The translations under genes and the position numbers were made by a program. A stretch of 64,000 bases of DNA, from NCBI RefSeq assembly GCF_000521785.1, contig NZ_JALZ01000003.1, positions 124,001-188,000 on the forward strand, given 5' to 3'. Origin of the DNA: Roseivivax halodurans JCM 10272 (GTDB lineage Bacteria > Pseudomonadota > Alphaproteobacteria > Rhodobacterales > Rhodobacteraceae). Of the stretch, positions 1-64,000 are shown piece after piece. The notes beneath the pieces were generated by a model. The model did not search any database and was not told the origin of the DNA. It saw only the letters and a list, made by a program, of their open reading frames with translations. Position 1 is the stretch's first letter, and each line of letters opens with the position of its first letter.

Positions 1-1
1 T

Positions 2-418
2 CCGATCGACACGGGCGCGGCCATGCCCTTTCGGACCGACCGCAGGCCGCGCACCGGCGACGAGATCGGGGTCGTCTCTTACGCGTACGACCGGGCCGAG
101 GCGCCGAGCGTGCAGGAGCGCTGCCGTGTCATCTCGCGCCAAGAGGGGGTGCTCGTCATGTCCTGCGCGGTCGATTTCGGATCTTCGGGCTCGCCGGTCT
201 TCTCGTTCGCGAGCGGCGAGGCGCGGATCGTGTCGGTGGTGGCGGCCAAGGCGCAATCCGAGGGCCGACCGGTCTCGCTGGGCATCGGGCTCGACGGGCC
301 GGTCGCGGCCCTCCGCGCGATGCTCGACGCCGGTCGCGAGCGTCCGGGTGCGCCCGATCTCACCTCCGTGGCCGCCGGAACCGGTAGGGATAGCGGGGCG
401 ACGGTCGTCCCGCGGTGA
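2..418 (+). CDS. Trypsin-like serine protease, C-terminal part (5' end outside window)
   Basis: The frame is open through the left edge, so only the last 138 residues are present. They contain the motif GSSGSPVF, which matches the active-site serine loop (GDSGSP-like) of chymotrypsin-fold proteases, followed by the beta strands expected after it (IVSVVAAKA and a glycine-rich stretch). The His and Asp of the triad would lie upstream and cannot be checked. The last 40 residues are low-complexity and unlikely to belong to the fold. Substrate and location are unknown; secretion is usual for this family. A methionine at position 23 is only an internal codon. Confidence 0.7.
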   Translation, partial: PIDTGAAMPFRTDRRPRTGDEIGVVSYAYDRAEAPSVQERCRVISRQEGVLVMSCAVDFGSSGSPVFSFASGEARIVSVVAAKAQSEGRPVSLGIGLDGPVAALRAMLDAGRERPGAPDLTSVAAGTGRDSGATVVPR

Positions 419-511
419 TCCGCCGGCCCCCGGTCGTGCATTCCGAATATTCGCTCCCAGAGGCGTCACCGACCGCCCCGCCGGCACCTCGATCCTCACG
501 CTCGAAAGGGT

Positions 512-540
512 CTTGAACAGGGGCGGCGGCTTTCCAATAT
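512..540 (+). promoter_or_regulatory. Candidate RpoH (sigma-32) heat-shock promoter
   Basis: CTTGAA at 512-517 and CCAATAT at 534-540 resemble the -35 and -10 elements of sigma-32 promoters and are spaced 16 bases apart. The pair lies about 100 bases upstream of the small heat-shock gene at 644, the kind of gene sigma-32 controls. This is a by-eye match only. Confidence 0.45.
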
Positions 541-643
541 ATCCGGTGCCGATGCGCCTAAGCACGGGTGTCGGCACGAAAAAGGCGTCTGTCCCGGGAT
601 GGGAAGGCGCTCACGACTGGTATCGCTCAACGGAGGATATTCC

Positions 644-1117
644 ATGCGTAGCTTCGACTTTGCACCGCTCTACCGAGCCACTGTCGGCTTTGACCAGATC
701 GCCGACATGATGGACCGCGTGCTGGCCAACGATGTCAGCCAGCCGACCTACCCGCCCTACAATATCGAGAAGACCGCGGACGATGCCTACCGCATCTCGA
801 TCGCGGTTGCCGGCTTCTCCGACGCCGACCTGTCGGTCGAGGTGAAGGACGGCGCGCTCGTCGTCTCCGCCCGCAAGGCCGAGGACGATCAGGGCCGCCA
901 CTACCTGCACCGTGGCATCGCCACCCGGGCGTTCGAGCGTCGCTTCCAGCTGGCCGACCACGTGCGCGTCACCGGCGCGAGCCATGCCGACGGCATGCTG
1001 CACATCGACCTCGCGCGGGAGATCCCGGAGGCCCTTAAGCCCCGCCGGATCGAGATCGCCAAGGCCGAGACGGTGGAAACCGGCAAGGACGTGGTGGACG
1101 CCCAGTCCGTCAACTGA
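644..1117 (+). CDS. ibpA: Small heat-shock protein, Hsp20/IbpA type
   Basis: Predicted holdase chaperone of 157 residues that binds unfolding cytoplasmic proteins until DnaK/ClpB refold them. The N-terminus (MRSFDFAPLYRATVGFDQ) is the typical IbpA opening, and the alpha-crystallin domain follows with PPYNIEK, YRISIAVAGF, LVVSARK and HRGIATRAFERRF. The last conserved piece ends in GMLHIDLAREIPE, after which comes an acidic tail. I chose ATG 644 because GGAGGA lies just before it and the IbpA homology starts there; a longer frame to 599 has no support. A sigma-32-like promoter sits upstream, and the gene ends in a strong hairpin shared with the convergent neighbour. Confidence 0.93.
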   Translation: MRSFDFAPLYRATVGFDQIADMMDRVLANDVSQPTYPPYNIEKTADDAYRISIAVAGFSDADLSVEVKDGALVVSARKAEDDQGRHYLHRGIATRAFERRFQLADHVRVTGASHADGMLHIDLAREIPEALKPRRIEIAKAETVETGKDVVDAQSVN

Positions 1118-1137
1118 CCCTGTCCCGACCCCATCTG

Positions 1138-1166
1138 CGCGCCCCGGCCCCGGCCGGGGCGCGTTT
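1138..1166. terminator. GC-rich hairpin between convergent genes
   Basis: The arms CGCGCCCCGGCC and GGCCGGGGCGCG (1138-1149 and 1152-1163) are perfect inverted repeats and are followed by TTT. The hairpin sits between the stop of the heat-shock gene and the stop of the opposing DUF3616 gene, so it could end transcription from either side. Confidence 0.6.
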
Positions 1167-2236
1167 CAGTCCAGAACCCAGATATCGCCGAGGATTGTCT
1201 CGGGTTCCGGCAGTCTTTCGCTGGCGGGCGAGTCGTAGACGACCAGAAAACCGTTCCCGACCTCCGGCCAGCGCACCAATCCCTCGGGATGGTCGACCGC
1301 GCCGCGATAGGGCATCTCGGCCACGTGGGTCAGCGCCTCGGGCGGCACCATGCCCGAGCGGTGCACGCCCTTGAAGCCCGCCCATCGCCAGACGTCCGAG
1401 CGCCCGTCGCCCGCGGTGACCGGGCCGGTGAGCACGAGAAGATCGTCGCCGTCCACCTCGAGATCGCGCACCCCCTCGCCGCCCGAGGGCAGGAGGTGCT
1501 TGCGGTACCGAAGGCCGTCCTCGAGCTTGCGGGGCTTCAGCCGGCCCTTCTTCGTGACCGTCATCTCGAATTCGAGGATCACGGCGTGATCGCGCAATAC
1601 CGGTCCGCGCAGACCGAGCCACACCCGGTTGCCGCGGCCGACCATGCCCTCGATGTCAAAGCCGTTCTCCTTGGAGGGAATGTCCAGGAAGGGCGCCAGG
1701 TGCGGGTCGTCGCTCAGCCAGCCGATGAGCGGGGAGGATTTCTCCTTCATCTCGATCCAGGCGCCGCGACGGTCGCCGTCCTCGGCCGCGATGGCGAAGC
1801 CGTCTTCGCGCTCCTGCAGCGGCATCCGGGCGAGGAAGTAGCGGTTGGGATCGCGCTTGATCCGCGCCATCGCCGCGAGCCCCTCCTGCAGGTCGTGCTT
1901 GCCGGGCTTGAACTTGCCGCGCTTGAGCGAGTGCGAGCCCGTGATCCAGAGCCAGTCGCCGTCGCAATCGAGCCCCTCGATGTCCATCTCGCCATCCGGT
2001 CCGTCCGGAAGATCGACGATGGCGCCGAGGTTGAAATGCACGTGGTTGCCCCAGACGCCGTCCCGGATGCGCGTCAGCCGGTCGACGCCCGCCGTCTCGT
2101 CGCAGCAGAGGAACAGGCTGTCGCCGTGCCGTGTGACCGAAGAGATATCGTCGTGGATCGCGGCCTCGACATGGGCGATGTCGTCCGGATGCCGGAATGT
2201 GAGCGTGACGGTGGCATGGGGTTTCGGATCGGGCAT
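1166..2236 (-). CDS. DUF3616 domain protein
   Basis: A 356-residue protein that matches the DUF3616 family, whose function is not established. The sequence has repeated short beta-type segments with acidic turns (IEGLDCDGDWLWITGSHS, FDIEGMVGRGNRVWLGLRGP, VRDLEVDGDDLLVLTG), which look like blades of a beta-propeller. No signal peptide or catalytic motif is apparent. I chose the ATG at 2236 because GGAG precedes it and the residues upstream (to 2305) are compositionally different. It is convergent with the heat-shock gene and shares its terminator region. Confidence 0.7.
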   Translation of the reverse strand: MPDPKPHATVTLTFRHPDDIAHVEAAIHDDISSVTRHGDSLFLCCDETAGVDRLTRIRDGVWGNHVHFNLGAIVDLPDGPDGEMDIEGLDCDGDWLWITGSHSLKRGKFKPGKHDLQEGLAAMARIKRDPNRYFLARMPLQEREDGFAIAAEDGDRRGAWIEMKEKSSPLIGWLSDDPHLAPFLDIPSKENGFDIEGMVGRGNRVWLGLRGPVLRDHAVILEFEMTVTKKGRLKPRKLEDGLRYRKHLLPSGGEGVRDLEVDGDDLLVLTGPVTAGDGRSDVWRWAGFKGVHRSGMVPPEALTHVAEMPYRGAVDHPEGLVRWPEVGNGFLVVYDSPASERLPEPETILGDIWVLD

Positions 2237-2365
2237 CCGGATCTCCGGCAGTGACGACGGACAGGCGGCCCCGGCATTCCCGGAACCGCCCCTGCACAAG
2301 GTCACGGGACGGTGGGCGGGGCGATGCTGCGTCAGCAGCGAGCGGCCGCCCGACCGGCCCGGACG

Positions 2366-3844
2366 TCAGAGGGTCAGGCAGACATATTTCATCTCGAGAT
2401 ATTCATCGATCCCGTGATGCGAGCCCTCGCGGCCGAGACCCGACTGCTTCACGCCGCCGAACGGCGCGACCTCCGTCGAGATGAGACCCGTGTTCACGCC
2501 GACGATGCCGTATTCAAGCTCCTCGGCGACCTTCCAGACGCGGGAGAGATCCTTGGCGTAGAAATACGAGGCGAGCCCGAAGATCGTGTCGTTCGCCACG
2601 CCGATCACCTCGTCCTCGTCGGTGAAACGGAAGAGCGGCGCGAGCGGGCCGAAGGTCTCCTCTGTGGCGAAGGCCATCTCCTGCGTCGCGCCCGTCACGA
2701 TGGCGGGCTTGAAGAAGTTGCCCTCCGCGTCGTGCTGGTCGGAGCCGAGAATCACCTTGCCGCCCTTCGACTTGGCGTCGCGGATGTGCTCCTGCACCTT
2801 GTCGATGGCGTCTCGCGTGATCATCGGGCCGAGATCGGCCTCCTCGTCCTCGAGCCCGTCGCCGACCTTGAGCTGCTCGACCCGCGCCTTCAGCTTCTCG
2901 GCGAACTCGTCGTAGATGCCGTCCTGGATGTAGAGGCGGTTGGCGCAGACGCAGGTCTGCCCGTTGTTGCGGAACTTGCAGGCAATCGCGCCCTCGACGG
3001 CAGCGTCGACATCGGCGTCGTCGAAGACGATGAACGGCGCGTTGCCGCCGAGCTCCATGGAGCATTTCTTGACCTGGTCGGCAGCCTGCTTGAGCAGGAT
3101 CCGTCCCACCTCGGTCGAGCCGGTGAAGGTGATCTTGGCGACCTTCGGGTTCTCGCAGAATTCCTTGCCGATCTCCGACGAGGACGAGGAGGTCACCACG
3201 TTGAAGACGCCAGCCGGCATACCGGCGCGTTCGGCGAGCACCGCGATCGCGGTGGCCGAGAGCGGCGTCTCCTTGGCGGGGCGCGCCACGAACGTGCAGC
3301 CCGCCGCGAGCGCCGGGCCTGCCTTGCGGGTGATCATCGCGTTGGGGAAGTTCCAGGGCGTGATCGATGCGGCGACGCCGATCGGCTGCTTCATCACGAG
3401 GATGCGCTTGTCGCGGGCGTGGCCCGGGATCTGCTCTCCGAGAACCCGCTTGGCCTCCTCGGCGTAGAATTCGATGAAGGACGCGCCGTAGGCGATCTCG
3501 CCCATCGCCTCCTTGAGCGGCTTGCCCTGCTCGGCGGTCATGATCTTCCCGAGGTCGCGCTGGTTCTCCATCATCAGGTCGTACCACTTGCGCATGACCT
3601 GCGAGCGCTCCTTGGCCGTCCAGCGCGCCCAGTCCTTCTGCGCCTGGTAGGCCTGGTCGATGGCGTCGGCGACCTGGGCGCGGCTCAGATCCGACATCTC
3701 GGCGATGACGTCGCCCCGCGCCGGGTTGGTGACGTCGAAGGTGCCGCCGTCTCCGGCGATCCATTGCCCGCCCACGAAGGCGCGGGGTTCCAGCAGGCTC
3801 GGGTCGTCGAGCATCCCGGCGAGATCCGTGGTCTTGTCCAGCAT
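2366..3844 (-). CDS. gabD: NAD(P)-dependent succinate-semialdehyde dehydrogenase
   Basis: Oxidises succinate semialdehyde to succinate, the last step of 4-aminobutyrate breakdown feeding the TCA cycle. At 492 residues it has the normal length of the aldehyde dehydrogenase superfamily. Visible motifs are TPWNFP (about 162-167) in the cofactor site, FTGSTEVG (240-247), MELGGNAPF with the general base Glu264, and NGQTCVC with the catalytic Cys298. The RPAKETP stretch and overall sequence fit the GabD subfamily; glutarate-semialdehyde dehydrogenase is a close alternative. No gabT lies next to it. It is transcribed divergently from the hydrolase at 3936. Confidence 0.9.
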   Translation of the reverse strand: MLDKTTDLAGMLDDPSLLEPRAFVGGQWIAGDGGTFDVTNPARGDVIAEMSDLSRAQVADAIDQAYQAQKDWARWTAKERSQVMRKWYDLMMENQRDLGKIMTAEQGKPLKEAMGEIAYGASFIEFYAEEAKRVLGEQIPGHARDKRILVMKQPIGVAASITPWNFPNAMITRKAGPALAAGCTFVARPAKETPLSATAIAVLAERAGMPAGVFNVVTSSSSSEIGKEFCENPKVAKITFTGSTEVGRILLKQAADQVKKCSMELGGNAPFIVFDDADVDAAVEGAIACKFRNNGQTCVCANRLYIQDGIYDEFAEKLKARVEQLKVGDGLEDEEADLGPMITRDAIDKVQEHIRDAKSKGGKVILGSDQHDAEGNFFKPAIVTGATQEMAFATEETFGPLAPLFRFTDEDEVIGVANDTIFGLASYFYAKDLSRVWKVAEELEYGIVGVNTGLISTEVAPFGGVKQSGLGREGSHHGIDEYLEMKYVCLTL

Positions 3845-3935
3845 GTCATGTACCTTTCAAATTTCTGGGTGCCGCCGCGCGCGCATTTGTTAAACCTTGC
3901 CCAACCAATAGACCGAACCGGCGAAGAGAACAGTG

Positions 3936-4727
3936 ATGACCCCCGACCAGGCCTACGACAATTCCGGACACGTGCCGGATGCCGAGAGCTTCCCACCCCG
4001 ATGGGCCGACGAGGCCGAGGCTTTCCGAAAGCGCATGGGCGCAGCCAACCGTGCCCGGCTCGGGCTGATGTACGGTCACGGAACGCGTCAGGTGATGGAT
4101 TTGTTCACGCCGGTGCGGCGCCGCGAGGGGCTCGCGATCTTCGTGCATGGCGGCTACTGGCGGCGGTTCGGTCGCGGCGACTTCTCGCATTTCTCCGAAG
4201 GCCTCCTGCGCTCGAACTGGGCGGTGGCGATGCCGTCCTACGACCTCTGCCCCCGCGCCCGGGTGTCCGACATCACGCGCGAGGTGGCAAGCGCGATCGC
4301 CGCCGTCGCGCGCGAGTTGCCGGATCTGCCGATCCGCCTCGTCGGCCATTCCGCGGGCGGCCATCTCGTCGCGCGGATGCTGGCCCCCGGGGTGCTGCCC
4401 GAGGAGGTCGCATCCCGGATCGAACGGGTCATGCCGATCTCTCCGGTGTCGGATCTCCGCCCGCTGCTCGAGACCACCATCAACGGTGATCTCAACCTCG
4501 ATGCGGAGGAGGCGAAAGCGGAAAGCCCGATCTTCCAGGACAAGCCCAAGACGCCAGTCACCGTCTGGGTCGGCGCCGACGAACTGCCCGCCTTCCTCGA
4601 TCAGGCCCGCTGGCTCGCCGAGGCCTGGGAGTGCGACCACGTGATCGAGGACGGGCGCCACCATTTCGACGTCATCGACGGCCTCCTCGAGTCCGAGAGC
4701 CGCATGGTCCGCGCCCTGCTCGCCTGA
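3936..4727 (+). CDS. Alpha/beta hydrolase, esterase / kynurenine-formamidase-like
   Basis: A cytoplasmic serine hydrolase of 263 residues. The oxyanion motif HGGYW (71-75) and nucleophile elbow GHSAGG (137-142, Ser139) are those of the KynB-like/esterase-lipase group. Candidate acid and base residues are an aspartate near GADELP and the histidine in GRHHFDVI near the C-terminus. The substrate cannot be told from sequence; kynurenine formamidase homologues often show this pattern, but no tryptophan-degradation genes are near. An alternative GTG start lies one codon upstream (3933), and the GAAGAG before it serves either. Confidence 0.8.
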   Translation: MTPDQAYDNSGHVPDAESFPPRWADEAEAFRKRMGAANRARLGLMYGHGTRQVMDLFTPVRRREGLAIFVHGGYWRRFGRGDFSHFSEGLLRSNWAVAMPSYDLCPRARVSDITREVASAIAAVARELPDLPIRLVGHSAGGHLVARMLAPGVLPEEVASRIERVMPISPVSDLRPLLETTINGDLNLDAEEAKAESPIFQDKPKTPVTVWVGADELPAFLDQARWLAEAWECDHVIEDGRHHFDVIDGLLESESRMVRALLA

Positions 4728-5052
4728 GCCCGGCGTTCCGTTCCAAGTGACGGCGTTGCCCCGGGGAGCGTTGCTTCACCGGGGCCACTGCCGACCGGTT
4801 CCGGCCCGGGCGCGCTGCAGGCGCCATGCTGGCGTGCCGCCGCGATAAAGACGCGCCCCTACCTCCCCTCACAGCTGCAATCGCGTTCCCCGAGAGCCCT
4901 GTGCGGCCGGGCAGAGCGGTTCCGCGGCTTGCGATAAATCCGACCAAAAAACTCGGATTGACTTTTCCGACCACTCTACTCAGGATAATTTTCAGCCACC
5001 CCGCAATGGAGATGGGGAAGCCCGCATCCGAACCATCCTGGAGGACAGGCCC
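4728..5052. other. Intergenic region upstream of the iron module
   Basis: No convincing gene was seen in these 325 bases. The right half turns AT-richer than its surroundings and holds TTGACT at 4958-4963 and GATAAT at 4984-4989. These resemble promoter boxes, although their 20-base spacing is long. Iron-responsive control would be expected here because hemP and imelysin genes follow, but I could not identify a clean operator. Confidence 0.4.
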
Positions 5053-5202
5053 ATGACGCGTGTCGCCCCTTCATCCCTGCGCAATTCCCGCACCGAGCGG
5101 CCCGGATTCGTGACCGACGCCGAACCGCTCGGCATCTTCGGCCTCGAAGCCCTCATCGACCGCCTCGTCTGGCGGGCAAGACTCGGAGACGTGTCATGCT
5201 GA
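5053..5202 (+). CDS. Small ORF (49 aa) translationally coupled to hemP
   Basis: Unrecognised short protein. It has a strong ribosome-binding site (GGAGGA at 5040-5045, 7 bases before ATG), and its stop codon overlaps the hemP start within ATGCTGA, so the two are probably co-translated. The product is basic at both ends with a central stretch AEPLGIFGLEALIDRLVW that could form an amphipathic helix. It may be a real microprotein or a leader whose translation controls hemP. Confidence 0.5.
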   Translation: MTRVAPSSLRNSRTERPGFVTDAEPLGIFGLEALIDRLVWRARLGDVSC

Positions 5203-5354
5203 CCCGGCGCATCGAAACCGATACCGCCGCCGAGGTGCCGCAGCACGATGCCGAGGCCCTGACCGGCGGAGGGCAGCTCGCCCATATCCGTCTCGGCGAT
5301 CAGATCTACACGCTGCGCATCACGCGGCAGGGGAAGCTGATCCTGACGAAGTGA
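5196..5354 (+). CDS. hemP: Hemin uptake protein HemP
   Basis: A 52-residue protein. Its C-terminal part (HIRLGDQIYTLRITRQGKL followed by ILTK) carries the conserved RxTRxGKLILTK signature of the HemP family, which sits in haem and iron uptake operons; HmuP homologues are reported activators of haem-uptake genes. The ATG overlaps the stop of the preceding 49-aa ORF. It is the first recognisable gene of an iron module with imelysin, bacterioferritin and a di-haem enzyme, which fits iron-limited expression. Confidence 0.85.
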   Translation: MLTRRIETDTAAEVPQHDAEALTGGGQLAHIRLGDQIYTLRITRQGKLILTK

Positions 5355-5400
5355 TTCGCCTCGTCAGCCACAAGAACCACAGCCAACACGGGACGACTTC

Positions 5401-6648
5401 ATGATCCGCACCACCACCGCCCTCGCTGCCCTTCTCGCGGCCAGCCCTGCCCTCGCCGACAAGGCGGCCGTCCTGACGACCTATGCCGACATCGCGCATG
5501 CGGGCTACGAGGACAGCCTGACCAGCGCGAAGGCACTGCAATCGGCCGTCGACGCGCTGATCGCCGAGCCCTCGGCCGAGACTCTCGCCGCGGCGAAGGA
5601 CGCCTGGCTCGAGGCCCGGGTGCCCTATCAGCAGACCGAGGTGTTCCGCTTCGGCAACCCGATCGTCGACGATTGGGAGGGCAAGGTGAACGCCTGGCCC
5701 CTCGACGAGGGGCTCATCGACTACGTGGATGCGGGTTATGCCGGAGGCGAGAACCGCTATGCGGGGCTCAACGTCGTCGCCAACGAGAGCTTCGAGTTGT
5801 CGGGCGAGGACGTGGACGCCTCCGAGATCACGCCCGAGCTTCTGTCGGATACCTTGCACGAGGCGGACGGGGTCGAGGCGAATGTCGCCACGGGATACCA
5901 CGCGATCGAGTTCCTGCTCTGGGGGCAGGATCTGAACGGCACGGAGGACGGTGCGGGCGAGCGTCCCTGGACCGATTATGCCGCCGGCGAGGAATGCACG
6001 AACGGCCATTGCGACCGCCGCGGGGAGTATCTCTCGGCTGCGACCGACCTTCTGGTCTCGGAACTCGAATGGATGACCGGGCAATGGGCCGAGGGCGGCG
6101 ATGCGCGGACCAATGTCACGGAGAGTCCCGATCAGGGCATCGTCGCCATGCTGACCGGCATGGGCTCGCTGTCCTACGGGGAGCAGGCCGGCGAGCGGAT
6201 GAAGCTTGGCGTGATGCTGAACGATCCCGAGGAGGAGCACGATTGCTTCTCGGACAACACGCACAACTCGCATTTCTACGACGGGCTCGGCATCCACAAC
6301 GTCTATAACGGCCGCTACGTCCGCGTGGACGGCTCGGTCGTCGAGGGCGAGAGCCTGTCGGACCTCGTGGCCGAGGCGGACGAGAGCGTCGATGCGGAAC
6401 TGTCGCGCAACCTCGATCACACGGTGCTGCAACTCGCCAAGCTGAAGGCGGCCGCCGAAGCCGGGTTCGCCTATGACGAGATGCTGGCCCGCGGCAATTC
6501 GGACGGCGAGGCGCTGATCATGGCCGCGGTCGACGGGCTCGTGACCCAGACCCGGTCCATCGAGCGGGCGGTGAGCGCACTCGGCCTCGACGACATCGGG
6601 TTCGAGGGGTCGGACAGCCTCGACGATCCGAACGCCGTTTTCCAATAA
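5401..6648 (+). CDS. Imelysin-family periplasmic iron-related protein (IrpA-like)
   Basis: A 415-residue secreted protein with a signal peptide (about residues 1-19, ending ASPALA). It belongs to the imelysin (former peptidase M75) family, associated with iron uptake rather than proven proteolysis. The family motif GxHxxE is present as G165-Y-H167-A-I-E170 and is followed by FLLWGQDL. NPIVDDWEGKVNAWPLDEG is another conserved block. It is probably periplasmic or lipid-face associated. It lies 46 bases after hemP, with a second imelysin homologue at 9198, and is probably part of the same iron-regulated unit. Confidence 0.9.
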   Translation: MIRTTTALAALLAASPALADKAAVLTTYADIAHAGYEDSLTSAKALQSAVDALIAEPSAETLAAAKDAWLEARVPYQQTEVFRFGNPIVDDWEGKVNAWPLDEGLIDYVDAGYAGGENRYAGLNVVANESFELSGEDVDASEITPELLSDTLHEADGVEANVATGYHAIEFLLWGQDLNGTEDGAGERPWTDYAAGEECTNGHCDRRGEYLSAATDLLVSELEWMTGQWAEGGDARTNVTESPDQGIVAMLTGMGSLSYGEQAGERMKLGVMLNDPEEEHDCFSDNTHNSHFYDGLGIHNVYNGRYVRVDGSVVEGESLSDLVAEADESVDAELSRNLDHTVLQLAKLKAAAEAGFAYDEMLARGNSDGEALIMAAVDGLVTQTRSIERAVSALGLDDIGFEGSDSLDDPNAVFQ

Positions 6649-6656
6649 TCGAGCAG

Positions 6657-6698
6657 TCCGGGGCGGCCAGACGCCGCAGAGACGGATGCCGCCCCGGA
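6657..6698 (+). terminator. 11-bp hairpin after the imelysin gene
   Basis: TCCGGGGCGGC (6657-6667) and GCCGCCCCGGA (6688-6698) are a perfect inverted repeat with a 20-base loop. The run of U that normally completes an intrinsic terminator is poor, so it could be a partial terminator or a processing/stability element before bfd. Confidence 0.4.
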
Positions 6699-6767
6699 TC
6701 ATATCATTTCGTAACAATGCCGCGGTACCGGTAGGGGCGACGCGGCGATCCAGGAAGGACCAACGCC

Positions 6768-7040
6768 ATGATGGTCTGTCACTGCATGGGAATCACCGAC
6801 CGCGACATCCGCGCCTCGGTGGACTGGATGCGCGCCGCCGATCCCGACACGATCATCACGCCCGGAAAGGTCTACCGGGCGCTCGGGAAGAAGGCCGATT
6901 GCGGCGGCTGCCTGCCGCTCTTCATGGACACCCTCAAATCCTGCGATACGTTCGAGGTACCAGCCAACCTGCGGGGCCTGCGCCGCGCGGTCCAGCCATC
7001 GACTCGATACGAGGGAACAGGGAATGAAGGGCGACGATAA
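6768..7040 (+). CDS. bfd: Bacterioferritin-associated ferredoxin
   Basis: A [2Fe-2S] protein that donates electrons to bacterioferritin to release stored iron. The four cluster ligands fit the Bfd pattern: Cys4 and Cys6 (VCHCMG) and Cys45 and Cys48 (CGGC). At 90 residues it is longer than the usual 60-75, with a variable tail. The start has AGGAAGGA upstream; a second ATG follows directly. Its end overlaps the bacterioferritin start by 17 bases, so the two are expected to be co-translated. Confidence 0.9.
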
Positions 7041-7518
7041 GGTCATCGACTACCTCAACCGTGCCATCCGGTCCGAACTGACCGCGGTGAACCAGTACTG
7101 GTTGCACTACCGGCTTCAGGAAGACTGGGGCTACGGCAAGATCGCGGCGAAGTCGCGCGAAGAGAGCATCGAGGAGATGCACCACGCCGACAGGCTGATC
7201 GAGCGGGTGATCTTTCTCGAAGGACATCCGAACCTGCAGAAACTGGACAGCCTGCGGATCGGGGAAAACCTCAAGGAAACGCTGGAGGCGGATCTGGCCG
7301 CCGAGCACGACGCGCGCAAGCTCTACATCGAGGCGCGCGACCATTGCGAGAGCGTGGCGGATTACACTTCGAAGAACCTCTTCGAAGAGCTGATCGCCGA
7401 CGAGGAAGGTCATATCGACTATCTCGAGACGCAGCTCGACCTCTACGGCAAGCTCGGCGATGCACAATACGGATTGCTCAATGCGTCTCCGGCAAACGAG
7501 GCCGAGAAGGACGACTGA
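7024..7518 (+). CDS. bfr: Bacterioferritin
   Basis: Subunit of the 24-mer iron-storage shell that oxidises Fe(II) and stores ferric mineral in the cytoplasm. The length (164 residues) is normal. The di-iron ferroxidase ligands are all visible: Glu18, Glu51, His54, Glu94, Glu127 and His130. Met52, which binds the inter-subunit haem, is also present in EEMHHADR, so this is a true haem-containing bacterioferritin rather than a ferritin. It overlaps bfd and is followed by a good terminator. Confidence 0.95.
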
Positions 7519-7547
7519 TCTCCGGCCGGCAGGCTGGACCGATCCGG

Positions 7548-7578
7548 CACCCTCTCGCAGTCCGCGAGGGGGTGTTTT
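7548..7578 (+). terminator. Rho-independent terminator after bfr
   Basis: CACCCTCTCGC (7548-7558) pairs with GCGAGGGGGTG (7564-7574) with one weak pair, a 5-base loop and TTTT after the stem. It separates bfd-bfr from the di-haem enzyme gene. Confidence 0.75.
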
Positions 7579-7671
7579 CGTGAAAGCGTCGTTTGGCCGC
7601 GACATGCCCGATTGAATTACTCGGATTTTCCTGTCACGTGGTGGGGTATACCAAGACCCGGGGTTCGAGCC

Positions 7672-9201
7672 TTGCGCTGCCGCCTGTTCCTGATCTCTTT
7701 CCTCGTCGCCGGCACCGCGCTTGCCGATCCTCCCGCGCATCTGGCCGAGCCGCATCTCGACATCGTTCCCCGGACCGACGCCGAGCGCGAGAGGATTGCC
7801 GGGGCGACCGCCCTGCCCGAGGATTTCAGCGCGCCAGAAGCCTTCGAGCAGAACCCCGCGGGTGCCGCCACGGTCCGCGCCCGCAGCACGCCCGACGCCT
7901 TCTCGCAGGCCTCCGGCAACATGCCGTTCGAGCGCGAGCTGGATTTCAAGGTCGGCAACGGACTGTTCAAGAAGCTCTGGGCCTCTGCTCCGGCCTCCAC
8001 CAAGGCATCGGACGGGCTGGGCCCGGTCTACAACGCCCGCTCGTGCCAGCGCTGCCATCTGAAGGATGGACGGGGGCGGATCGCCGAGGAGGGCGAGAGC
8101 GGCCTCTTCCTGCGCCTTTCCGTTCCGCGGGACGAGGCGGGTGCGGCCGAGATCGACCGCTACCTCGCCGCGCTCGGCGACGAGATTCCGGGCGCGAACC
8201 CGCACCCGGTCTACGGAAGCCAGCTGCAGGACCTTGCCGTTCCCGGCGTTCCCGCGGAGGCGAAACTCGAGGTGCGATACGAGACCTTCGAGGAAGAGCT
8301 TTCGGGGGGCGAGACCGTCACCATGCACCGCCCGGTCTACGAGATCACCGATCCCGGCTACGGCCCGCTCGGCGACGTTCAGACGAGCCCGCGCCTCGCG
8401 CCGCAGATGATCGGGCTGGGGCTTCTGGAAGCGATTCCGTCCGCGGACATCCTCGCGGGCGCAGACCCCGAGGACCTGGACGGCGACGGCATCTCGGGAC
8501 GCGCGCAGATCGTCTGGTCGGCGGAGTTCGACCGCCCGATGCTCGGCCGGTTCGGCTGGAAGGCGGGCAATCCGACGATCCGCGAGCAGAGCGCCTCGGC
8601 CTTTGCGGGTGATATCGGCATATCGAACTCGCTGCACCCCGAGGGATACGGCGAATGCACCGAACGGCAGCCGGACTGCACCGGCGCGCCGCACGGGAAC
8701 GACGACGCCCGCGGCACCGAGATCGACGCGGAAGGGCTCGACCTCGTGACGTTCTATGCGCGCAACCTAGCGGTCCCGGCGCGCCGCGATGTGGACGATC
8801 CCACGGTCCTGCGCGGCAAGGAGATCTTCCACGAGAGCGGCTGCGCCTCCTGCCACACCCCGAAATTCGTGACCCACCGGTTGGAGGACCAGCCCGAGCA
8901 GAGCTTCCAGCTGATCTGGCCGATGACGGACCTGCTTCTGCACGACATGGGCGAGGGACTTGCCGATCACCGGCCGGAGCTGCGCGCCAGCGGAACGGAA
9001 TGGCGCACGGCGCCGCTCTGGGGGCTGGGGATGACCGAAACCGTCAGCGGCGAGGAGCGGTACCTGCACGACGGTCGTGCACGCTCCATCCTCGAGGCGA
9101 TCCTCTGGCACGGGGGCGAGGCGGAGGCTGCGAAGTCCCGTGTCGCCGGGATGCCGAAACCCGACCGCGATGCCCTGATCCGCTATCTGGAGAGCCTATG
9201 A
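7672..9201 (+). CDS. Di-haem oxidoreductase (putative peroxidase, DUF1111 family)
   Basis: A secreted c-type cytochrome of about 509 residues with two haem c motifs, CQRCH (from residue 125) and CASCH (from residue 391). It belongs to the di-haem oxidoreductase/putative peroxidase family that commonly travels with imelysin genes in iron operons. There is no ATG: the frame opens at TTG 7612, but the TTG at 7672 gives a clean signal peptide (MRCRLFLISFLVAGTALA) and was chosen. It is expected in the periplasm, perhaps changing iron redox state during uptake. The stop overlaps the next start (ATGA), so it is coupled to the second imelysin. Confidence 0.85.
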   Translation: MRCRLFLISFLVAGTALADPPAHLAEPHLDIVPRTDAERERIAGATALPEDFSAPEAFEQNPAGAATVRARSTPDAFSQASGNMPFERELDFKVGNGLFKKLWASAPASTKASDGLGPVYNARSCQRCHLKDGRGRIAEEGESGLFLRLSVPRDEAGAAEIDRYLAALGDEIPGANPHPVYGSQLQDLAVPGVPAEAKLEVRYETFEEELSGGETVTMHRPVYEITDPGYGPLGDVQTSPRLAPQMIGLGLLEAIPSADILAGADPEDLDGDGISGRAQIVWSAEFDRPMLGRFGWKAGNPTIREQSASAFAGDIGISNSLHPEGYGECTERQPDCTGAPHGNDDARGTEIDAEGLDLVTFYARNLAVPARRDVDDPTVLRGKEIFHESGCASCHTPKFVTHRLEDQPEQSFQLIWPMTDLLLHDMGEGLADHRPELRASGTEWRTAPLWGLGMTETVSGEERYLHDGRARSILEAILWHGGEAEAAKSRVAGMPKPDRDALIRYLESL

Positions 9202-10184
9202 TGCGCCTTGCCGTGCTTGCCCTCGCCCTGACCGCAACCGCCGCATCCGCGGGTGTCGAGGAGGCGGTGAGCGCGCATGTCCTGCCCGCGACGCAAGGCT
9301 TCGCCGACGCGGCCGAGGCGCTTGAGGAGGCCGCCGATACCGATTGCACCGCGGACGCCGTCCGGCCCGCCTGGAACGACGCCTTCGATGCCTGGCTCGG
9401 CCTCTCGCATCTGCGCTTCGGTCCGCTGGAGGAGGACAGCCGCGCGCTGACCATCGCCTTCTGGCCCGATACCCGCGGCATGACGCCCCGCGCGCTCGGC
9501 GGCCTCGTCGCCGACGAGGACCCGGTGATCGAGAGCGCCGAAGGCTTCGCCGAGGTGTCGGTGGCGGCACGGGGGCTCTACGCGATGGAGCGGCTGCTCT
9601 ATTCCGAGGATTACGCAGGTTACGGCGCCGAGGATTATGTCTGCGGGCTCGTGCGGGCCGAGGCGCGCGATCTCGCCCGGTCGGCGGCGCTGATCGCGGA
9701 GGACTGGGCGGCCTTCGCGATGACGGTGCGCGACGCGGGGAACGAGGGCAACGACACGTTCCTGTCCGAGCGCGAGTCGCGGCAAGCCTTCTACACCGCG
9801 CTCGTCACCGGGCTCGATTTCGTGGCCGACCAGCGCCTCGGCCGTCCGCTCGGCAGTTTCGACGATCCGCGCCCGGATCTCGCCGAGACGCAGCTGTCGG
9901 GTCGGGCGCTGCGCAACGTGACGCTGTCGCTCGAAGCCTTGCAGGACCTTGCGGCAACGCTTGGGTCGGAGAGCGCCCCCGAAACCGGCGCGGCTTTCGA
10001 CGCCGCGCTGGGGACGGCGAATTCCGTGGCGAGCGCGGATCTCTCCGGCGTCTCGGACCCGATGCAGCGCGTGCAGGTCGAGGCATTGCAGCAGGAGGTC
10101 CGCGACATCCGCCACGCGGTGTCGAACGAGATCGGCACGGCCCTCGGCGTGTCCGAGGGTTTCAACGCCACCGACGGGGATTGA
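9198..10184 (+). CDS. Second imelysin-like periplasmic protein
   Basis: A 328-residue secreted protein (signal peptide MMRLAVLALALTATAASA) related to the imelysin family. Family blocks are recognisable (WNDAFDAWLGLSHLRFGP, IAFWPDTRG), but the signature GxHxxE reads G126-L-Y128-A-M-E131, with tyrosine replacing histidine. It therefore belongs to a divergent imelysin-like group or has changed metal binding. The ATG overlaps the stop of the di-haem gene, and the DUF1513 gene follows after 16 bases, so these three genes form one unit. Confidence 0.85.
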   Translation: MMRLAVLALALTATAASAGVEEAVSAHVLPATQGFADAAEALEEAADTDCTADAVRPAWNDAFDAWLGLSHLRFGPLEEDSRALTIAFWPDTRGMTPRALGGLVADEDPVIESAEGFAEVSVAARGLYAMERLLYSEDYAGYGAEDYVCGLVRAEARDLARSAALIAEDWAAFAMTVRDAGNEGNDTFLSERESRQAFYTALVTGLDFVADQRLGRPLGSFDDPRPDLAETQLSGRALRNVTLSLEALQDLAATLGSESAPETGAAFDAALGTANSVASADLSGVSDPMQRVQVEALQQEVRDIRHAVSNEIGTALGVSEGFNATDGD

Positions 10185-10200
10185 CCGGAGAGGATCGCAG

Positions 10201-11277
10201 ATGACCACACGACGCGGATTCATGGCGAGCCTGCTCGCCGCGAGCACCCTGCCCCGCCTCTCCTGGGCGGATGCAGGCAGCCCCGCCTATCTCGGCGCGG
10301 CGAAGGATGCCTCGGGCGCCTACGCGCTGATCGGCCTCGACGATTCCGGGCAAGCGCTTTTCCGCATCGCCCTGCCGGAGCGCGGCCATGCCGCAACCGC
10401 TCACCCGAGTGCGCCCGAAGCGGTCGCCTTCGCCCGGCGCCCGGGGACCTTCGCGCTGGTCATCGATTGCGCGTCGGGGCGGCTTTCGCATCGGCTGGAC
10501 GCCCCCGAGGGGCGCCATTTTTACGGCCATGGCGTGTTCGTCGCCGAGGGCAATGTACTCTGCACGCCCGAGAACCACATCGAGAGCGGGACCGGCCGGA
10601 TCGGCCTCTGGTCGCGTCCCGAAGGCTACCGGCGGATCGGCGAGATCGAGACCGGCGGCATAGGTCCGCATGACATACTGCGCCTCGAGGGCGATGTCCT
10701 CGCGGTCGCGAATGGCGGCATCCGGACGCATCCGGAGAGCGGGCGCGAGAAGCTCAACATCGCCACGATGCGTCCCTCCCTCACTTATCTCACTCCCGAG
10801 GGCGAGATCCTCGAGGAGGTCGTGCTCGATCCGGACCTCCACAAGAACTCCATCCGCCACCTCGCGCAGGGGCCGGACGGGACCGTGGCCTTTGCGATGC
10901 AATGGCAGGGCGACGTCATGGATCCGGTGCCGCTCCTTGGCCTGCACCGCCGGGGGGGAAGGCCGCGTCTTCTCTCGGCCGATCTCGCCGAGCAGCTGGC
11001 GATGGAGGGCTATGCCGGATCGGTCGCGATGAGCGGCGACGGACGCTTCGCCGCGATCACGTCGCCGCGCGGCGGGCGCGTCCACCGGTTCGACACGGAG
11101 AGCGGCGCCTGTCACGTGGTCCGGCGCAGCGACGTCTGCGGGCTGGCCCCTGCCGCAGAGGGCTTTACCGCGACCGACGGTCTCGGCGGCGTGCTGCGCG
11201 TGACGGACGGCGCGGAGCCCCTCGCTGCCCATGAAGGCCTCGCCTGGGACAATCACCTTGTGCCGATCCACGTCTGA
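10201..11277 (+). CDS. DUF1513 protein, Tat-exported, iron-operon partner
   Basis: A 358-residue protein whose N-terminus (TTRRGFMASLLAAS) is a twin-arginine signal, so it is exported folded to the periplasm. The rest matches DUF1513, a family regularly found next to imelysin and di-haem genes. Repeated beta segments with GHGVF, GIGPHDI and NSIRHLAQ suggest a seven-bladed propeller; function is unproven. A longer open frame starts at 9949 but overlaps the upstream imelysin gene, so ATG 10201 was chosen. Confidence 0.8.
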   Translation: MTTRRGFMASLLAASTLPRLSWADAGSPAYLGAAKDASGAYALIGLDDSGQALFRIALPERGHAATAHPSAPEAVAFARRPGTFALVIDCASGRLSHRLDAPEGRHFYGHGVFVAEGNVLCTPENHIESGTGRIGLWSRPEGYRRIGEIETGGIGPHDILRLEGDVLAVANGGIRTHPESGREKLNIATMRPSLTYLTPEGEILEEVVLDPDLHKNSIRHLAQGPDGTVAFAMQWQGDVMDPVPLLGLHRRGGRPRLLSADLAEQLAMEGYAGSVAMSGDGRFAAITSPRGGRVHRFDTESGACHVVRRSDVCGLAPAAEGFTATDGLGGVLRVTDGAEPLAAHEGLAWDNHLVPIHV

Positions 11278-11330
11278 CCTGCCGTTCCCCCTCGCGCCCG
11301 GTCGCGGGCATCCTTAACGTGGCGCCGGAT

Positions 11331-12368
11331 ATGCGACTCGGTACGATCACCTTCGGCACGGCACTCGCCATCATGCTCGGCTGGCTCATCTGGATGGGCA
11401 AGCCGATCCTCTTGCCCGTGCTCGTGGCGGTGGTGTCGCTCTATGTCCTCTCGGCCGCGGCGACGGCGCTGAAGAAGCTGCCTCTGATCGGGGTTCTTCC
11501 CCTCTGGGCGCTTCGCACGCTGGTGCTGCTGGCCTTTGCCGCGGGGCTCGCCGCGCTCTTCTTCATGCTGGTGGTGAATTTCGGCCGCGTGGCCGAGCAG
11601 ATCCCCGGCTACGAGCAGAACCTCGACCGGCTGGTCGCCCGCGGCGCGACGCTGCTAGGGATCGAGGACGAACCGAACTGGGCCATCGTCCGCGACGCGA
11701 CGCTCGGGCGGATCAACGTCGCTTCCTATATCGGGACCTTCGCCAACCAGATCCGCGGGATCGGGGCCACTCTCTTCCTCGTCGTGCTCTACGCCGCGTT
11801 CCTCTTTGCCGAGCGGGCGCTCTTCGCCGACAAGATCTCGATCGCGCTCGGGGGCTTCCAGCGGGGGCAGAAGGCGGTGGATCTCGTCGACCGGATCAAC
11901 ACCCGGATCAGCGACTACCTCCTCGTGAAGACTTTCGTGAACGTCGTGCTCGCCGCGATTTCCTTCGCGATCATGTGGGCGATCGGGATCGAGTTCGCGC
12001 TCTTCTGGGCCGTCCTGATCGGATTTCTAAATTACGTGCCTTATTTCGGATCGCTGATCGGGGTGCTGTTCCCGGTGCTGCTGAGCCTCGTGCAGTCCGG
12101 CTCGTTCCAATTCGCAGGCATCGCGCTGGTCGGCCTCACGATCGCGCAGGTCTATGTCGGCGCGGTGCTCGAGCCGCGCCTCATGGGCCGGACGTTCAAC
12201 CTCTCTCCGGCGGTCGTGCTGCTTGCACTGGCGTTCTGGGGCGCGCTCTGGGGCATCGCGGGCGCGATCCTCGCCGTGCCGCTCACCGCGAGCCTCGTCA
12301 TCGTGCTGGCCGAGATCGATGCGACGCGGCCCATCGCCGTCATGCTCTCCGCCCGGGGGCGGATATGA
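11331..12368 (+). CDS. AI-2E family transporter (PerM-like)
   Basis: An integral membrane protein of 345 residues with about seven hydrophobic helices: two near the N-terminus, one at about 65-85, and a C-terminal cluster. The FLNYVPYFGSLIGVLFPV and ALAFWGALWGIAGAILAVP stretches are typical of the family. Members include quorum-signal exporters and Na+/H+ antiporters, so the substrate cannot be assigned. An in-frame GTG at 11319 is an alternative start; neither start has a strong ribosome-binding site. The stop overlaps the start of the methyltransferase gene. Confidence 0.8.
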   Translation: MRLGTITFGTALAIMLGWLIWMGKPILLPVLVAVVSLYVLSAAATALKKLPLIGVLPLWALRTLVLLAFAAGLAALFFMLVVNFGRVAEQIPGYEQNLDRLVARGATLLGIEDEPNWAIVRDATLGRINVASYIGTFANQIRGIGATLFLVVLYAAFLFAERALFADKISIALGGFQRGQKAVDLVDRINTRISDYLLVKTFVNVVLAAISFAIMWAIGIEFALFWAVLIGFLNYVPYFGSLIGVLFPVLLSLVQSGSFQFAGIALVGLTIAQVYVGAVLEPRLMGRTFNLSPAVVLLALAFWGALWGIAGAILAVPLTASLVIVLAEIDATRPIAVMLSARGRI

Positions 12369-13465
12369 GCCTCGAGATCTTTCTCGTCTGCGCGCCGGGG
12401 CTCGAGCCGCTTCTGGCGGAGGAGGCGCGCGAGGCGGGGTTTGCCTCGGTGGAAGCCGGCGCGGGCGGAGTGACCGTCGCGGGCGGATGGCCCGAGGTCT
12501 GGCGGGCGAACCTGACCTTGCGCGGCGCGGCGCGGGTGCTGGTCCGGATCGGAGGCTTTCACGCGCCGCATCTCGCGCAGCTCGACAAGCGGGCGCGGAA
12601 GTTCCCCTGGGCCGAGACGCTGCGGACGGGCGTTCCGGTCAAGGTCGACGTCACCTGTCGGAAGTCGAAGATCTACCACGCGGGCGCGGCGGCGCAGCGG
12701 ATCGAGGGGGCACTGGAGGCGGCGGGGATTCCCGTCTCGGCAGAGGCGGAGATCGTGCTGAAGGTCCGGATCGAGGACGATTTCGTGCAGTTCTCGCTCG
12801 ATTCGAGCGGCGAGCCGCTCCACCGGCGGGGCTTCAAGCAGGCGGTCGGCAAGGCGCCGATGCGCGAGACGCTCGCCGCGCTCTTCCTGCGCGCGGCCGG
12901 GTTTGACGGCAGCGAGCCGGTGGTCGATCCGATGTGCGGTTCCGGCACATTCCTGCTCGAGGCGGCGGAGCGGGCCGCGGGGCTTCACCCCGGGCGCGCG
13001 CGGCGCTTCGCCTTCGAGAATTTCGGCAGCTTCGACGCCTCCGCGTGGGACGCGATGCGGAGCGGGTCTCCCCCGCCCGAGGGTCGGGTCCGGTTCTTCG
13101 GATCCGACCGGGATCAGGGCGCCGTGAAGGGCGCATCTGCCAATGCCGAGCGCGCCGGCGTCACGGCGATGACGCAATTCACCTGCCATCCGGTCAGCGA
13201 GCTGCAGCGCCCCGAGGGCCCGCCGGGCCTCGTCATCGTCAATCCGCCCTACGGCGCGCGGATCGGCAACAAGGGGCTGCTCTACGCGATCTACGGCGCG
13301 CTCGGCGAGACGCTGAAGACGCGCTTCCGGGGCTGGCGGGTCGCGCTGGTGACCTCCGAGAAATCGCTCGCCACCGCGACGAAACTGCCCTTCGGACCGC
13401 CGGGCCCGCCGGTTCCGCATGGCGGGCTCAAGGTCCAGCTCTGGCAGACGAAACCGCTCGGCTGA
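12365..13465 (+). CDS. RlmL/TrmG10-type RNA N2-guanine methyltransferase
   Basis: A SAM-dependent RNA methyltransferase of 366 residues. The N-terminal 60-160 region resembles a THUMP RNA-binding domain (VKVDVTCRKSKIYHAGAAAQ). The Rossmann domain follows with the SAM-loop motif DPMCGSGTF (188-196) and the catalytic NPPYG (293-297), the pattern of guanine-N2 methyltransferases such as RlmL. It lacks the C-terminal RlmK half seen in Escherichia coli RlmKL. It is coupled to the transporter gene by a 4-base overlap. The target could be 23S rRNA or tRNA. Confidence 0.85.
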   Translation: MSLEIFLVCAPGLEPLLAEEAREAGFASVEAGAGGVTVAGGWPEVWRANLTLRGAARVLVRIGGFHAPHLAQLDKRARKFPWAETLRTGVPVKVDVTCRKSKIYHAGAAAQRIEGALEAAGIPVSAEAEIVLKVRIEDDFVQFSLDSSGEPLHRRGFKQAVGKAPMRETLAALFLRAAGFDGSEPVVDPMCGSGTFLLEAAERAAGLHPGRARRFAFENFGSFDASAWDAMRSGSPPPEGRVRFFGSDRDQGAVKGASANAERAGVTAMTQFTCHPVSELQRPEGPPGLVIVNPPYGARIGNKGLLYAIYGALGETLKTRFRGWRVALVTSEKSLATATKLPFGPPGPPVPHGGLKVQLWQTKPLG

Positions 13466-13723
13466 GGCGAGGCCTTTCGCCTTGCCTCTCATACGGATGC
13501 GCCTCGCCTTCCGCCCTCGAGCCAACCGAGATCTCGGCGCGGAGAACCGAGCGTAAAGCGCAGTGGAAAATCGCGCTATAGTAGAGTACTCTCGCCTCAA
13601 TAGAATCCGACATTACCGATTCGTTTTGAATAATATTTAGTCATTTCATCGCGCGCGATTCCAACAGGCATCGCGGAGCAAAATAGAATTGCGTGTATCC
13701 GTCTATTGATTGGAGGCAATTGA

Positions 13724-16700
13724 ATGAAATCCGTTATTTTCCAGTCCCGTTTCAGGGCTTTCTCCTGCCTCGTTGCATCAGTATTCGGACTTGCGCCCCA
13801 TGGGGTGCAGGCACAAACGGATCTGAGGATCCTCGGGACCCTGGTGGCGCCGATCGAGACGCCGCAGGAACTGGCTCTCGTAGAGCTTGCCGACACCCCG
13901 GTCTCGCTTCGCACAATATCGGCCGGGAGCACGACCGTGATCGCCGAGGGACGGACGGCCCTGAACGGGAGCTTCTCGTTCACGACCAAGGCCGGGCAGA
14001 ACTACCAGGTCTGCTGGAACTATCAGGACGTCGAGGGCTGCCGCCGCGTGACGCGGCCGGACTCGTCGGCCGCCGGCGGGCAGGCGCTGGCCGGGGTCAT
14101 CCCGCTCGGACCCGTACATGTCGGTCTCAAGCCGCCCCTGGTCTTCGGCCGAGTACTGACCGGAGACAGCCGGCCATGCTGGGTCCAGGATTCGTTCTTC
14201 GAACTCGATGTCAGTACCGACGTGATCGGGGGCGGACGCAATGCAAAGGCCAACACGCAGGGCGAATACGTCATCCTGCCCAGGGCGCAGGTCTTCCTCA
14301 TCCGCGGCGAATGCGAGAAGGCGCAGGTCGCGCAGACCATCGCCGCCGGGACGGGCTCGCTGCGGGTGGACATGACGCTGCCCAACCGCGCGCCGCAGAT
14401 CACCTCGATCGCGGCCACGGACGGCGCCGAATTCACCACCCGGTCCGCGCCGGCCGAAACGCTCAAGATCGTCTCGACCAATCGCGATCTCGACGGCCAC
14501 GGGCTCGAGCACAGCTGGCGGCTGATGGGCGGCAGCGACGGCGTGCTGTCGGGCTCGACCGTGCGCACGGAATCGTGGGACCTGCCCAATATCGACGGGC
14601 GGCGGTCGGTCTACCTCATGGCGCGGGACGGCTTCGGCGGCTTCGCGATGCGCCGCTTCGACATGGAGGTCGGTGACGACATCATCGAGGCCAGCGGCCA
14701 GGCCGTCGACAGCGCGACCGGAACGCCGATCGCGGGCGCCCGGGTGACCTTCGGCGAGGCGCAGGCGCAAACCGACGGCAACGGCTGGTTCCGCCTGGAG
14801 AGAAAACCGAACGACGAGGACCGGTACGTGCTCAACATCGAGCATCCGAACTTCGCCATGATGTCGCGGATCCTCGACCGTACGGCGCGCGGCCAGACCT
14901 ATCAGATGATCCGCGCGCAGGTCGTCACCTTCCCGAGCGGCCAGGGCGTGACGCTCGAGGACACGCGCAGCTCCGGCATCTGCAACCAGGAGAGGTCGGG
15001 CGATACGCGCCGTACAATGCGTCTCGTGCCGCCGCGCTTCGTCGGCTTCGAGAAGACCGGCGACGCAGCGCCCCGCAACCGCGCCGAGCCGGCCGGGGAC
15101 GCGCGGACGGGCACGATGGTGCCCGGCGGGCTTGTCACCGGCGGCCGACTGCGCGACGGCGGGACCGTCTCAGGCGGGCAGCTGTCCATCGCGCGCGGGA
15201 CCATCGGGTCGGTCACGATCGGCACGCCCCTGACCGATGCCAACAGTCGCGCGGTGGCGGGTCGCGTCGATCTGAGCGCCGCCTTCCCCTTCGAGAGGAT
15301 GGACGAGAGCGAGGACGCGACGGCGGCCGAGGCGGTCGCGATGGTGATGAAACGGCAGCGGGAATGCGATCGCCGGGGCATCCAGATCCGCCTGCAGCCG
15401 GACAGTTTCCGCCTCGAGGACGGCACGCCCTATTCCGGTGCCGTGCGCGCGGCGATCGCGACGCTGAATCCCGCGATCCGCTCCATTCCCGGCGATTACC
15501 AGGCCATCGATGCCAACGGCGACCGCGCCGAGCTCCTGAGCTTCGGAGCGCTCTATGCGGACTTCACCGACATGCAGGGCAACCGGTTGGGGCTGCGCCC
15601 CGGCGTCGAGGCCGAGATCCTGACCCCGGTCAGTTCCTACCAGTCCGGCAGCGCGCAGCCGACGATCGCGCAATGGTCCTACGATGCCGAGACTGGCTTC
15701 TGGAGGGAGGAAGGCACGGGCACGTTGCAGAACACCTCGAACGGGCCGCGTTATGTCGGCAAGACGTCCCACTTCTCGACGTTGAACATGGACGTCTCCG
15801 GCAACGATCCCGCCGACGCCACCTGCGTTCGCTTCGAGGTCGGGTCCGACTTCGCGGCCTGGAGCAACCTGACGATCCGCGCCTATGTCTCGTATGGCGG
15901 CGATTCGGTGCAGGTGAAGGAGACGGCGCTCAACAATGACCAGTACCAAGCGATCTATCGCATCCCCTTCGGAAACGGCTTTCCGCCGAACACATTGAGG
16001 CTCGAGCTTCGCGGCACGTCCTCGGGGCAGGAGGTCGTCCTGCTCGACGACATCATCAACACCGACGCGCGTCCCCAGATGACGTTCGATCCGTCGGACC
16101 CCGACGCGCTCTGGCCGGACTACCCCTATGACGAATGTGGCGATCCGCTTCTGCTGACCGCCGCGCCGGGCATCATTCCGCCCTATGGCGACTCGGACGG
16201 CTTCGGCCGGCCGGCCTTCCTGAGCGGACCCTACGGCGACTTCAATCCCGCCGACGGCGCGCTTCAGGTCGTCGACTATTACAACGCCATCGATCCCGGC
16301 GGGGCCAAGACGAATCTCGAGGATTGGTGGGTCGCCAATGGCTTCGGACCGGACGGCGCTGGCGGAGGGCATCCGAGCTATGTCCGGCAGGCCTATCTCA
16401 ATCACAACGATCTCGGCTTCGGACGCGACATGCATTGCCGCACGGATGCTCCGGACGCCGGCGATGCGGCCTGCTACGTGACCAATTACGGCCTGCCGGA
16501 TCAGAACCCGGCCAATGCCGACGCGGCCGAGACCCAGGATCCCGCGGTGCAGGGCGCAACCGTCACGATGGAATACGACGCCCAGGCGCCTCAGGCGGAG
16601 CGGGTACAGTTCTACGTGTTCGGTGGCGGCACCGGCGCGGCGGGACGGATCAACTTCGCCGATCTCGACGGGCTCGGTCCGAAGCCTGTGCCGTTCCTGT

Positions 16701-17266
16701 GCATGGTCTGCCATGGCGGCGGGCCGAGCCTGAACGCAAACGACGTGGTCGAGCATGCGCGCTTCCGGGAGTTCGACCTGCCGAGCTTCCGGTATCCGGG
16801 CGCCGGGGAATGGGACTTCGGCGACGGCACGGCGACCGGCGTTCTCGACGCGACGGACCTCGACAACTTCGCCACCCTCAACGAATATGTCGAGGGGATC
16901 CACAGCGGGACACCGATCGGGAACCTGATCGACAACTGGTATCCGACAGCGTTCTCGGGCCCGCCGGTTCAGCCCAACGTGCCGTCCGGCTGGTCGACAG
17001 AGGCGAGCGTCTATCACGAAGTGCATGGCAAGGCCTGCCGCACCTGCCACGTGGCGCGCGATGCGGGCATCCCGAACAACTTCCTGACCTTCGAGAGTTC
17101 GGCCAATCTTTCCGGAACGAGCTACGCCGTGTGTGATCCGTTCGACACCGGCGTCCGCTTCATGCCCAACGCGGTCGTCACGTACCGGAACTTCTGGACG
17201 GACACGAACCGTGTGAACCTCTACGAGGCCCTGACCGGAACGGCACTCAACACCTGCGCCGACTGA
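13724..17266 (+). CDS. Large secreted multidomain protein with two c-type haem motifs
   Basis: An 1180-residue exported protein with a signal peptide (about 1-30, ending GVQAQ) that I do not recognise as a whole. The first half has immunoglobulin-like or carboxypeptidase-regulatory-type beta domains (about 38-110, and 330-395 with ASGQAVDSATGTPIAGARVTF). A middle part (about 600-690) reads like the extracellular domain of CILP/FAM171-type proteins (WSYDAETGFWREEGTG). The C-terminal quarter carries two haem c motifs, CMVCH (from residue 993) and CRTCH (from residue 1105). It may be a surface cytochrome. It has a strong ribosome-binding site (GGAGG) and an AT-richer leader than its neighbours, and appears monocistronic. 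Confidence 0.75.
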   Translation: MKSVIFQSRFRAFSCLVASVFGLAPHGVQAQTDLRILGTLVAPIETPQELALVELADTPVSLRTISAGSTTVIAEGRTALNGSFSFTTKAGQNYQVCWNYQDVEGCRRVTRPDSSAAGGQALAGVIPLGPVHVGLKPPLVFGRVLTGDSRPCWVQDSFFELDVSTDVIGGGRNAKANTQGEYVILPRAQVFLIRGECEKAQVAQTIAAGTGSLRVDMTLPNRAPQITSIAATDGAEFTTRSAPAETLKIVSTNRDLDGHGLEHSWRLMGGSDGVLSGSTVRTESWDLPNIDGRRSVYLMARDGFGGFAMRRFDMEVGDDIIEASGQAVDSATGTPIAGARVTFGEAQAQTDGNGWFRLERKPNDEDRYVLNIEHPNFAMMSRILDRTARGQTYQMIRAQVVTFPSGQGVTLEDTRSSGICNQERSGDTRRTMRLVPPRFVGFEKTGDAAPRNRAEPAGDARTGTMVPGGLVTGGRLRDGGTVSGGQLSIARGTIGSVTIGTPLTDANSRAVAGRVDLSAAFPFERMDESEDATAAEAVAMVMKRQRECDRRGIQIRLQPDSFRLEDGTPYSGAVRAAIATLNPAIRSIPGDYQAIDANGDRAELLSFGALYADFTDMQGNRLGLRPGVEAEILTPVSSYQSGSAQPTIAQWSYDAETGFWREEGTGTLQNTSNGPRYVGKTSHFSTLNMDVSGNDPADATCVRFEVGSDFAAWSNLTIRAYVSYGGDSVQVKETALNNDQYQAIYRIPFGNGFPPNTLRLELRGTSSGQEVVLLDDIINTDARPQMTFDPSDPDALWPDYPYDECGDPLLLTAAPGIIPPYGDSDGFGRPAFLSGPYGDFNPADGALQVVDYYNAIDPGGAKTNLEDWWVANGFGPDGAGGGHPSYVRQAYLNHNDLGFGRDMHCRTDAPDAGDAACYVTNYGLPDQNPANADAAETQDPAVQGATVTMEYDAQAPQAERVQFYVFGGGTGAAGRINFADLDGLGPKPVPFLCMVCHGGGPSLNANDVVEHARFREFDLPSFRYPGAGEWDFGDGTATGVLDATDLDNFATLNEYVEGIHSGTPIGNLIDNWYPTAFSGPPVQPNVPSGWSTEASVYHEVHGKACRTCHVARDAGIPNNFLTFESSANLSGTSYAVCDPFDTGVRFMPNAVVTYRNFWTDTNRVNLYEALTGTALNTCAD

Positions 17267-17313
17267 CGATCCGCCACCTGAATAGATCCGCAGGCGCCGG
17301 CGGATTCCACGAA

Positions 17314-17341
17314 AAAGGGCGGCCCCGGCGGGCCGCCCTTT
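17314..17341. terminator. Strong bidirectional terminator
   Basis: A perfect 12-bp stem, AAAGGGCGGCCC (17314-17325) and GGGCCGCCCTTT (17330-17341), with a CGGC loop. U-rich ends on both strands suit the convergent stop codons of the large secreted protein gene and dctP. Confidence 0.85.
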
Positions 17342-17363
17342 CACGAATTCTATCCGCGCCGGA

Positions 17364-18458
17364 TCACTCGGCCGGAGCGCATTCGCGCAGGGCTTCCACG
17401 TCCGGGCCGTTCGGCGTGCGGCCGAGGTTGAACGGCGCCGAGGCGTCGCGCCACTGGGCGTAGTCGCCGAGATACTCGACCATAGAGAGGTACACCTTGG
17501 CCGAGTTCTCGTTCTCGCAGGCGGTCTCGACGATCACGTCGTTGGCCATGGTCTGGATCTTCTCCAGCGTCTCGTCGTCGTAGCGGGTGATCTCGACCAC
17601 CTCGTCGAACTTGGCGTAGGCCTCGGTCGCGCGCTTCTCGGTGAAGGCGAGCGACCACAGCAGCGTCGCGTCGGCCGCGATCTGCAGCTTCTCCTGCGTC
17701 TCGGGCGACAGCGCGTCCCAGGATTGCTGGTTGATCATCACGCCGAAGACCGATGCGGACTGGTGCCAGCCCGGCGTCGCCCAGGCCGAGGTGACCTGCT
17801 GGAAGCCCGCGGACCAGTCCACGTTCGGGGTCGAGAACTCGCCGCCGTCGATCACGCCGCGCTCGAGCGCCTGGTAGATCTCGCCGCCGGCCATCGACAC
17901 CTGGTTGCCGCCGAGCTGCTCGAGAAGCTTGCCCTGCTCGAGGCCGGAGACGCGGATGCGCTTGCCCTGCAGGTCCTCGAGCGTGCGAATCGGCTCGTTG
18001 GTGCGGAAGCCGCTCTCGTTGTTGGTGACGCCGTAGGGCAGGTACTTCATGCCGAACTGGCCGTAGATCTCGTCGTAGATCTCGGCCCCGCCCCATTGCT
18101 GGATCCAGTTGACGTAATCGACCGCGTTGAAGAGCGACGGGGTCGTGGCGAGCGGCGAGAACGCCGCGTCGCGGCCCGCCCAGTAGCCCGGCCAGTCGCC
18201 GCCGGCCTGGATCGTGCCGCTCTCGACCGCGCCGAAGACCTCGCCCGCGGGGACGAGCGCGCCGCCCTCGTAGAACTCGATCTGCAGCTCGTCACCGGTG
18301 AGCTTGTTGGCGAGATCGACGAAGTGCTTGTCGGTCTCGATGAGCTCGAGCGAGGACGGCCACGTGGTGGTCATGGTCCAGCTGTCCTGCGCCGAGGCGG
18401 CGGCGCCGAAGCTGACCGAGACGGCGGCTCCGAGCGCGATGGATCTGGTGAGTGTCAT
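17364..18458 (-). CDS. dctP: TRAP transporter substrate-binding protein DctP
   Basis: Periplasmic solute receptor (364 residues) of a tripartite ATP-independent transporter. It has a signal peptide (about 1-23, ending ASA) and the DctP fold motifs GEVFGAVESGTIQAG, GKRIRVSGLEQG and the ligand-contact region VIDGGEFSTPNVDW. It resembles the branch that binds 2-oxo acids or similar carboxylates, but the ligand is not certain. GGGAGGAT precedes the ATG. It is the last gene of dctQMP, 12 bases after dctM, and ends at the bidirectional terminator. Confidence 0.92.
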   Translation of the reverse strand: MTLTRSIALGAAVSVSFGAAASAQDSWTMTTTWPSSLELIETDKHFVDLANKLTGDELQIEFYEGGALVPAGEVFGAVESGTIQAGGDWPGYWAGRDAAFSPLATTPSLFNAVDYVNWIQQWGGAEIYDEIYGQFGMKYLPYGVTNNESGFRTNEPIRTLEDLQGKRIRVSGLEQGKLLEQLGGNQVSMAGGEIYQALERGVIDGGEFSTPNVDWSAGFQQVTSAWATPGWHQSASVFGVMINQQSWDALSPETQEKLQIAADATLLWSLAFTEKRATEAYAKFDEVVEITRYDDETLEKIQTMANDVIVETACENENSAKVYLSMVEYLGDYAQWRDASAPFNLGRTPNGPDVEALRECAPAE

Positions 18459-18470
18459 GGATATCCTCCC

Positions 18471-19808
18471 TTAACTGGATGCTGATGACGAGTAGAGCAC
18501 CGAGGGCAGCCAGGTCACGAGACCCGGAAACAGCGCCATGAGAAGCGCCATGCCCACGATGAGCGCGATGAACGGCAGCACGCCCATGATGATGTGGCTG
18601 GTCTTCACCTCCTTGGGCGCGATGGCCCGGAGGTAGAAGAGTGCGTAGCCGAATGGGGGTGTCAGGAACGAGGTCTGCAGCACGACCGCCATGAGGCAGA
18701 CGAACCACAGCAGGCTGATCCCCTCCATCTCCTGCACGATGGGCAGGAAGATCGGGAACGACAGGAGCACGATGCCGGTCCAGTCGAGGAATGCCCCGAG
18801 GATGAACACGATGAACATCATCACGAGGATCAGCAGCCACGGTGCGAAGTCGAGCGCGCGCATCAGCTCCTGCGTGGCGCGGAGGCCCCCGGTGATGTTG
18901 AAGACACCCGTGAAGGCGGTCGCGCCGACGACGATAAAGAGGATCATCGCGGACGTCTTCCCGGTGTCGAGCAGCGCCTGGTAGAAACTCGGCAGCGTGA
19001 AGCGGCCGCGCACGACGACGATGACGAGCGCGAGGATCGCGCCGATCGCCGAGGCCTCGGTCGCGGTGGCGATGCCGGCGAGAAGCGAGCCGAGGATGCC
19101 GAGGATCAGAACCAGCGGCGGCACTGCCTCGATCGCGAGCATTCGGATGAGCTGGCCGCGGGGCAGCTTCTCGTCGGGCTCAACCGAAGGCGCCATGTCA
19201 GGGCGGATGCGGGCGATGATGGCGACCCAGGCTGCGTAGAGCAGCCCGAGCAGGACGCCCGGGATCATCGAGCCCGCGAAGAGCTCGCCGACCGAGAGAG
19301 GCGAGTAGGAGGCCATCAGGATGAGCATGATCGACGGCGGGATGAGGATGCCGAGGCAGCCCGACGCGGCGATCACGCCCGTGGTCAGCGTCGGCGAGTA
19401 GCCGTAGCGCAGCATCGGCCCGAGGGCCATCACGCCCATCACGGTGATCGAGGCGCCGATGATGCCGGTGGTTGCGGCGAGAAGGATCGAGATGAAGACG
19501 ACCGCGAGCGCGAGGCCGCCGCGCACGTTCGACATCAGGAGCCGCAGGCTCTCGAACATCTTGTCGGTCACGCCCGAGTTCGACAGGAACTGCGCCATCA
19601 GCACGAAGAGCGGGATCGCGATCAGGGTGAAGTTCGACAGGACGTCGCCGAAGATGCGGTTCACCACAATCCCGAGGACCATGGGCTTGCCCGCGATCAG
19701 CGCGCCGAGGACGGCGGTGCCGCCCAGCACGAAGGCGAGCGGATGCCCCATGAAGAGCCCCAGGAGAAGGAGCCCGAACATCACGAGGGCGATGAGTTCA
19801 GGACCCAT
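18471..19808 (-). CDS. dctM: TRAP transporter large permease DctM
   Basis: The 12-helix ion-coupled permease (445 residues) of the TRAP system. Almost the whole sequence is hydrophobic, with DctM signatures GCLGILIPPSIMLI, IVGATAFTGVFN and the closing QTSFLTPPFGYALFYLRAIAP. It moves the ligand delivered by DctP using a sodium or proton gradient. Its start lies inside the end of dctQ (11-base overlap), which supports fixed stoichiometry and one operon. Confidence 0.94.
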   Translation of the reverse strand: MGPELIALVMFGLLLLGLFMGHPLAFVLGGTAVLGALIAGKPMVLGIVVNRIFGDVLSNFTLIAIPLFVLMAQFLSNSGVTDKMFESLRLLMSNVRGGLALAVVFISILLAATTGIIGASITVMGVMALGPMLRYGYSPTLTTGVIAASGCLGILIPPSIMLILMASYSPLSVGELFAGSMIPGVLLGLLYAAWVAIIARIRPDMAPSVEPDEKLPRGQLIRMLAIEAVPPLVLILGILGSLLAGIATATEASAIGAILALVIVVVRGRFTLPSFYQALLDTGKTSAMILFIVVGATAFTGVFNITGGLRATQELMRALDFAPWLLILVMMFIVFILGAFLDWTGIVLLSFPIFLPIVQEMEGISLLWFVCLMAVVLQTSFLTPPFGYALFYLRAIAPKEVKTSHIIMGVLPFIALIVGMALLMALFPGLVTWLPSVLYSSSASS

Positions 19809-20331
19809 GATGCGGCTCCTCCACGAGGCTGGTGTCTTTCCAGTAATATTGCCCGGCGACGAGCTTCAGCACCTCGACGATCCCCTGCAGCAGAAGGAGC
19901 CCCGCCGCCACCGTCATCGCCATCTTGAGCGGGTAGACCGGCAACTGCACGGCGCCGTAGGTGGTCTCGCCCTGCGCGTAGGAGCGCGCGGCGAATTCCC
20001 ACGACCGGGTCAGGAAGACGTAGGTGAAGGGGAAGTAGAAGATCACGTAGCCGGCGATCTCGACCATCCGGCGCAGGCCGTCGCTGAAGGTCTCGGTGAT
20101 CAGGTCGACGCGGACATGGCTCTGATGCTTCAGCGCGTAGCCGCCGAGCATGACGAAATAGAAGGCGTACATCTGCGTCGTGACGTCGAAGGCCCATCGC
20201 GTCGGCGCGTTGAAGGCGTATCGCATGATGACGTCGTAGAGGATGATGAAGGCGAAGATGATCGACAGGCACGCAACGATGCGGCCCACGACCTCGTTGA
20301 TCGCGTCGAGTGCGCGGATAACGGTATTCAA
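19798..20331 (-). CDS. dctQ: TRAP transporter small permease DctQ
   Basis: The four-helix membrane subunit (177 residues) that pairs with DctM. Conserved elements include AFDVTTQMYAFYFVMLGGYALKHQSHVRVDLI, given here as two adjoining blocks: helix 2 ending YAFYFVMLGGYAL and the loop KHQSHVRVDL. The start is a TTG with GGGGAGGT a few bases upstream; no ATG fits. It is the first gene of the dctQMP operon and is divergent from the potassium genes, with about 200 bases between them. Confidence 0.88.
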   Translation of the reverse strand: MNTVIRALDAINEVVGRIVACLSIIFAFIILYDVIMRYAFNAPTRWAFDVTTQMYAFYFVMLGGYALKHQSHVRVDLITETFSDGLRRMVEIAGYVIFYFPFTYVFLTRSWEFAARSYAQGETTYGAVQLPVYPLKMAMTVAAGLLLLQGIVEVLKLVAGQYYWKDTSLVEEPHHGS

Positions 20332-20534
20332 GCAGACCTCCCCTGTGCAGCAATAGCCGCGGTCCCGTTGTTAAATTTTAAAAGCCGGCGTTTCGACAGC
20401 AGTTTGCGATCCCGTGTCGCAATGTCGCATTTGCATTTTTGCGTCACCGGGCGGATCGAGGCTCTTCGCCCGATGACGCTTGCCGCGGCGCGGCGGAACA
20501 TTACCATCGCCAGCCGGATAGAAGGAAGGTTTCC

Positions 20535-21197
20535 ATGCCCGACAAGGCCCGCACCTTCGGCATCATCGGTCTCGGCAATTTCGGCAGCACCGTCGCGAGA
20601 GAGCTCACACGGTTCGGCAATCAGGTGGTCGGCGTCGACATCGACAAGGGACGCGTGACCGCCCATGCGGAGCTCCTGTCGGAGACCATGATTATCGACG
20701 CCCGCGACGACCAGGCGGTGAAGGAGGCGGGGCTCGGCGATTGCGACGTTGCGCTCGTGGCGATGGGGTCGGACCTCGAGGCGTCGATCCTCGCGTCGAT
20801 CAACCTCAAGCTCGCCGGGGTCGAGACGATCTGGGCCAAGGCGCGCACCAAGACCCACCACCGCATCCTGTCGCGGCTCGGCGTCGATCGGATCATCCAC
20901 CCGGAGGTGGAGGTCGGACAGCACGTCGCGCAGGTGCTGCACAACCCGCTCATCCGCGATTACATCAGCCTCGGGAACGGGTTCTTCGTGGTCAACATCA
21001 CGGTGCCCGAGAGCCTGCAAGGCAAGACCCTCGACGATCTGCCGCACAAGGACGACTACAACCTGCGCTGCGTGGGCGTCATGCGGGGGACAGAATATCT
21101 CGGCATGGACGGCGCGCGCTGCGAGTTCCAGAAGGACGACCTGCTGCTTCTGCTCGGCAAGCGCTCGGATCTTCGCTCCTTCGCCTCAAGTCTCTGA
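20535..21197 (+). CDS. trkA: Potassium uptake regulatory subunit TrkA/KtrA
   Basis: Cytoplasmic gating ring protein (220 residues) of a Trk/Ktr potassium transporter. The RCK N domain starts with GLGNFGSTVARELTRFGN and VVGVDID, a dinucleotide-binding Rossmann fold. A C-terminal RCK-C domain follows (about 135-215). The single RCK unit is KtrA-like rather than the duplicated Escherichia coli TrkA. A strong GAAGGAAGG sits before the ATG; a longer frame upstream was rejected. It is followed after 3 bases by the membrane subunit. Confidence 0.92.
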   Translation: MPDKARTFGIIGLGNFGSTVARELTRFGNQVVGVDIDKGRVTAHAELLSETMIIDARDDQAVKEAGLGDCDVALVAMGSDLEASILASINLKLAGVETIWAKARTKTHHRILSRLGVDRIIHPEVEVGQHVAQVLHNPLIRDYISLGNGFFVVNITVPESLQGKTLDDLPHKDDYNLRCVGVMRGTEYLGMDGARCEFQKDDLLLLLGKRSDLRSFASSL

Positions 21198-21200
21198 TCC

Positions 21201-22550
21201 ATGGCGCTGATCGGCATCCGCGCGGGGCTGCAGCGACGGGCGCTGAGGCTTTCGCCGCCCTCGCTGCTCGCGCTCACCTATCTCGTCTTCGTGGCGATCG
21301 GGGCCGGTCTGCTCTGGCTGCCGGTCGCGAATACCGGCGAGGTCTACTTCCTCGACGCGCTCTTCACCTCGATGTCCGCGGTGACGGTGACGGGCCTGAC
21401 CGTGGTGGATACCGGAACCGATTTCACGTTCTTCGGCCAGATGGTGATCCTGCTGCTGATGCAGCTCGGGGGGCTCGGGCTCATCACCTTCGCGGTCTTC
21501 GTGCTCGCTGCGCTCGGCGTGCCGCTCGGCCTCGGCCAGCGGCTGATGCTGCGCGAGGACCTCAACCAGTCGTCCTTCGGCGATCTTCTGAGGCTGGTCA
21601 GGACCGTCTTCGCCGTCGCGCTCGGCTGCGAGGCGGTCGGAGCCGCGCTTCTCGCCCTCGCCTTTGTGCCCGACTTGGGTTGGTCGGAGGGCGTCTGGGC
21701 GTCCGTCTTCCACTCGGTGTCGGCGTTCAACAACGCGGGCTTCTCTCTTTGGTCCGACAGCCTCAAGCGCTATGCGACGCACCCGCTGGTGAACGTGGTC
21801 GTGCCGCTTCTCTTCATCATCGGCGGGCTCGGCTTCGTGGTCCTCAACGACATCTGGCAGAAGCGCCGCTGGCGGTCGATGCTGCTGCACACCAAGATCA
21901 TGCTGGTCGGGACGGCGGCGCTGATCCTCTGGGGCTGGGTGACCTTCGCCGCGCTCGAATGGTCCAACCCCGACACGCTCGGCGGGTTCGGATCCTGGAT
22001 CGACCGGCTGATCGTCTCAGGCTTTCAGGCGGTGACGCCGCGCACGGCGGGCTTCAACACGATCGACACCGGAGCGATGCGGGATTCGACGGCGCTCATG
22101 ACCATGACGCTCATGGTGATCGGCGCAGGCTCCACCTCGACCGCGGGCGGGATCAAGGTGACGACCTTCGTGGTCCTGATCCTTGCGACGGTCGCATTCT
22201 TCCGCAAGCGCGACGAGCTCAACTGCTTCGGGCGGTCCCTCGGCCATGACGAGGTGATGAAGGTCCTCGCCCTGTCGATGGTGTCGATGATCATCGTCTT
22301 CGCGTCGATCTTCCTGATCTCGACCACACACGAAGGCCCGTTCCTCCGCCTCGTCTTCGAGGTCTGCTCGGCCTTCGGCACCGTGGGCCTGACGATGGGC
22401 GCGACGCCCGAGCTCAACACTACGGGCCGCATCGTCATCATGATCGTGATGTTCCTCGGCCGGGTCGGCCCGCTGACGCTCGGCTTCTTCCTCGCCACGC
22501 ACAGCGTCGCCCGGGTGCGCTATCCGCCCGGGCGGGTGTTCCTCGGCTGA
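21201..22550 (+). CDS. ktrB: Potassium transporter membrane subunit TrkH/KtrB
   Basis: The ion-conducting subunit (449 residues) with four repeated M1-P-M2 units. Filter-type segments are visible (SAVTVTGLTVVDTG, SVSAFNNAGFS, RTAGFNTIDTG, CSAFGTVGLTMG). The glycine-rich third and fourth filters and the closing FLGRVGPLTLGFFLA are typical of KtrB/TrkH. It works with the preceding RCK protein in potassium homeostasis and osmotic adaptation. Confidence 0.93.
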   Translation: MALIGIRAGLQRRALRLSPPSLLALTYLVFVAIGAGLLWLPVANTGEVYFLDALFTSMSAVTVTGLTVVDTGTDFTFFGQMVILLLMQLGGLGLITFAVFVLAALGVPLGLGQRLMLREDLNQSSFGDLLRLVRTVFAVALGCEAVGAALLALAFVPDLGWSEGVWASVFHSVSAFNNAGFSLWSDSLKRYATHPLVNVVVPLLFIIGGLGFVVLNDIWQKRRWRSMLLHTKIMLVGTAALILWGWVTFAALEWSNPDTLGGFGSWIDRLIVSGFQAVTPRTAGFNTIDTGAMRDSTALMTMTLMVIGAGSTSTAGGIKVTTFVVLILATVAFFRKRDELNCFGRSLGHDEVMKVLALSMVSMIIVFASIFLISTTHEGPFLRLVFEVCSAFGTVGLTMGATPELNTTGRIVIMIVMFLGRVGPLTLGFFLATHSVARVRYPPGRVFLG

Positions 22551-22555
22551 CCGTC

Positions 22556-22577
22556 GGGGCCGGCGGACCGGCCCCGC
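22556..22577. terminator. 9-bp hairpin between ktrB and carB
   Basis: CGGGGCCGG and CCGGCCCCG form a perfect stem with a CGGA loop between two convergent genes. No U-tract follows, so termination is probable but not certain. Confidence 0.5.
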
Positions 22578-22584
22578 GACGCCC

Positions 22585-25932
<3,348 letters not shown>

Positions 25933-26204
25933 GGGGACCTTCCTCGGGGCTGTTGCGGCGGGCAAATCGGCGTGGGTTATAGAGATGGCCAAGGGCTGTG
26001 CAACCCCTGTTGCGGCGCCCAAAAGCGCGCCACGCACCATGGCGTTTCGCCGGGTCACGGAGTCGTCGGGCACTAGCGGCCCGAAATTTTCCACCTACAT
26101 GTGTTATGTTAGTGGTGTGGCGGATCCGGCTTCGGAGCGCATCGCCGGCACGCTTCCCGGCCGCCACCCTCGTCACGATCCGTCGAGGCCCGCCGGCCGA
26201 GGAC

Positions 26205-26840
26205 ATGTACCACATGACGTCGACGTCGACGGGTCTTTTCTGGACGCATCATTCCGCGGGAATGATGAGCGCCGCGCTGGTCGTTCCGCTGCACGCCATC
26301 CTCCGGGACAGTTTCGGAAAACCCGCCCGGGACCGCGTCTTTGCCGATGCGGGCTTCCCGGACGCGCCGCCGTCCGGCGAGTCGGTGCCGGAAAGCAAGG
26401 TCGTCAGGCTGCACAACGGCGTGCAGGATAACTGGCCCGACATCAGCCCCGATCTTCTCGACCGGGCAGGTCGCGCCGCGGCCGAGGCGGTGGTGACGGA
26501 CCGGATCACCCCCCGCGCCAAGGTCCTGCTCGAGAACATGCCCTGGCCGATGGCGGCGTGGCTCGTCGGACGGTCGGCGCGGCAGAACGCGCGCGCCTTT
26601 GCGGGGTCGGGGCTGTTCTCGGTGCAGACGACGGGACGCTTTGCGCTCATCAACAACCCGTTCGCTCTGCATGTGCGCTCGGCCGAGCCCAACTGCCATT
26701 TCCACGCGGCGTTCTTCGAGCACATGTTCCAGCGCCTCGCCCATCGCGACTTCAAGTGCCGCGAAGTGGCCTGCTGTGCCGCCGGCGCCGAGGCCTGCAC
26801 CTTCGTGCTGAGCCTCGACGGTCAGGTCCCCGGCGACTGA
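26205..26840 (+). CDS. bchJ: V4R-domain protein, BchJ-like
   Basis: A 211-residue protein with a C-terminal V4R (4-vinyl reductase) domain. The block FAGSGLFSV, the CHFHAAFFEHMFQRL segment and the cysteine cluster CREVACCAAGAEACTF closely resemble BchJ of purple bacteria. BchJ was first named a bacteriochlorophyll 4-vinyl reductase and is now thought to assist an early step of bacteriochlorophyll synthesis; the cysteines may bind a metal or haem. It normally lies in the photosynthesis cluster, whereas here it stands between carB and cfa. A second ATG at 26214 is possible. It is convergent with cfa, only 7 bases away. Confidence 0.75.
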   Translation: MYHMTSTSTGLFWTHHSAGMMSAALVVPLHAILRDSFGKPARDRVFADAGFPDAPPSGESVPESKVVRLHNGVQDNWPDISPDLLDRAGRAAAEAVVTDRITPRAKVLLENMPWPMAAWLVGRSARQNARAFAGSGLFSVQTTGRFALINNPFALHVRSAEPNCHFHAAFFEHMFQRLAHRDFKCREVACCAAGAEACTFVLSLDGQVPGD

Positions 26841-26847
26841 GGGCGTC

Positions 26848-28089
26848 CTACTGCGCCGCCTGCGGCCATGCCGCCTGCCGGCTCTCGTCCGCACGGTAGA
26901 GGTAGTTCCGCGTTCTCGGCACGGCGTATTGCTTGCGCGTCATCTGCAGCTGGAACACGCCCTGCCGCTGCTCCTCGAAGGCGGTCTCGCAGGCGACGAG
27001 GTAGAACCGGAACATGCGCACGAAGCGGTCGTCGTACATCGCGCGCACCTTGTCGACATTGGCCTCGAACCGGTCGCGCCAGTGATGCAGCGTTGGGCCG
27101 TAATGGCCGCGCAGGATCTCGATGTCGGTGGTCCAGAGGCCCGAATTCTCCATCGGCGCGGCCAGATCCGAGAGCGAGGGGACGTATCCGCCCGGGAAGA
27201 TGTACTTCATGATCCAGGGCGAGGTCGGGCCCGGCGGGCAGGTGTTGCCGATCGTGTGGATCAGCGAGATGCCGTCCGGCGCCAGAAGCTCGGCCACCTT
27301 GTCGAAATAGACCGGGAATTGCGGCGGGCCGACATGCTCGAGCATGCCGACGCTGACGATCCGGTCGAAGGTCTCGGTCACGTCACGGTAATCCTGCAGG
27401 CGGAACTCGGTCTTGTCCGAAAGCCCCGCGGCCTCGGCCCGCTCGGTCGCGGTGCGCTTCTGGTTGCTCGAGAGGGTCACGCCGGTGACATGCGCGCCGT
27501 AATCCTTCGCGAGCGTCAGCGCCATGCCGCCCCAGCCGCAGCCGATGTCGAGCACCCGCATCCCCGGCTCGATCATGAGCTTCTTCGCGATGTGCTGCTT
27601 CTTGGCCTCCTGCGCCTCCTCGAGCGTCATGTCGGGCCGCGCGAAATAGGCGCAGCTGTACTGCATGTCCCGGTCGAGGAAGAGCCGGTAGAGATCGTCC
27701 GAAATGTCGTAATGATGCGCGACGTTGCGGCGCGCGGTCACGGGCGTGTTCTTGAGCCAGAGATGCTTGATCCGATTGCGGAAGCTCTGCATCGCGTTCA
27801 CCCAGCCGGGCATCGCCTTGTAGCGTTCGCGGTTGCGCACGAGCATCGCCACGAAGTCGTAGAGCTTGTCCGGTGCGACCTCGATCCGGCCGTCCATGTA
27901 GCCCTCTCCGAGGGCGAGCACCGGGCTCAGGCAGAGTTCGCGCAGGATCGACGCGTCGGTGATCTTCACATGCGCCGAGAATTCCTCGGGCTGCCCGTAT
28001 TCCGTCACCCGGCCGTCCGGCCATTCCACCGCAAGCTCGCCATCCTGCACGAGCCGTTGCAGCATTCGATCAACAATGGTGTCCCACAT
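26848..28089 (-). CDS. cfa: Cyclopropane-fatty-acyl-phospholipid synthase family protein
   Basis: A SAM-dependent enzyme that adds a methylene bridge to unsaturated acyl chains of membrane lipids (413 residues). Motifs include the SAM loop VLDIGCGWGGMAL, VTGVTLSSNQ and VGMLEHVG, plus the C-terminal YLVACETAFEEQRQGVFQLQ. I preferred the ATG at 28089 because GGAGGT lies just upstream of it, inside the longer frame that begins at 28101. The substrate branch (cyclopropane synthase versus a related lipid methyltransferase) is not fixed by sequence alone. Confidence 0.9.
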   Translation of the reverse strand: MWDTIVDRMLQRLVQDGELAVEWPDGRVTEYGQPEEFSAHVKITDASILRELCLSPVLALGEGYMDGRIEVAPDKLYDFVAMLVRNRERYKAMPGWVNAMQSFRNRIKHLWLKNTPVTARRNVAHHYDISDDLYRLFLDRDMQYSCAYFARPDMTLEEAQEAKKQHIAKKLMIEPGMRVLDIGCGWGGMALTLAKDYGAHVTGVTLSSNQKRTATERAEAAGLSDKTEFRLQDYRDVTETFDRIVSVGMLEHVGPPQFPVYFDKVAELLAPDGISLIHTIGNTCPPGPTSPWIMKYIFPGGYVPSLSDLAAPMENSGLWTTDIEILRGHYGPTLHHWRDRFEANVDKVRAMYDDRFVRMFRFYLVACETAFEEQRQGVFQLQMTRKQYAVPRTRNYLYRADESRQAAWPQAAQ

Positions 28090-28251
28090 CACCACCTCCA
28101 TCGATGTCCAATCATTTTGTCCCGCCGGCGGAGTCTTATCTTAGGTCGGAGGCCGCCCTGCGACAAATTGCGCTGGCCCGCGCTTGACTTCCCCGGCCAT
28201 GGCGGGTGTATCCACGCCTGAATTTCCGGCAATCAGAAGAGGCTTCGAGCC

Positions 28252-30030
28252 ATGCACGCCTATCGCAGCCAAACCTGCGCCGATCTCCGCCGAGACAATG
28301 TCGGGCAGGAGGTTCGCCTCGCGGGGTGGGTCCACCGCATCCGCGACCACGGCGGCGTGCTGTTCGTCGATCTGCGCGACCATTACGGCGTCACGCAGGT
28401 GCTGTGCGATCCCGACAGCCCGGTCTTCGCCGAGGTCGAGAAGCTGCGCTCGGAATGGTGCGTGAAGATCGACGGCGTTGTGAAGGCCCGGGCCGAGAGC
28501 CTCGTGAACCCCAAGCTGCCGACCGGCGAGATCGAGGTCTACATCCGCGACGTCGAGGTGCTGGGCGCCGCCGAGGAGCTGCCGCTCATCGTCTTCGGCG
28601 ATCAGGAATATCCCGAGGAGACGCGCCTGCGCTACCGCTACCTCGACCTGCGCCGCGAGGCCATGCAGGAGAACATGGTGCTGCGCTCGGACGTCGTGCG
28701 GTCCCTGCGCGAGCGGATGTGGAAGCAGAATTTCCGAGAATACCAGACGCCGATCATCACGGCGTCCTCGCCCGAAGGCGCGCGCGACTTCCTCGTGCCC
28801 TCGCGCCTACATCCGGGCAAGTTCTACGCGCTGCCGCAGGCCCCGCAGCAGTTCAAGCAGCTCATCATGGTGTCGGGCTTCGACAAGTACTTCCAGATCG
28901 CGCCCTGCTTCCGCGACGAGGACCCGCGCGCCGACCGCTCGCCGACGGACTTCTACCAGCTCGACATGGAGATGAGCTTCGTCGAGCAGCAGGACGTCTT
29001 CGACGCGATCCAGCCGGCGGTACAGGGCGTCTTCGAGGAATTCGGCGGTGGCCGGAAGGTCGACACCGACTGGCCTCAGATCGCCTACAAGGATTCGATG
29101 CTGTGGTACGGCACCGACAAGCCGGACCTGCGCAACCCGATCAAAATGCAGGTGGTGAGCGATCACTTCCGCGGCTCGGGCTTCGCGATCTTCGCCAAGC
29201 TGCTCGAGCAGGACGGAACCGAGATCCGCGCGATCCCCGCGCCGGGCGGCGGATCCCGCAAGTTCTGCGACCGCATGAACGCCTTCGCACAGAAAGAAGG
29301 ACTGCCGGGGATGGGCTACATCTTCTGGCGCGACAAGGACGGCGAGGCCGAGGCCGCGGGCCCGCTCGCCAAGAACATCGGGCCGGAGCGGACGGAAGCT
29401 CTGCGCCAGGAGCTCGGCCTCGGCGTCGGGGATGCGGCGTTCTTCCTCGGCGGCAAGCCGGCATCCTTCGAGCGTGTCGCGGCCAAGGCCCGCACCGTGA
29501 TCGGCGAGGAGCTGGGGCATACCGAGCAGGACCGTTTCGCCTTCGCCTGGATCGTGGATTTCCCGATGTACGAAGCGGATGAGGAATCGGGTGATATCGA
29601 CTTCAGCCACAACCCGTTCTCGATGCCCCAGGGCGGGATCGAGGCGCTGGACGGCGATCCGCTCGAGGTGAAGGGCTGGCAGTACGACCTCGCCTGCAAC
29701 GGCTACGAGCTCGTCTCGGGCGCGATCCGGAACCACCGGCTCGACATCATGTTCAAGGCCTTCGAGAAGGCCGGCTACGGCGAGGACGAGGTGCGCAAGC
29801 GCTTCGGCGGCATGGTCAATGCGTTCCGCTTCGGCGCCCCGCCCCACGGCGGCTGCGCGGCGGGCATCGACCGGATCGTGATGCTGCTGGCGGACGAGCA
29901 GAACATCCGCGAGGTCATCATGTTCCCGATGAACCAGCGCGCCGAGGACCTGATGATGGGCGCCCCGACCGAGCCCACGTCCGACCAGCTGATGGAGCTC
30001 CGCCTGCGGGTCATGCCCGACGAGGACTGA
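28252..30030 (+). CDS. aspS: Aspartyl-tRNA synthetase
   Basis: Charges tRNA-Asp (and possibly tRNA-Asn in a non-discriminating form) with aspartate. The 592-residue protein has the bacterial architecture: an N-terminal OB-fold ([20 protein letters not shown]), class II motif 2 ([19 protein letters not shown]), the bacterial GAD insertion (about 285-420) and motif 3 ([19 protein letters not shown]). AGAAGAGG precedes the ATG. It is followed by a strong terminator. Confidence 0.97.
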
Positions 30031-30053
30031 TCCCGCGGACCTGCGCGGACAGC

Positions 30054-30082
30054 GGCCCGGACGGAGACGTCCGGGCCTTTTT
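30054..30082 (+). terminator. Rho-independent terminator after aspS
   Basis: A perfect 10-bp stem, GGCCCGGACG (30054-30063) with CGTCCGGGCC (30068-30077), a GAGA tetraloop and TTTTT. It also lies just beyond the end of the convergent response-regulator gene. Confidence 0.9.
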
Positions 30083-30094
30083 CATGCGCCGCGG

Positions 30095-30808
30095 TCAGAC
30101 CGTCTCGCAGGCCTCGGTCCGCTCTTCGACGAGCCGCGCGATGCGTGTCGTGATCTCGCCCGAAGGCAGGTGCTTGCGGCGTGCCTCGAGCCACTGCTCC
30201 GCAGCAGCCGCCAGCGGCGTGTCGCCTGCGCTTTGCGCCACGCTCGTGAGGAACTGCGCGGCGTAATCGAGCGTCGCCTCGTTCGAGGCGTCGAGCAGGT
30301 CGGCGACGTGCAGCATGTCGTCGCGATAGGCGACCGGGTCGGGCCGGATCTCGGTCGCATCGGCGAGCCGCGGGCCGTGCGGGCGCCATTCGGCCGGCAG
30401 GTGCTTAAGGACCATGGCCTGGACCTTGCCGATACCGCGGACCGGCTTGGCGAGAAAGTCGTCCGCCCCGGCCGCGAGAGCCGCGTGTTCGGTCCCGGGA
30501 TCGCCGCTGATGGCGAGAATGACCGGGAGGCGCGGCTCGGCTGCCGCGAGCTCGGAGATCAGCTCGGCGCCGGAGCCGTCGGGAAGCCCCATGTCGATGA
30601 TCGCGACCGAGGGACGGTAGACCTCGAGATGCCGTCGGGCGGAGCGCAGGCAATCGGCCCGACGGATCCGCGCGCCGGAGCGGGTGCAGACGAGACGCAG
30701 GGCGTCACAGGCAAATCGGCTGTCCTCGACCATCAGGACCGTCAGGCCGAGGAAGGGACGCGCCGGAGTGGGCCGCAACACGCCGAACTGGTTTCCGTGA
30801 TCGTCCAT
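30095..30808 (-). CDS. Response regulator with N-terminal receiver domain
   Basis: A 237-residue cytoplasmic regulator. The receiver domain (about 22-140) shows the acidic pair in MVEDS, the phosphoacceptor aspartate in VAIIDMGLPDGSG, and the conserved lysine in FLAKPV. The C-terminal part (about 150-237) is helical and resembles no DNA-binding or enzymatic output domain I can name, so it may act by protein contact. GGAGGG precedes the ATG. No cognate kinase is adjacent. Confidence 0.85.
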   Translation of the reverse strand: MDDHGNQFGVLRPTPARPFLGLTVLMVEDSRFACDALRLVCTRSGARIRRADCLRSARRHLEVYRPSVAIIDMGLPDGSGAELISELAAAEPRLPVILAISGDPGTEHAALAAGADDFLAKPVRGIGKVQAMVLKHLPAEWRPHGPRLADATEIRPDPVAYRDDMLHVADLLDASNEATLDYAAQFLTSVAQSAGDTPLAAAAEQWLEARRKHLPSGEITTRIARLVEERTEACETV

Positions 30809-30956
30809 CCGAATCCCTCCCGGAATCGTTCTGATTCATCATGATCCGAGCGTGGGCCTTTTCGGTGAACGGGCGGTTAATGGCCGCAGGGGCCGCTGCT
30901 TGCACCGCCGCCGGGGCCGGGTGCATAAGCGCGGAGGCCAATCAAGGAGGACAGGC

Positions 30957-31361
30957 ATGATCGGTCGTCTCAACCATGTCGCCATCGCGGTGCCGGACCT
31001 CGAGGCCGCGGCGGCGCAGTACCGGGACACGCTCGGCGCCGAGGTGGGCGCGCCGCAGGACGAGCCCGATCACGGCGTGACGGTCGTGTTCATCGAACTG
31101 CCGAACACCAAGATCGAGCTGCTCTATCCGCTGGGCGAGGAGAGCCCGATCCAGGGGTTCCTCGACAAGAACCCGGCGGGCGGCATCCACCACATCTGCT
31201 ACGAGGTGGACGATATCCTCGCCGCACGCGACAGGCTCAAGGATCAGGGCGCGCGTGTGCTGGGCTCCGGCGAGCCGAAGATCGGCGCGCATGGCAAGCC
31301 GGTGCTGTTCCTGCACCCAAAGGATTTCAACGGCTGCCTCGTGGAACTGGAGCAGGTCTGA
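30957..31361 (+). CDS. mce: Methylmalonyl-CoA epimerase
   Basis: Interconverts the (S) and (R) forms of methylmalonyl-CoA in the propionyl-CoA to succinyl-CoA route. It is a 134-residue VOC-fold protein. Metal-ligand positions are visible: His7 in LNHVAIAV, the glutamate in KIELLYP, the histidine in GGIHHICYEVDD and the closing glutamate in LVELEQV. It has a strong AAGGAGG. It overlaps the next gene by one base. Confidence 0.93.
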   Translation: MIGRLNHVAIAVPDLEAAAAQYRDTLGAEVGAPQDEPDHGVTVVFIELPNTKIELLYPLGEESPIQGFLDKNPAGGIHHICYEVDDILAARDRLKDQGARVLGSGEPKIGAHGKPVLFLHPKDFNGCLVELEQV

Positions 31362-31657
31362 TGTCCATCGCCTCCGCCATCGTGCTCTTCGCCGTGTTCT
31401 GGTTCCTGATCTTCCTGATCCTGATCCCGGTGCGCCTGAAGACGCAAGGCGACCTCGGCAAGGTCGTCCCGGGCACGCATTCCGCCTCGCCGGAGATTCA
31501 CAACCTCGGCAAGAAGGCGTGGATCACCACCGGCGCGACATTCGTCGTCTGGGCCATCGTCACGACGATCATCCTCTCGGGATGGATCACCGTGCGCGAC
31601 ATCGACTGGTTCAACCGGATGGGGCCCGAGCCTGTAGTTGGTGAAACAAGTGAGTGA
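31361..31657 (+). CDS. DUF1467 membrane protein
   Basis: A 98-residue protein with two transmembrane helices (about 5-23 and 55-74) separated by a loop containing GDLGKVVPGTHSASP, the signature of the alphaproteobacterial DUF1467 family. Function is unknown. It directly follows the epimerase gene, a common pairing in Rhodobacterales. Its last 47 bases overlap the end of the convergent EI24 gene. Confidence 0.85.
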   Translation: MSIASAIVLFAVFWFLIFLILIPVRLKTQGDLGKVVPGTHSASPEIHNLGKKAWITTGATFVVWAIVTTIILSGWITVRDIDWFNRMGPEPVVGETSE

Positions 31658-32315
31658 ACGTCGCCGCGCCTAGGATCGGGATGAGAAGGTTCACGATCGG
31701 GATCGACAGGGGCAGCGCCATCAGCACGCCCGCGATCCAGATCGTCGTGCCATGGCGGCGGCGCAGCTCGGCGGCCTTCAGACGGCCGACCCGGCGCATC
31801 GCGGCGAGGGTGAAGTATTCGCGCCCGAGAAGGTAGCCGTTCATCCCCCAGAAGATCAGCGGCGCGATCGGCGGGACGAAGAGGTAGAGCACAAAGGCGC
31901 CGATATTGGCCACGACGAGTATGCCGAGAAAACCGAACGTGTCCTTGACCTGATCTCCGAAGGGGATGCGGCCGGCGGGCGGCAGCGCGGGGTAGTGCCG
32001 ATCCTCGACCGCCTCGGCCACCTGCTCGAGAAAGAGCGAGGTCACGGCGGAGGCGACCGGCACCATCAGGAAGACCGACAGTACCAGCATCAGGAGGATC
32101 GAGCCGATGGAGAGCACGTCGTCGATCCAAGCCACGTCGCCGATGAGCGGAAGGGTGATCGTGTCGGGCGCGAGCCAGCCCACCAGCCAGACGAAGGCCG
32201 CGTAGAAAAGCGCGAGAAGGGCGATGGTGAGCGCGAGGCCGATCCAGAGAACGCGGCGGAACCGCGCGTCGTCGACCATCTGGCCGATGGAGCGCAGGAA
32301 CGCGGCGAGGATCAT
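31611..32315 (-). CDS. EI24/CysZ-like membrane protein
   Basis: A 234-residue membrane protein with about five or six helices and the family block YFTLAAMRRVGRLKAAELRR near the C-terminus. EI24-domain proteins include the sulfate transporter CysZ, but no sulfur genes are close, so the substrate is open. The ATG at 32315 overlaps the stop of the upstream nitroreductase gene as ATGA, which decides the start over the in-frame ATG at 32327. Confidence 0.8.
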   Translation of the reverse strand: MILAAFLRSIGQMVDDARFRRVLWIGLALTIALLALFYAAFVWLVGWLAPDTITLPLIGDVAWIDDVLSIGSILLMLVLSVFLMVPVASAVTSLFLEQVAEAVEDRHYPALPPAGRIPFGDQVKDTFGFLGILVVANIGAFVLYLFVPPIAPLIFWGMNGYLLGREYFTLAAMRRVGRLKAAELRRRHGTTIWIAGVLMALPLSIPIVNLLIPILGAATFTHLFHQLQARAPSG

Positions 32316-32890
32316 GCCTCGACCCACTCCGTGATCGTGTCGATGTCGGGGCGCGGGCGCTCGGGGGGCTCGGCGCCTTCGGTGCCGATATGGACGAAGC
32401 CCGCGATGCGCTCGTTGGCCGAGAGGCCGAGCGTCCGGGCCACGAAGCCGCGATCATGCGCCACCCAGCCCGAGAGCCAGTTCGCCCCCCAGCCCGCGGC
32501 AAGCGCGGCGTTGAGCAGAGCGAGCGTCACCGCGCCCGCGGAATAGGTCTGCTCGATCGGGGGAATCTTGGCCGATTCACGCTGGATCTCGACCACGGCG
32601 ACGCAAAGCGGGCTGTCGAGGAACTGCGCTCGGCCCTTGCTCGCCTGGTCGGCGTCGAGCTTGAGGACTTTCGCGCGTTCGGTCGCGGCGTCGGCGATGC
32701 GGGTGAGGGCCGCGCCGCGAATCACGATGAAGCGCCAAGGCTCGAGCTTGCCGTGATCGGGCGAGCGCGCGGCGGCGGTCAGGATCGGCCGGAGCGCCTC
32801 GTTCGAGGGGGCGGGCCCCCGCAGCGTCTTTGCCGGGCGCGAGCGGCGGGTGAGCAGGAAGTCGAGCGCGGCGTCGTTGCGAGGCGGCAT
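32312..32890 (-). CDS. Nitroreductase family flavoprotein
   Basis: A 192-residue FMN-dependent NAD(P)H oxidoreductase. Recognisable are the RRSRPAKTL FMN-phosphate segment near the N-terminus, AARSPDHGKLEPWRFIVI and the YSAGAVTLALLNAALAAGWG helix, as in the YdjA-like branch. The physiological substrate is unknown. Start 32890 (MPPRNDAAL) was chosen because upstream residues lack family similarity. It is coupled to the EI24 gene by a 4-base overlap. Confidence 0.85.
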   Translation of the reverse strand: MPPRNDAALDFLLTRRSRPAKTLRGPAPSNEALRPILTAAARSPDHGKLEPWRFIVIRGAALTRIADAATERAKVLKLDADQASKGRAQFLDSPLCVAVVEIQRESAKIPPIEQTYSAGAVTLALLNAALAAGWGANWLSGWVAHDRGFVARTLGLSANERIAGFVHIGTEGAEPPERPRPDIDTITEWVEA

Positions 32891-33047
32891 GACACGTATC
32901 CTTGGAAATCCGCCTCCTATGTCACCGCTCGGACGGGGGGATTCAAGGATCGAATCGTGGCGGCGCGAGGGCGGAAGTCCGTGCGCAAGCGGCGAAATTT
33001 GCGGGAGCGAGCTTCGCAAGAGGGCCGGGTTCGGCTATGAGCGCGAC

Positions 33048-33302
33048 ATGAAGCCGCCCGACCTTTCGCATCTCGCGCAGCCCGGGAGCACCCTGTCGCT
33101 GAGGGTGACGCCGCGCGCCTCGCGGGACGCGGTCGAGGAGACAGCGGCCGGGCTGAAGGTTCGCGTGACTGCTCCGCCCGAGGACGGAAAGGCCAATGCC
33201 GCCGTGCAGAAGCTTCTCGCCAAGGCGCTCGGTATCGCGAAGACCCGCCTGACTCTGATCGCCGGTCAGACCTCGCGCGACAAGGTCTTCCGGATCGACT
33301 GA
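33048..33302 (+). CDS. DUF167 (YggU family) protein
   Basis: A small basic protein of 84 residues with the family blocks LSLRVTPRASRDAVEE, LKVRVTAPPEDGKANAAV and the closing GQTSRDKVFRI. YggU-like proteins are conserved but their function is unknown. The ribosome-binding site is weak, and the homology fixes the ATG at 33048. Confidence 0.88.
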   Translation: MKPPDLSHLAQPGSTLSLRVTPRASRDAVEETAAGLKVRVTAPPEDGKANAAVQKLLAKALGIAKTRLTLIAGQTSRDKVFRID

Positions 33303-33305
33303 CCC

Positions 33306-33542
33306 TCAGCCCTTGCCGGTACGGGAATAGACGCCTTCGGGGAGCTCGATCGCCGCCGCGAGGTCGCGCATCTGGCTGATCGAGAGCGTTATGCGCATCG
33401 TGCTGTCGGTGCGCGGATCGTATTGCTCGACGGTGATGCATTCCTCGAAGGAGTTGACGATCACGTCCTCCTGGAGCGGTGCCGGCCCCTCGTCGACGAG
33501 GGTCACCACGGTGGCGTCGAAATCGTGCTCGATGCTGAACAT
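33306..33542 (-). CDS. Conserved small protein of unknown function
   Basis: A 78-residue acidic protein (starting MFSIEHDFDATVVTLVDEG) with alternating hydrophobic residues that suggest a small beta-rich fold and a closing helix (SISQMRDLAAAIELPEG). I recognise no named family. It ends 3 bases after the convergent DUF167 stop and lies 9 bases downstream of the DUF393 gene, so the two are probably co-transcribed. Confidence 0.6.
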   Translation of the reverse strand: MFSIEHDFDATVVTLVDEGPAPLQEDVIVNSFEECITVEQYDPRTDSTMRITLSISQMRDLAAAIELPEGVYSRTGKG

Positions 33543-33551
33543 GAGGCCACC

Positions 33552-33935
33552 CTAGCCGCGCCGGTAGGCCTTGCCTAGCCTCTCGCGCCGCTTGTGCAGG
33601 GCAAAGAGCGCGGGCGCCGCGACGTGATCGTAGAGCAGCGCCGCACCCTGACGGATACCGGGCGTGCGGACGAGGCGCGCGAGCCAGCGCAGACGCGGGA
33701 TGCGGTCCCAGACGATCGCGAAGGCGGGGACCCCGTCATAGAGCACGCCGTCCCTCACGACATGGAAACGGCGCGCGGCGGCGCGCCTGGTGATCCCGAA
33801 GCTCTCCAGTTCCCCTTCGGAGAGGCCACGGAATCCGATCCCGGGATCGGAGGCGGTCATGCGCTTGTAGGACGCGACTTCGCGCGCGCAGATCGGGCAG
33901 GTGTCGTTGTAGATGACGGTGATTTCGGCGGACAT
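33552..33935 (-). CDS. DUF393 thiol-disulfide oxidoreductase-like protein
   Basis: A 127-residue member of the DCC (DUF393) family. The thioredoxin-like motif D-T-C14-P-I-C17 is near the N-terminus, and the typical GVPAFAIVWDRIPRLRWLARL segment follows. It is probably a thiol redox protein with unknown partners. It is transcribed away from the M48 protease gene. Confidence 0.85.
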   Translation of the reverse strand: MSAEITVIYNDTCPICAREVASYKRMTASDPGIGFRGLSEGELESFGITRRAAARRFHVVRDGVLYDGVPAFAIVWDRIPRLRWLARLVRTPGIRQGAALLYDHVAAPALFALHKRRERLGKAYRRG

Positions 33936-34049
33936 GGTGCCCAGATAGCCGCAGCGGGGGCCGCGGCCAGATCCTCACGAAAAAGGGGGTGGCTTGGTCA
34001 CCTTCGGCCCACTAGTGCTGAAGAAAGTCATTCGAGACCCGGAGCCCGC

Positions 34050-34802
34050 ATGCGCTGGATCATTGCCGCCCTTCTCTTCGTCACCCTCTCGGCCTGCGAG
34101 CCCCTCGTGCTGGAACCGGGTCAGCCCCAGCCTCAGGGCGGGGTTCCGACGACGCGTCCCGGCGGTCCGCTGCTCACCGAGGACGGCGATCTCAAGGCGC
34201 GCGCCGAACGGGCGGCGCGGCAATTCGTCGAGGTCACGAGGACGGTGGAGCCGGTCGCGGAGTCGGAATGCCGGCGCGTTGCGAGCAATGCCAATTGCAA
34301 CTTCATCATCGTGGTGGACGACCGCCCCGGCCAGCCGCCCAACGCCTTCCAGACCGTGGACCGCGCCGGCCGCCCGGTGCTCGCCTTCAACCTCGCCCTG
34401 ATCGCGTCCGTCGACAATGCCGACCAGCTGGCCTTCGTCATGGGTCACGAGGCGGCGCATCACATCCTCGGCCATCTCGAGCGCACGCAGCAGAACGCGG
34501 CGGTGGGCGCGGTGGTCTTCTCGGGCCTCGCGGCAATGACCGGGGCGAACGAGGACGCGATCCGCTCGGCCGAGGAGTTCGGCGCGGCAGTGGGCGCGCG
34601 CCGGTATTCCAAGGATTTCGAGCTCGAGGCCGACCAGCTCGGGACCATCGTGACGGCGCGCGCGGGTTACGATCCGCTGCGCGGCGCGGAGTTCTTCACC
34701 CGCATTCCCGACCCCGGAAACCGTTTCCTCGGCACGCACCCGCCCAACGCCCAGCGCATCGACGTCGTGCGGCGCACCATGGCCCGGATCGGCGCGAATT
34801 GA
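34050..34802 (+). CDS. M48 family metallopeptidase lipoprotein
   Basis: A 250-residue zinc protease anchored by lipid. The N-terminus has a lipobox (VTLSAC, Cys16). The catalytic motif is GHEAAHHIL (HExxH), and the third ligand is in ELEADQLGT. Closing TRIPDPGNRFLGTHPPNAQR resembles BepA/LoiP-type periplasmic proteases that clear misfolded outer-membrane proteins. GGAG precedes the ATG. Confidence 0.9.
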   Translation: MRWIIAALLFVTLSACEPLVLEPGQPQPQGGVPTTRPGGPLLTEDGDLKARAERAARQFVEVTRTVEPVAESECRRVASNANCNFIIVVDDRPGQPPNAFQTVDRAGRPVLAFNLALIASVDNADQLAFVMGHEAAHHILGHLERTQQNAAVGAVVFSGLAAMTGANEDAIRSAEEFGAAVGARRYSKDFELEADQLGTIVTARAGYDPLRGAEFFTRIPDPGNRFLGTHPPNAQRIDVVRRTMARIGAN

Positions 34803-34872
34803 CCTGAGTCAAGGCGCGGACCGACGGCGGGCGGCATCCTCCTGGGAGCTTTTGACCCCAAGGAGAGTTCCG

Positions 34873-35130
34873 ATGCTGAGCAGAACCGTCCTGAAGCGCC
34901 ACGCCACCCTTGTAGACCGCATGGCGCAGGCCGTCGGCGTGGATCTCGAAGAGGCCGCGCTCGGGGGCAAGGTGAGCATTCCCGAGATCGACGACGCGGT
35001 TCTGTCCTGTACCGGTTGCACCCGGTCCTATGCCTGCGAAAGCTGGCTGGCCGAAAGCAACGGTCCCCGGTACACGCCCCCGACCTATTGCCGCAATGTC
35101 GAGCTCTTCCTTCGGCTCCAGGCCGACTGA
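34873..35130 (+). CDS. DUF6455 small cysteine protein
   Basis: An 85-residue protein with four conserved cysteines (Cys46, Cys49, Cys55 and Cys73) in CTGCTRSYACESWL and PTYCRN, as in the Rhodobacterales DUF6455 family. The spacing suggests metal binding; function is unknown. AAGGAGAG precedes the ATG. It lies upstream of the gas-vesicle region but is not clearly part of it. Confidence 0.75.
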   Translation: MLSRTVLKRHATLVDRMAQAVGVDLEEAALGGKVSIPEIDDAVLSCTGCTRSYACESWLAESNGPRYTPPTYCRNVELFLRLQAD

Positions 35131-35253
35131 GGCACCGGGCCGGACGTCAATGCGCCCTCGATGCCGAGGAAATCTCTGCGGGTAAGCATGATCTTTACTC
35201 TCTGTGCGGATCATCCGCCTCGCGCGTGTCGCGCCAGCACGAGGGTGCCGCAT

Positions 35254-36147
35254 ATGGAAGATCCGACATTCGATGCAGCGCCGCGCCCGCAAGCCGGCCC
35301 GTTCGGCCCGAACCCGATCCTGCCGGGCCCGGGAGGCCTCCACCCGGACGAGCCCGCAGGGGCCATCGCCGACCTGATCGACCGCCTGTCGGACCGGTTC
35401 GAGCAGCTCGAATACACCGTGATCGACCATCTGCCGGTGCCAGAGGACAACAGCCATGTCCAGGCGGCGCTTATGGAGCGGCTCTCCACGCTCGAGCGGC
35501 GCCTCGCGGAGGTCGAAAGTGCGGGTGTGAAGGACGCCCTCACCCGCATACTCGATGCGCAGATGCGGCAGGCGGAGATGATCGAGGCGGTGAGGCGCGA
35601 TCTCGCCTCGGAGCGGTCCGGTCCTCTCGACGAGCTTCGCCGGGAGGTCTCTACGGTCTCCATGCGCCTCGACGCCTCCGCCACCGCAAAGCCGGCCTGG
35701 GTCGATCCGTTCGTCGACGCTCTTGCCCCGGCTCCGCAAGAGGCGATGAGGGAGATCATCGGCGAGCTGTCCGAGCGGATCGACCGGTTGGCGACGCGGC
35801 CCGCCCCCGCCCTGGACCTTACCGCGCAGCGCCAGAGCCTTGCGCGCTTCATGGCGGCGGGGAACACGTTCCTGAAGCGCCTCGAGGCGCTGGTGGCCGG
35901 GCTTGCGGGCGAATACCTGCGCCTCGCGGAGAAGATCGACGGCGCACAAGGGACCGGCGGCGATGCCGGCGTCGCGGAACTGACCCGGGTGGTCGCGTCG
36001 CTGTCGGAGGCGACGTCGCGGCTTGCGGTCTTCGCAACCGGCGCGCCCGACACTCTGGCCCAGGACCAGCGGGAATTCATCAACGACCTGCGCGTGACCG
36101 TGGCCGAACTCGTCGCGGAAGCCGAGCGGCACCGTGTGGCGGGCTGA
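35254..36147 (+). CDS. Coiled-coil protein of unknown function beside gvpA
   Basis: A 297-residue soluble protein I do not recognise. After a proline-rich opening (to about residue 35) it is almost entirely helical, with heptad-like repeats (DLIDRLSDRFEQLEY, ERLSTLERRLAEVES, EAMREIIGELSERIDRL, REFINDLRVTVAELVAEAE), so long coiled coils are likely. It precedes gvpA on the same strand with 135 bases between, and a gas-vesicle role is inferred only from position. I chose ATG 35254 with GAGGGTG upstream; the frame extends to 35161 without support. Confidence 0.6.
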   Translation: MEDPTFDAAPRPQAGPFGPNPILPGPGGLHPDEPAGAIADLIDRLSDRFEQLEYTVIDHLPVPEDNSHVQAALMERLSTLERRLAEVESAGVKDALTRILDAQMRQAEMIEAVRRDLASERSGPLDELRREVSTVSMRLDASATAKPAWVDPFVDALAPAPQEAMREIIGELSERIDRLATRPAPALDLTAQRQSLARFMAAGNTFLKRLEALVAGLAGEYLRLAEKIDGAQGTGGDAGVAELTRVVASLSEATSRLAVFATGAPDTLAQDQREFINDLRVTVAELVAEAERHRVAG

Positions 36148-36207
36148 CCGGGGCGCATAAGATTGTACGCAGATTTTCCCAGCCACGAGACCCGGTTCAT
36201 GCCTGGT

Positions 36208-36223
36208 TAGGAGCTGTCTCCTA
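36208..36223. promoter_or_regulatory. Perfect palindrome upstream of gvpA
   Basis: TAGGAG-CTGT-CTCCTA is a perfect 6-bp inverted repeat 60 bases before the gvpA start codon. Its position suits an operator or an element at the transcription start, but no matching regulator is known to me. Confidence 0.35.
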
Positions 36224-36229
36224 GAGTGG

Positions 36230-36261
36230 CTTGGCCGCCGTTTCGGGCGGCGGTCCCCAAG
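36230..36261 (+). promoter_or_regulatory. Hairpin in the gvpA leader
   Basis: CTTGG and CCGCCG pair with CGGCGG and CCAAG across a 7-base loop, with a 3-base bulge (TCC). If transcribed, this would be a very stable 11-bp stem ending 7 bases before the ribosome-binding site AAGGAA. Such a 5' stem could stabilise the mRNA of this highly needed structural protein. Confidence 0.45.
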
Positions 36262-36282
36262 CATCATCAAGGAACCGAAGCA

Positions 36283-36495
36283 ATGGCAATTGAAAAGAGC
36301 GTGGCCTCGGCCTCGATCGCCGAAGTGGTCGACCGCATCCTCGACAAGGGCATCGTGATCGACGCCTTCGTGCGCGTCTCGCTTGTCGGCATCGAACTGA
36401 TCGCCATCGAGGTCCGCGCGGTCGTCGCGTCGATCGAAAGCTGGCTGAAATACGCCGAAGCGGTCGGCCTGACAGTGGAGCCCGCCGCGGCGTGA
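36283..36495 (+). CDS. gvpA: Gas vesicle major structural protein GvpA
   Basis: The 70-residue amphipathic protein that polymerises into the ribs of the gas-vesicle shell. The sequence [20 protein letters not shown] followed by [20 protein letters not shown] is the canonical GvpA helix-strand-strand-helix core. AAGGAA lies 8 bases before the ATG. It is alone on the plus strand, opposite the long accessory operon and convergent with the tyrosine ammonia-lyase gene. A separate transcription unit makes sense because GvpA is needed in large excess over accessory proteins. Confidence 0.96.
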
Positions 36496-36507
36496 CCGCA
36501 TCCGGCC

Positions 36508-36532
36508 AAGGGGTCGGCCCGCCCGGCCCTTT
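36508..36532. terminator. Imperfect hairpin between gvpA and the ammonia-lyase gene
   Basis: AAGGGGTCGG pairs imperfectly with CCCGGCCCTT across GCCC-type loop bases, and TTT follows on the plus strand. It lies between the two convergent stop codons and probably ends gvpA transcription. Confidence 0.4.
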
Positions 36533-36550
36533 GCGCCATCGAATTCTGTT

Positions 36551-38128
36551 CTACTCCGACGGGCAGTCCCGCTCGCGCAAGACAGCCGCCATCGCGGCGA
36601 TGTCTTCCGCCAGGGGGCGATCTTCCTCCAGGATCGGACTGACCGACCGTACGACCCGATGGAGCGCCTCGGCGCTGCGGGAGAACGGGGCTCCACCTTC
36701 GCGCATTCTTAGATCGATGGCCTGAGCGACGGCGAGGGCCAGGATGGCGAGAACCTCGGATCCGCGAAGCGCCGCCTCGTGGGCCCGCCGCGCGGCGATC
36801 GTACCCATCGAGACGACGTCCTGGTTGGCGCCGTTTGTCGAGATCGACTGCGTGCTGGCCGGTCCCGCACTGCGCATCTCGGCGACGAGCGCGGTCGCGG
36901 TGACCTGGGCGCCCATGAGGCCGGAATGCAGGCCGGCACGGCCGCCATGCAGGAAGGCGGGCAGACCGCGATTGAGCCGCTCGTCCGTCAGGCGCGCGAT
37001 CTGCCGCTCGGCAAGCCCCGCGAGCACGGTCAGGGCGGTCGCGAGCGCATCCGAGGCAAGCCCCACATGCTGGCCCATGAAATTGCCGCCGTGCAGAGCC
37101 GGAACTGGCCCGGCCGCCGGTAGGATCGGGTTGTCGGTCACCGAGTTGAGCTCGGTGGTCACGATACCGTCGTGCCAGTCGAGCGTGTCGATGACCGCGC
37201 CCACGATCTGGGGAACGCAGCGCAGGGTGTAGGCGTCCTGCGCGATCTCGTCCCGCGTGGCGCGGGCATCGCCGAGCGAGCGCTCCGCCAGATAAGACCA
37301 TCGCATCCTGGCCGAACCGGCGATCCGGGCTTGCAGGTCGGCCGTCGCGCGCCCCTGCCCCGGATGCGGCCGCGCCTCGGCAAATGTCGCGTCCCAGGCT
37401 TCCGCGCGCCCGCCGAGGCATTCCGACAGGGCGGCGGAGAGACCGAGTTCCCAGCTGCAGAGCCGCCCCGAGATCCGAGCGGTCCGAAGCGCCACACCCG
37501 TCATCGCCGACGTGCCGTTGACCAGCGCCAGCCCGTCCCGTCCGCTGATGTCGAGCGGCACGATACCGATCCGGGCCAACGCGTCCGAAGCTTCGACGAT
37601 CTCGCCCGAGACGGTCAGAAAGGCGCCCCGCCCCTGAAGGCAGAGCACCATGTGCGCGAGCGGAGTCAGATCGCCCGAGGCGCCGACGGTCCCCCTCTCC
37701 GGGATCGCCGGGGCAAGATCGGAATTCAGCACCGCGATCAGCGCCGCGGTCGTCTGCGGCGCGGCCCCCGAAAGGCCTCGGCTGATCGCGGCGAGACGGC
37801 AGAGGACGATCGCGCGCGCCGTCGCCCATCCGAAGGATGGCCCAAGGCCCGTGGCGAGATGGTGAATCAGGTTCTGCTGCAGCGCGATCCCATCTTCCTT
37901 CGCCACCAGCCGGTCGGCCAGCGGCCCGTATCCCGTGGTCAGGCCGTAGACATGACGGCGCTCGGAGATGATCCGGCGAAGACGTGCATGCCCGTCGTGG
38001 CATCGCGCTGTCGCTTCCGGACCGAGCCGGACCGTCACTCGCCCTTCTGCAATGTCGTTGGCGGTGCCGAGATCGAGCGTTCCGGCAAAGTCGTAGGGCG
38101 CGATGCCCAAAGCGCGGTCGAATGCCAT
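36551..38128 (-). CDS. tal: Tyrosine ammonia-lyase for PYP chromophore synthesis
   Basis: Converts L-tyrosine to p-coumaric acid, the PYP chromophore precursor. The 525-residue enzyme of the aromatic amino acid lyase family contains the MIO-forming triad Ala150-Ser151-Gly152 in GTVGASGDL, the helix YGLTTGYGPLADRL and the ISTNGANQDVVSMG block. Residue 89 is histidine (LIHHLATG), the position known to select tyrosine over phenylalanine in the Rhodobacter sphaeroides enzyme, and overall resemblance to that enzyme is strong. Histidine ammonia-lyase is therefore unlikely. It starts 35 bases after gvpK and is the last gene of the long minus-strand unit. Confidence 0.94.
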   Translation of the reverse strand: MAFDRALGIAPYDFAGTLDLGTANDIAEGRVTVRLGPEATARCHDGHARLRRIISERRHVYGLTTGYGPLADRLVAKEDGIALQQNLIHHLATGLGPSFGWATARAIVLCRLAAISRGLSGAAPQTTAALIAVLNSDLAPAIPERGTVGASGDLTPLAHMVLCLQGRGAFLTVSGEIVEASDALARIGIVPLDISGRDGLALVNGTSAMTGVALRTARISGRLCSWELGLSAALSECLGGRAEAWDATFAEARPHPGQGRATADLQARIAGSARMRWSYLAERSLGDARATRDEIAQDAYTLRCVPQIVGAVIDTLDWHDGIVTTELNSVTDNPILPAAGPVPALHGGNFMGQHVGLASDALATALTVLAGLAERQIARLTDERLNRGLPAFLHGGRAGLHSGLMGAQVTATALVAEMRSAGPASTQSISTNGANQDVVSMGTIAARRAHEAALRGSEVLAILALAVAQAIDLRMREGGAPFSRSAEALHRVVRSVSPILEEDRPLAEDIAAMAAVLRERDCPSE

Positions 38129-38163
38129 GGTTGAAATCCCCCGGAGTTGTGGCGCGCCCTGCC

Positions 38164-38496
38164 CTAGATCGTACGTCCGAGCGGGCCGAGATCGATCGCG
38201 AGATCCTCGGGCGAGAGGCCGAACTGCGCCGCCACCTCATGGATGGCCGTCTCGGCGCGCATCAACGTGGTGCCCAGCCTTTCCTCCTGATCCTCGGTCA
38301 GGCTGCCGGCCTCCATCCGCCGGATCGCCTGCAGCTCCATCAGCTGACGCAGACACTCCATCAGTCCCAGGATCAGCTTTGCCAGGTCCTGCTTTACGGT
38401 GTCGGGGTCGATCCGGATCCGCGCCGCCTCGGCGCCCGGGCCGCGCGTCAGCAGATCCGCGATCGCACCGGCATCGATATGCAGAGCCTCGGTCAC
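38164..38496 (-). CDS. gvpK: Gas vesicle protein GvpK
   Basis: A 110-residue accessory protein of gas-vesicle assembly. The core RIRIDPDTVKQDLAKLILG and LMECLRQLMELQAIRRME, then the C-terminal acidic-helical LTEDQEERLGTTLM, are typical of GvpK. The start is a GTG that overlaps the upstream gene stop (GTGA). Its exact role is unsettled; it is part of the minimal gas-vesicle set in many bacteria. Confidence 0.92.
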   Translation of the reverse strand: MTEALHIDAGAIADLLTRGPGAEAARIRIDPDTVKQDLAKLILGLMECLRQLMELQAIRRMEAGSLTEDQEERLGTTLMRAETAIHEVAAQFGLSPEDLAIDLGPLGRTI

Positions 38497-39122
38497 GCCG
38501 GCATGCCGATGTCGGCGAAACCGTAGGCCGGAAGCGGCGCCGCGAGCATCGCGACGCGCCGTTTCCGTCTGCCGACAGAGGCGTGCGAGAGCTCGAGCGA
38601 CAGCCGCTCGAGGATGGAGGGCGCGGCGGCCCGCTCGATCAGCAGATCCACGAGTATGGCCCGCGGGCCCGTCCGTGTGCGCAGGGGAATATCCGGGTCG
38701 AGAGCCGCCCGGACCGTGGTCGTCACGTCGGACGCATCGGCGGCATGGCTCTGCGCCCGTTCTGCCCTGCTGCGCAGCCAGCCGGCTCCGTCGATCGCGT
38801 CGCGAGGGCCCGGAATCGGCTCGGGTTTCTCGACGAACAGCGTTGCCTGGACCCGGCCGGCCAGTGCCGCCAGACATCGCAGCAGATCGCTCGCGTTTTC
38901 CGCCGTCCAGTCGAGCGCATCGCCTGCTGTCACCGCTCTCCCCGGTGCGACGGGCAGGAATTCCGGCAGAGCAGCGGCGCAGGCGCATTGCAGTGCCATC
39001 CTGTCGCGAGCCCGCGCCGCCTTGTCATCCGCTGCGACGACGAGCGACACGGCACCGGCGTCGAGGCAATGACACGGCATCGGCAGCGCGGTGCTGCATC
39101 GGGACCATCCGAGCGTGATCAT
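38493..39122 (-). CDS. Divergent GvpF/GvpL-family protein
   Basis: A 209-residue protein. Its C-terminal block MLAAPLPAYGFADI matches the GPxPxYSF motif that closes GvpF/GvpL proteins, and the pattern of alternating strands and charged helices is similar. The N-terminal YLYG-type strand of typical members is not clear, so it is divergent. GvpF/L proteins bind GvpA monomers and keep them soluble before assembly. It overlaps gvpK by GTGA and the short GvpA-like gene by ATGA. Confidence 0.65.
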   Translation of the reverse strand: MITLGWSRCSTALPMPCHCLDAGAVSLVVAADDKAARARDRMALQCACAAALPEFLPVAPGRAVTAGDALDWTAENASDLLRCLAALAGRVQATLFVEKPEPIPGPRDAIDGAGWLRSRAERAQSHAADASDVTTTVRAALDPDIPLRTRTGPRAILVDLLIERAAAPSILERLSLELSHASVGRRKRRVAMLAAPLPAYGFADIGMPA

Positions 39123-39337
39123 GTCCGGCCCTCTCGGCCGCAGATCCGGTCGGGATTGGCAAGAACGAGGTCAAGCCCGAGGAAGACAAGGTCCACATCC
39201 GCGACGCTGATCCAGGCTTCGCCCCGGAGCACGACACCCTGGTCGAGCAGTCCGTCAAGCAGATCGACGAGCCGGCCGTCCCGGGAGGCAAGGGCTTCAT
39301 CCGGGCCGACGAGGCGCATCTCGAAACCGTCAGGCAT
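39119..39337 (-). CDS. Short GvpA-family accessory protein (GvpJ/M/S type)
   Basis: A 72-residue paralogue of Gvp[21 protein letters not shown] then ISVADVDLVFLGLDLVLA follow the GvpA helix-strand-strand-helix plan but with many changes. Such minor A-like proteins help to nucleate or cap the vesicle tips. I cannot say whether J, M or S is the right letter. It overlaps both neighbours by a few bases. Confidence 0.75.
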   Translation of the reverse strand: MPDGFEMRLVGPDEALASRDGRLVDLLDGLLDQGVVLRGEAWISVADVDLVFLGLDLVLANPDRICGREGRT

Positions 39338-40028
39338 GGCAAGTCTCCGTTCGGGACGAAAACGCGAAGGGGGGCATCGGGCCGGTCATGCAAACCCTGA
39401 GGCCAAGCGCAGCGGCAGGTTTGGCGGCACTATCCATCGCGGAAAGGAGCGCCGGCACATCATCCCGCGCGACGAGCAGCGAATGACAGAGCAGGCGCCC
39501 TCTTGCGGGACGCGGGTTGGACCGCGACGCCGCCGAGTGGGCCCCGCCGGTCACGACGAGGCTCCCCAGAAAGCGCTGCGTCTCCATCGCCCGCGTCTGA
39601 CGCGCGTCGCGTCGGCGCCGCCGGTCTGTCAGGAAAGCCGCTCCGGTCCGCGGCGGCTCCGTCGGGCGATCCGGCTGCGGATCGGCCTGCTCGGCGCAGA
39701 GGTCGTACTGGCAGCGGCCGGCGATCTCCGCCATGGCGCTCTTTAGCTCCGGACCACGCGCGACAAGATGGCCGCGCAGCGCGTCCGGTGAGGAGAACAG
39801 GGACCCGAGCCGGATCGGCAGCACATCCGTCTTCACGGCGATCGCGCACAGGACGGCGTTCTGAAGTTGCGCCCAATCCGAGATGCCTTCAAGCGTCTCG
39901 GCAGCGGCGGGATCGACTTCCGCGCAGATAGCCTGAAGATCCGGGGCGCGGACCGCTGCGAAGGCCGGACCATCGCCGGGCAGATCCCTGCCGGCGGCGA
40001 CGACGCCCAGAAACAGCAGCGGCGTCAT
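39330..40028 (-). CDS. GvpF/GvpL-family protein
   Basis: A 232-residue GvpF/L homologue. It has the opening beta strand LLFLGVVAAG in place of the usual YLYGI, the middle segment VLPIRLGSLFSSPDALRGHL and the terminal motif GPMPPFAFSS. A cysteine and arginine-rich linker (about 110-145) is unusual. It overlaps the downstream and upstream genes. It is expected to act as a cytoplasmic GvpA-binding chaperone. Confidence 0.8.
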   Translation of the reverse strand: MTPLLFLGVVAAGRDLPGDGPAFAAVRAPDLQAICAEVDPAAAETLEGISDWAQLQNAVLCAIAVKTDVLPIRLGSLFSSPDALRGHLVARGPELKSAMAEIAGRCQYDLCAEQADPQPDRPTEPPRTGAAFLTDRRRRRDARQTRAMETQRFLGSLVVTGGAHSAASRSNPRPARGRLLCHSLLVARDDVPALLSAMDSAAKPAAALGLRVCMTGPMPPFAFSSRTETCHA

Positions 40029-40867
40029 GCGGCGGCCCTCGCGTGAGGCGCGGTCGCGCCGCGTCCCTCGGACCAGATCTCGGCGAGGATAAGAGGGCCG
40101 GCCGGGGCAGCGCAGCCAATCGCGGCGGCCAGGATATCCGCGGCTTCGCGAATGGCGCCCTGACGGCCGGGCCGCGCAGCGAGGAGCGCGGCCCGGCGCG
40201 CAACGCGCAAGGCATCACCATCCGGCATCGCTCCGAGGCCGAGAAGACGCAAGGCAGCCCGGATCCGGCGGGACGAAACGCGACGGAGCCTCAGGCTTGC
40301 AAAGGACACCGCCGGCGCGGGGCCGATCTGGCGGATTTCGAGCCCGGGATATGTCTCGTCGATCTCGGCCAGCGCGGCATCGAGATCCGCTTCCCGGAAC
40401 GCCTCGATGAGAATGACGTGATTGCTGATCAGGGCCTCGTGAACCGGTAGCGCGTGGCAGCTATCGGTCAGGCCGTAGAGACGTCGGGCAAGCTCGGCTG
40501 CAGCCATGGCGCCCTGGAGCGGCGCCGCGTCGCCCGAGCCGACGGTCACCTGGAACTGGACCTTGCCGGCCACTTCCGACGCGGCGCGTTCGAGGAGTGC
40601 GCGATTGGCCTCCACCATCCCCGGCAGCTCGTCATGGGCAAGTTGGGTTCCGGGCATGGCGGGCAGAAGCGCACCGGCGGGCATGAGGGCTTCGAGCCAT
40701 GCCATCCGGCGTGCCGCATCCGCCGCGACCTTGGCCCGGCTGGAGAACCTCGGCGCCGCCGGCCCGAAAATGCCGACAAACCCGCCCGCCGACGCGGCCG
40801 TGGTGCCATGCGGCACGGTCGGGAGCGCATCGGCGGCGAGTAGCGCGATCAGCTCGTCATTCTGCAT
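40025..40867 (-). CDS. GvpF/GvpL-family protein with C-terminal extension
   Basis: A 280-residue protein. Residues about 28-195 carry GvpF/L features (GFVGIFGPAAPRF, MPAGALLPAMPGTQL, and QIGPAPAVSFASLRL as the closing motif). About 85 further helical, alanine-rich residues follow that other family members lack. Its start lies within the end of the AAA ATPase gene (19-base overlap). The extension may contact the neighbouring ATPase; this is inferred only from gene order. Confidence 0.7.
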   Translation of the reverse strand: MQNDELIALLAADALPTVPHGTTAASAGGFVGIFGPAAPRFSSRAKVAADAARRMAWLEALMPAGALLPAMPGTQLAHDELPGMVEANRALLERAASEVAGKVQFQVTVGSGDAAPLQGAMAAAELARRLYGLTDSCHALPVHEALISNHVILIEAFREADLDAALAEIDETYPGLEIRQIGPAPAVSFASLRLRRVSSRRIRAALRLLGLGAMPDGDALRVARRAALLAARPGRQGAIREAADILAAAIGCAAPAGPLILAEIWSEGRGATAPHARAAA

Positions 40868-42954
40868 GTCTGGCTCCCCTCTGAGACAAAATCGGTGCTG
40901 CGGACCTGCAGGGCCGCCCGGCGCGCCGCGAGCGCCGCGGCGACATCCTCACCGGTGATTTCCGGCGCTGCGGGGCTCTCTCCTCCCGCAATCAGGCGGG
41001 CAAGCGCCGCGCGCGCGGCGGCGGCGACGAGATCGGCGAGGTCGGCGCCGCTCGCCCCTTCCGTCTCCGCCGCGATCGCCTCGGCCGTCACGTCCGGCGC
41101 GCAGGGCCGGCCCGCGAGGTGGACGGCGAGGATCGAGGCGCGTTCCGCCGCCTCGGGAACCGCGCAGTCGATGACCGCGTCGAACCGCCCCGGGCGGGTG
41201 AGCGCGGGATCGAGCGACGCCGCGCGGTTTGTGGCGGCGACAACCAGCACGTCCTCGCGATCTTCCAACCCATCGAGTTCCACCAGAAGCTGCGCGACGA
41301 TGCGGTCGAGCACCGCGTCCTGGCCGCCGCGACGCGGCGCCAGCGCATCGAACTCGTCGAAGAAGATCAGCGTCGGCGCTGTGTCCCGCGCCGTCCGGAA
41401 TATGTCCGACACGGCCCGTTCGGCATCGCCGAGATATCGCGACAGGACGCGCGGAGGGCGGACCGGCACGAGGTTCATCCCGGTTTCGGTCGCGAGCGCC
41501 CGGGCGAGCAGCGTCTTCCCCGATCCGGGTGGTCCCGAAAGCAGCACGCCGCGTGCCGGCCTGACGCCGAGCGCCGCGCACAAGCCGGGGTGACGGCGCG
41601 GCTGCAACAGAGCCACATCGAGCGCATGGCGCGCGGCGGTGAGACCGCCGAGGTTGTCCCAGGTCACCGGTCGGGCCTCGCTCGACAGGCCTCGCAAGGC
41701 GCTCGGTCCGGTGGCATCGAGGCCCGCGCGGAGGTCTGCCTGCGTGATCGTCAGATCCTCGAGCGCGACGTTCGCCTCCCCCTTCGCGTCCTTCACCGCG
41801 CGCGACAGGGCCGCGACAGCCGCTTCCCGCGCGAGTGCGGCGAGGTCGGCTCCGACATAGCCGTGGGAGGCCTCGGCGATGGCTGCAAGATCGGCGTCCC
41901 GAGCCAGCGGCGATCGGGCTAGGTGAACCTCAAGGATCGCGCGGCGCTGGTCGGGCGTGGGCGGCCTGAAGGCGATCTCGCGGTCGAAGCGGCCGGGGCG
42001 GCGCAGTGCCGGATCGATCATGTCGGGCGGGTTCGTCGCCGCCAGGACGACGACGCGGCCACGATCCTCGAGGCCGTCGAGCAAGGTCAGGAGCTGCGCC
42101 ACCACGCGCCTCTCAACCTGTTTCTCATCCGAAAGCGCGGCGCGGGCAGGCGCGATCGCATCGATCTCGTCGATGAACAGGATGGCCGGGGCCGCGCGGC
42201 GCGCAGATTCGAATATCTCGCGCAGAGCCCGTTCGCTCTCCCCATAATGCTTGCTGACGATCTCGGGTCCCGCGATGTGGAAGAAGCTCGCCTGCGTGCG
42301 GGCCGCCACGGCGCGCGCCAGCAGCGTCTTGCCCGACCCCGGCGGGCCGGTGAAGAGGATGCCGCGCGGAGCCGGCAGGCCGAGACGTTCGTAGAGCTCG
42401 GGCCGCAGGAGCGGCGCAGCCACGACCTCGTGGACCTGAGCGATCTGCGTCTCGAGACCGCCGATGCCGTCGTAGGGCCGGGCGGTTCGCGTCACCAGCG
42501 ATATGGTCGTCGCCTCGGTCAGGAACCCGGCGGGCTCGGGCGAGACTTCGGCAATCTCGACATCCGCGGCATGTCCACCAGGGAGCGCGACCCGGAGCCG
42601 GTCGCCCTCGGTGAGGGCCATGTCGAAGAGACCGTCCCGAAGATCGTCCGGGCGGGCGCGTTCCATGGCGTCGAGCCGCAGAGCGACGGACCGCAGCGGC
42701 GCCAGTGCGGCACGGCAAAGCGTGACGGGCTCGCCCTCGGCGACGCCGGAATTCCCGGCAAGACACGCACCGAGCGCGACGTCACCGTCTGCCACATCGC
42801 CCGGGACGGCGCGGCCATGGGTCTCGCGCGCGCCGCCGACCCGGACCGGGTCTCCCGGCAGGAGGCCGCCCCTTGCCAGGGCGCCGCGCGAGAGCCGTAC
42901 GAGCCCGCGCTTCTCCTCGGGATCGAGCCGCGCGGTGAGGGTCAGGCCGCTCAT
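40849..42954 (-). CDS. CDC48/VAT-like tandem AAA ATPase of the gas-vesicle cluster
   Basis: A 701-residue protein with the CDC48 plan. There is an N-domain (about 1-145, with LSRGALARGGLLPGDPVRV like the double-psi barrel) and two AAA modules. D1 has Walker A GPPGSGKT (203-210) and Walker B ILFIDEID (258-265). D2 has Walker A GPPGSGKT (474-481) and Walker B LIFFDEFD (529-536). Arginine-finger regions RRPGRFD and TRPGRFD are present, so both rings should hydrolyse ATP. It probably unfolds or remodels a protein during vesicle assembly or breakdown. It is coupled to gvpG by ATGA. Confidence 0.9.
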   Translation of the reverse strand: MSGLTLTARLDPEEKRGLVRLSRGALARGGLLPGDPVRVGGARETHGRAVPGDVADGDVALGACLAGNSGVAEGEPVTLCRAALAPLRSVALRLDAMERARPDDLRDGLFDMALTEGDRLRVALPGGHAADVEIAEVSPEPAGFLTEATTISLVTRTARPYDGIGGLETQIAQVHEVVAAPLLRPELYERLGLPAPRGILFTGPPGSGKTLLARAVAARTQASFFHIAGPEIVSKHYGESERALREIFESARRAAPAILFIDEIDAIAPARAALSDEKQVERRVVAQLLTLLDGLEDRGRVVVLAATNPPDMIDPALRRPGRFDREIAFRPPTPDQRRAILEVHLARSPLARDADLAAIAEASHGYVGADLAALAREAAVAALSRAVKDAKGEANVALEDLTITQADLRAGLDATGPSALRGLSSEARPVTWDNLGGLTAARHALDVALLQPRRHPGLCAALGVRPARGVLLSGPPGSGKTLLARALATETGMNLVPVRPPRVLSRYLGDAERAVSDIFRTARDTAPTLIFFDEFDALAPRRGGQDAVLDRIVAQLLVELDGLEDREDVLVVAATNRAASLDPALTRPGRFDAVIDCAVPEAAERASILAVHLAGRPCAPDVTAEAIAAETEGASGADLADLVAAAARAALARLIAGGESPAAPEITGEDVAAALAARRAALQVRSTDFVSEGSQTCRMTS

Positions 42955-43184
42955 CCGCGCGTATCCCGCAGGCGTTCGAGAAGGTCGCTTTCGAGAGCGT
43001 CGTAGGCCTCCTCGTCGATCTCGCCCGCCAGCAACCGGCGTTCGGCCTCGCCGAGCGCGGCGCGAAGGGTGGCCGGATCGTTGCGTTGCGCCTCCGCGGT
43101 CTCGGCGAGTTTTCTTGCGACCCAGAACGCGCCCGCGGCCGGGCCCGTCACCGGCAAGGTCAGAAGCTTCGAGACCAGCCCCAT
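42951..43184 (-). CDS. gvpG: Gas vesicle protein GvpG
   Basis: A 77-residue helical accessory protein. The N-terminal MGLVSKLLTLPVTGPAAGAF and the C-terminal LLAGEIDEEAYDALESDLLE match GvpG. It lies between gvpF and the AAA ATPase gene with overlaps of one and four bases, which is usual for gvpF-gvpG neighbours. The frame runs on to 43319, but the overlap and homology set the start at 43184. Confidence 0.88.
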   Translation of the reverse strand: MGLVSKLLTLPVTGPAAGAFWVARKLAETAEAQRNDPATLRAALGEAERRLLAGEIDEEAYDALESDLLERLRDTRG

Positions 43185-43927
43185 CACGCGGCCTTCCGCG
43201 CGGCGAGCGTGAGCCGCGTGAAACTGTAGGCGGGCTGCGGTCCGACGAGACGCACATGCGGCTCTCCTGTCGAGAAGCCGCACTCCCGGGCAGCATCGAG
43301 CACCGCCCCGGCCACCCAATCCGAAGATTCGGCCCGAAGGAGTATGTCCGCGGCGAGCACCTGGACATCGGTCTCGGGGGCGCGAAGGACGTGATCGACG
43401 ATGGCGGGCCGGATCGCAGCGAGGAGGCGCTTCTGCGCCTGGCCGCGCCGCCGGTCGAGCGCTTCAGCGATCCTCCGACCGAATGACGCGCAATCCTGCG
43501 GCACCGCCCTCCGCCGCTTGAGCGCGTCGCGCTCCGCCAGCAGTGTCGGCTCGTCGGCGAGCAGAGCCGCAAGCGCAGGGTCCCGGTCGAACGTCACCCT
43601 GACGCCGTACTCGACGGTGCCCGACAGCCGCTCCATCTCTGCCGCGATCCGCGCGCTCTGCGCGGAGATGAGGTCCGCGACCGCCCCGAGATCCTCGACC
43701 AGCATGCCGAACCGCATGGGCAGGACGGTTCCGCGCGCCGCGGCATCCTCGAGCACCCGCGCATGCGCAAGCATGAGACGGCGCCTCGGCAGGATCTCCG
43801 TCCCGTCGTGACGTCCGTGGAGGAGGCGGCCCTCCGGCAGGACCGCCTCCTCGACCGGACCGGTCACCCCGGGCGGGGACTCGCCGGTGACGCCACCGGC
43901 AGCGAGGATCCCATAGAGATAGATCAT
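43184..43927 (-). CDS. gvpF: Gas vesicle protein GvpF (or GvpL)
   Basis: The most typical of the four GvpF/L proteins here (247 residues). It opens with [12 protein letters not shown], contains GTVLPMRFGMLVEDLGAV and closes with LVGPQPAYSFTRLTL. Family members hold GvpA monomers before polymerisation, and GvpF has been found on the gas-facing side of the shell. It overlaps gvpH and gvpG, supporting joint expression. Confidence 0.9.
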   Translation of the reverse strand: MIYLYGILAAGGVTGESPPGVTGPVEEAVLPEGRLLHGRHDGTEILPRRRLMLAHARVLEDAAARGTVLPMRFGMLVEDLGAVADLISAQSARIAAEMERLSGTVEYGVRVTFDRDPALAALLADEPTLLAERDALKRRRAVPQDCASFGRRIAEALDRRRGQAQKRLLAAIRPAIVDHVLRAPETDVQVLAADILLRAESSDWVAGAVLDAARECGFSTGEPHVRLVGPQPAYSFTRLTLAARKAA

Positions 43928-44475
43928 GGCGCCTCCGGCTCGGGCGGCCGGGCGGTCAGATCGAGAATGCCATTGCGAAGCGAGACCTCGATATCCGAAA
44001 GGCGCACGCCCGGTGGCAGCTCGAAGCGGCCCTCGTAGGTCCGGCGGCGCGTCGTCGCAGCGATAAAAAGCTGCCCGTCCCGCTCGGAGAGAGACAGATC
44101 GTCCGCGCTGACGCCCGGCAGGTCCGCCGTGAGGGTCCAGAGCCCGGCCGAGTGCTGAATTGCAGCGTCAATCGCGCGGACCGCGGGCGGGCTGGATGGC
44201 TGCGGTGTGTCGGGCCGCCTGGCGCGCGCGGCAGGCTTGTGGCGCTCCGTCGGAAGGTCGCTCCCCGCGGCGCGGATGCGGATTCCCGCCTCGGCCCTGA
44301 CCGGACCGCGACCGGTGTCAAAGCTTCGGCTGCGTCGCACCTCGCCGGAACCGCCATCGAGCCGGTCGATCATGTCGCCGAGCGTGCGCCCGAGCTCGCC
44401 CAGAAGTCCGTCGAGACGCAGGTCGATCTCCTCGCGGAAATCATTACCCGGGCCGCGCCGTTTCGAGCCGGTCAT
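43924..44475 (-). CDS. gvpH: Gas vesicle protein GvpH, Hsp20-like
   Basis: A 183-residue protein. The N-terminal half is arginine-rich and probably disordered after a short helix ([20 protein letters not shown]). The C-terminal half (about 105-180) is an alpha-crystallin fold with [38 protein letters not shown] and [13 protein letters not shown], as in GvpH, which protects aggregation-prone gas-vesicle proteins. The ATG overlaps the gvpJ stop (ATGA), overriding the longer open frame to 44595. Confidence 0.85.
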
Positions 44476-44780
44476 GCCGCGTCCTCCCGGGCGGCGAGCG
44501 CTGTCTCGAGCCGTTCCAACCGCTCGAGCAGAGCGGCGTTCTCCGCCTCGAGCGCGTGAGCCCGGCCGGAATAGGACGGGTCGCCCTCCCACCACGTGAT
44601 GCCGAGTTCCTTGGCCTTGTCGACCGTGGCGATCAGCAGCCGCAGGCGGATCGTCAGCAATTCGATCCCGACGAGCGACACCGACACGTCGCCGGCAATA
44701 ACGATTCCCTTGTCGAGGATGCGCTCCAGAACGTCCGCCAGGCTGTCGTGATGGATGGGGCTATGGACCTCGAAGCTCAT
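44472..44780 (-). CDS. gvpJ: Gas vesicle protein GvpJ (GvpA paralogue)
   Basis: A 102-residue minor shell protein. The GvpA-like core [20 protein letters not shown] then [20 protein letters not shown] is followed by [20 protein letters not shown] and a short coiled coil. That extension, absent from GvpA, is typical of GvpJ-type proteins that shape vesicle tips or start assembly. It overlaps gvpO and gvpH by four bases each. Confidence 0.88.
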
Positions 44781-45085
44781 TCCGGACCGCCTGCCTCGCG
44801 GTGATAGCGGCCGGTCCGGTGAAACCCGGTCAGCTCGCCGGTTGCGTCGAGCTCCATCTCGTAGGCCGACAGAAGGTCGTTGTCGCCCATGCGGGCCGCA
44901 CTCTCGATGACCTCGACGATCGCGCGCCAGCCGGCGTCCGGGAGGCGCTCGCAGCTGCGGATCGCGTCGACGGGTGCGTCGGTGATCGTAGGCACGGCGG
45001 CGCGGATGCGCGCGATCGCCTGGCCGAGTGTCAGGCGCGTGCCCTTGGCCGAGTGGAATACCGTCTGATCGGGCTGGTCGGTCAT
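44777..45085 (-). CDS. gvpO: Gas vesicle protein GvpO
   Basis: A 102-residue protein matching GvpO, with [20 protein letters not shown] and [20 protein letters not shown] as the diagnostic C-terminal region. GvpO is needed for vesicle formation and has been linked to control of gvp expression in haloarchaea; its mechanism in bacteria is unknown. The start at 45085 agrees with the 4-base gap after the 74-aa ORF; the longer frame to 45274 would overlap it. Confidence 0.88.
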
Positions 45086-45089
45086 CGCC

Positions 45090-45314
45090 TCACCTCTCGA
45101 GGATCGCAAGAAGCCTGCGGCGCTGGCGGATCCTGTCGACGAGATCGCCGCGGGCGGCTTCGGCCCGCTGCAAGGCCTGGGACATGCCCAACTCGAGACG
45201 GGCGATGTCGAACTCGATACGCACGAGGTGGATCGCGGCCTCCTTGCGGGTGCGCGCGGCAAGCGACCGGGCATTTCGGGGGCGTTTCGGCACGGACGTG
45301 AAGGGGCGTTTCAT
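45090..45314 (-). CDS. Small basic helical protein in the gvp operon
   Basis: An unrecognised 74-residue protein with a strongly basic opening (KRPFTSVPKRPRNARSLAAR) and one long amphipathic helix (EFDIARLELGMSQALQRAEA, then ARGDLVDRIRQRRRLLAILE). It sits between gvpN and gvpO with gaps of 10 and 4 bases, so it is clearly in the operon. It might bind GvpO, GvpN or nucleic acid; nothing in the sequence decides. Confidence 0.65.
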   Translation of the reverse strand: MKRPFTSVPKRPRNARSLAARTRKEAAIHLVRIEFDIARLELGMSQALQRAEAARGDLVDRIRQRRRLLAILER

Positions 45315-45324
45315 CGTATCGTCC

Positions 45325-46245
45325 TCATGCGGCGCGGCCCCGGGCCAGCGCGGCGGCTATCGCACCTTCGGGCAGACGCACGCCGCGGCCGCCAAGAACG
45401 TCGGCGGCGATCTCCTCGAGCGCAGCGTCGGTGAGGCCGCCTTCGCGCGCCTTGAGCGCGGCGATCCGCGCGATCAGGATCGCGGCCCGGAGCGAACAGG
45501 GCGCCTCTTCCCCGGAGGGGGTCAGCGCGGAGCCGAGCGCGACGATCCGCTTGCTCTGCGCTTCGGAAAGGCCACTCCTCATGGCGACGATACCCGCCAT
45601 CGTCCGCTCCGAGGGCGCGCGCAGCGGCAACGTCACCACGCGATCGAGCAGCGCGTCCGGAGCCCCGTTCACGCCGACGTAATCGTGCGGGTTCGAGGTC
45701 AGGACGATGCGGAAGTCGGGATGCGCTTGCAGGTAACTGCGCGGACTGGCCGGATCGGTCGAGACCAGCACTCCCTCTTCGAGCACCGAGAGCAGGATCG
45801 AGTTGGCCTCGGGTGAGGCGCGCGTGAACTCGTCGTAGACAAAGGTGTAGCCGTGGAGCATCGCGCCGGCGAGCGCGGAATCGCGCCAGTCCGCCCGGGT
45901 TTCGGCTTCGGTCCGTCGCACCGAGTGGACGTAATTGTCCACAACCGTGGACACGCTTTGGCCGATCTCGTGCCCGATGAAATCGCGCGAGGAAAGCCAT
46001 TCGTTTCCGGCCATGAAGGCAACCGGCCGGCCGAGGGATTCCGCGAGGCGCAGGGCAAGCGAGGTCTTGCCGAGTCCGGCCGGACCACAGAAGTGGATGC
46101 AGACGCCGGCACGCGCGTAGAACCTCGCGCGGTCGAGCAGGTTGCGGATCTCGTCGTTCTCGAAAAAGCGTTCCTGTCGCTGCAATCCGATCCATGGCGA
46201 GGCGGAGGAGTGGTGCAGATGCGGTTTTGGGGGACTGTGCCTCAA
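45325..46245 (-). CDS. gvpN: Gas vesicle ATPase GvpN
   Basis: A MoxR-type AAA+ ATPase required for vesicles to grow to full width. It has 306 residues from the chosen start. Walker A is GPAGLGKT (about 54-61), the Walker B region FVYDEFTRA, and sensor 1 VLTSNPHDYVG. The conserved N-terminal block ERFFENDEIRNLLDRARFYA identifies GvpN. No ATG lies near the homology; TTG at 46245 with GGGAAGA upstream fits best. An ATG at 46338 would overlap the upstream gene by 29 bases. Confidence 0.9.
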   Translation of the reverse strand: MRHSPPKPHLHHSSASPWIGLQRQERFFENDEIRNLLDRARFYARAGVCIHFCGPAGLGKTSLALRLAESLGRPVAFMAGNEWLSSRDFIGHEIGQSVSTVVDNYVHSVRRTEAETRADWRDSALAGAMLHGYTFVYDEFTRASPEANSILLSVLEEGVLVSTDPASPRSYLQAHPDFRIVLTSNPHDYVGVNGAPDALLDRVVTLPLRAPSERTMAGIVAMRSGLSEAQSKRIVALGSALTPSGEEAPCSLRAAILIARIAALKAREGGLTDAALEEIAADVLGGRGVRLPEGAIAAALARGRAA

Positions 46246-46309
46246 CGAAATCTTCCCTTTCTGGGTCGCCCGGCAGGTTAGGCCGATTCCGGTTGCCGCT
46301 TTGTTAAGA

Positions 46310-47767
46310 TCAGACGGATGATCCGACCGTCGTCGCATGGGCGAGATGCTCGAGGTCGATGCGCGGCAATACGTTGGGCTCGTTGCGAAGCTTGACGAGC
46401 CCCTCCTCGACCATGAGCCCGGTCTTGTCGTCCGCCCGCCATTCCGACGCCTCGATACCGTCCACCCTGTCGACCACGAAGCCCACCCGTCGATCGGGCG
46501 GCCCCACGAGCAGGACACGCCGCTGATCTGCCTCTCCCGCGGCCGAAAAGCCGAGCCGGCGCGCCAGACAGACAAGCGGCACGAGGCGTCCGCCATCGGC
46601 AAAGAGGCCCATGAGCCCCGCCGGCCCCGAAAGCGGCGTGACATCGCGGGGCGGCTCGAGGATCTGGACGAGCTGCCTGATCGGCGTCGCCAAGCGTGAT
46701 CGGGCGGTGAAGACCATGTACCGGGCGTCGTCGCGGATGATGTCCGCGCGCTTGCCTTTGTCGTCGCCCGTACCGCGCCCGCCGGGCCCCGCATCGGCGT
46801 TGGCTGTCGGATCCGAAAGGGCGGCCATCGCGGCGAGATCTCGCGACGCCGCCAGGGCATCGTGGTCGAGCACGAAAGTCTGCGCACCGCCCTCCTCGAC
46901 CAGAACCGATCTCAGCGGCGCGCCGGACCCTTCGAAAGCCGGACCGGGAGACTGCAGATCCGCGCTTCGGATGAGCGCGATCCGGCAGATCACGTCCACG
47001 GCCAGACCGAGCAATCGCTCGTCCGGGAAGCGCACCACCACGACCTCGGGCGCCTCGGGCGCAGCGCCACGGCCGAGGCCCAGGATCGCCGAGGCCTGCA
47101 TCACCGGGATGCGCCTTCCGTGCTGGCGGATCGAGCCGAGGCAGATATCCGTCGTCAGCGAATCGCGCGGGATGCGCTGGCGCGGCACCGTTCCGGAGAT
47201 TTTCAGGGCCTCGAGGCCGAAGGTCGCGCCGCCGGCCCGAAAGGTCAGATAGGCCTGCGTGTCCGTCGCTATCCCCTGACGCTTGGTGCGCAGGCTCGAG
47301 GCCGCTGCGGGCAGATCGACGCGCCCGAAGAGGGGCGCGGGGTCAATGCAGGACACGAGCCTGCCGTCGCGAAAGAAGCCGCCGGTCACGAAGGCGCCAT
47401 CACCTTGGTCGCGAAAAAGTCTCTGGACGCCACCCGCCGCCGGTTCCGTAAGGCCGACGACACGGTCGATGCCGAGCCCGATCGTGCGGCCGTCCGACTC
47501 AAGAAGAGCCGCGATCGTAGGCGGTTTCGGCGATGGATCGAGCCCGCAGAGGCGGTTCGGGTCGAGGATGGGCACAATCGTTCCGCGCAGATCGATGACG
47601 CCCAGGACCTCGGGTGCGGCGGTCATCAGCGGCGCGAGGCGGTCGATCATGCAGACTTCCGTCAGGAACCTCAGATCGACACCGACGCGACTGCTGCCGA
47701 TATCAAGCAGACCGAAAGACACCTCCCCCTCGGAGGGCGGCATGGCTGCCGGCGCCTGGGCGGACAC
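46310..47767 (-). CDS. Triple CheW-domain chemotaxis adaptor
   Basis: A 485-residue soluble protein made of three CheW-like domains (about 15-150, 170-305 and 345-480). Repeated CheW marks are PEVLGVIDLRGTIVPILDPN, GSIRQHGRRIPVMQASAILG and PAGLMGLFADGGRLVPLVCL, each with the RG/GR-x-x-P strand and a VVDRVDG-like strand in the third. CheW domains link chemoreceptors to CheA kinase. The GTG start lies one base after the chemoreceptor stop, so the two are produced together. No cheA is in the window, so it may serve a distant kinase or act without one. Confidence 0.85.
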   Translation of the reverse strand: MSAQAPAAMPPSEGEVSFGLLDIGSSRVGVDLRFLTEVCMIDRLAPLMTAAPEVLGVIDLRGTIVPILDPNRLCGLDPSPKPPTIAALLESDGRTIGLGIDRVVGLTEPAAGGVQRLFRDQGDGAFVTGGFFRDGRLVSCIDPAPLFGRVDLPAAASSLRTKRQGIATDTQAYLTFRAGGATFGLEALKISGTVPRQRIPRDSLTTDICLGSIRQHGRRIPVMQASAILGLGRGAAPEAPEVVVVRFPDERLLGLAVDVICRIALIRSADLQSPGPAFEGSGAPLRSVLVEEGGAQTFVLDHDALAASRDLAAMAALSDPTANADAGPGGRGTGDDKGKRADIIRDDARYMVFTARSRLATPIRQLVQILEPPRDVTPLSGPAGLMGLFADGGRLVPLVCLARRLGFSAAGEADQRRVLLVGPPDRRVGFVVDRVDGIEASEWRADDKTGLMVEEGLVKLRNEPNVLPRIDLEHLAHATTVGSSV

Positions 47768-47768
47768 G

Positions 47769-50573
47769 TCAGGTCCTCCCGCCGAACTCGCACATCACGG
47801 CACCGATCGCGCCGATCGTCTGGGACTGCGCCTCGCAGTTCGACATCAGCGTCGAGACGCTTTCACCGCTGGCACGGATGTCGTCCGCGGTCCGGTTCAG
47901 AATCGCGATGGTTTCCTGCGCTGCGCCCGTGCCGCGTCCCACGCTCTCGGACGCCGCTTCGAGTTGGCGGGAGATGTCCCGCGCGGCATCCGCGTTGCGC
48001 TCGGCGAGCTTGCGGACCTCGTCGGCCACGATCGAGAAGCCTACCCCGTATTCTCCGGCTCTCGCCGCCTCGATCGCCGCGTTGAAAGCCAGAAGGTTCG
48101 TCTGGACCGCGATCTCCGCCACAACCTCGACGATCTGATCGATCTTCTCGATCGCGCCGGTGACGCCGCCCATATCCCGCAATCCAGACGCGAGCGCGCC
48201 CTCGCCCTGAACGAGGGTTTCGCGCGAGCGCGTCAGAGCCTCGCTGAGCGCGCCATGCCCGCCCCGGATCTGCACGCCTGCTTCACGCAGCGCCTCGATC
48301 TGCCCGCCGACCTCTGTGGCCCGCTTTTCCGTTTCGTCGCGGAGCCGGACATGGTCGGTGACCTCGATCGCATGCATGATCACACCGCTGACCGCGCCGG
48401 ACGTGTCGTGGATCGGACTGAAATTGGCCTGGAGATACATGTCCCGATCGAACCGTGCGACGTAGTGATAACAGTCCGAGCGCTCTTCGCCTTTGGCCAG
48501 ATCCTGCCAGAAGTCGCGGTACTCCTGCGAGCGCGCCTGCGCGAGAGTGCAGAACATGCTGTGATGCTGGCCCACGATCTCGCGAAGGGAATATCCCGCG
48601 GTGCGCAGGAACGCCTCGTTCGCGCCGGTGATCTTGCCCTCGCAGTCGAATTCGCAGATCGGATGCGCCCGCGACGTGGTCTGCCATTTCTCCTCGAGTT
48701 TGGCCTGCCGGATCCGGACATCGGTGATGTCGTAGGCGTATTTGACGACGCGAATGGGTTGGCCGGCAAGATCGAGGATCGGGTTGTAGCTGGCCTGGAA
48801 CCAGAGTTCGCGCCCCCCCGAGCCGACACGTCTCACCTCCTGTTCGATGATCTGACCCTCGCCGAGACGTTCCCAGAATCGGCGATATTCTTCACTCTTC
48901 GCGAAATCCGGCGGGCACAGCATCGCGTGTTTGCGGCCTTTCAGTTCCTCGAGCGAATACCCGACCGTTTCGACGAAGACCTTGTTGGCCGAGATGATGG
49001 TCCCGTCCATTTCGAACTCGATCACGGCCATGGAGCGTTCGATCGCATCCATCCGTGCCTGCGCATGGATCTGGCCGAGTTTGACCTCGCTGATGTCCGA
49101 TCCGTAGAAGAAGACGGTCTCGATCCGTCCGTCGGTCTCGCGCCGAAGCGGAACGTAACTCGCCTGGAACCAGGCGTCTTTGCCGTCGACCCCCAAGCGC
49201 CGGAACTGACCGCTGACCCGCTCGCCCTGGTTGAGCCTGTCCCAGAACAGGGAATAGCGGCGGCCTTTCGCGAAATCCTGCGGCACGGTCATGCGATGGT
49301 CGAGCCCTTTCAGCTTGCCGCGATCGAACCCGAGAAGCTCGGCGTATCGGGCATTGCCCTCGATCAGTCGTCCCGTTACGTCCCACTCGACGATGGCAAG
49401 GTCGCCGCTCAGCGCGTCGTAGCGTGTCTCCAGGTTTGCGAGGCGCTCGTGATCGTCGTGAATGACCGTACCGATCTCGTAGATCGCGGTGATCCTGCCC
49501 GACGCGTCCGGAACAGGAACGAATTGGCTCCGGGTCCAGCACAGCTGATGATCCGCGTTCAGATGCGGGATGTCGATCTGCTGCGCCTCTCCGCCGACAA
49601 CCTTGTCCCATGCCGCCCGGAAGGTCGCGCCGAGCGCAAATTCCGCGTCCATGAAGCGCCGAAGATGCTTGCCGGTGAGGTCGTCCGGTTCGGAGCCGAG
49701 GAGGCTCTGCATGCACGAGTTGCTCGCCAAGACGTGACCTTCGATATCGAGCTCGGCCACGGCCAGAACCGACCAGGCGGCCCGGGCGCGAGCCGCGTCC
49801 ACCATCGAACGCTCTGTTTCGTCAGTCACGTCCATGAGGCACTGCACCACAGTCGAGACGTGCCCTGCATCACCCCGGCGCGGAATGTATGTCGATTGCA
49901 GCCAGACGATGTTCCCCTCTGCCGTGACATGGGCATGCCTGCCCTCCACGATACGGCCCTCGCGCAGCTTCTCCCAGAAGGCGACATAGTCGGGCGTCTG
50001 CGTGATCGAGGCAGGCCAGAGACTGTCATGGCCCCGGCCGGTCATCTCTTCGGAATAGAACTCGAGAGCCATCTTGGCGCGATCGTTGGCCGTCAGGACG
50101 ACACCGTCGGCATCGAACTCGATGATCCCGACCACGTCGCCGAGCGCGGCCACGGCACCTGTCGGAGCAGGGCGCTCTTGCGCCGATTGTCCATCGGACT
50201 CGGTCGCATGAAGGATGACGTGGCCGGTCCCGCCTTCGCTGTCACTACAAGCCGCGATAAAATCCACCGGATGCTCGGACGAAGACAGCGTCGCGACGAG
50301 CGTGCCGCGCCACCGCCTGACAGAGCCTGAACGCAGAGCGCTCCAGAGATCTGGCGCGCCCGAGCCGTCCGCACGGCACAGCGCGTCGAAGGTGTGGTCG
50401 CCAAAAGCGTCCTCGGAGATCTCGAGCAAGAAAATCGCCGCCTCGTTGGCGTGAACCAGAGCTCCGGTCTCGGCGTCGAAGGTCAACGTCAAGCCTGTCT
50501 CGAGAAGCGCGGCGCCCAATGCGCGCGCCGCCATGTCGATCGGCAGGCCGCTTGGGAGGTGGGTATCCGGCAT
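47769..50573 (-). CDS. Soluble chemoreceptor with six PAS domains
   Basis: A 934-residue cytoplasmic methyl-accepting-type signal protein without transmembrane helices or HAMP. Six PAS units follow in order (about 30-125, 145-255, 268-375, 390-500, 512-620 and 635-742). Several share the LWxxLRxGxxxxxxxRR and WFQASYxPIxD pattern of tandem chemoreceptor PAS domains. The C-terminal signalling hairpin (about 760-930) has the tip EIAVQTNLLAFNAAIEAARA followed by GFSIVADEVRKLAE. I chose the ATG at 50573 rather than a TTG at 50621. It sits between the PYP ligase and gvpN, coupled to the triple-CheW gene. Confidence 0.9.
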   Translation of the reverse strand: MPDTHLPSGLPIDMAARALGAALLETGLTLTFDAETGALVHANEAAIFLLEISEDAFGDHTFDALCRADGSGAPDLWSALRSGSVRRWRGTLVATLSSSEHPVDFIAACSDSEGGTGHVILHATESDGQSAQERPAPTGAVAALGDVVGIIEFDADGVVLTANDRAKMALEFYSEEMTGRGHDSLWPASITQTPDYVAFWEKLREGRIVEGRHAHVTAEGNIVWLQSTYIPRRGDAGHVSTVVQCLMDVTDETERSMVDAARARAAWSVLAVAELDIEGHVLASNSCMQSLLGSEPDDLTGKHLRRFMDAEFALGATFRAAWDKVVGGEAQQIDIPHLNADHQLCWTRSQFVPVPDASGRITAIYEIGTVIHDDHERLANLETRYDALSGDLAIVEWDVTGRLIEGNARYAELLGFDRGKLKGLDHRMTVPQDFAKGRRYSLFWDRLNQGERVSGQFRRLGVDGKDAWFQASYVPLRRETDGRIETVFFYGSDISEVKLGQIHAQARMDAIERSMAVIEFEMDGTIISANKVFVETVGYSLEELKGRKHAMLCPPDFAKSEEYRRFWERLGEGQIIEQEVRRVGSGGRELWFQASYNPILDLAGQPIRVVKYAYDITDVRIRQAKLEEKWQTTSRAHPICEFDCEGKITGANEAFLRTAGYSLREIVGQHHSMFCTLAQARSQEYRDFWQDLAKGEERSDCYHYVARFDRDMYLQANFSPIHDTSGAVSGVIMHAIEVTDHVRLRDETEKRATEVGGQIEALREAGVQIRGGHGALSEALTRSRETLVQGEGALASGLRDMGGVTGAIEKIDQIVEVVAEIAVQTNLLAFNAAIEAARAGEYGVGFSIVADEVRKLAERNADAARDISRQLEAASESVGRGTGAAQETIAILNRTADDIRASGESVSTLMSNCEAQSQTIGAIGAVMCEFGGRT

Positions 50574-50651
50574 TCGGCGTATGTCCTTCGTTGCTCGTGC
50601 GCGACCGCAATAGAGGTACAAAATTAAGGGCCGGTTGATCCGCGGCGGATC

Positions 50652-51887
50652 TTACCAATCCGACAGCTTTCCCATTGCGGTGCGGGGGATCGACACGCCG
50701 AAGGTGATCCGGTCCGGGCGTGCCGGAGGTGGAAGGGCGGTCATCGCCCTGCGGATTCCGGCATCGAGTTCGGTGAGATCCCGGCCGGGCATCGGCACGA
50801 CAAACGCCTTGAGACGCTCTCCGCCGAGCCGGACGGCGGCGTCACTGACACCGGGGAGCGCGGCGATGCGCGCGGCAACCTCCTGCGGATCGACATTCGT
50901 CGCAGCAACCTGCACGACGCCGTCCTTGCGCCCCCCTAGCCGGAATCGTGTGGCGTCCTGCCATTCGATCCTGTCGGGAAGGGCGATCTCTGACGTCGAT
51001 CCGCGACGCGACACTCCGTCGCCGATCCGCGCGAGATTGGGGAAGAGGAGGAACGGCTCCTGATCAGATCGTCGCACGCCGACACCGCCGGTCTCGGTCG
51101 ACCCGTAGATTTCGAGGAACCACTCAAGACGGAGTGCGCCGGCCACAGACCAGGTCTCTTCGGTTGTGGCGCCGCCCGAGGAGACGCCGCATATCTTTCC
51201 CGGCAGAAGGCCGAGGGCTGAGCAGCGATCCCACTGGAACGGCGTTGCCACGATGAGATCGCCCGGACGCGCCTTTCGCGCGATCCCGGTCGGCGAAGCC
51301 GCGTCGAGTTCCAGGCATTCAACCCCAAGTGCCCGCGGCAGGAGTATACCCCATAGAAACCCGTAGAGATGTCGCGGCGACACCAGCGAGAGGACGCGTT
51401 CCGGGCGGTTGGGCAGAACGCCGGAGACGATCGCCCGGATTTCGTGATCGAGCTCGGCCCGGCCACGGAGAATGATCCGCGGCTTTCCCGTCGAACCCGA
51501 TGTCGAGAAGCCGATCGCGGCGTCCCCGCCCATATGGTCGAGGTGCCAGGCGATCCGGCGCACCCAGGCGCCGAGGGTGCGTTCGATCAGCAGATAGTCT
51601 TCGGCGCCAGTCGCCGAAAGGTCGAAGAACCCGGTCAGGTCCGAGACCAGATCGATTCTTGCGAGGCTGTCGAGCCCGAGATCCGGCTCGTCGATCCGGA
51701 TGGCATCCGGCTCGCCCGCAGCGCGGATCATAGCGACATGAATGTGCGTATCCGGGGCCAGCCGACCTTCGCGGATCATCCGATCCTGCGTGGCAGCTAT
51801 GACCGCGATGCAAAGGCGGCGGACCGAATGCTCGTCGATCCAGGAGGCCCCGGGATGTTCCGCGTCCTTACCCGCCGGAGACGCCAT
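50652..51887 (-). CDS. pcl: p-Coumarate:CoA ligase for PYP chromophore activation
   Basis: Activates p-coumaric acid so that it can be attached to the PYP cysteine. At 411 residues it is shorter than plant 4-coumarate ligases and fits the PYP-activation branch. AMP-binding motifs are TSGSTGKP (129-136), EIYGSTETGG, and a C-terminal lysine in AMGKLSDW (Lys407). Residues about 20-110 look like an acyl-carrier domain, with LGLDSLARIDLVSDLTGFF resembling the phosphopantetheine site (Ser74). It starts 5 bases after the 165-aa unknown gene. Confidence 0.92.
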   Translation of the reverse strand: MASPAGKDAEHPGASWIDEHSVRRLCIAVIAATQDRMIREGRLAPDTHIHVAMIRAAGEPDAIRIDEPDLGLDSLARIDLVSDLTGFFDLSATGAEDYLLIERTLGAWVRRIAWHLDHMGGDAAIGFSTSGSTGKPRIILRGRAELDHEIRAIVSGVLPNRPERVLSLVSPRHLYGFLWGILLPRALGVECLELDAASPTGIARKARPGDLIVATPFQWDRCSALGLLPGKICGVSSGGATTEETWSVAGALRLEWFLEIYGSTETGGVGVRRSDQEPFLLFPNLARIGDGVSRRGSTSEIALPDRIEWQDATRFRLGGRKDGVVQVAATNVDPQEVAARIAALPGVSDAAVRLGGERLKAFVVPMPGRDLTELDAGIRRAMTALPPPARPDRITFGVSIPRTAMGKLSDW

Positions 51888-51892
51888 ACGGC

Positions 51893-52390
51893 TCAGACCG
51901 CGCTGCCGCCGGCGGCCTCGATCTCGGAGAAGAGTTCGCCGGCAAGTCCGCCGAAGTGCAGCCGCGCCGCGCTGACCTTCGACTGAAGATCCATGGCCCG
52001 CGCCGCCAGTTCAGCCGGCACCATGGCGCCGAGATCCAGAACCGGCATACGAATATCGCGCGCCGCATCATAATGCTCGATCGCGTCGAGCGCTTCGGCC
52101 AGGGTCTCGAACGACCAGGCGCGGCATACGTCCTGCTCGGCTTCGGACTGGAAGAATTGCCGGATCGCGACGACGAAATGCTGCTCTTCGGTGCGATAGA
52201 GATTGACCTCGTACCAGTAGGGAAGTTCGGGCGTGAAGCTCATGGCCATCGCCAGCTCCGTTCCAGCGAAGACGAGCGGGCGCGCGCCGGGACGCGGCAG
52301 GCGATAGGACGTCGCGACGCCCAACCCGGGCATCTCGGTCCCGGCACTCGACGATCCGGTCTTCTCGACCGCAGACATCTGGTAGTTCAT
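51893..52390 (-). CDS. Unknown 165-aa protein in the PYP cluster
   Basis: I recognise no family. The first half has aromatic beta-type strands (PLVFAGTELAMAMSFTPELP, YWYEVNLYRTEEQHFVVAI) and the second half is helical (FETLAEALDAIEHYDAARDI and a C-terminal helix pair). The strand part resembles a small sandwich or ligand pocket. The ATG overlaps the previous stop (ATGA) with AAGGA upstream, and it lies directly before the ligase gene, so a role with PYP or its chromophore is plausible. Confidence 0.65.
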   Translation of the reverse strand: MNYQMSAVEKTGSSSAGTEMPGLGVATSYRLPRPGARPLVFAGTELAMAMSFTPELPYWYEVNLYRTEEQHFVVAIRQFFQSEAEQDVCRAWSFETLAEALDAIEHYDAARDIRMPVLDLGAMVPAELAARAMDLQSKVSAARLHFGGLAGELFSEIEAAGGSAV

Positions 52391-52983
52391 GTGATGAATC
52401 CTTCGGATTGGGCTGGATCAGGCATGAACGGCGGAACGGTGGGTACCGGACCGCCGAGGGGATCGAGGCGACTGGCAATTACATCGGCCGAGGTGAGCAT
52501 GACGCCGGCGGCGAGGAAGCATGCCGCGCCGCCGGATCGAGCGAGAAAGTTTCGAAACTCGTAAGATTCGCCGATCCGTTCCGCGCGCCAGACCGGCCGT
52601 GCCGGAAGGCCGTCCTCGGGATGATAGGCGATCTGGGCCATCAATCCGCCATCCTCGGATAGATAGAGCCGAAGGGTTCGAACCACGCCACTGGCAGCCA
52701 ATCCGGGGAGCGGAATCCGGCTCCGGTCTTCCCAGAGAAGTGCGCCACGGCCCTCGAGAGGTCGGGTGCCGTCACGGCGCAGTCGGACAGGCGCGAAGGG
52801 GGCATCCTGGGTAAAACCGTCAGCTTCGGAACAGGCATCTTCTGGGTTGGGGCCGACCAGTGTTGCCGGCGGCAAGGGCCCGACCTTCGCCGGTCCAGGC
52901 TCACGCTCTGCGCGCCCGCCCAGGAGGCGGATCAGCAGAGGCGAGACGGTCGCCTCGAAGGTCGGATCGCAGAGCGCCGGCAC
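52387..52983 (-). CDS. Unknown 198-aa protein following PYP
   Basis: No family is recognised. The product has a proline-rich middle, beta-type strands (LRLYLSEDGGLMAQIAYHPE, VWRAERIGESYEFRNFLARS) and a hydrophobic C-terminal stretch (GGAACFLAAGVMLTSADVIA) that could be a weak membrane or buried helix. It starts at a GTG 15 bases after the pyp stop with a good AAGGGGG before it, which makes the gene credible despite lacking homology. Confidence 0.6.
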   Translation of the reverse strand: MPALCDPTFEATVSPLLIRLLGGRAEREPGPAKVGPLPPATLVGPNPEDACSEADGFTQDAPFAPVRLRRDGTRPLEGRGALLWEDRSRIPLPGLAASGVVRTLRLYLSEDGGLMAQIAYHPEDGLPARPVWRAERIGESYEFRNFLARSGGAACFLAAGVMLTSADVIASRLDPLGGPVPTVPPFMPDPAQSEGFIT

Positions 52984-52998
52984 TGCCGCCCCCTTGGA

Positions 52999-53373
52999 TC
53001 AGGCGCGCTTCACGAAGAGCCAGCAATGCTGGCCATCGGGCTGCGATTTCAGATGGATCTTCACGCCGACATTCGCGCCCTTGTAGGCGAACTTGTAGTC
53101 GAACATGACGTTGATCTGACCGCTCTGGTGGAACTTGAGGAACTCTCCGTGAAACCGCTTGCCCTTGGCGCAGGGCGCGATCTCGTTGAAGAAGTTCTTG
53201 CCGATGACGTCCGCGGGATTGCGGTTGGCGATCATCCTCTCGGCCTTGTTGTACTTCACGATCGTCCCGTGGCGATCAAGCAGAACGGCGCCGAAGGGCA
53301 GATACTCCGCGCGCTGGGGTTCGCGGCTCAGGATGTTGTCGACATCCTGGCTGCCGAAGGGAATGATTTCCAT
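52999..53373 (-). CDS. pyp: Photoactive yellow protein
   Basis: A cytoplasmic blue-light receptor of 124 residues with the single PAS fold, carrying p-coumaric acid on a cysteine. Key residues equivalent to the Halorhodospira halophila protein are present: Tyr41 (Y42), Glu45 (E46), Arg51 (R52) and the chromophore cysteine Cys68 (C69) in FFNEIAPCAKG. Position 49 is Ala where that protein has Thr50; 50 is Asn instead of Gly51; and 99 is Gly instead of Met100. The latter two changes are those I recall in Rhodobacter PYPs. It has an AAAGGAT ribosome-binding site, with TAL, the ligase and gas-vesicle genes downstream. Confidence 0.95.
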   Translation of the reverse strand: MEIIPFGSQDVDNILSREPQRAEYLPFGAVLLDRHGTIVKYNKAERMIANRNPADVIGKNFFNEIAPCAKGKRFHGEFLKFHQSGQINVMFDYKFAYKGANVGVKIHLKSQPDGQHCWLFVKRA

Positions 53374-53403
53374 CTTCTGATCCTTTGTCCTGGAACGACC
53401 CGC

Positions 53404-53832
53404 TTAGTCGGATGAGGTCTCGACCCCATCCTCGTTCTTGAGGAAGGAATCGCTGAAGGTGAGCGACATGTCGTGGATGCGGCGGTAGGGATTGCCGTCA
53501 TACTCGGCGCCGAGTTTCTCGCGCCCCTCGGGCGCGGCCCATTTGTAGTCCATCCGCCCCATCGTCACGATGCATTGCGGGATGGTGTCGAAGCGTTGGG
53601 CCATGGCGAATTTCTGCGCCTCGACCTCGATCTCAGAGGCCTCTTCGAACTCCACGAGCGACGTGAGCTCTTCAACGGTGCTTTCCGCCTCGAGCTTGGC
53701 GGTGCAGCTCAGGACCTCGCTCGCGGCCTGCATCACCCATTCGGGGTGATCGCCGCGCACGATGAGGCCCATCTCGGGAATGCGGAACTCGTAGCGTCCG
53801 TCGGCCTCTGTCAGTTGTCCAACTTCAGTCAT
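53404..53832 (-). CDS. Unknown 142-aa protein preceding PYP
   Basis: No named family is recognised. The acidic product has a short beta-like N-terminus (RYEFRIPEMGLIVRGDHPEW), a central helical part (LEAESTVEELTSLVEFEEAS) and a C-terminus with MGRMDYKWAAPEGREKLGAE. AAAGGAG sits 10 bases before the ATG. It is the first gene of the minus-strand unit, 30 bases before pyp, so it is the natural candidate for a PYP partner. The frame continues to 54345, but other genes there run the opposite way. Confidence 0.7.
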   Translation of the reverse strand: MTEVGQLTEADGRYEFRIPEMGLIVRGDHPEWVMQAASEVLSCTAKLEAESTVEELTSLVEFEEASEIEVEAQKFAMAQRFDTIPQCIVTMGRMDYKWAAPEGREKLGAEYDGNPYRRIHDMSLTFSDSFLKNEDGVETSSD

Positions 53833-53933
53833 CCGGGACGTGCTCCTTTCGCCGGCGTTGGAATGGCGGTGCGGCCAATCTCTTGGCGTGGAGCAACACT
53901 GCCATCCTACCATCAACAAACCCTTACCGGCCG

Positions 53934-53969
53934 ATGAGCCATTTGCGCTCATGCTTAACGCCGGGTTAA
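53934..53969. promoter_or_regulatory. Two inverted repeats in the divergent region upstream of pyp
   Basis: ATGAGC (53934-53939) pairs with GCTCAT (53947-53952), and TTAAC (53955-53959) pairs with GTTAA (53965-53969). Both lie between the divergent starts of the 142-aa gene and the 59-aa ORF, so they could be binding sites for a shared regulator. Confidence 0.3.
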
Positions 53970-53970
53970 C

Positions 53971-54150
53971 ATGTCCCTTGACGAAACGATGGAGCGGCTC
54001 ATGTCGGTGTGCGAATTGCGCGTGCGCGAGGGACGGGCGGACAGCCTCGTCTATGTTTTCCGGTCGGTTAAAGAGGCAACCGCTATGGTGCGGTTCCTGT
54101 CGGACTTCCTGCCCGGCGCCGAATTCGTGATCCAGCCGGTACGGCACTGA
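53971..54150 (+). CDS. 59-aa microprotein divergent from the PYP operon
   Basis: An unrecognised small protein. The sequence predicts helix-strand-helix-strand: SLDETMERLMSVCELRVREG, SLVYVFRSVKEATAMVRFLS and FVIQPVRH. This pattern, with a hydrophobic face, is protein-like rather than random. The ribosome-binding site is weak. It starts directly after an inverted repeat and diverges from the pyp gene group. The product could be a regulator or an unrelated small gene. Confidence 0.5.
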   Translation: MSLDETMERLMSVCELRVREGRADSLVYVFRSVKEATAMVRFLSDFLPGAEFVIQPVRH

Positions 54151-54186
54151 GCCCGGCCAAGGATTAAGAATCCGGTAAGCCCGGGC
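54151..54186. repeat. Nested inverted repeats after the microprotein gene
   Basis: GGATT-AAG-AATCC (54161-54173) lies inside the larger pair GCCCGG (54151-54156) and CCGGGC (54181-54186). Together they could form a hairpin at the end of the 59-aa gene, but no U-tract follows. Confidence 0.35.
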
Positions 54187-54202
54187 TGGTAGGTCTCGGC
54201 GC

Positions 54203-54685
54203 ATGAGCGCCACCGCAGTCAGATCTCGCCCGTCCGTTTCCCCGTCCGGCCACGCGGCCGGCGAATGGGGGATCGAGGTTCTGACCCGAACGTCCGCCCC
54301 GCCTCTGCGCGTCTCCGCGCGGCAACTCTTTTGCCATGTCTGCACACGCCCCGAAGGCCCCCCGATGACATTGTCGCTCTATGCGTTGCGGCATGGGGGT
54401 TTCGCCGTTTCCTGGTGCGACCGGGACGGCATGTTCGGAGCCGCCCGCAGCGAGGTACTCGAGGACGCGATGAGCGTGATCGAGGAGCTCTGCCGCGACC
54501 AAACTGCGTCGCAATTCGACATCGGCATGGGACCTGCGGGTGTCGACGGCGTCGTCGAGGCACTGTCGCAACTGCATCGCAGACAAACGGATACCGACGC
54601 TTTCCTCGCGCTGGCGGGCCTCGCCCTCGACGATTGGGACGCCTGGGGACGGAACGCGGCGGCAATCGACGACGCGGGAGATTGA
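54203..54685 (+). CDS. Unknown protein upstream of the acidic HhH protein
   Basis: No family is recognised. From the ATG at 54203 it has 160 residues, but the first 54 are low-complexity. An internal ATG at 54365 with GAAGG upstream gives a compact 106-residue product starting MTLSLYALRHGGFAVSWCDR, with strands then helices (LEDAMSVIEELCRDQTASQF). That shorter form may be the real one. It lies 2 bases before the next gene and is probably co-transcribed with it. Confidence 0.5.
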   Translation: MSATAVRSRPSVSPSGHAAGEWGIEVLTRTSAPPLRVSARQLFCHVCTRPEGPPMTLSLYALRHGGFAVSWCDRDGMFGAARSEVLEDAMSVIEELCRDQTASQFDIGMGPAGVDGVVEALSQLHRRQTDTDAFLALAGLALDDWDAWGRNAAAIDDAGD

Positions 54686-54687
54686 CT

Positions 54688-55803
54688 ATGTCGACACCAA
54701 ATTCCGGCGGACGCAGCAAGACCGCGCGCGATGCCGCCCATCGCCATCTCGCACGTCTGCGCGCGGAACGGGTTGCGCGCCGCGCCCGTCTCAGGGTCAC
54801 GGAGGCAGCAGCGGACGCTGGAATAGCTCCGCTCGGTCCGGGGGCCTGGATACCGGATATCCGGGTGGCCAGCGCCATGCCCGAGGAAGACGGGAATGCG
54901 CATCACGGCGACTTGGCGGCCATCGGATCAGAGGGTGGAGATTGCGGTGAGGGTGACCGGATCGAACCGAACCTTGCCTTGCATGACGTATCCGAAATGC
55001 TTCGAGATGTTCGGGACGGTGATGACGGTGCCGGTGCCCCGGTCGTCATGCCGACGGAGCCCGAGACGCAGCCTTGTGACATCGCGATGGAGGAGCCGGA
55101 AACGGATATCGCCCCAGGCGGGCCGTTGACCCCCGATATCAACAGCTTACCCGAACCGCAGACCGCCGTGCATACCGTCGCGACCGAACCCGGGCTCGAC
55201 GAGGATACGGATCTCGCAGAGGCGGTTTCCGCGACGGGCCCGACCCAGGAGAATGTGGCCGAACGGCCGATCGAAATCGATGCGAGTCAGGCCGAAGAGC
55301 AATCGCAAGCCCTCACCGCGCAGGCCGAACCGGAGCCCGCGACAGAAGGCGGATCGGAATGGCGAAACGACGATGCCCTGATCCTCAACGGGCCCGCAGC
55401 TGCGGCTGACGGTCTCGCAGCTTGCCATACCGACGATCCCGAAGGACCGGACGGGCGGCATTCGGATCGCGAGGGCGCCGAGGAGGCTCACGAGGCCGAC
55501 ATGCCCGCCGCTGCGGATCCGATCGAGCCGGATGCGGGCGCCGTCGGTGACGGGCAACATCAGACGAAAGCGGATCTTTACGAGCTGCCGGGCGCCGGCG
55601 AAGGTCTCGTCTGGCTCTTCGGTCGATGCGGCGTGACGTCCCTCTCCGACCTTGCGACAGCCGATCCCGACCGGCTCGCCGACGATCTCGGCCTCGTGGC
55701 GCAGATCCTCGACATCCGATACTGGATCGATTTCGCGCGGAAGCGGACCTCTGAAGCCGCAAACTCAGGGGCGGGTCAGGTGCCGCCCTCCGTCTCGATA
55801 TAG
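54688..55803 (+). CDS. Acidic, mostly disordered protein with helix-hairpin-helix end
   Basis: A 371-residue protein. A basic helix (about 10-42, TARDAAHRHLARLRAERVAR) is followed by some 230 residues rich in Glu, Asp, Ala and Pro, probably disordered. A C-terminal domain (about 294-354, YELPGAGEGLVWLFGRCGVT then SLSDLATADPDRLADDLGLV) resembles helix-hairpin-helix modules. A GGGAG site precedes the ATG. It has no named family. A gas-vesicle surface role is conceivable from its acidity and position but has no direct support. Confidence 0.6.
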   Translation: MSTPNSGGRSKTARDAAHRHLARLRAERVARRARLRVTEAAADAGIAPLGPGAWIPDIRVASAMPEEDGNAHHGDLAAIGSEGGDCGEGDRIEPNLALHDVSEMLRDVRDGDDGAGAPVVMPTEPETQPCDIAMEEPETDIAPGGPLTPDINSLPEPQTAVHTVATEPGLDEDTDLAEAVSATGPTQENVAERPIEIDASQAEEQSQALTAQAEPEPATEGGSEWRNDDALILNGPAAAADGLAACHTDDPEGPDGRHSDREGAEEAHEADMPAAADPIEPDAGAVGDGQHQTKADLYELPGAGEGLVWLFGRCGVTSLSDLATADPDRLADDLGLVAQILDIRYWIDFARKRTSEAANSGAGQVPPSVSI

Positions 55804-56561
55804 ATGACGCTGCCGCAATGCTTGCAATGGCTGGCGTCGCGGTCGTGGAGCCTCAGGCCGCATTGCGGACAGGGCTGCTCGACCTTGGCGGGACGGTAGA
55901 TCGCCTGGATGAGGTTCAGGAAGAAGCCGACGCCGAAGACCATGATGACGATCGTGAGCAGCCGGCCGGTCCGATCCGTGAGGGTGATGTCGCCGTAGCC
56001 GGTCGTCGTCAGCGTCGTCATGGTGAAGTAGAGCGCATCGACATAGGTGGCGATATCGTCGTTCTTCTGACGCTCCAGCACCCAGACCATGCTGGTGACC
56101 ACGAAGATGAACGCAACCAGGTTCGCCGCGGCCACCATGATCCGCGAATTGACGAGACTGCCGCGCAGCACGTCGTCGAGACGTTCGGCCATGTGGAAGC
56201 TGCGGGCGAGCCGGAGCATGCGCAACGCGCGCAGGAAGCCGAGATTGGCCCCGGTCAGAACCGGCGCGAGCAGCGACAGGAGCACGACGATATCGGCGAT
56301 CGTGGTCAGCGAGAGCATGAAGGCGGGCCGGCGCTCGGCGATCCAGAACCGCGCTGAGAGATCGGCCAGCACCACCGCGCCGATGGCGAGATCCACCGAC
56401 AGGAGCGTCGCGCCCATATCGGCATTCGCGGTCAGCACGAAATAGGCGATGATGATCACGTCGAAGACGATCAGCCCCATCTGGAAAATTCGCGGGCCGC
56501 GTCCCTCGCCCTCGTAGAGCCGCCGGATTGTCTCTTTCACGCGCATCTCCGCTGCCGCCAC
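55776..56561 (-). CDS. Voltage-gated-type potassium channel with C-terminal zinc ribbon
   Basis: A 261-residue six-helix ion channel. The S4-like segment RALRMLRLARSF (111-122) carries spaced arginines, and the selectivity filter is TTTGYGD (185-191), specific for potassium. After S6 a zinc ribbon follows (Cys231, Cys234, Cys246, Cys249), unusual for a channel tail and possibly a sensor or assembly site. The start is a GTG; an in-frame ATG lies five codons later. Its end overlaps the convergent acidic-protein gene by 28 bases. Confidence 0.88.
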   Translation of the reverse strand: MAAAEMRVKETIRRLYEGEGRGPRIFQMGLIVFDVIIIAYFVLTANADMGATLLSVDLAIGAVVLADLSARFWIAERRPAFMLSLTTIADIVVLLSLLAPVLTGANLGFLRALRMLRLARSFHMAERLDDVLRGSLVNSRIMVAAANLVAFIFVVTSMVWVLERQKNDDIATYVDALYFTMTTLTTTGYGDITLTDRTGRLLTIVIMVFGVGFFLNLIQAIYRPAKVEQPCPQCGLRLHDRDASHCKHCGSVIYIETEGGT

Positions 56562-56634
56562 GCCAGCTCAGGAACTGGCCGCCCACCGCCCTTGTTCTGC
56601 CCGGAACGCGAAAAAAACAAGCCGAGGTAAAAAC

Positions 56635-57219
56635 ATGGAAGAGCCGCTGGAGATTTCCTGGGTCGACGTCCAGGCATCTGAGGAGCTGGAGCGACTGATC
56701 CGGGAGCGGGCCGAAAAGATGCACCGCTACTTCGCCCGCATCACGTCGGCGCGGGTGGGCATCGAGGTGCCGCACCGCAACGGCCAGGGCGATCCGCTCG
56801 GCTATCACGTCTCGATCCAGGTGGGCGTGCCCGGGCAGGAGCTCGTCGTGAACCACGATCCCGGCGAAGACCAGAAGCTCACCGATCCGTACGTCGCCGT
56901 CCGCAGGGCATTCGATGCCATGGACAAGCAGCTCGAGACGTTCTCGCAGAAGGTGCGCGGCGACGTGAAGACCCACGACAGCGCGCCGAGCGGAAGGGTC
57001 GTGAGGCTCTTCAACGATTACGGCTTCGTCGAGCTGATCGACGGGCGCGAGCTCTTCTTCGGCGAGGTGGCTGTCACCGGAAGCTTCGCCGAGCTCGAGG
57101 TCGGCTCGCCGGTCGAGGTGACGCCGGCCGACGGCGAGGGCGCGATGGGCCCGCAGGCGACGATGGTGCGGCCGATTTCCGAGCTGCAGCTCGTCGGCGA
57201 GATCCCCTCGCGCACCTGA
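56635..57219 (+). CDS. Ribosome hibernation (HPF/RaiA-like) protein with cold-shock-like domain
   Basis: A 194-residue fusion. Residues about 1-105 match the ribosome-associated HPF/RaiA fold (DVQASEELERLIRERAEKMH, AVRRAFDAMDKQLETFSQK), which occupies the ribosome during stasis. Residues about 118-185 resemble a cold-shock RNA-binding barrel (GRVVRLFNDYGFVELIDGRE, LFFGEVAV). GAGGT precedes the ATG. It probably protects or tunes ribosomes under stress. Confidence 0.85.
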   Translation: MEEPLEISWVDVQASEELERLIRERAEKMHRYFARITSARVGIEVPHRNGQGDPLGYHVSIQVGVPGQELVVNHDPGEDQKLTDPYVAVRRAFDAMDKQLETFSQKVRGDVKTHDSAPSGRVVRLFNDYGFVELIDGRELFFGEVAVTGSFAELEVGSPVEVTPADGEGAMGPQATMVRPISELQLVGEIPSRT

Positions 57220-57244
57220 CGCGCCGTTCATCTTCGCGTGACAA

Positions 57245-57276
57245 GGCCGCCCCGCAGATTGCCCCGCGGGGCGGCC
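57245..57276. terminator. 11-bp hairpin after the HPF-like gene
   Basis: GGCCGCCCCGC (57245-57255) and GCGGGGCGGCC (57266-57276) are perfectly complementary with a 10-base loop. No U-tract follows, so it may terminate or attenuate before msrA. Confidence 0.4.
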
Positions 57277-57317
57277 CGCCCCACCCTCTCGTCGGGAACG
57301 ACCAGAGGAGAGGCTTC

Positions 57318-57953
57318 ATGATCCCCCACTTCCTTCGCAACGCGGCCCTTGCCGCCGCTGCCGCGACAGCGCTCGGCACCGCCGCCGATGCCGCCGAGAT
57401 CACCGTGGCGGGCGGCTGCTTCTGGTGCGTCGAGGCCGATTTCGAGAAGGTCCAGGGCGTCGGCGAGGTGGTCTCGGGCTATACCGGAGGCGATGTCGAG
57501 AACCCGACCTACAGCCAGGTGACCGCGGGCGGGACGGGACATTACGAAGCCGCCGAGATCGAGTACGACCCGGATATTGTGTCCCGCCGGCAGCTCTACG
57601 ACCTCTTCTTCCGCTCGATCGATCCCTTCGACGACGGCGGGCAGTTCTGCGATCGTGGCGCGAGCTACCGTACTGCGATCTTCGTCGACGGCCCCGAGGC
57701 GCGCGCCGATGCCGAGGCGGCCAAGCAAGCCGCCGAAGAGGAGCTCGGCCGCGAGATCGTCACGCCCATCGTGGAGGCCGCCGAGTTCTACGCCGCCGAA
57801 GAGTATCACCAGAATTACTACAAGAGCGGCGAGCGCACGCTCACCCGCTTCGGCTGGATCAACCGGGCGGACGCCTATGAGCGTTATCGCGACGCCTGCC
57901 GCAGGGACGAACGAGTGCGCGAGATCTGGGGCGACGACGCGCCCTTCGTCTGA
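57318..57953 (+). CDS. msrA: Peptide methionine sulfoxide reductase A, exported
   Basis: Repairs oxidised methionine (S-sulfoxide) in proteins. The catalytic motif GCFWC (33-37, nucleophile Cys34) is followed by GYTGGDVENPTYSQVTAGGT and HYEAAEIEYDP, then AEEYHQNYY near the C-terminus. A signal peptide (about 1-25) directs it to the periplasm, so electrons must come from a periplasmic thiol system. It ends where the convergent kinase gene ends. Confidence 0.94.
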   Translation: MIPHFLRNAALAAAAATALGTAADAAEITVAGGCFWCVEADFEKVQGVGEVVSGYTGGDVENPTYSQVTAGGTGHYEAAEIEYDPDIVSRRQLYDLFFRSIDPFDDGGQFCDRGASYRTAIFVDGPEARADAEAAKQAAEEELGREIVTPIVEAAEFYAAEEYHQNYYKSGERTLTRFGWINRADAYERYRDACRRDERVREIWGDDAPFV

Positions 57954-58829
57954 TCAGCCGAGCCGGGACTCCTCGATCTCCTTGAGGTCGGGGATCACGT
58001 CGGCGGTGCCGGACCGCGTGACCATCAGCGCCGCGGCGCGGCTTGCGAGGTTCAGCGCCTGCCGCATGGGCATGCCGCGGTCGAGCCCCGCGACGAGATA
58101 GCCGGTGAAGGTGTCGCCGGCGCCGGTGGTGTCGACGGCGCTGACGGGCAATGCGGGGACGTCGGTCACCTCACCGCCGCGCGCGTCGATCCAGCGTGCG
58201 CCCTCACCGCCCCTTGTCACCACCACGTCATCGACGCCCAGCGAGCCGAGGTCCTTGCCGGTGGCCGCCACAAGCTGCTCGGCCTCCACCGCATTCAGAA
58301 CAAGAAGGTCGATGAAAGGCAGCATCTCCGTGACGGCCGCGGCATCGAAGGGCGCCGCGGCATAGGCGATCCGGCAGCCCCGCGCCTTTGCGCGGCGCGC
58401 TGCGGCGACCTGTGCGTTCGTCTCGTTCTGGGTCAGGAAGGTGTCACCGGGCCCGGCATCGGCGAGGGCCGCATCGAGAGCTGCCTCGGGAACCGCACGA
58501 TTGGCGCCGCCATGGATGAGGATCAGGTTCTCGCCCGCATCGTCGACCGCGATGATGGCATGCCCGGAAGTCTCGCTCACCGTCGCGATGTTGCGTGTAT
58601 CGACGCCGTATTCCAGCAACCGCTCGACCATCCAGGCGCCATCCGCACCGACGGCACCGATATGCACCACCCTCGCCGCCGCGCGCGCGGCAGCGACGGA
58701 CATGTTCGCCCCCTTGCCGCCGAGGCCATGGGTGAGCGACGCCGCGCCGAGCGTCTCCCCGGGACCCGGCAGGTGCGGCACGCGGTAGACGAGGTCGGCA
58801 TTCACCGAACCGAGGTTGTAGATGGTCAT
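57954..58829 (-). CDS. rbsK: Ribokinase-family sugar kinase
   Basis: A PfkB-family kinase of 291 residues that phosphorylates ribose or a related sugar. The N-terminal signature GGKGANMSVAAAR and the C-terminal DTTGAGDTFTGYL, with the catalytic Asp in GAGD, are clear; ALNLASRAAALMVTRSGT fits ribokinase. No sugar transporter is adjacent. The start at 58829 follows the homology; the frame runs on to 58976 without similarity. Confidence 0.87.
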   Translation of the reverse strand: MTIYNLGSVNADLVYRVPHLPGPGETLGAASLTHGLGGKGANMSVAAARAAARVVHIGAVGADGAWMVERLLEYGVDTRNIATVSETSGHAIIAVDDAGENLILIHGGANRAVPEAALDAALADAGPGDTFLTQNETNAQVAAARRAKARGCRIAYAAAPFDAAAVTEMLPFIDLLVLNAVEAEQLVAATGKDLGSLGVDDVVVTRGGEGARWIDARGGEVTDVPALPVSAVDTTGAGDTFTGYLVAGLDRGMPMRQALNLASRAAALMVTRSGTADVIPDLKEIEESRLG

Positions 58830-59278
58830 GTAAGGGCGTCCCCCGTTGCGGTCGGCATGTGGCGGAACATTAGGCCAGCGCGCGGTCTCGCAACATCCCC
58901 GGCGGAATTCGGAGCTCCCGTGTCGTGGGGGAACTCCGGGCAGGCTCCGCCGAGACACGCGCCAAGGGCTGGGCATGGGTCCGGAATCCCGGACCTTTAC
59001 ACGTCATCATGAAAGACTGATTCTGGGCGTCGCTCCGCGATCTGATTGCGTAAGGCCGAGGGCCGCACCGCCAACGCCAACCGCCGGGGTCGCAACGTGC
59101 TGCGCCTTTTCGGAATCGAAACGCGTGGCGCCGAGATTCCCGCGACGGGCGACGCCGGCTTCGGCAGATCTTCCCGTACCTCCGCGTCGCCCGCCCAGTT
59201 GAGCAAGATGACTTTTGCAACGAAGGGAATTACCGTCCGAATGATCCTGTCGCATTTCTCACGGGTACCCCCACGCAC
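58830..59278. other. Intergenic region without a supported gene
   Basis: These 449 bases lie between divergent genes (the kinase and a response regulator). Several short open frames occur on both strands, but none has a ribosome-binding site plus protein-like composition. No repeat, RNA gene or clear promoter was recognised. Confidence 0.5.
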
Positions 59279-59617
59279 ATGAAATCCGTTCTGGTCCTCG
59301 AGGACGATGTCCTCATCGCTCTGGATCTCGCCATGCTGGTCGAGGAAGCGGGGGCGAAAGTCATCGGGCCGTGTCATTCTGCCGCAACCGCGTTGGCGAC
59401 GGCGTCGGAGCAGCGACCCGACCTCGCCCTGATCGACTTCAATCTCGGGGACCATACCAGCGAGGGTTTCGCCGACTGGCTCGCCGGGAACGGAATTCCT
59501 TACGTCTTTCTGACCGGGCATTCTGCCTCGCAGCTGTCCGTACGGGGGGAAAACGTCCGCATTCTGGAAAAGCCGGTATCCACGACCAAACTCGCCGACA
59601 TTCTCGAACATCTCTGA
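59279..59617 (+). CDS. Single-domain response regulator
   Basis: A 112-residue receiver domain with no output domain. It shows the acidic pair in LVLEDDVLIALD, the phosphoacceptor aspartate in LALIDFNLGDHTS, the threonine in VFLTGHS and the lysine in ILEKPVST. The sequence resembles the stand-alone receivers that accept phosphate from HWE/HisKA2 kinases in alphaproteobacteria. It works by protein contact or as a phosphate sink. No kinase is adjacent. Confidence 0.9.
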   Translation: MKSVLVLEDDVLIALDLAMLVEEAGAKVIGPCHSAATALATASEQRPDLALIDFNLGDHTSEGFADWLAGNGIPYVFLTGHSASQLSVRGENVRILEKPVSTTKLADILEHL

Positions 59618-59792
59618 CGCGCCACCGGAGCCACAGCTCCGGGCGCAGGTCGCACATGGGGCCCACGGAGTGCGGAATCGCAACTTTGCGCGCGTTCCGG
59701 AACGATGAGGGAACGGTATCGCCCCCGTCTGGTTCTTGGAGGACGCACGGCGCGGCCGTGACCCTGACGACCTAGACGAAAGTTTCCAGCTG

Positions 59793-61829
59793 ATGCGGAT
59801 CATGCACGTTGCCCTCGGCGGCTGCCTTTCGGCGCCGCCGGTCCCGTACGGTTTGACCGAAGACACCGGGGGGCACATCGCCTACATTCTCGGTGCCGCC
59901 ACCGCCCAGGGCCGGCGCCCCGAGATCGAGGCCATCGACATCGTGACCCGGCGGTTCGACGACCCCGCGCTCGGCGCCAGATATGCCGAGCCGACGGAGC
60001 GGGTCAGCGACAAGGTGACGATCCGGCGGCTGGCGACGAACAACGATGCCTATCTCGAGAAGGACGCGCTCGAGGCCGAACTGCCCGCCTTGACCGACGC
60101 GTTTCTGGACGCCATCGCGGCGGGACCCCGGCCGGACGTTCTGCACGCGCATTTCGCCGATGCCGCCGTCCTCTGCCGCGCGGCCTCGGAGCGGTTCGGG
60201 ATCCCCTGGCTCTACACGCCGCATTCGCTCGGTGCGGAAAAGCAGGAGCCGGATCCACATGCGGCGCTCGCCCGCCGCATCGCACGCGAGCGGGTCGCCA
60301 TCGCGGGCGCCGACGGGATCGTCGTCTCGTCTCGCGACGAGGCGGAGCGGCAGGTCTCGCGCATGTGTCCCTCGGCGGAGGGCCGGATCCATCGGCTCAA
60401 TCCCGGGCGGACGCAGCCCGTCTGCACCGATCCCGCGCGCGCCCGCCGGCTCGTCGCACCGTTCCTGCGCGACGCGGAGAAGCCGATCGTCCTTGCGATC
60501 GCGCGGCCCGTGGAGAAGAAGAACCTCTCGGGGCTCCTTAAGGCCTATGCAAGATCCCCGGCGTTGCGGGAGGCCGCGAACCTCGTGATCGTCGCCGGCG
60601 TGCGGCAGGGCCTGACCGGCAATTCGCAGCAGGCCGATGCGGTCTACGCCAGGCTCTTCGATCTGGTCGACAGGCACGATCTCTGGGGCCGCGTCGCCCT
60701 GCCCCGCGCTCATGTGCCCGAGGACATTCCCTCGCTCTACGCGCTTGCGGCGCGGGGCGGCGTCTTTGCCAACCCCGCCTTCCACGAGCCCTTCGGGCTC
60801 ACGGTGGTCGAGGCGGCGCAAGCGGGCGTGCCAATAGTCGCGACGCGCGAGGGCGGCCCGCAGGACATCCTGCGCGAACTCGGGCGCGGCGATCTCGTCG
60901 CGCCGGACGACACGTCCGGGATCGCGGCGGCGCTGCTGTCGGCTCTCTCGGGCCGCGAGACACCGCACCGCCGCGCCCAGATGCGGGACCGGGCGGAGGC
61001 CGCGTTCAACTGGGACAGCTGGGCCGATCGCAGCGCGGCGATCTGCGCCAGCCTCGCGGCACCGCACACCGTCCCCGAGGCGCCTTACCGAATCCTCGTC
61101 AGCGATATCGACGGCACGCTCACGGGCTCTCGCGGCGGGGCCCGCGCCTTCGGACGCTACCGGGAGACCGCGGGCCAGGCGCTCCTCTTCGCGGTCGCGA
61201 CAGGGCGCAGCGTCAGCGAGGCGCGGGGGGTCCTGCACGATTGGGACCTGCCAATGCCGGACGTCTTCATCACGTCGGTCGGGACCGAGATCTGGCGGCA
61301 TTCGGGGAACGGCCGCCTCGCCCTCGATGAAGGCTATGCCGACCGCATCCGCGAAGGCTGGTGTGCTCGTACCGTGGCGGCGCATCTCGAGGACACCGAC
61401 CTCGCGCCGCAGGCGAGCTACGAGCAGCGCGCCTTCAAGCTGAGCTATACCGGCACGGCCGGTCAGGCCCGCTCGGCGGAGCTGGCGCTGAGGCAGGCAG
61501 GCCTCGCCGCTCGGGTCATCCACAGCCATGGAACGATGATCGACGTGATCCCGGAGCGCGCCGGCAAGTGGGCGGCGGCGCGGCACGTCGCCGGCGACGC
61601 CGGTCTCGGACCGGAAGACATCATCTGCGCCGGCGACAGCGGCAACGACACCGACATGCTGAGCCTCTGCCCGCGCAGCATCCTGCCTTCGAATGCCCAT
61701 GCTGAACTCGCCGGGCTCCGCAACGCCGGTATCCTGCGCACTTCCCGGCCCTATGGCGACGGTGTGGTCGAGGGTCTCGAGCGCTTCGGTGCGATCCCGG
61801 CCCCGAACTATCTCGAGGCGGCCGAATGA
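59793..61829 (+). CDS. GT4 glycosyltransferase-HAD fusion, sucrose-phosphate synthase/phosphatase-like
   Basis: A 678-residue two-domain enzyme. Residues about 1-430 form a GT4 retaining glycosyltransferase (TEDTGGHIAYILGAA, VLHAHFADAAVL, the ExFGLTVVEA block in FHEPFGLTVVEAAQAGVPIV). Residues about 440-678 form a HAD phosphatase with DIDGTLTG and GDSGNDTDML. This is the plan of cyanobacterial sucrose-phosphate synthase fused to sucrose-phosphatase, so it may make sucrose or glucosylated osmolytes. Alternative starts at 59736 (TTG) and 59802 exist; none has an ideal ribosome-binding site. It overlaps the next gene by four bases. Confidence 0.85.
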   Translation: MRIMHVALGGCLSAPPVPYGLTEDTGGHIAYILGAATAQGRRPEIEAIDIVTRRFDDPALGARYAEPTERVSDKVTIRRLATNNDAYLEKDALEAELPALTDAFLDAIAAGPRPDVLHAHFADAAVLCRAASERFGIPWLYTPHSLGAEKQEPDPHAALARRIARERVAIAGADGIVVSSRDEAERQVSRMCPSAEGRIHRLNPGRTQPVCTDPARARRLVAPFLRDAEKPIVLAIARPVEKKNLSGLLKAYARSPALREAANLVIVAGVRQGLTGNSQQADAVYARLFDLVDRHDLWGRVALPRAHVPEDIPSLYALAARGGVFANPAFHEPFGLTVVEAAQAGVPIVATREGGPQDILRELGRGDLVAPDDTSGIAAALLSALSGRETPHRRAQMRDRAEAAFNWDSWADRSAAICASLAAPHTVPEAPYRILVSDIDGTLTGSRGGARAFGRYRETAGQALLFAVATGRSVSEARGVLHDWDLPMPDVFITSVGTEIWRHSGNGRLALDEGYADRIREGWCARTVAAHLEDTDLAPQASYEQRAFKLSYTGTAGQARSAELALRQAGLAARVIHSHGTMIDVIPERAGKWAAARHVAGDAGLGPEDIICAGDSGNDTDMLSLCPRSILPSNAHAELAGLRNAGILRTSRPYGDGVVEGLERFGAIPAPNYLEAAE

Positions 61830-62980
61830 AGGATTTCGCCACCACCTCGATGCGCCCGATCGGGTATTTCGTGCATCATCAGGGCCGGGGCCACGCCCAG
61901 CGCTGCGCTGCCATCGTCCGGGCCCTGCCGCGCAGCCGTCCGGTCACGATCTTCTGCGCGCGCGGCGACATCTTCGGCCCGCTGCCGGATCACGTCGAGG
62001 TGCGGCGCATCCCCTCGCTCTTCGAGCCGAGCGGAGCGGAGCAGTCTGGCATGGCCGCGCTGCCCACCCCGGACACGCTGCATTGCGCGCCGGTCGGCTG
62101 GCCCTCGGTGCGTGAGGCGATGTCGACGCTTGCGGAATGGTTCGGCGCAGCCGATCCCGCGCTCCTGATCTCGGACGTGAGCGCAGAGGTCGCGCAGCTC
62201 GCCCGCCTCTGCTCGGTGCCACATGTCTGCGTCATGCAGCATGGCGACCGCAGCGATCCCGGGCACATGTCGGCCTATCGAGGCGCCTCGGGGCTACTCG
62301 CGCCCTTCGCGGAGGCGCTGGCGCAACCCGATTGGGACGGGGAGATGCGCCGCAAGATGCATTTCGCGGGAGGCCTCGGCGTCTCCGCCCTGCCCTCTCG
62401 CGACGCCGCGCGCGCCGCGCTCGGGATCGCGGCGGACACGCATCTGGCGCTGTGCCTCTCGGGCGGCGGCGGATCGGGCTTCGCGCAGGCCCCATTCGGC
62501 GTTGCGGCGCGCACGTTCCCGGAGATGGAGTGGGTCACGATCGGACGCATCGAGCGCAACTGGCACGCCACCGATCCCGGAAACATCCGGCATCTCGGCT
62601 GGGTGGACAACGCGGAGATGTGGATCGCGGCGGCGGACCTGATCGTCTCGTCTGCCGGGAATTCGACCTGCGCGCAGGTTGCAGCCTCGGGCGTTCCGTG
62701 GGTCGTCGTTCCGGAATGGCGCTATTTCGACGAGCAGGTGGAAAAGGCGCGCGCCCTCTCACGTCTCGGCGCCGCGCACCATCTCGCGCACCTGCCGTCC
62801 TCCGCGCAGGCCTGGCGCCGCGCGGTCGCCGAAGCGACCGAGGCCCACGACACAACAGTCCAGCGCGCGCTCATCGACCCGGCCCCGGCGCGAGAGACCG
62901 CGCGCTGGATCGAAAACCTGATTGCGCGGCTCTGGGAGGAGCCGGCGCTGACGACCGATACTGAAAGGACAATCGCATGA
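61826..62980 (+). CDS. MurG/UGT-like glycosyltransferase
   Basis: A 384-residue GT-B fold enzyme. The opening GYFVHHQGRGHAQRCAAIVR with its glycine-histidine loop, the LCLSGGGGSG nucleotide loop and the donor region ADLIVSSAGNSTCAQVAASG followed by VPWVVVPE are typical of the MurG/UDP-glycosyltransferase group. It overlaps the gene before and the GT2 gene after, so these genes form one operon. The acceptor is unknown; a surface polysaccharide or glycolipid is likely. Confidence 0.82.
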   Translation: MKDFATTSMRPIGYFVHHQGRGHAQRCAAIVRALPRSRPVTIFCARGDIFGPLPDHVEVRRIPSLFEPSGAEQSGMAALPTPDTLHCAPVGWPSVREAMSTLAEWFGAADPALLISDVSAEVAQLARLCSVPHVCVMQHGDRSDPGHMSAYRGASGLLAPFAEALAQPDWDGEMRRKMHFAGGLGVSALPSRDAARAALGIAADTHLALCLSGGGGSGFAQAPFGVAARTFPEMEWVTIGRIERNWHATDPGNIRHLGWVDNAEMWIAAADLIVSSAGNSTCAQVAASGVPWVVVPEWRYFDEQVEKARALSRLGAAHHLAHLPSSAQAWRRAVAEATEAHDTTVQRALIDPAPARETARWIENLIARLWEEPALTTDTERTIA

Positions 62981-63951
62981 CGCGGATTTCCGTGCTGACC
63001 ATCGCCGCAGGGCGGGCGGACCATCTGGCCAACGTGATCCACGGGCTGAACGCTCAGGAGGTGCCGCCCTCGGAATTCGTGATCGCCTACATGCAGGATG
63101 CCCCTTACGACGATCTCCCCGAGACGGCTTTTCCCGTGCGGCAGGTTCCTGTCGCGGGTGGCACCGGGGCGCTCGCGGAGGCGCGCAACCTCGCGGCAAC
63201 GACCGCCATCGGCGACGTCCTGATCTTCCTTGACGTCGATTGCATCCCGCATCCGCACCTCGTCGGTGACTACGCTGCCTCCGTCGCAGAGGCGCCGGGG
63301 CTGCATATGGGCGAGGTCATGTACCTGCCCAGAGGCGCGACATCGGCAGGCGTCGATTTCGACCGCTTCGGCGCGCTTGCCGAGAAGCATTCCGATCGCG
63401 GCGCCCCGCCGAAATCCGGCCGTGCGATCTGCGACGATTACCGCTGCTTCTGGTCGCTCAACTTCGCCATCTCGCGCGAGGATTGGTCGAGGACCGGCGG
63501 CTTCGACGAGCGCTACACAGGCTATGGCGGCGAGGACACGGATTTCGGACGCACAGTGGACGAGCGCGGGCTGCCGATCTGGTGGCTGAAGGGCGCGAGG
63601 GTCTACCACCAGCACCATGCCCATTGCATGCCGCCGATCCACCATATCGAGAGCGTCGTGCGCAACGCCGATCTCTTCGCGTCGAAATGGGGCCACCGGA
63701 CGATGGAGCACTGGCTCTACGGGTTCGAGCTCATGGGCCTCATCGAGAAGCGGCCCGACGGGATCACGATCCTGAGGGCGCCGGACGATGCGGATTTCGC
63801 GCTCTGCCGGACCGAGGACCGGCCCTATTCGACGACCCGGCGGGTGCTCGACATCCTGCAGAGCGTCGATGCGTCCACTCTCGACAACAAGGCCCGCACC
63901 GCAGAGGTCGAAGCCGCCCAATCGAGGATGATCCGTGTCGCGGCGGAGTGA
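62977..63951 (+). CDS. GT2 family glycosyltransferase (galactosyltransferase-like)
   Basis: A 324-residue inverting GT-A enzyme. It shows the N-terminal nucleotide-binding strand (ISVLTIAAGRADHLANVIHG), the metal-binding DVDCIPHP in place of the usual DxD, and the catalytic region WSRTGGFDERYTGYGGEDTD typical of GT2/GT7 galactosyltransferase-like proteins. It is coupled to the upstream gene by a 4-base overlap. Confidence 0.88.
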   Translation: MTRISVLTIAAGRADHLANVIHGLNAQEVPPSEFVIAYMQDAPYDDLPETAFPVRQVPVAGGTGALAEARNLAATTAIGDVLIFLDVDCIPHPHLVGDYAASVAEAPGLHMGEVMYLPRGATSAGVDFDRFGALAEKHSDRGAPPKSGRAICDDYRCFWSLNFAISREDWSRTGGFDERYTGYGGEDTDFGRTVDERGLPIWWLKGARVYHQHHAHCMPPIHHIESVVRNADLFASKWGHRTMEHWLYGFELMGLIEKRPDGITILRAPDDADFALCRTEDRPYSTTRRVLDILQSVDASTLDNKARTAEVEAAQSRMIRVAAE

Positions 63952-64000
63952 GACCCTGCGCATCGCGGTGGTGGCGCATCCCCGCCACCCGATCGCGGAG
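63935..64000 (+). CDS. Start of a further glycosyltransferase gene (3' end outside window)
   Basis: A GTG at 63935 opens a frame that runs off the right edge, overlapping the GT2 gene by 17 bases. The 22 visible residues (MSRRSETLRIAVVAHPRHPI and two more) look like the first strand of a GT4-type glycosyltransferase, in line with the cluster. Identity is tentative because so little is visible. Confidence 0.5.
   Translation, partial: MSRRSETLRIAVVAHPRHPIAE

Follow-up and report, generated by a model that had tools for sequence, protein, structure and literature searches.

A region that joins the gene for photoactive yellow protein (PYP) to gas-vesicle (gvp) genes is described for Rhodobacter capsulatus SB1003 (Kyndt et al. 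2004, as cited in the available part of PMC3646047), and the same text places pyp close to a gas-vesicle cluster in Loktanella sp. SE-62, so that the linkage in Rhodobacter mentioned in a preliminary description of the present DNA has a published basis, with one Loktanella besides. Octadecabacter gas-vesicle clusters, which according to that text have no direct relationship to the PYP-linked type of Loktanella and R. capsulatus, carry the eight gvp types (A, J, M, L, F, G, O and K) reported in that part of the paper to be essential in Halobacterium. In Halorhodospira halophila, pyp forms an operon with genes for p-coumarate:CoA ligase (pCL) and tyrosine ammonia-lyase (TAL) (available part of PMC12826048). 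As far as the excerpted text goes, a 2017 review regarded the downstream partners of PYP as unidentified and listed no known function for it in purple bacteria outside the Halorhodospira type (PMC5812497), and a 2025 survey treats the PYP signal chain as a gap (PMC12826048). Table 2 of this survey gives no operon count for chemoreceptors (MCP), and the strings "gas ves" and "gvp" are both absent from its main text.

The locus of Roseivivax halodurans JCM 10272, a marine bacterium, was analysed within a window of 64,000 nucleotides, the whole stretch of DNA under study. It resembles the R. capsulatus and Loktanella regions in having pyp near a related gas-vesicle cluster, and the H. halophila operon in keeping the PYP, ligase and lyase genes together; unlike the accounts in the available part of PMC3646047, it has the chromophore genes in the run, a chemoreceptor/triple-CheW pair and the genes u1, u2, y, x and z. 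The genes named in the preliminary description for 36283-53832 are all present, each scoring as its stated type in profile searches, and pyp, TAL, pCL, the multi-PAS chemoreceptor, the triple-CheW protein and the gas-vesicle set do form a same-direction run on the minus strand. The gene for the shell protein, gvpA (36283-36495, +; NF006874 117.5 bits against a cut-off of 100; PF00741), lies as proposed on the opposite strand, convergent to the run, and so belongs to a separate transcript. Gaps within the run are -19 to +35 bp, except for mcp/pCL (78 bp) and gvpN/cheW (64-109 bp, a range that reflects the uncertain gvpN start). Promoter and terminator scans of 36101-56000 found no sigma-70-like or terminator-like sites above chance. 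PYP had been taken as one end of the unit, which does not hold: x lies upstream of it and the divergent genes y and z (54203-55803, +) also belong, so that the unit reaches 55803. In Roseivivax isoporae the whole block recurs with its gene order unchanged, at another genomic place.

The pyp gene (52999-53373, -) encodes a full-length member of the curated family (TIGR02373 177.1 bits against a cut-off of 143.05, residues 2-124 of 124), for which a p-coumaroyl chromophore and a photocycle are predicted. Cys69 is the chromophore site of PYP and Tyr42, Glu46 and Arg52 are active-site residues; equivalents of all four are retained and Thr50 is replaced by Ala, in an alignment with the H. halophila PYP sequence. 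By established enzymology, lyase and ligase together yield p-coumaroyl-CoA, which loads PYP. The ligase (50652-51887, -) exceeds the cut-off of its family (TIGR02372, 360 bits against 335), and the lyase, maker of p-coumarate (36551-38128, -; PF00221 466 bits), has 2o6y as its closest solved relative (E 1.1e-175). It contains Ala-Ser-Gly, the MIO-forming motif, and in the alignment a His at the position that sets the variant 2o78 apart from 2o6y, which we take to be the Tyr-selective His89. No NCBIfam model matched the lyase over its cut-off; the best were histidine ammonia-lyase and tyrosine aminomutase, no PYP-type lyase being among the listed models.

On the minus strand nine gvp families are found, accompanied by an Hsp20 protein and a CDC48-like ATPase: gvpK (38164-38496; PF05121 110.7 bits), a gvpM-like small GvpA-family gene (39119-39337; PF00741 49.8 bits in the own-genome scan; NF046091 30 bits, below the cut-off of 109), two gvpL/F-type genes (39330-40028 and 40025-40867; PF06386 77.6 and 35.1 bits), gvpG (42951-43184; PF05120 74.6 bits), gvpF (43184-43927; PF06386 142.4 bits, a model that does not separate L from F), a gvpJ-type GvpA-family gene (44472-44780; PF00741 64.8 bits), gvpO (44777-45085; PF05800 54.8 bits) and the AAA ATPase gene gvpN (45325-46245, with TTG start candidates at 46185 and 46245; TIGR02640 240.8 bits, below the cut-off of 266.8). 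The CDC48-like protein is a double AAA ATPase (40849-42954, -; TIGR01243 593 bits, below the cut-off of 803) with homologues in other gvp loci, and the Hsp20-type protein (43924-44475, -; PF00011 29.2 bits against 20.8) is one that we take to be GvpH-like. The earlier count of at least ten gvp genes in the run stands for nine families and reaches ten with the Hsp20 and AAA ATPase genes, or with gvpA. Two further genes are orfL (38493-39122, -), which lacks a Pfam or PHROGs match and has homologues in seven gvp loci (L027, L032, L034, L035, L039, L113 and L118), and sm (45090-45314, -), a small conserved gene between gvpO and gvpN with homologues at the equivalent position. All eight types essential in Halobacterium are represented, and by gene content the set is full; vesicle formation is predicted.

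Profile building uncovered a family that the preliminary description had missed, together with x and z. Its first member, the candidate relay u1 (51893-52390, -), adjoins a diverged paralogue, u2 (52387-52983, -; u1 profile E 1e-18), and a third paralogue, y, is divergent (54203-54685, +; E 1e-22); that these are three unrelated genes is ruled out, as their profiles detect one another. No Pfam model matches the u1 family, and the EXLDI family TIGR04342 reached u1 with 20 bits (cut-off 32) and 3 of 54 members at E 0.01. The predicted u1 structure is of high confidence (pLDDT 90.7), and a structure search gave no match at E <= 0.001; a phage coat protein ranked first (E 0.017, prob 0.60), and Borrelia Pur-alpha matched weakly (E 0.023-0.14, prob 0.89-0.99, TMt 0.46-0.55). 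Against PDB sequences the u1 profile had a single match, at E 0.92. Gene x (53404-53832, -), apparently the first of the run, has no Pfam match and its model (pLDDT 71) no significant structural match; it occurs in 18 of 80 PYP loci and in eight of 394 family genomes, which include all five with PYP. The product of z (54688-55803, +) has a basic N-terminus, a long acidic linker and a C-terminal end like a helix-hairpin-helix (HHH_5 in 5 of 19 members), and is encoded in 21 of the 80 loci, beside y in 11, beside gvpA in nine and alone in L102.

Within the family, PYP over the cut-off occurs in five of 394 genomes, all of them among the nine with gvp genes (GvpL/F; hypergeometric p 1.6e-9, kinship ignored); ten more, with sub-cut-off matches of 21-26 bits inside longer frames, were left out of the counts. 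GvpA-family genes are present in 27 of 50 scanned PYP genomes (the scan covers 50 of the 80 PYP loci's genomes, leaving 30, and the class-level PYP genomes G051 and G055, outside), and the u1 family lies near pyp in all 27. Among PYP genomes with u1, 27 of 29 have gvp genes, and among those without u1, none of 21; the two exceptions are sphingomonads (L043 and L047). These 27 genomes are far from independent, since on the PYP tree the gvp label needs only two changes. Both the family-wide co-occurrence of PYP with gvp and the association of u1 with gvp among PYP genomes are first shown here. The loci compared, which exclude those of R. capsulatus and H. halophila, have gvp genes within 10 kb on either side of pyp in 24 of 80 cases, and comparison of gene order found that the linkage survives reordering in several alphaproteobacterial orders (L038, L040-L042, L048-L052 and L054). 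No gvp or u1-family match was found in L059-L105, mostly Gammaproteobacteria, many with pyp-pCL-TAL. Adjacency is not required, as split loci indicate: in Rhodovulum sp. 12E13 some 160 kb separate pyp from gvp, with u1-family frames at both places, in HLUCCA09 such frames occur on separate contigs, by pyp and by gvp, and in Cereibacter johrii (L028), which also has u1 genes, TAL sits inside the gvp cluster and pyp on a different contig.

Co-occurrence, linkage through rearrangement and the R. isoporae block support the earlier proposal of one functional unit made up of PYP, the enzymes for its chromophore and the gas vesicles. We favour, with a probability of roughly 0.6, the reading that the locus encodes a system in which PYP controls gas vesicles, and with them buoyancy, proteins of the u1 family being candidate relays. 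The u1-family frames beside both pyp and gvp where these are split, TAL in the C. johrii gvp cluster and the conserved key residues of PYP and TAL also speak for it; against it count the two u1-bearing sphingomonads, the kinship of the 27 genomes, the split loci themselves, the genomes G083 and G016 with gvp genes and no PYP match, and the lack of a structure that the u1 fold matches at significance. TAL and pCL would supply p-coumaroyl-CoA for the loading of PYP, which blue or UV-A light would then cycle. Since this PYP has no output domain, it needs to act on a partner, for which u1 and u2, directly downstream, and the divergent y are the best candidates. Through the u1 family, and perhaps x and z, light would alter the amount of gas vesicle made, at the level of gvp expression or of vesicle assembly; the light effect, the contact between PYP and u1 and the direction of the response are what we infer. 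Blue light would in this way set buoyancy, and conserved uncharacterised helper genes may link light to floating. A narrower proposal, which we hold tentatively and at somewhat under even odds, is that u1, u2 and y are the missing partner of alphaproteobacterial PYP, that light switches their binding (possibly by a PUR-like nucleic-acid-binding fold) and hence gas-vesicle formation, and that this path from light to buoyancy is distinct from phototaxis, the chemoreceptor/triple-CheW pair being an extension in some genera. Photomovement of other purple bacteria stayed the same when their pyp was inactivated (PMC5812497, citing Kort 2000, in its available part), which leaves a non-swimming output open to PYP. 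The genome evidence thereby indicates a candidate PYP output, gas vesicles, and specific genes for testing, and Cereibacter is a workable host genus for the question; in Cereibacter sphaeroides gas vesicles are CtrA-dependent and a gvpN::uidA reporter exists (available parts of PMC9430884 and PMC11999139).

The chemoreceptor gene (mcp, 47769-50573, -) encodes about five PAS domains (five PAS_4 stretches) and an MCP signalling domain (PF00015 108 bits against 34.6). No strongly hydrophobic segment was found in the protein (maximum 19-residue hydropathy 1.41), and it is predicted to be of the cytoplasmic type, not anchored in the membrane as classical receptors are. Beside it lies the triple-CheW coupling protein gene (cheW3, 46310-47767, -; PF01584 in three stretches). 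A signal could run from PYP through this soluble receptor, triple-CheW and CheA to the flagella, the gvp genes being merely co-expressed with motility genes under CtrA. Such phototaxis fits the presence of pyp, mcp and cheW3 in one run, a genome with a single CheA and flagellins, and the 12 known PYP-MCP fusions, e.g. in Nitrincola alkalilacustris (PMC12826048), which share the PYP-chemoreceptor association, although the genes are separate here. The available parts of PMC4158056, PMC9430884 and PMC11999139 also assign the gvp genes of R. capsulatus and C. sphaeroides to the CtrA regulon, and a full CtrA-type site is predicted between the divergent x and y (TTAACGCCGGGTTAA, 53955-53969, +), the sole exact copy of TTAA-N7-TTAA in the 64 kb (0 of 100 shuffles). 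A conserved site was rejected: the exact form lies upstream of x in one of 18 relatives (L040), with half-sites in some others, and alignment of the upstream regions gave no clear common motif except the ribosome-binding site. Phototaxis is nevertheless an improbable account of the locus. The chemotaxis genes are not an integral part of the unit: 12 of the 13 loci with pCL and gvpN downstream of pyp in the same direction have no room for them, pCL and gvpN midpoints being 1.0-1.5 kb apart as against 5.6 kb in R. isoporae. Rhodovulum sp. 12E13, HLUCCA09 and Salipiger marinus have such a pair next to gvp genes, and in the first two it sits by gvpN and away from pyp, so that it tracks gvp and not pyp; u1, moreover, is left unexplained. 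The pair is a recurrent but optional neighbour of gvp genes, and its confinement to Roseivivax is ruled out by L112, L130, L046/L129 and a remnant in G172. Under the buoyancy reading the pair, which accompanies the vesicle genes of Roseivivax and of a small number of further genera, would plausibly pass related signals also to the single CheA and the flagella.

The genes might also have moved jointly as an island while serving separate jobs. The PYPs of gvp genomes group together on the tree, which supports a single origin of the PYP-gvp association; PYP matches occur in two of nine Roseivivax genomes, with the block at differing sites in the two, and there are split loci and partial losses, such as G083, where gvp and TAL are retained but PYP has no match, and G016 (82% complete), where PYP likewise has none and x, TAL, pCL, a u1-like gene and gvp are present. 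A purely historical linkage is unlikely, however, as it persists despite changed gene order in several orders, none of the 394 family genomes has PYP over the cut-off without gvp, and TAL stays in the gvp cluster where pyp lies elsewhere. Phage or plasmid origin of the block was rejected, as no PYP relative was confirmed in viral contigs, u1 had no match on plasmids, four plasmid records had PYP at an identity of <=46%, and u1, u2, x, y, z and orfL all lacked a PHROGs match. In other Roseivivax no clean empty site was found, no right-flank gene following the M48 peptidase within about 3.6 kb in G007 (to the contig end), 9 kb in G003 and 10 kb in G001; this peptidase, which adjoins the block, has matches in all nine genomes of the genus.

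The gene order of the block (approximately 36283-55803), within a 4.49 Mb draft genome (window at G000:C3:124001-188000), agrees with the same-direction run of PYP, chromophore, chemoreceptor/CheW and gas vesicle (gvp) genes, with gvpA opposite, reported in the preliminary description. The minus-strand transcription order is x (53404-53832), pyp, u2 (52387-52983), u1 (51893-52390), the p-coumarate:CoA ligase gene (pCL), mcp (a soluble PAS chemoreceptor), cheW3 (a triple CheW), gvpN, sm (a small protein), gvpO and a gvpJ-type gene, followed by hsp20, gvpF, gvpG, an AAA ATPase gene, gvpL2, gvpL1, a gvpM-like gene, orfL, gvpK and the tyrosine ammonia-lyase gene (TAL). On the plus strand, gvpA is convergent to the TAL end and, at the far end of the block, y (54203-54685) and z (54688-55803) diverge from x. 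Lyase and PYP had been taken as the bracketing ends; TAL, at the distal end of the gvp genes, is indeed last in the run, but x precedes pyp and y-z diverge beyond it. Most joints are small overlaps or gaps, resembling translationally coupled operons, and no gap is wider than that between x and y, at 370 bp. Just beyond the block, 55776-56561 encodes an ion-channel protein (Ion_trans_2) in which a zinc ribbon matches below cut-off. At 59736-61829, a glycosyltransferase carries a fused sucrose-phosphate phosphatase domain and is strongly matched in only one of eight other genus genomes (G002).

The PYP chromophore is supplied by a lyase and a ligase, and vesicles are built by gvp genes. The pathway appears complete, as proposed: PYP is above its curated cut-off and, in alignment, keeps the chromophore cysteine and the equivalents of Tyr42, Glu46 and Arg52 (the Thr50 position is Ala), the ligase is above the TIGR02372 cut-off, and the TAL-type lyase has His at the position where 2o78 differs from 2o6y. 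The nearest solved structure to the lyase is 2o6y, deposited as 'putative histidine ammonia-lyase', which we take to be the R. sphaeroides tyrosine lyase. Together, lyase and ligase would provide the chromophore. Possession of all three genes in one run is uncommon, since TAL is counted in 7 of 113 predicted pyp operons in section 8 of one survey (PMC12826048). In L114 (G016:C170:1-10381, approximately 2336-8384), TAL, x, pCL and a NIT-domain MCP share one strand, and despite this cluster the genome (82% complete) has no PYP match; it is either a chromophore cluster without a sensor or one whose PYP was lost from the assembly. A gvp cluster with TAL and gvpA arranged as in the window (L118, G083:C5:665000-680000) occurs in a genome without a PYP match, TAL being retained without the photoreceptor.

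Gene content, conservation and co-occurrence join PYP to gas vesicle genes in other genomes as well. Among 394 family genomes, PYP was above cut-off in five (G000, G115, G176, G285 and G364), with ten further weak matches below it, and all five are among the nine with GvpL/F (p 1.6e-9, kinship ignored); the listed genomes agree between both 394-genome samples. Scanning the collection with an alignment of PYPs yielded 253 confirmed relatives, the best 80 of which were taken as loci; gvp genes lie near pyp in the flanking DNA of 24 of these 80, all within L026-L058, and GvpA-family genes occur in 27 of the 50 genomes scanned out of the 80. In a tree of 48 PYPs (the window and 47 of the 80 loci, leaving out the partial L046, the broken L058 and 31 others), the 26 from genomes with gvp, together with two from sphingomonads, lie on one side of a weak split (79/97) and 20 on the other. 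Since the gvp label requires two changes on this tree (shuffled mean 16.2), the association is read, from these sequences, as having probably had one origin, with loss in the sphingomonads. Linkage is kept across relatives while orders vary: TAL, gvpA and z are ahead of x-pyp in Rubrimonas (L038), as are most gvp genes in Rhodoblastus, Methylobacterium and Parvularculaceae (L040-L042), and gvpA and z follow pyp in Acetobacteraceae L049, L050 and L052 or lie ahead of it on the opposite strand in L054. Inertia alone would hardly account for linkage that survives such reordering. Two genomes (G395, G417) have gvp genes and lack PYP, u1-family and x matches. Two tandem PYP-type frames adjoin u1-family copies and gvpA in an uncultured Rhodospirillales bin (L045, approximately 6300-7300), and in Roseococcus thiosulfatophilus (L058, approximately 9900-10400) the pyp match is split over two separate frames, surrounded by u1-family and gvp frames, reflecting either assembly error or gene decay.

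By mutual matches, u1, u2 and y form one family, with 74 domain matches (three in the window, 71 across 29 loci). At an E of 0.5, any one Pfam family matched at most a single member out of 54, and TIGR04342 matched three of the 54, u1 itself falling below cut-off. With u1 scored in the DNA round pyp and gvp in the whole genome record, 27 of 50 genomes had both, two u1 alone (L043, L047), none gvp alone and 21 neither (Fisher p 4e-12, kinship ignored). The family occurs in nine of 394 family genomes, seven with gvp; G172 and G030 (E 9e-4) match without gvp. The gene x is found in eight, namely all five PYP genomes, G016, G172 and G194. In Rhodovulum sp. 12E13, approximately 160 kb separates pyp-u1-pCL from the gvp genes, which three more u1-family frames adjoin. 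The predicted u1 model (pLDDT 90.7, pTM 0.79) comprises five strands, with a long helix at the C-terminus. Among its structural neighbours Borrelia Pur-alpha is the most consistent, at a non-significant level, and a nucleic-acid-binding relay is a lead, no more. We infer that PYP may act through u1-family proteins on vesicle formation.

The inclusion of chemotaxis-type genes in the unit holds in part: they lie by the gvp genes, but appear optional. The mcp product has about five PAS domains and an MCP signalling domain, no evident membrane segment, and an aerotaxis receptor as its best match among solved structures. As the genome has one CheA match and flagellins, the mcp-cheW3 pair may feed this CheA. 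The CheW adjacent to CheA is split over two frames (G000:C1:407579-407982; L122, L126); if the split is real, the triple CheW would be the genome's other CheW. Among 13 loci with pCL and gvpN after pyp on the same strand, the pair lies between them in R. isoporae only. It is immediately ahead of gvpN and distant from pyp in Rhodovulum 12E13 and HLUCCA09, and in Salipiger marinus a triple CheW follows gvpK and an MCP follows gvpA. In G172 (C1, approximately 646600-651300; L110/L119), a truncated x (63 of 142 positions aligned) stands immediately before a shorter MCP and a triple CheW, and y-z lie on the other strand; this genome has no GvpL/F or PYP match, and the locus is likely what a deletion has left of a pyp-gvp block. 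From these placements, the pair is optional and follows gas vesicles.

The x-y gap holds the sole exact TTAA-N7-TTAA of the 64 kb (none in 100 shuffles), in the form TTAAC-N5-GTTAAC, which is quoted for CtrA in a passage of PMC7232146. Control of gas vesicles by CtrA is supported for relatives: a CtrA-affected module of R. capsulatus is enriched in gas vesicle genes (PMC4158056), and C. sphaeroides vesicles are CtrA-dependent (PMC9430884, PMC11999139). FnrL is given as repressor of two gvp genes in R. capsulatus in part of PMC4634722. The window's full predicted site fits CtrA control; it is missing in most relatives.

The linkage had been noted in Rhodobacter, and a passage of PMC3646047 (citing Kyndt et al. 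2004) bears this out, reporting pyp close to gvp genes in both R. capsulatus and Loktanella SE-62. Among the titles and abstract openings listed for open-licence papers, none describes the u1 family or links PYP to buoyancy, and 'gas ves'/'gas vesicle' and 'gvp' do not occur in the main text of either of two surveys of the PYP family (PMC12826048, PMC9664959).

In Roseivivax isoporae LMG 25204, the order from z to gvpA is identical to that of the window, and PYP and GvpA are 94% and 96% identical. The block there is not on the contig of the M48 peptidase that adjoins it in the window. Between the two species, identity is mostly 44-56% for gvpF, pCL, cheW3 and mcp, and 70-90% for D to K, the eight genes of the flanking block that R. 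isoporae also has.
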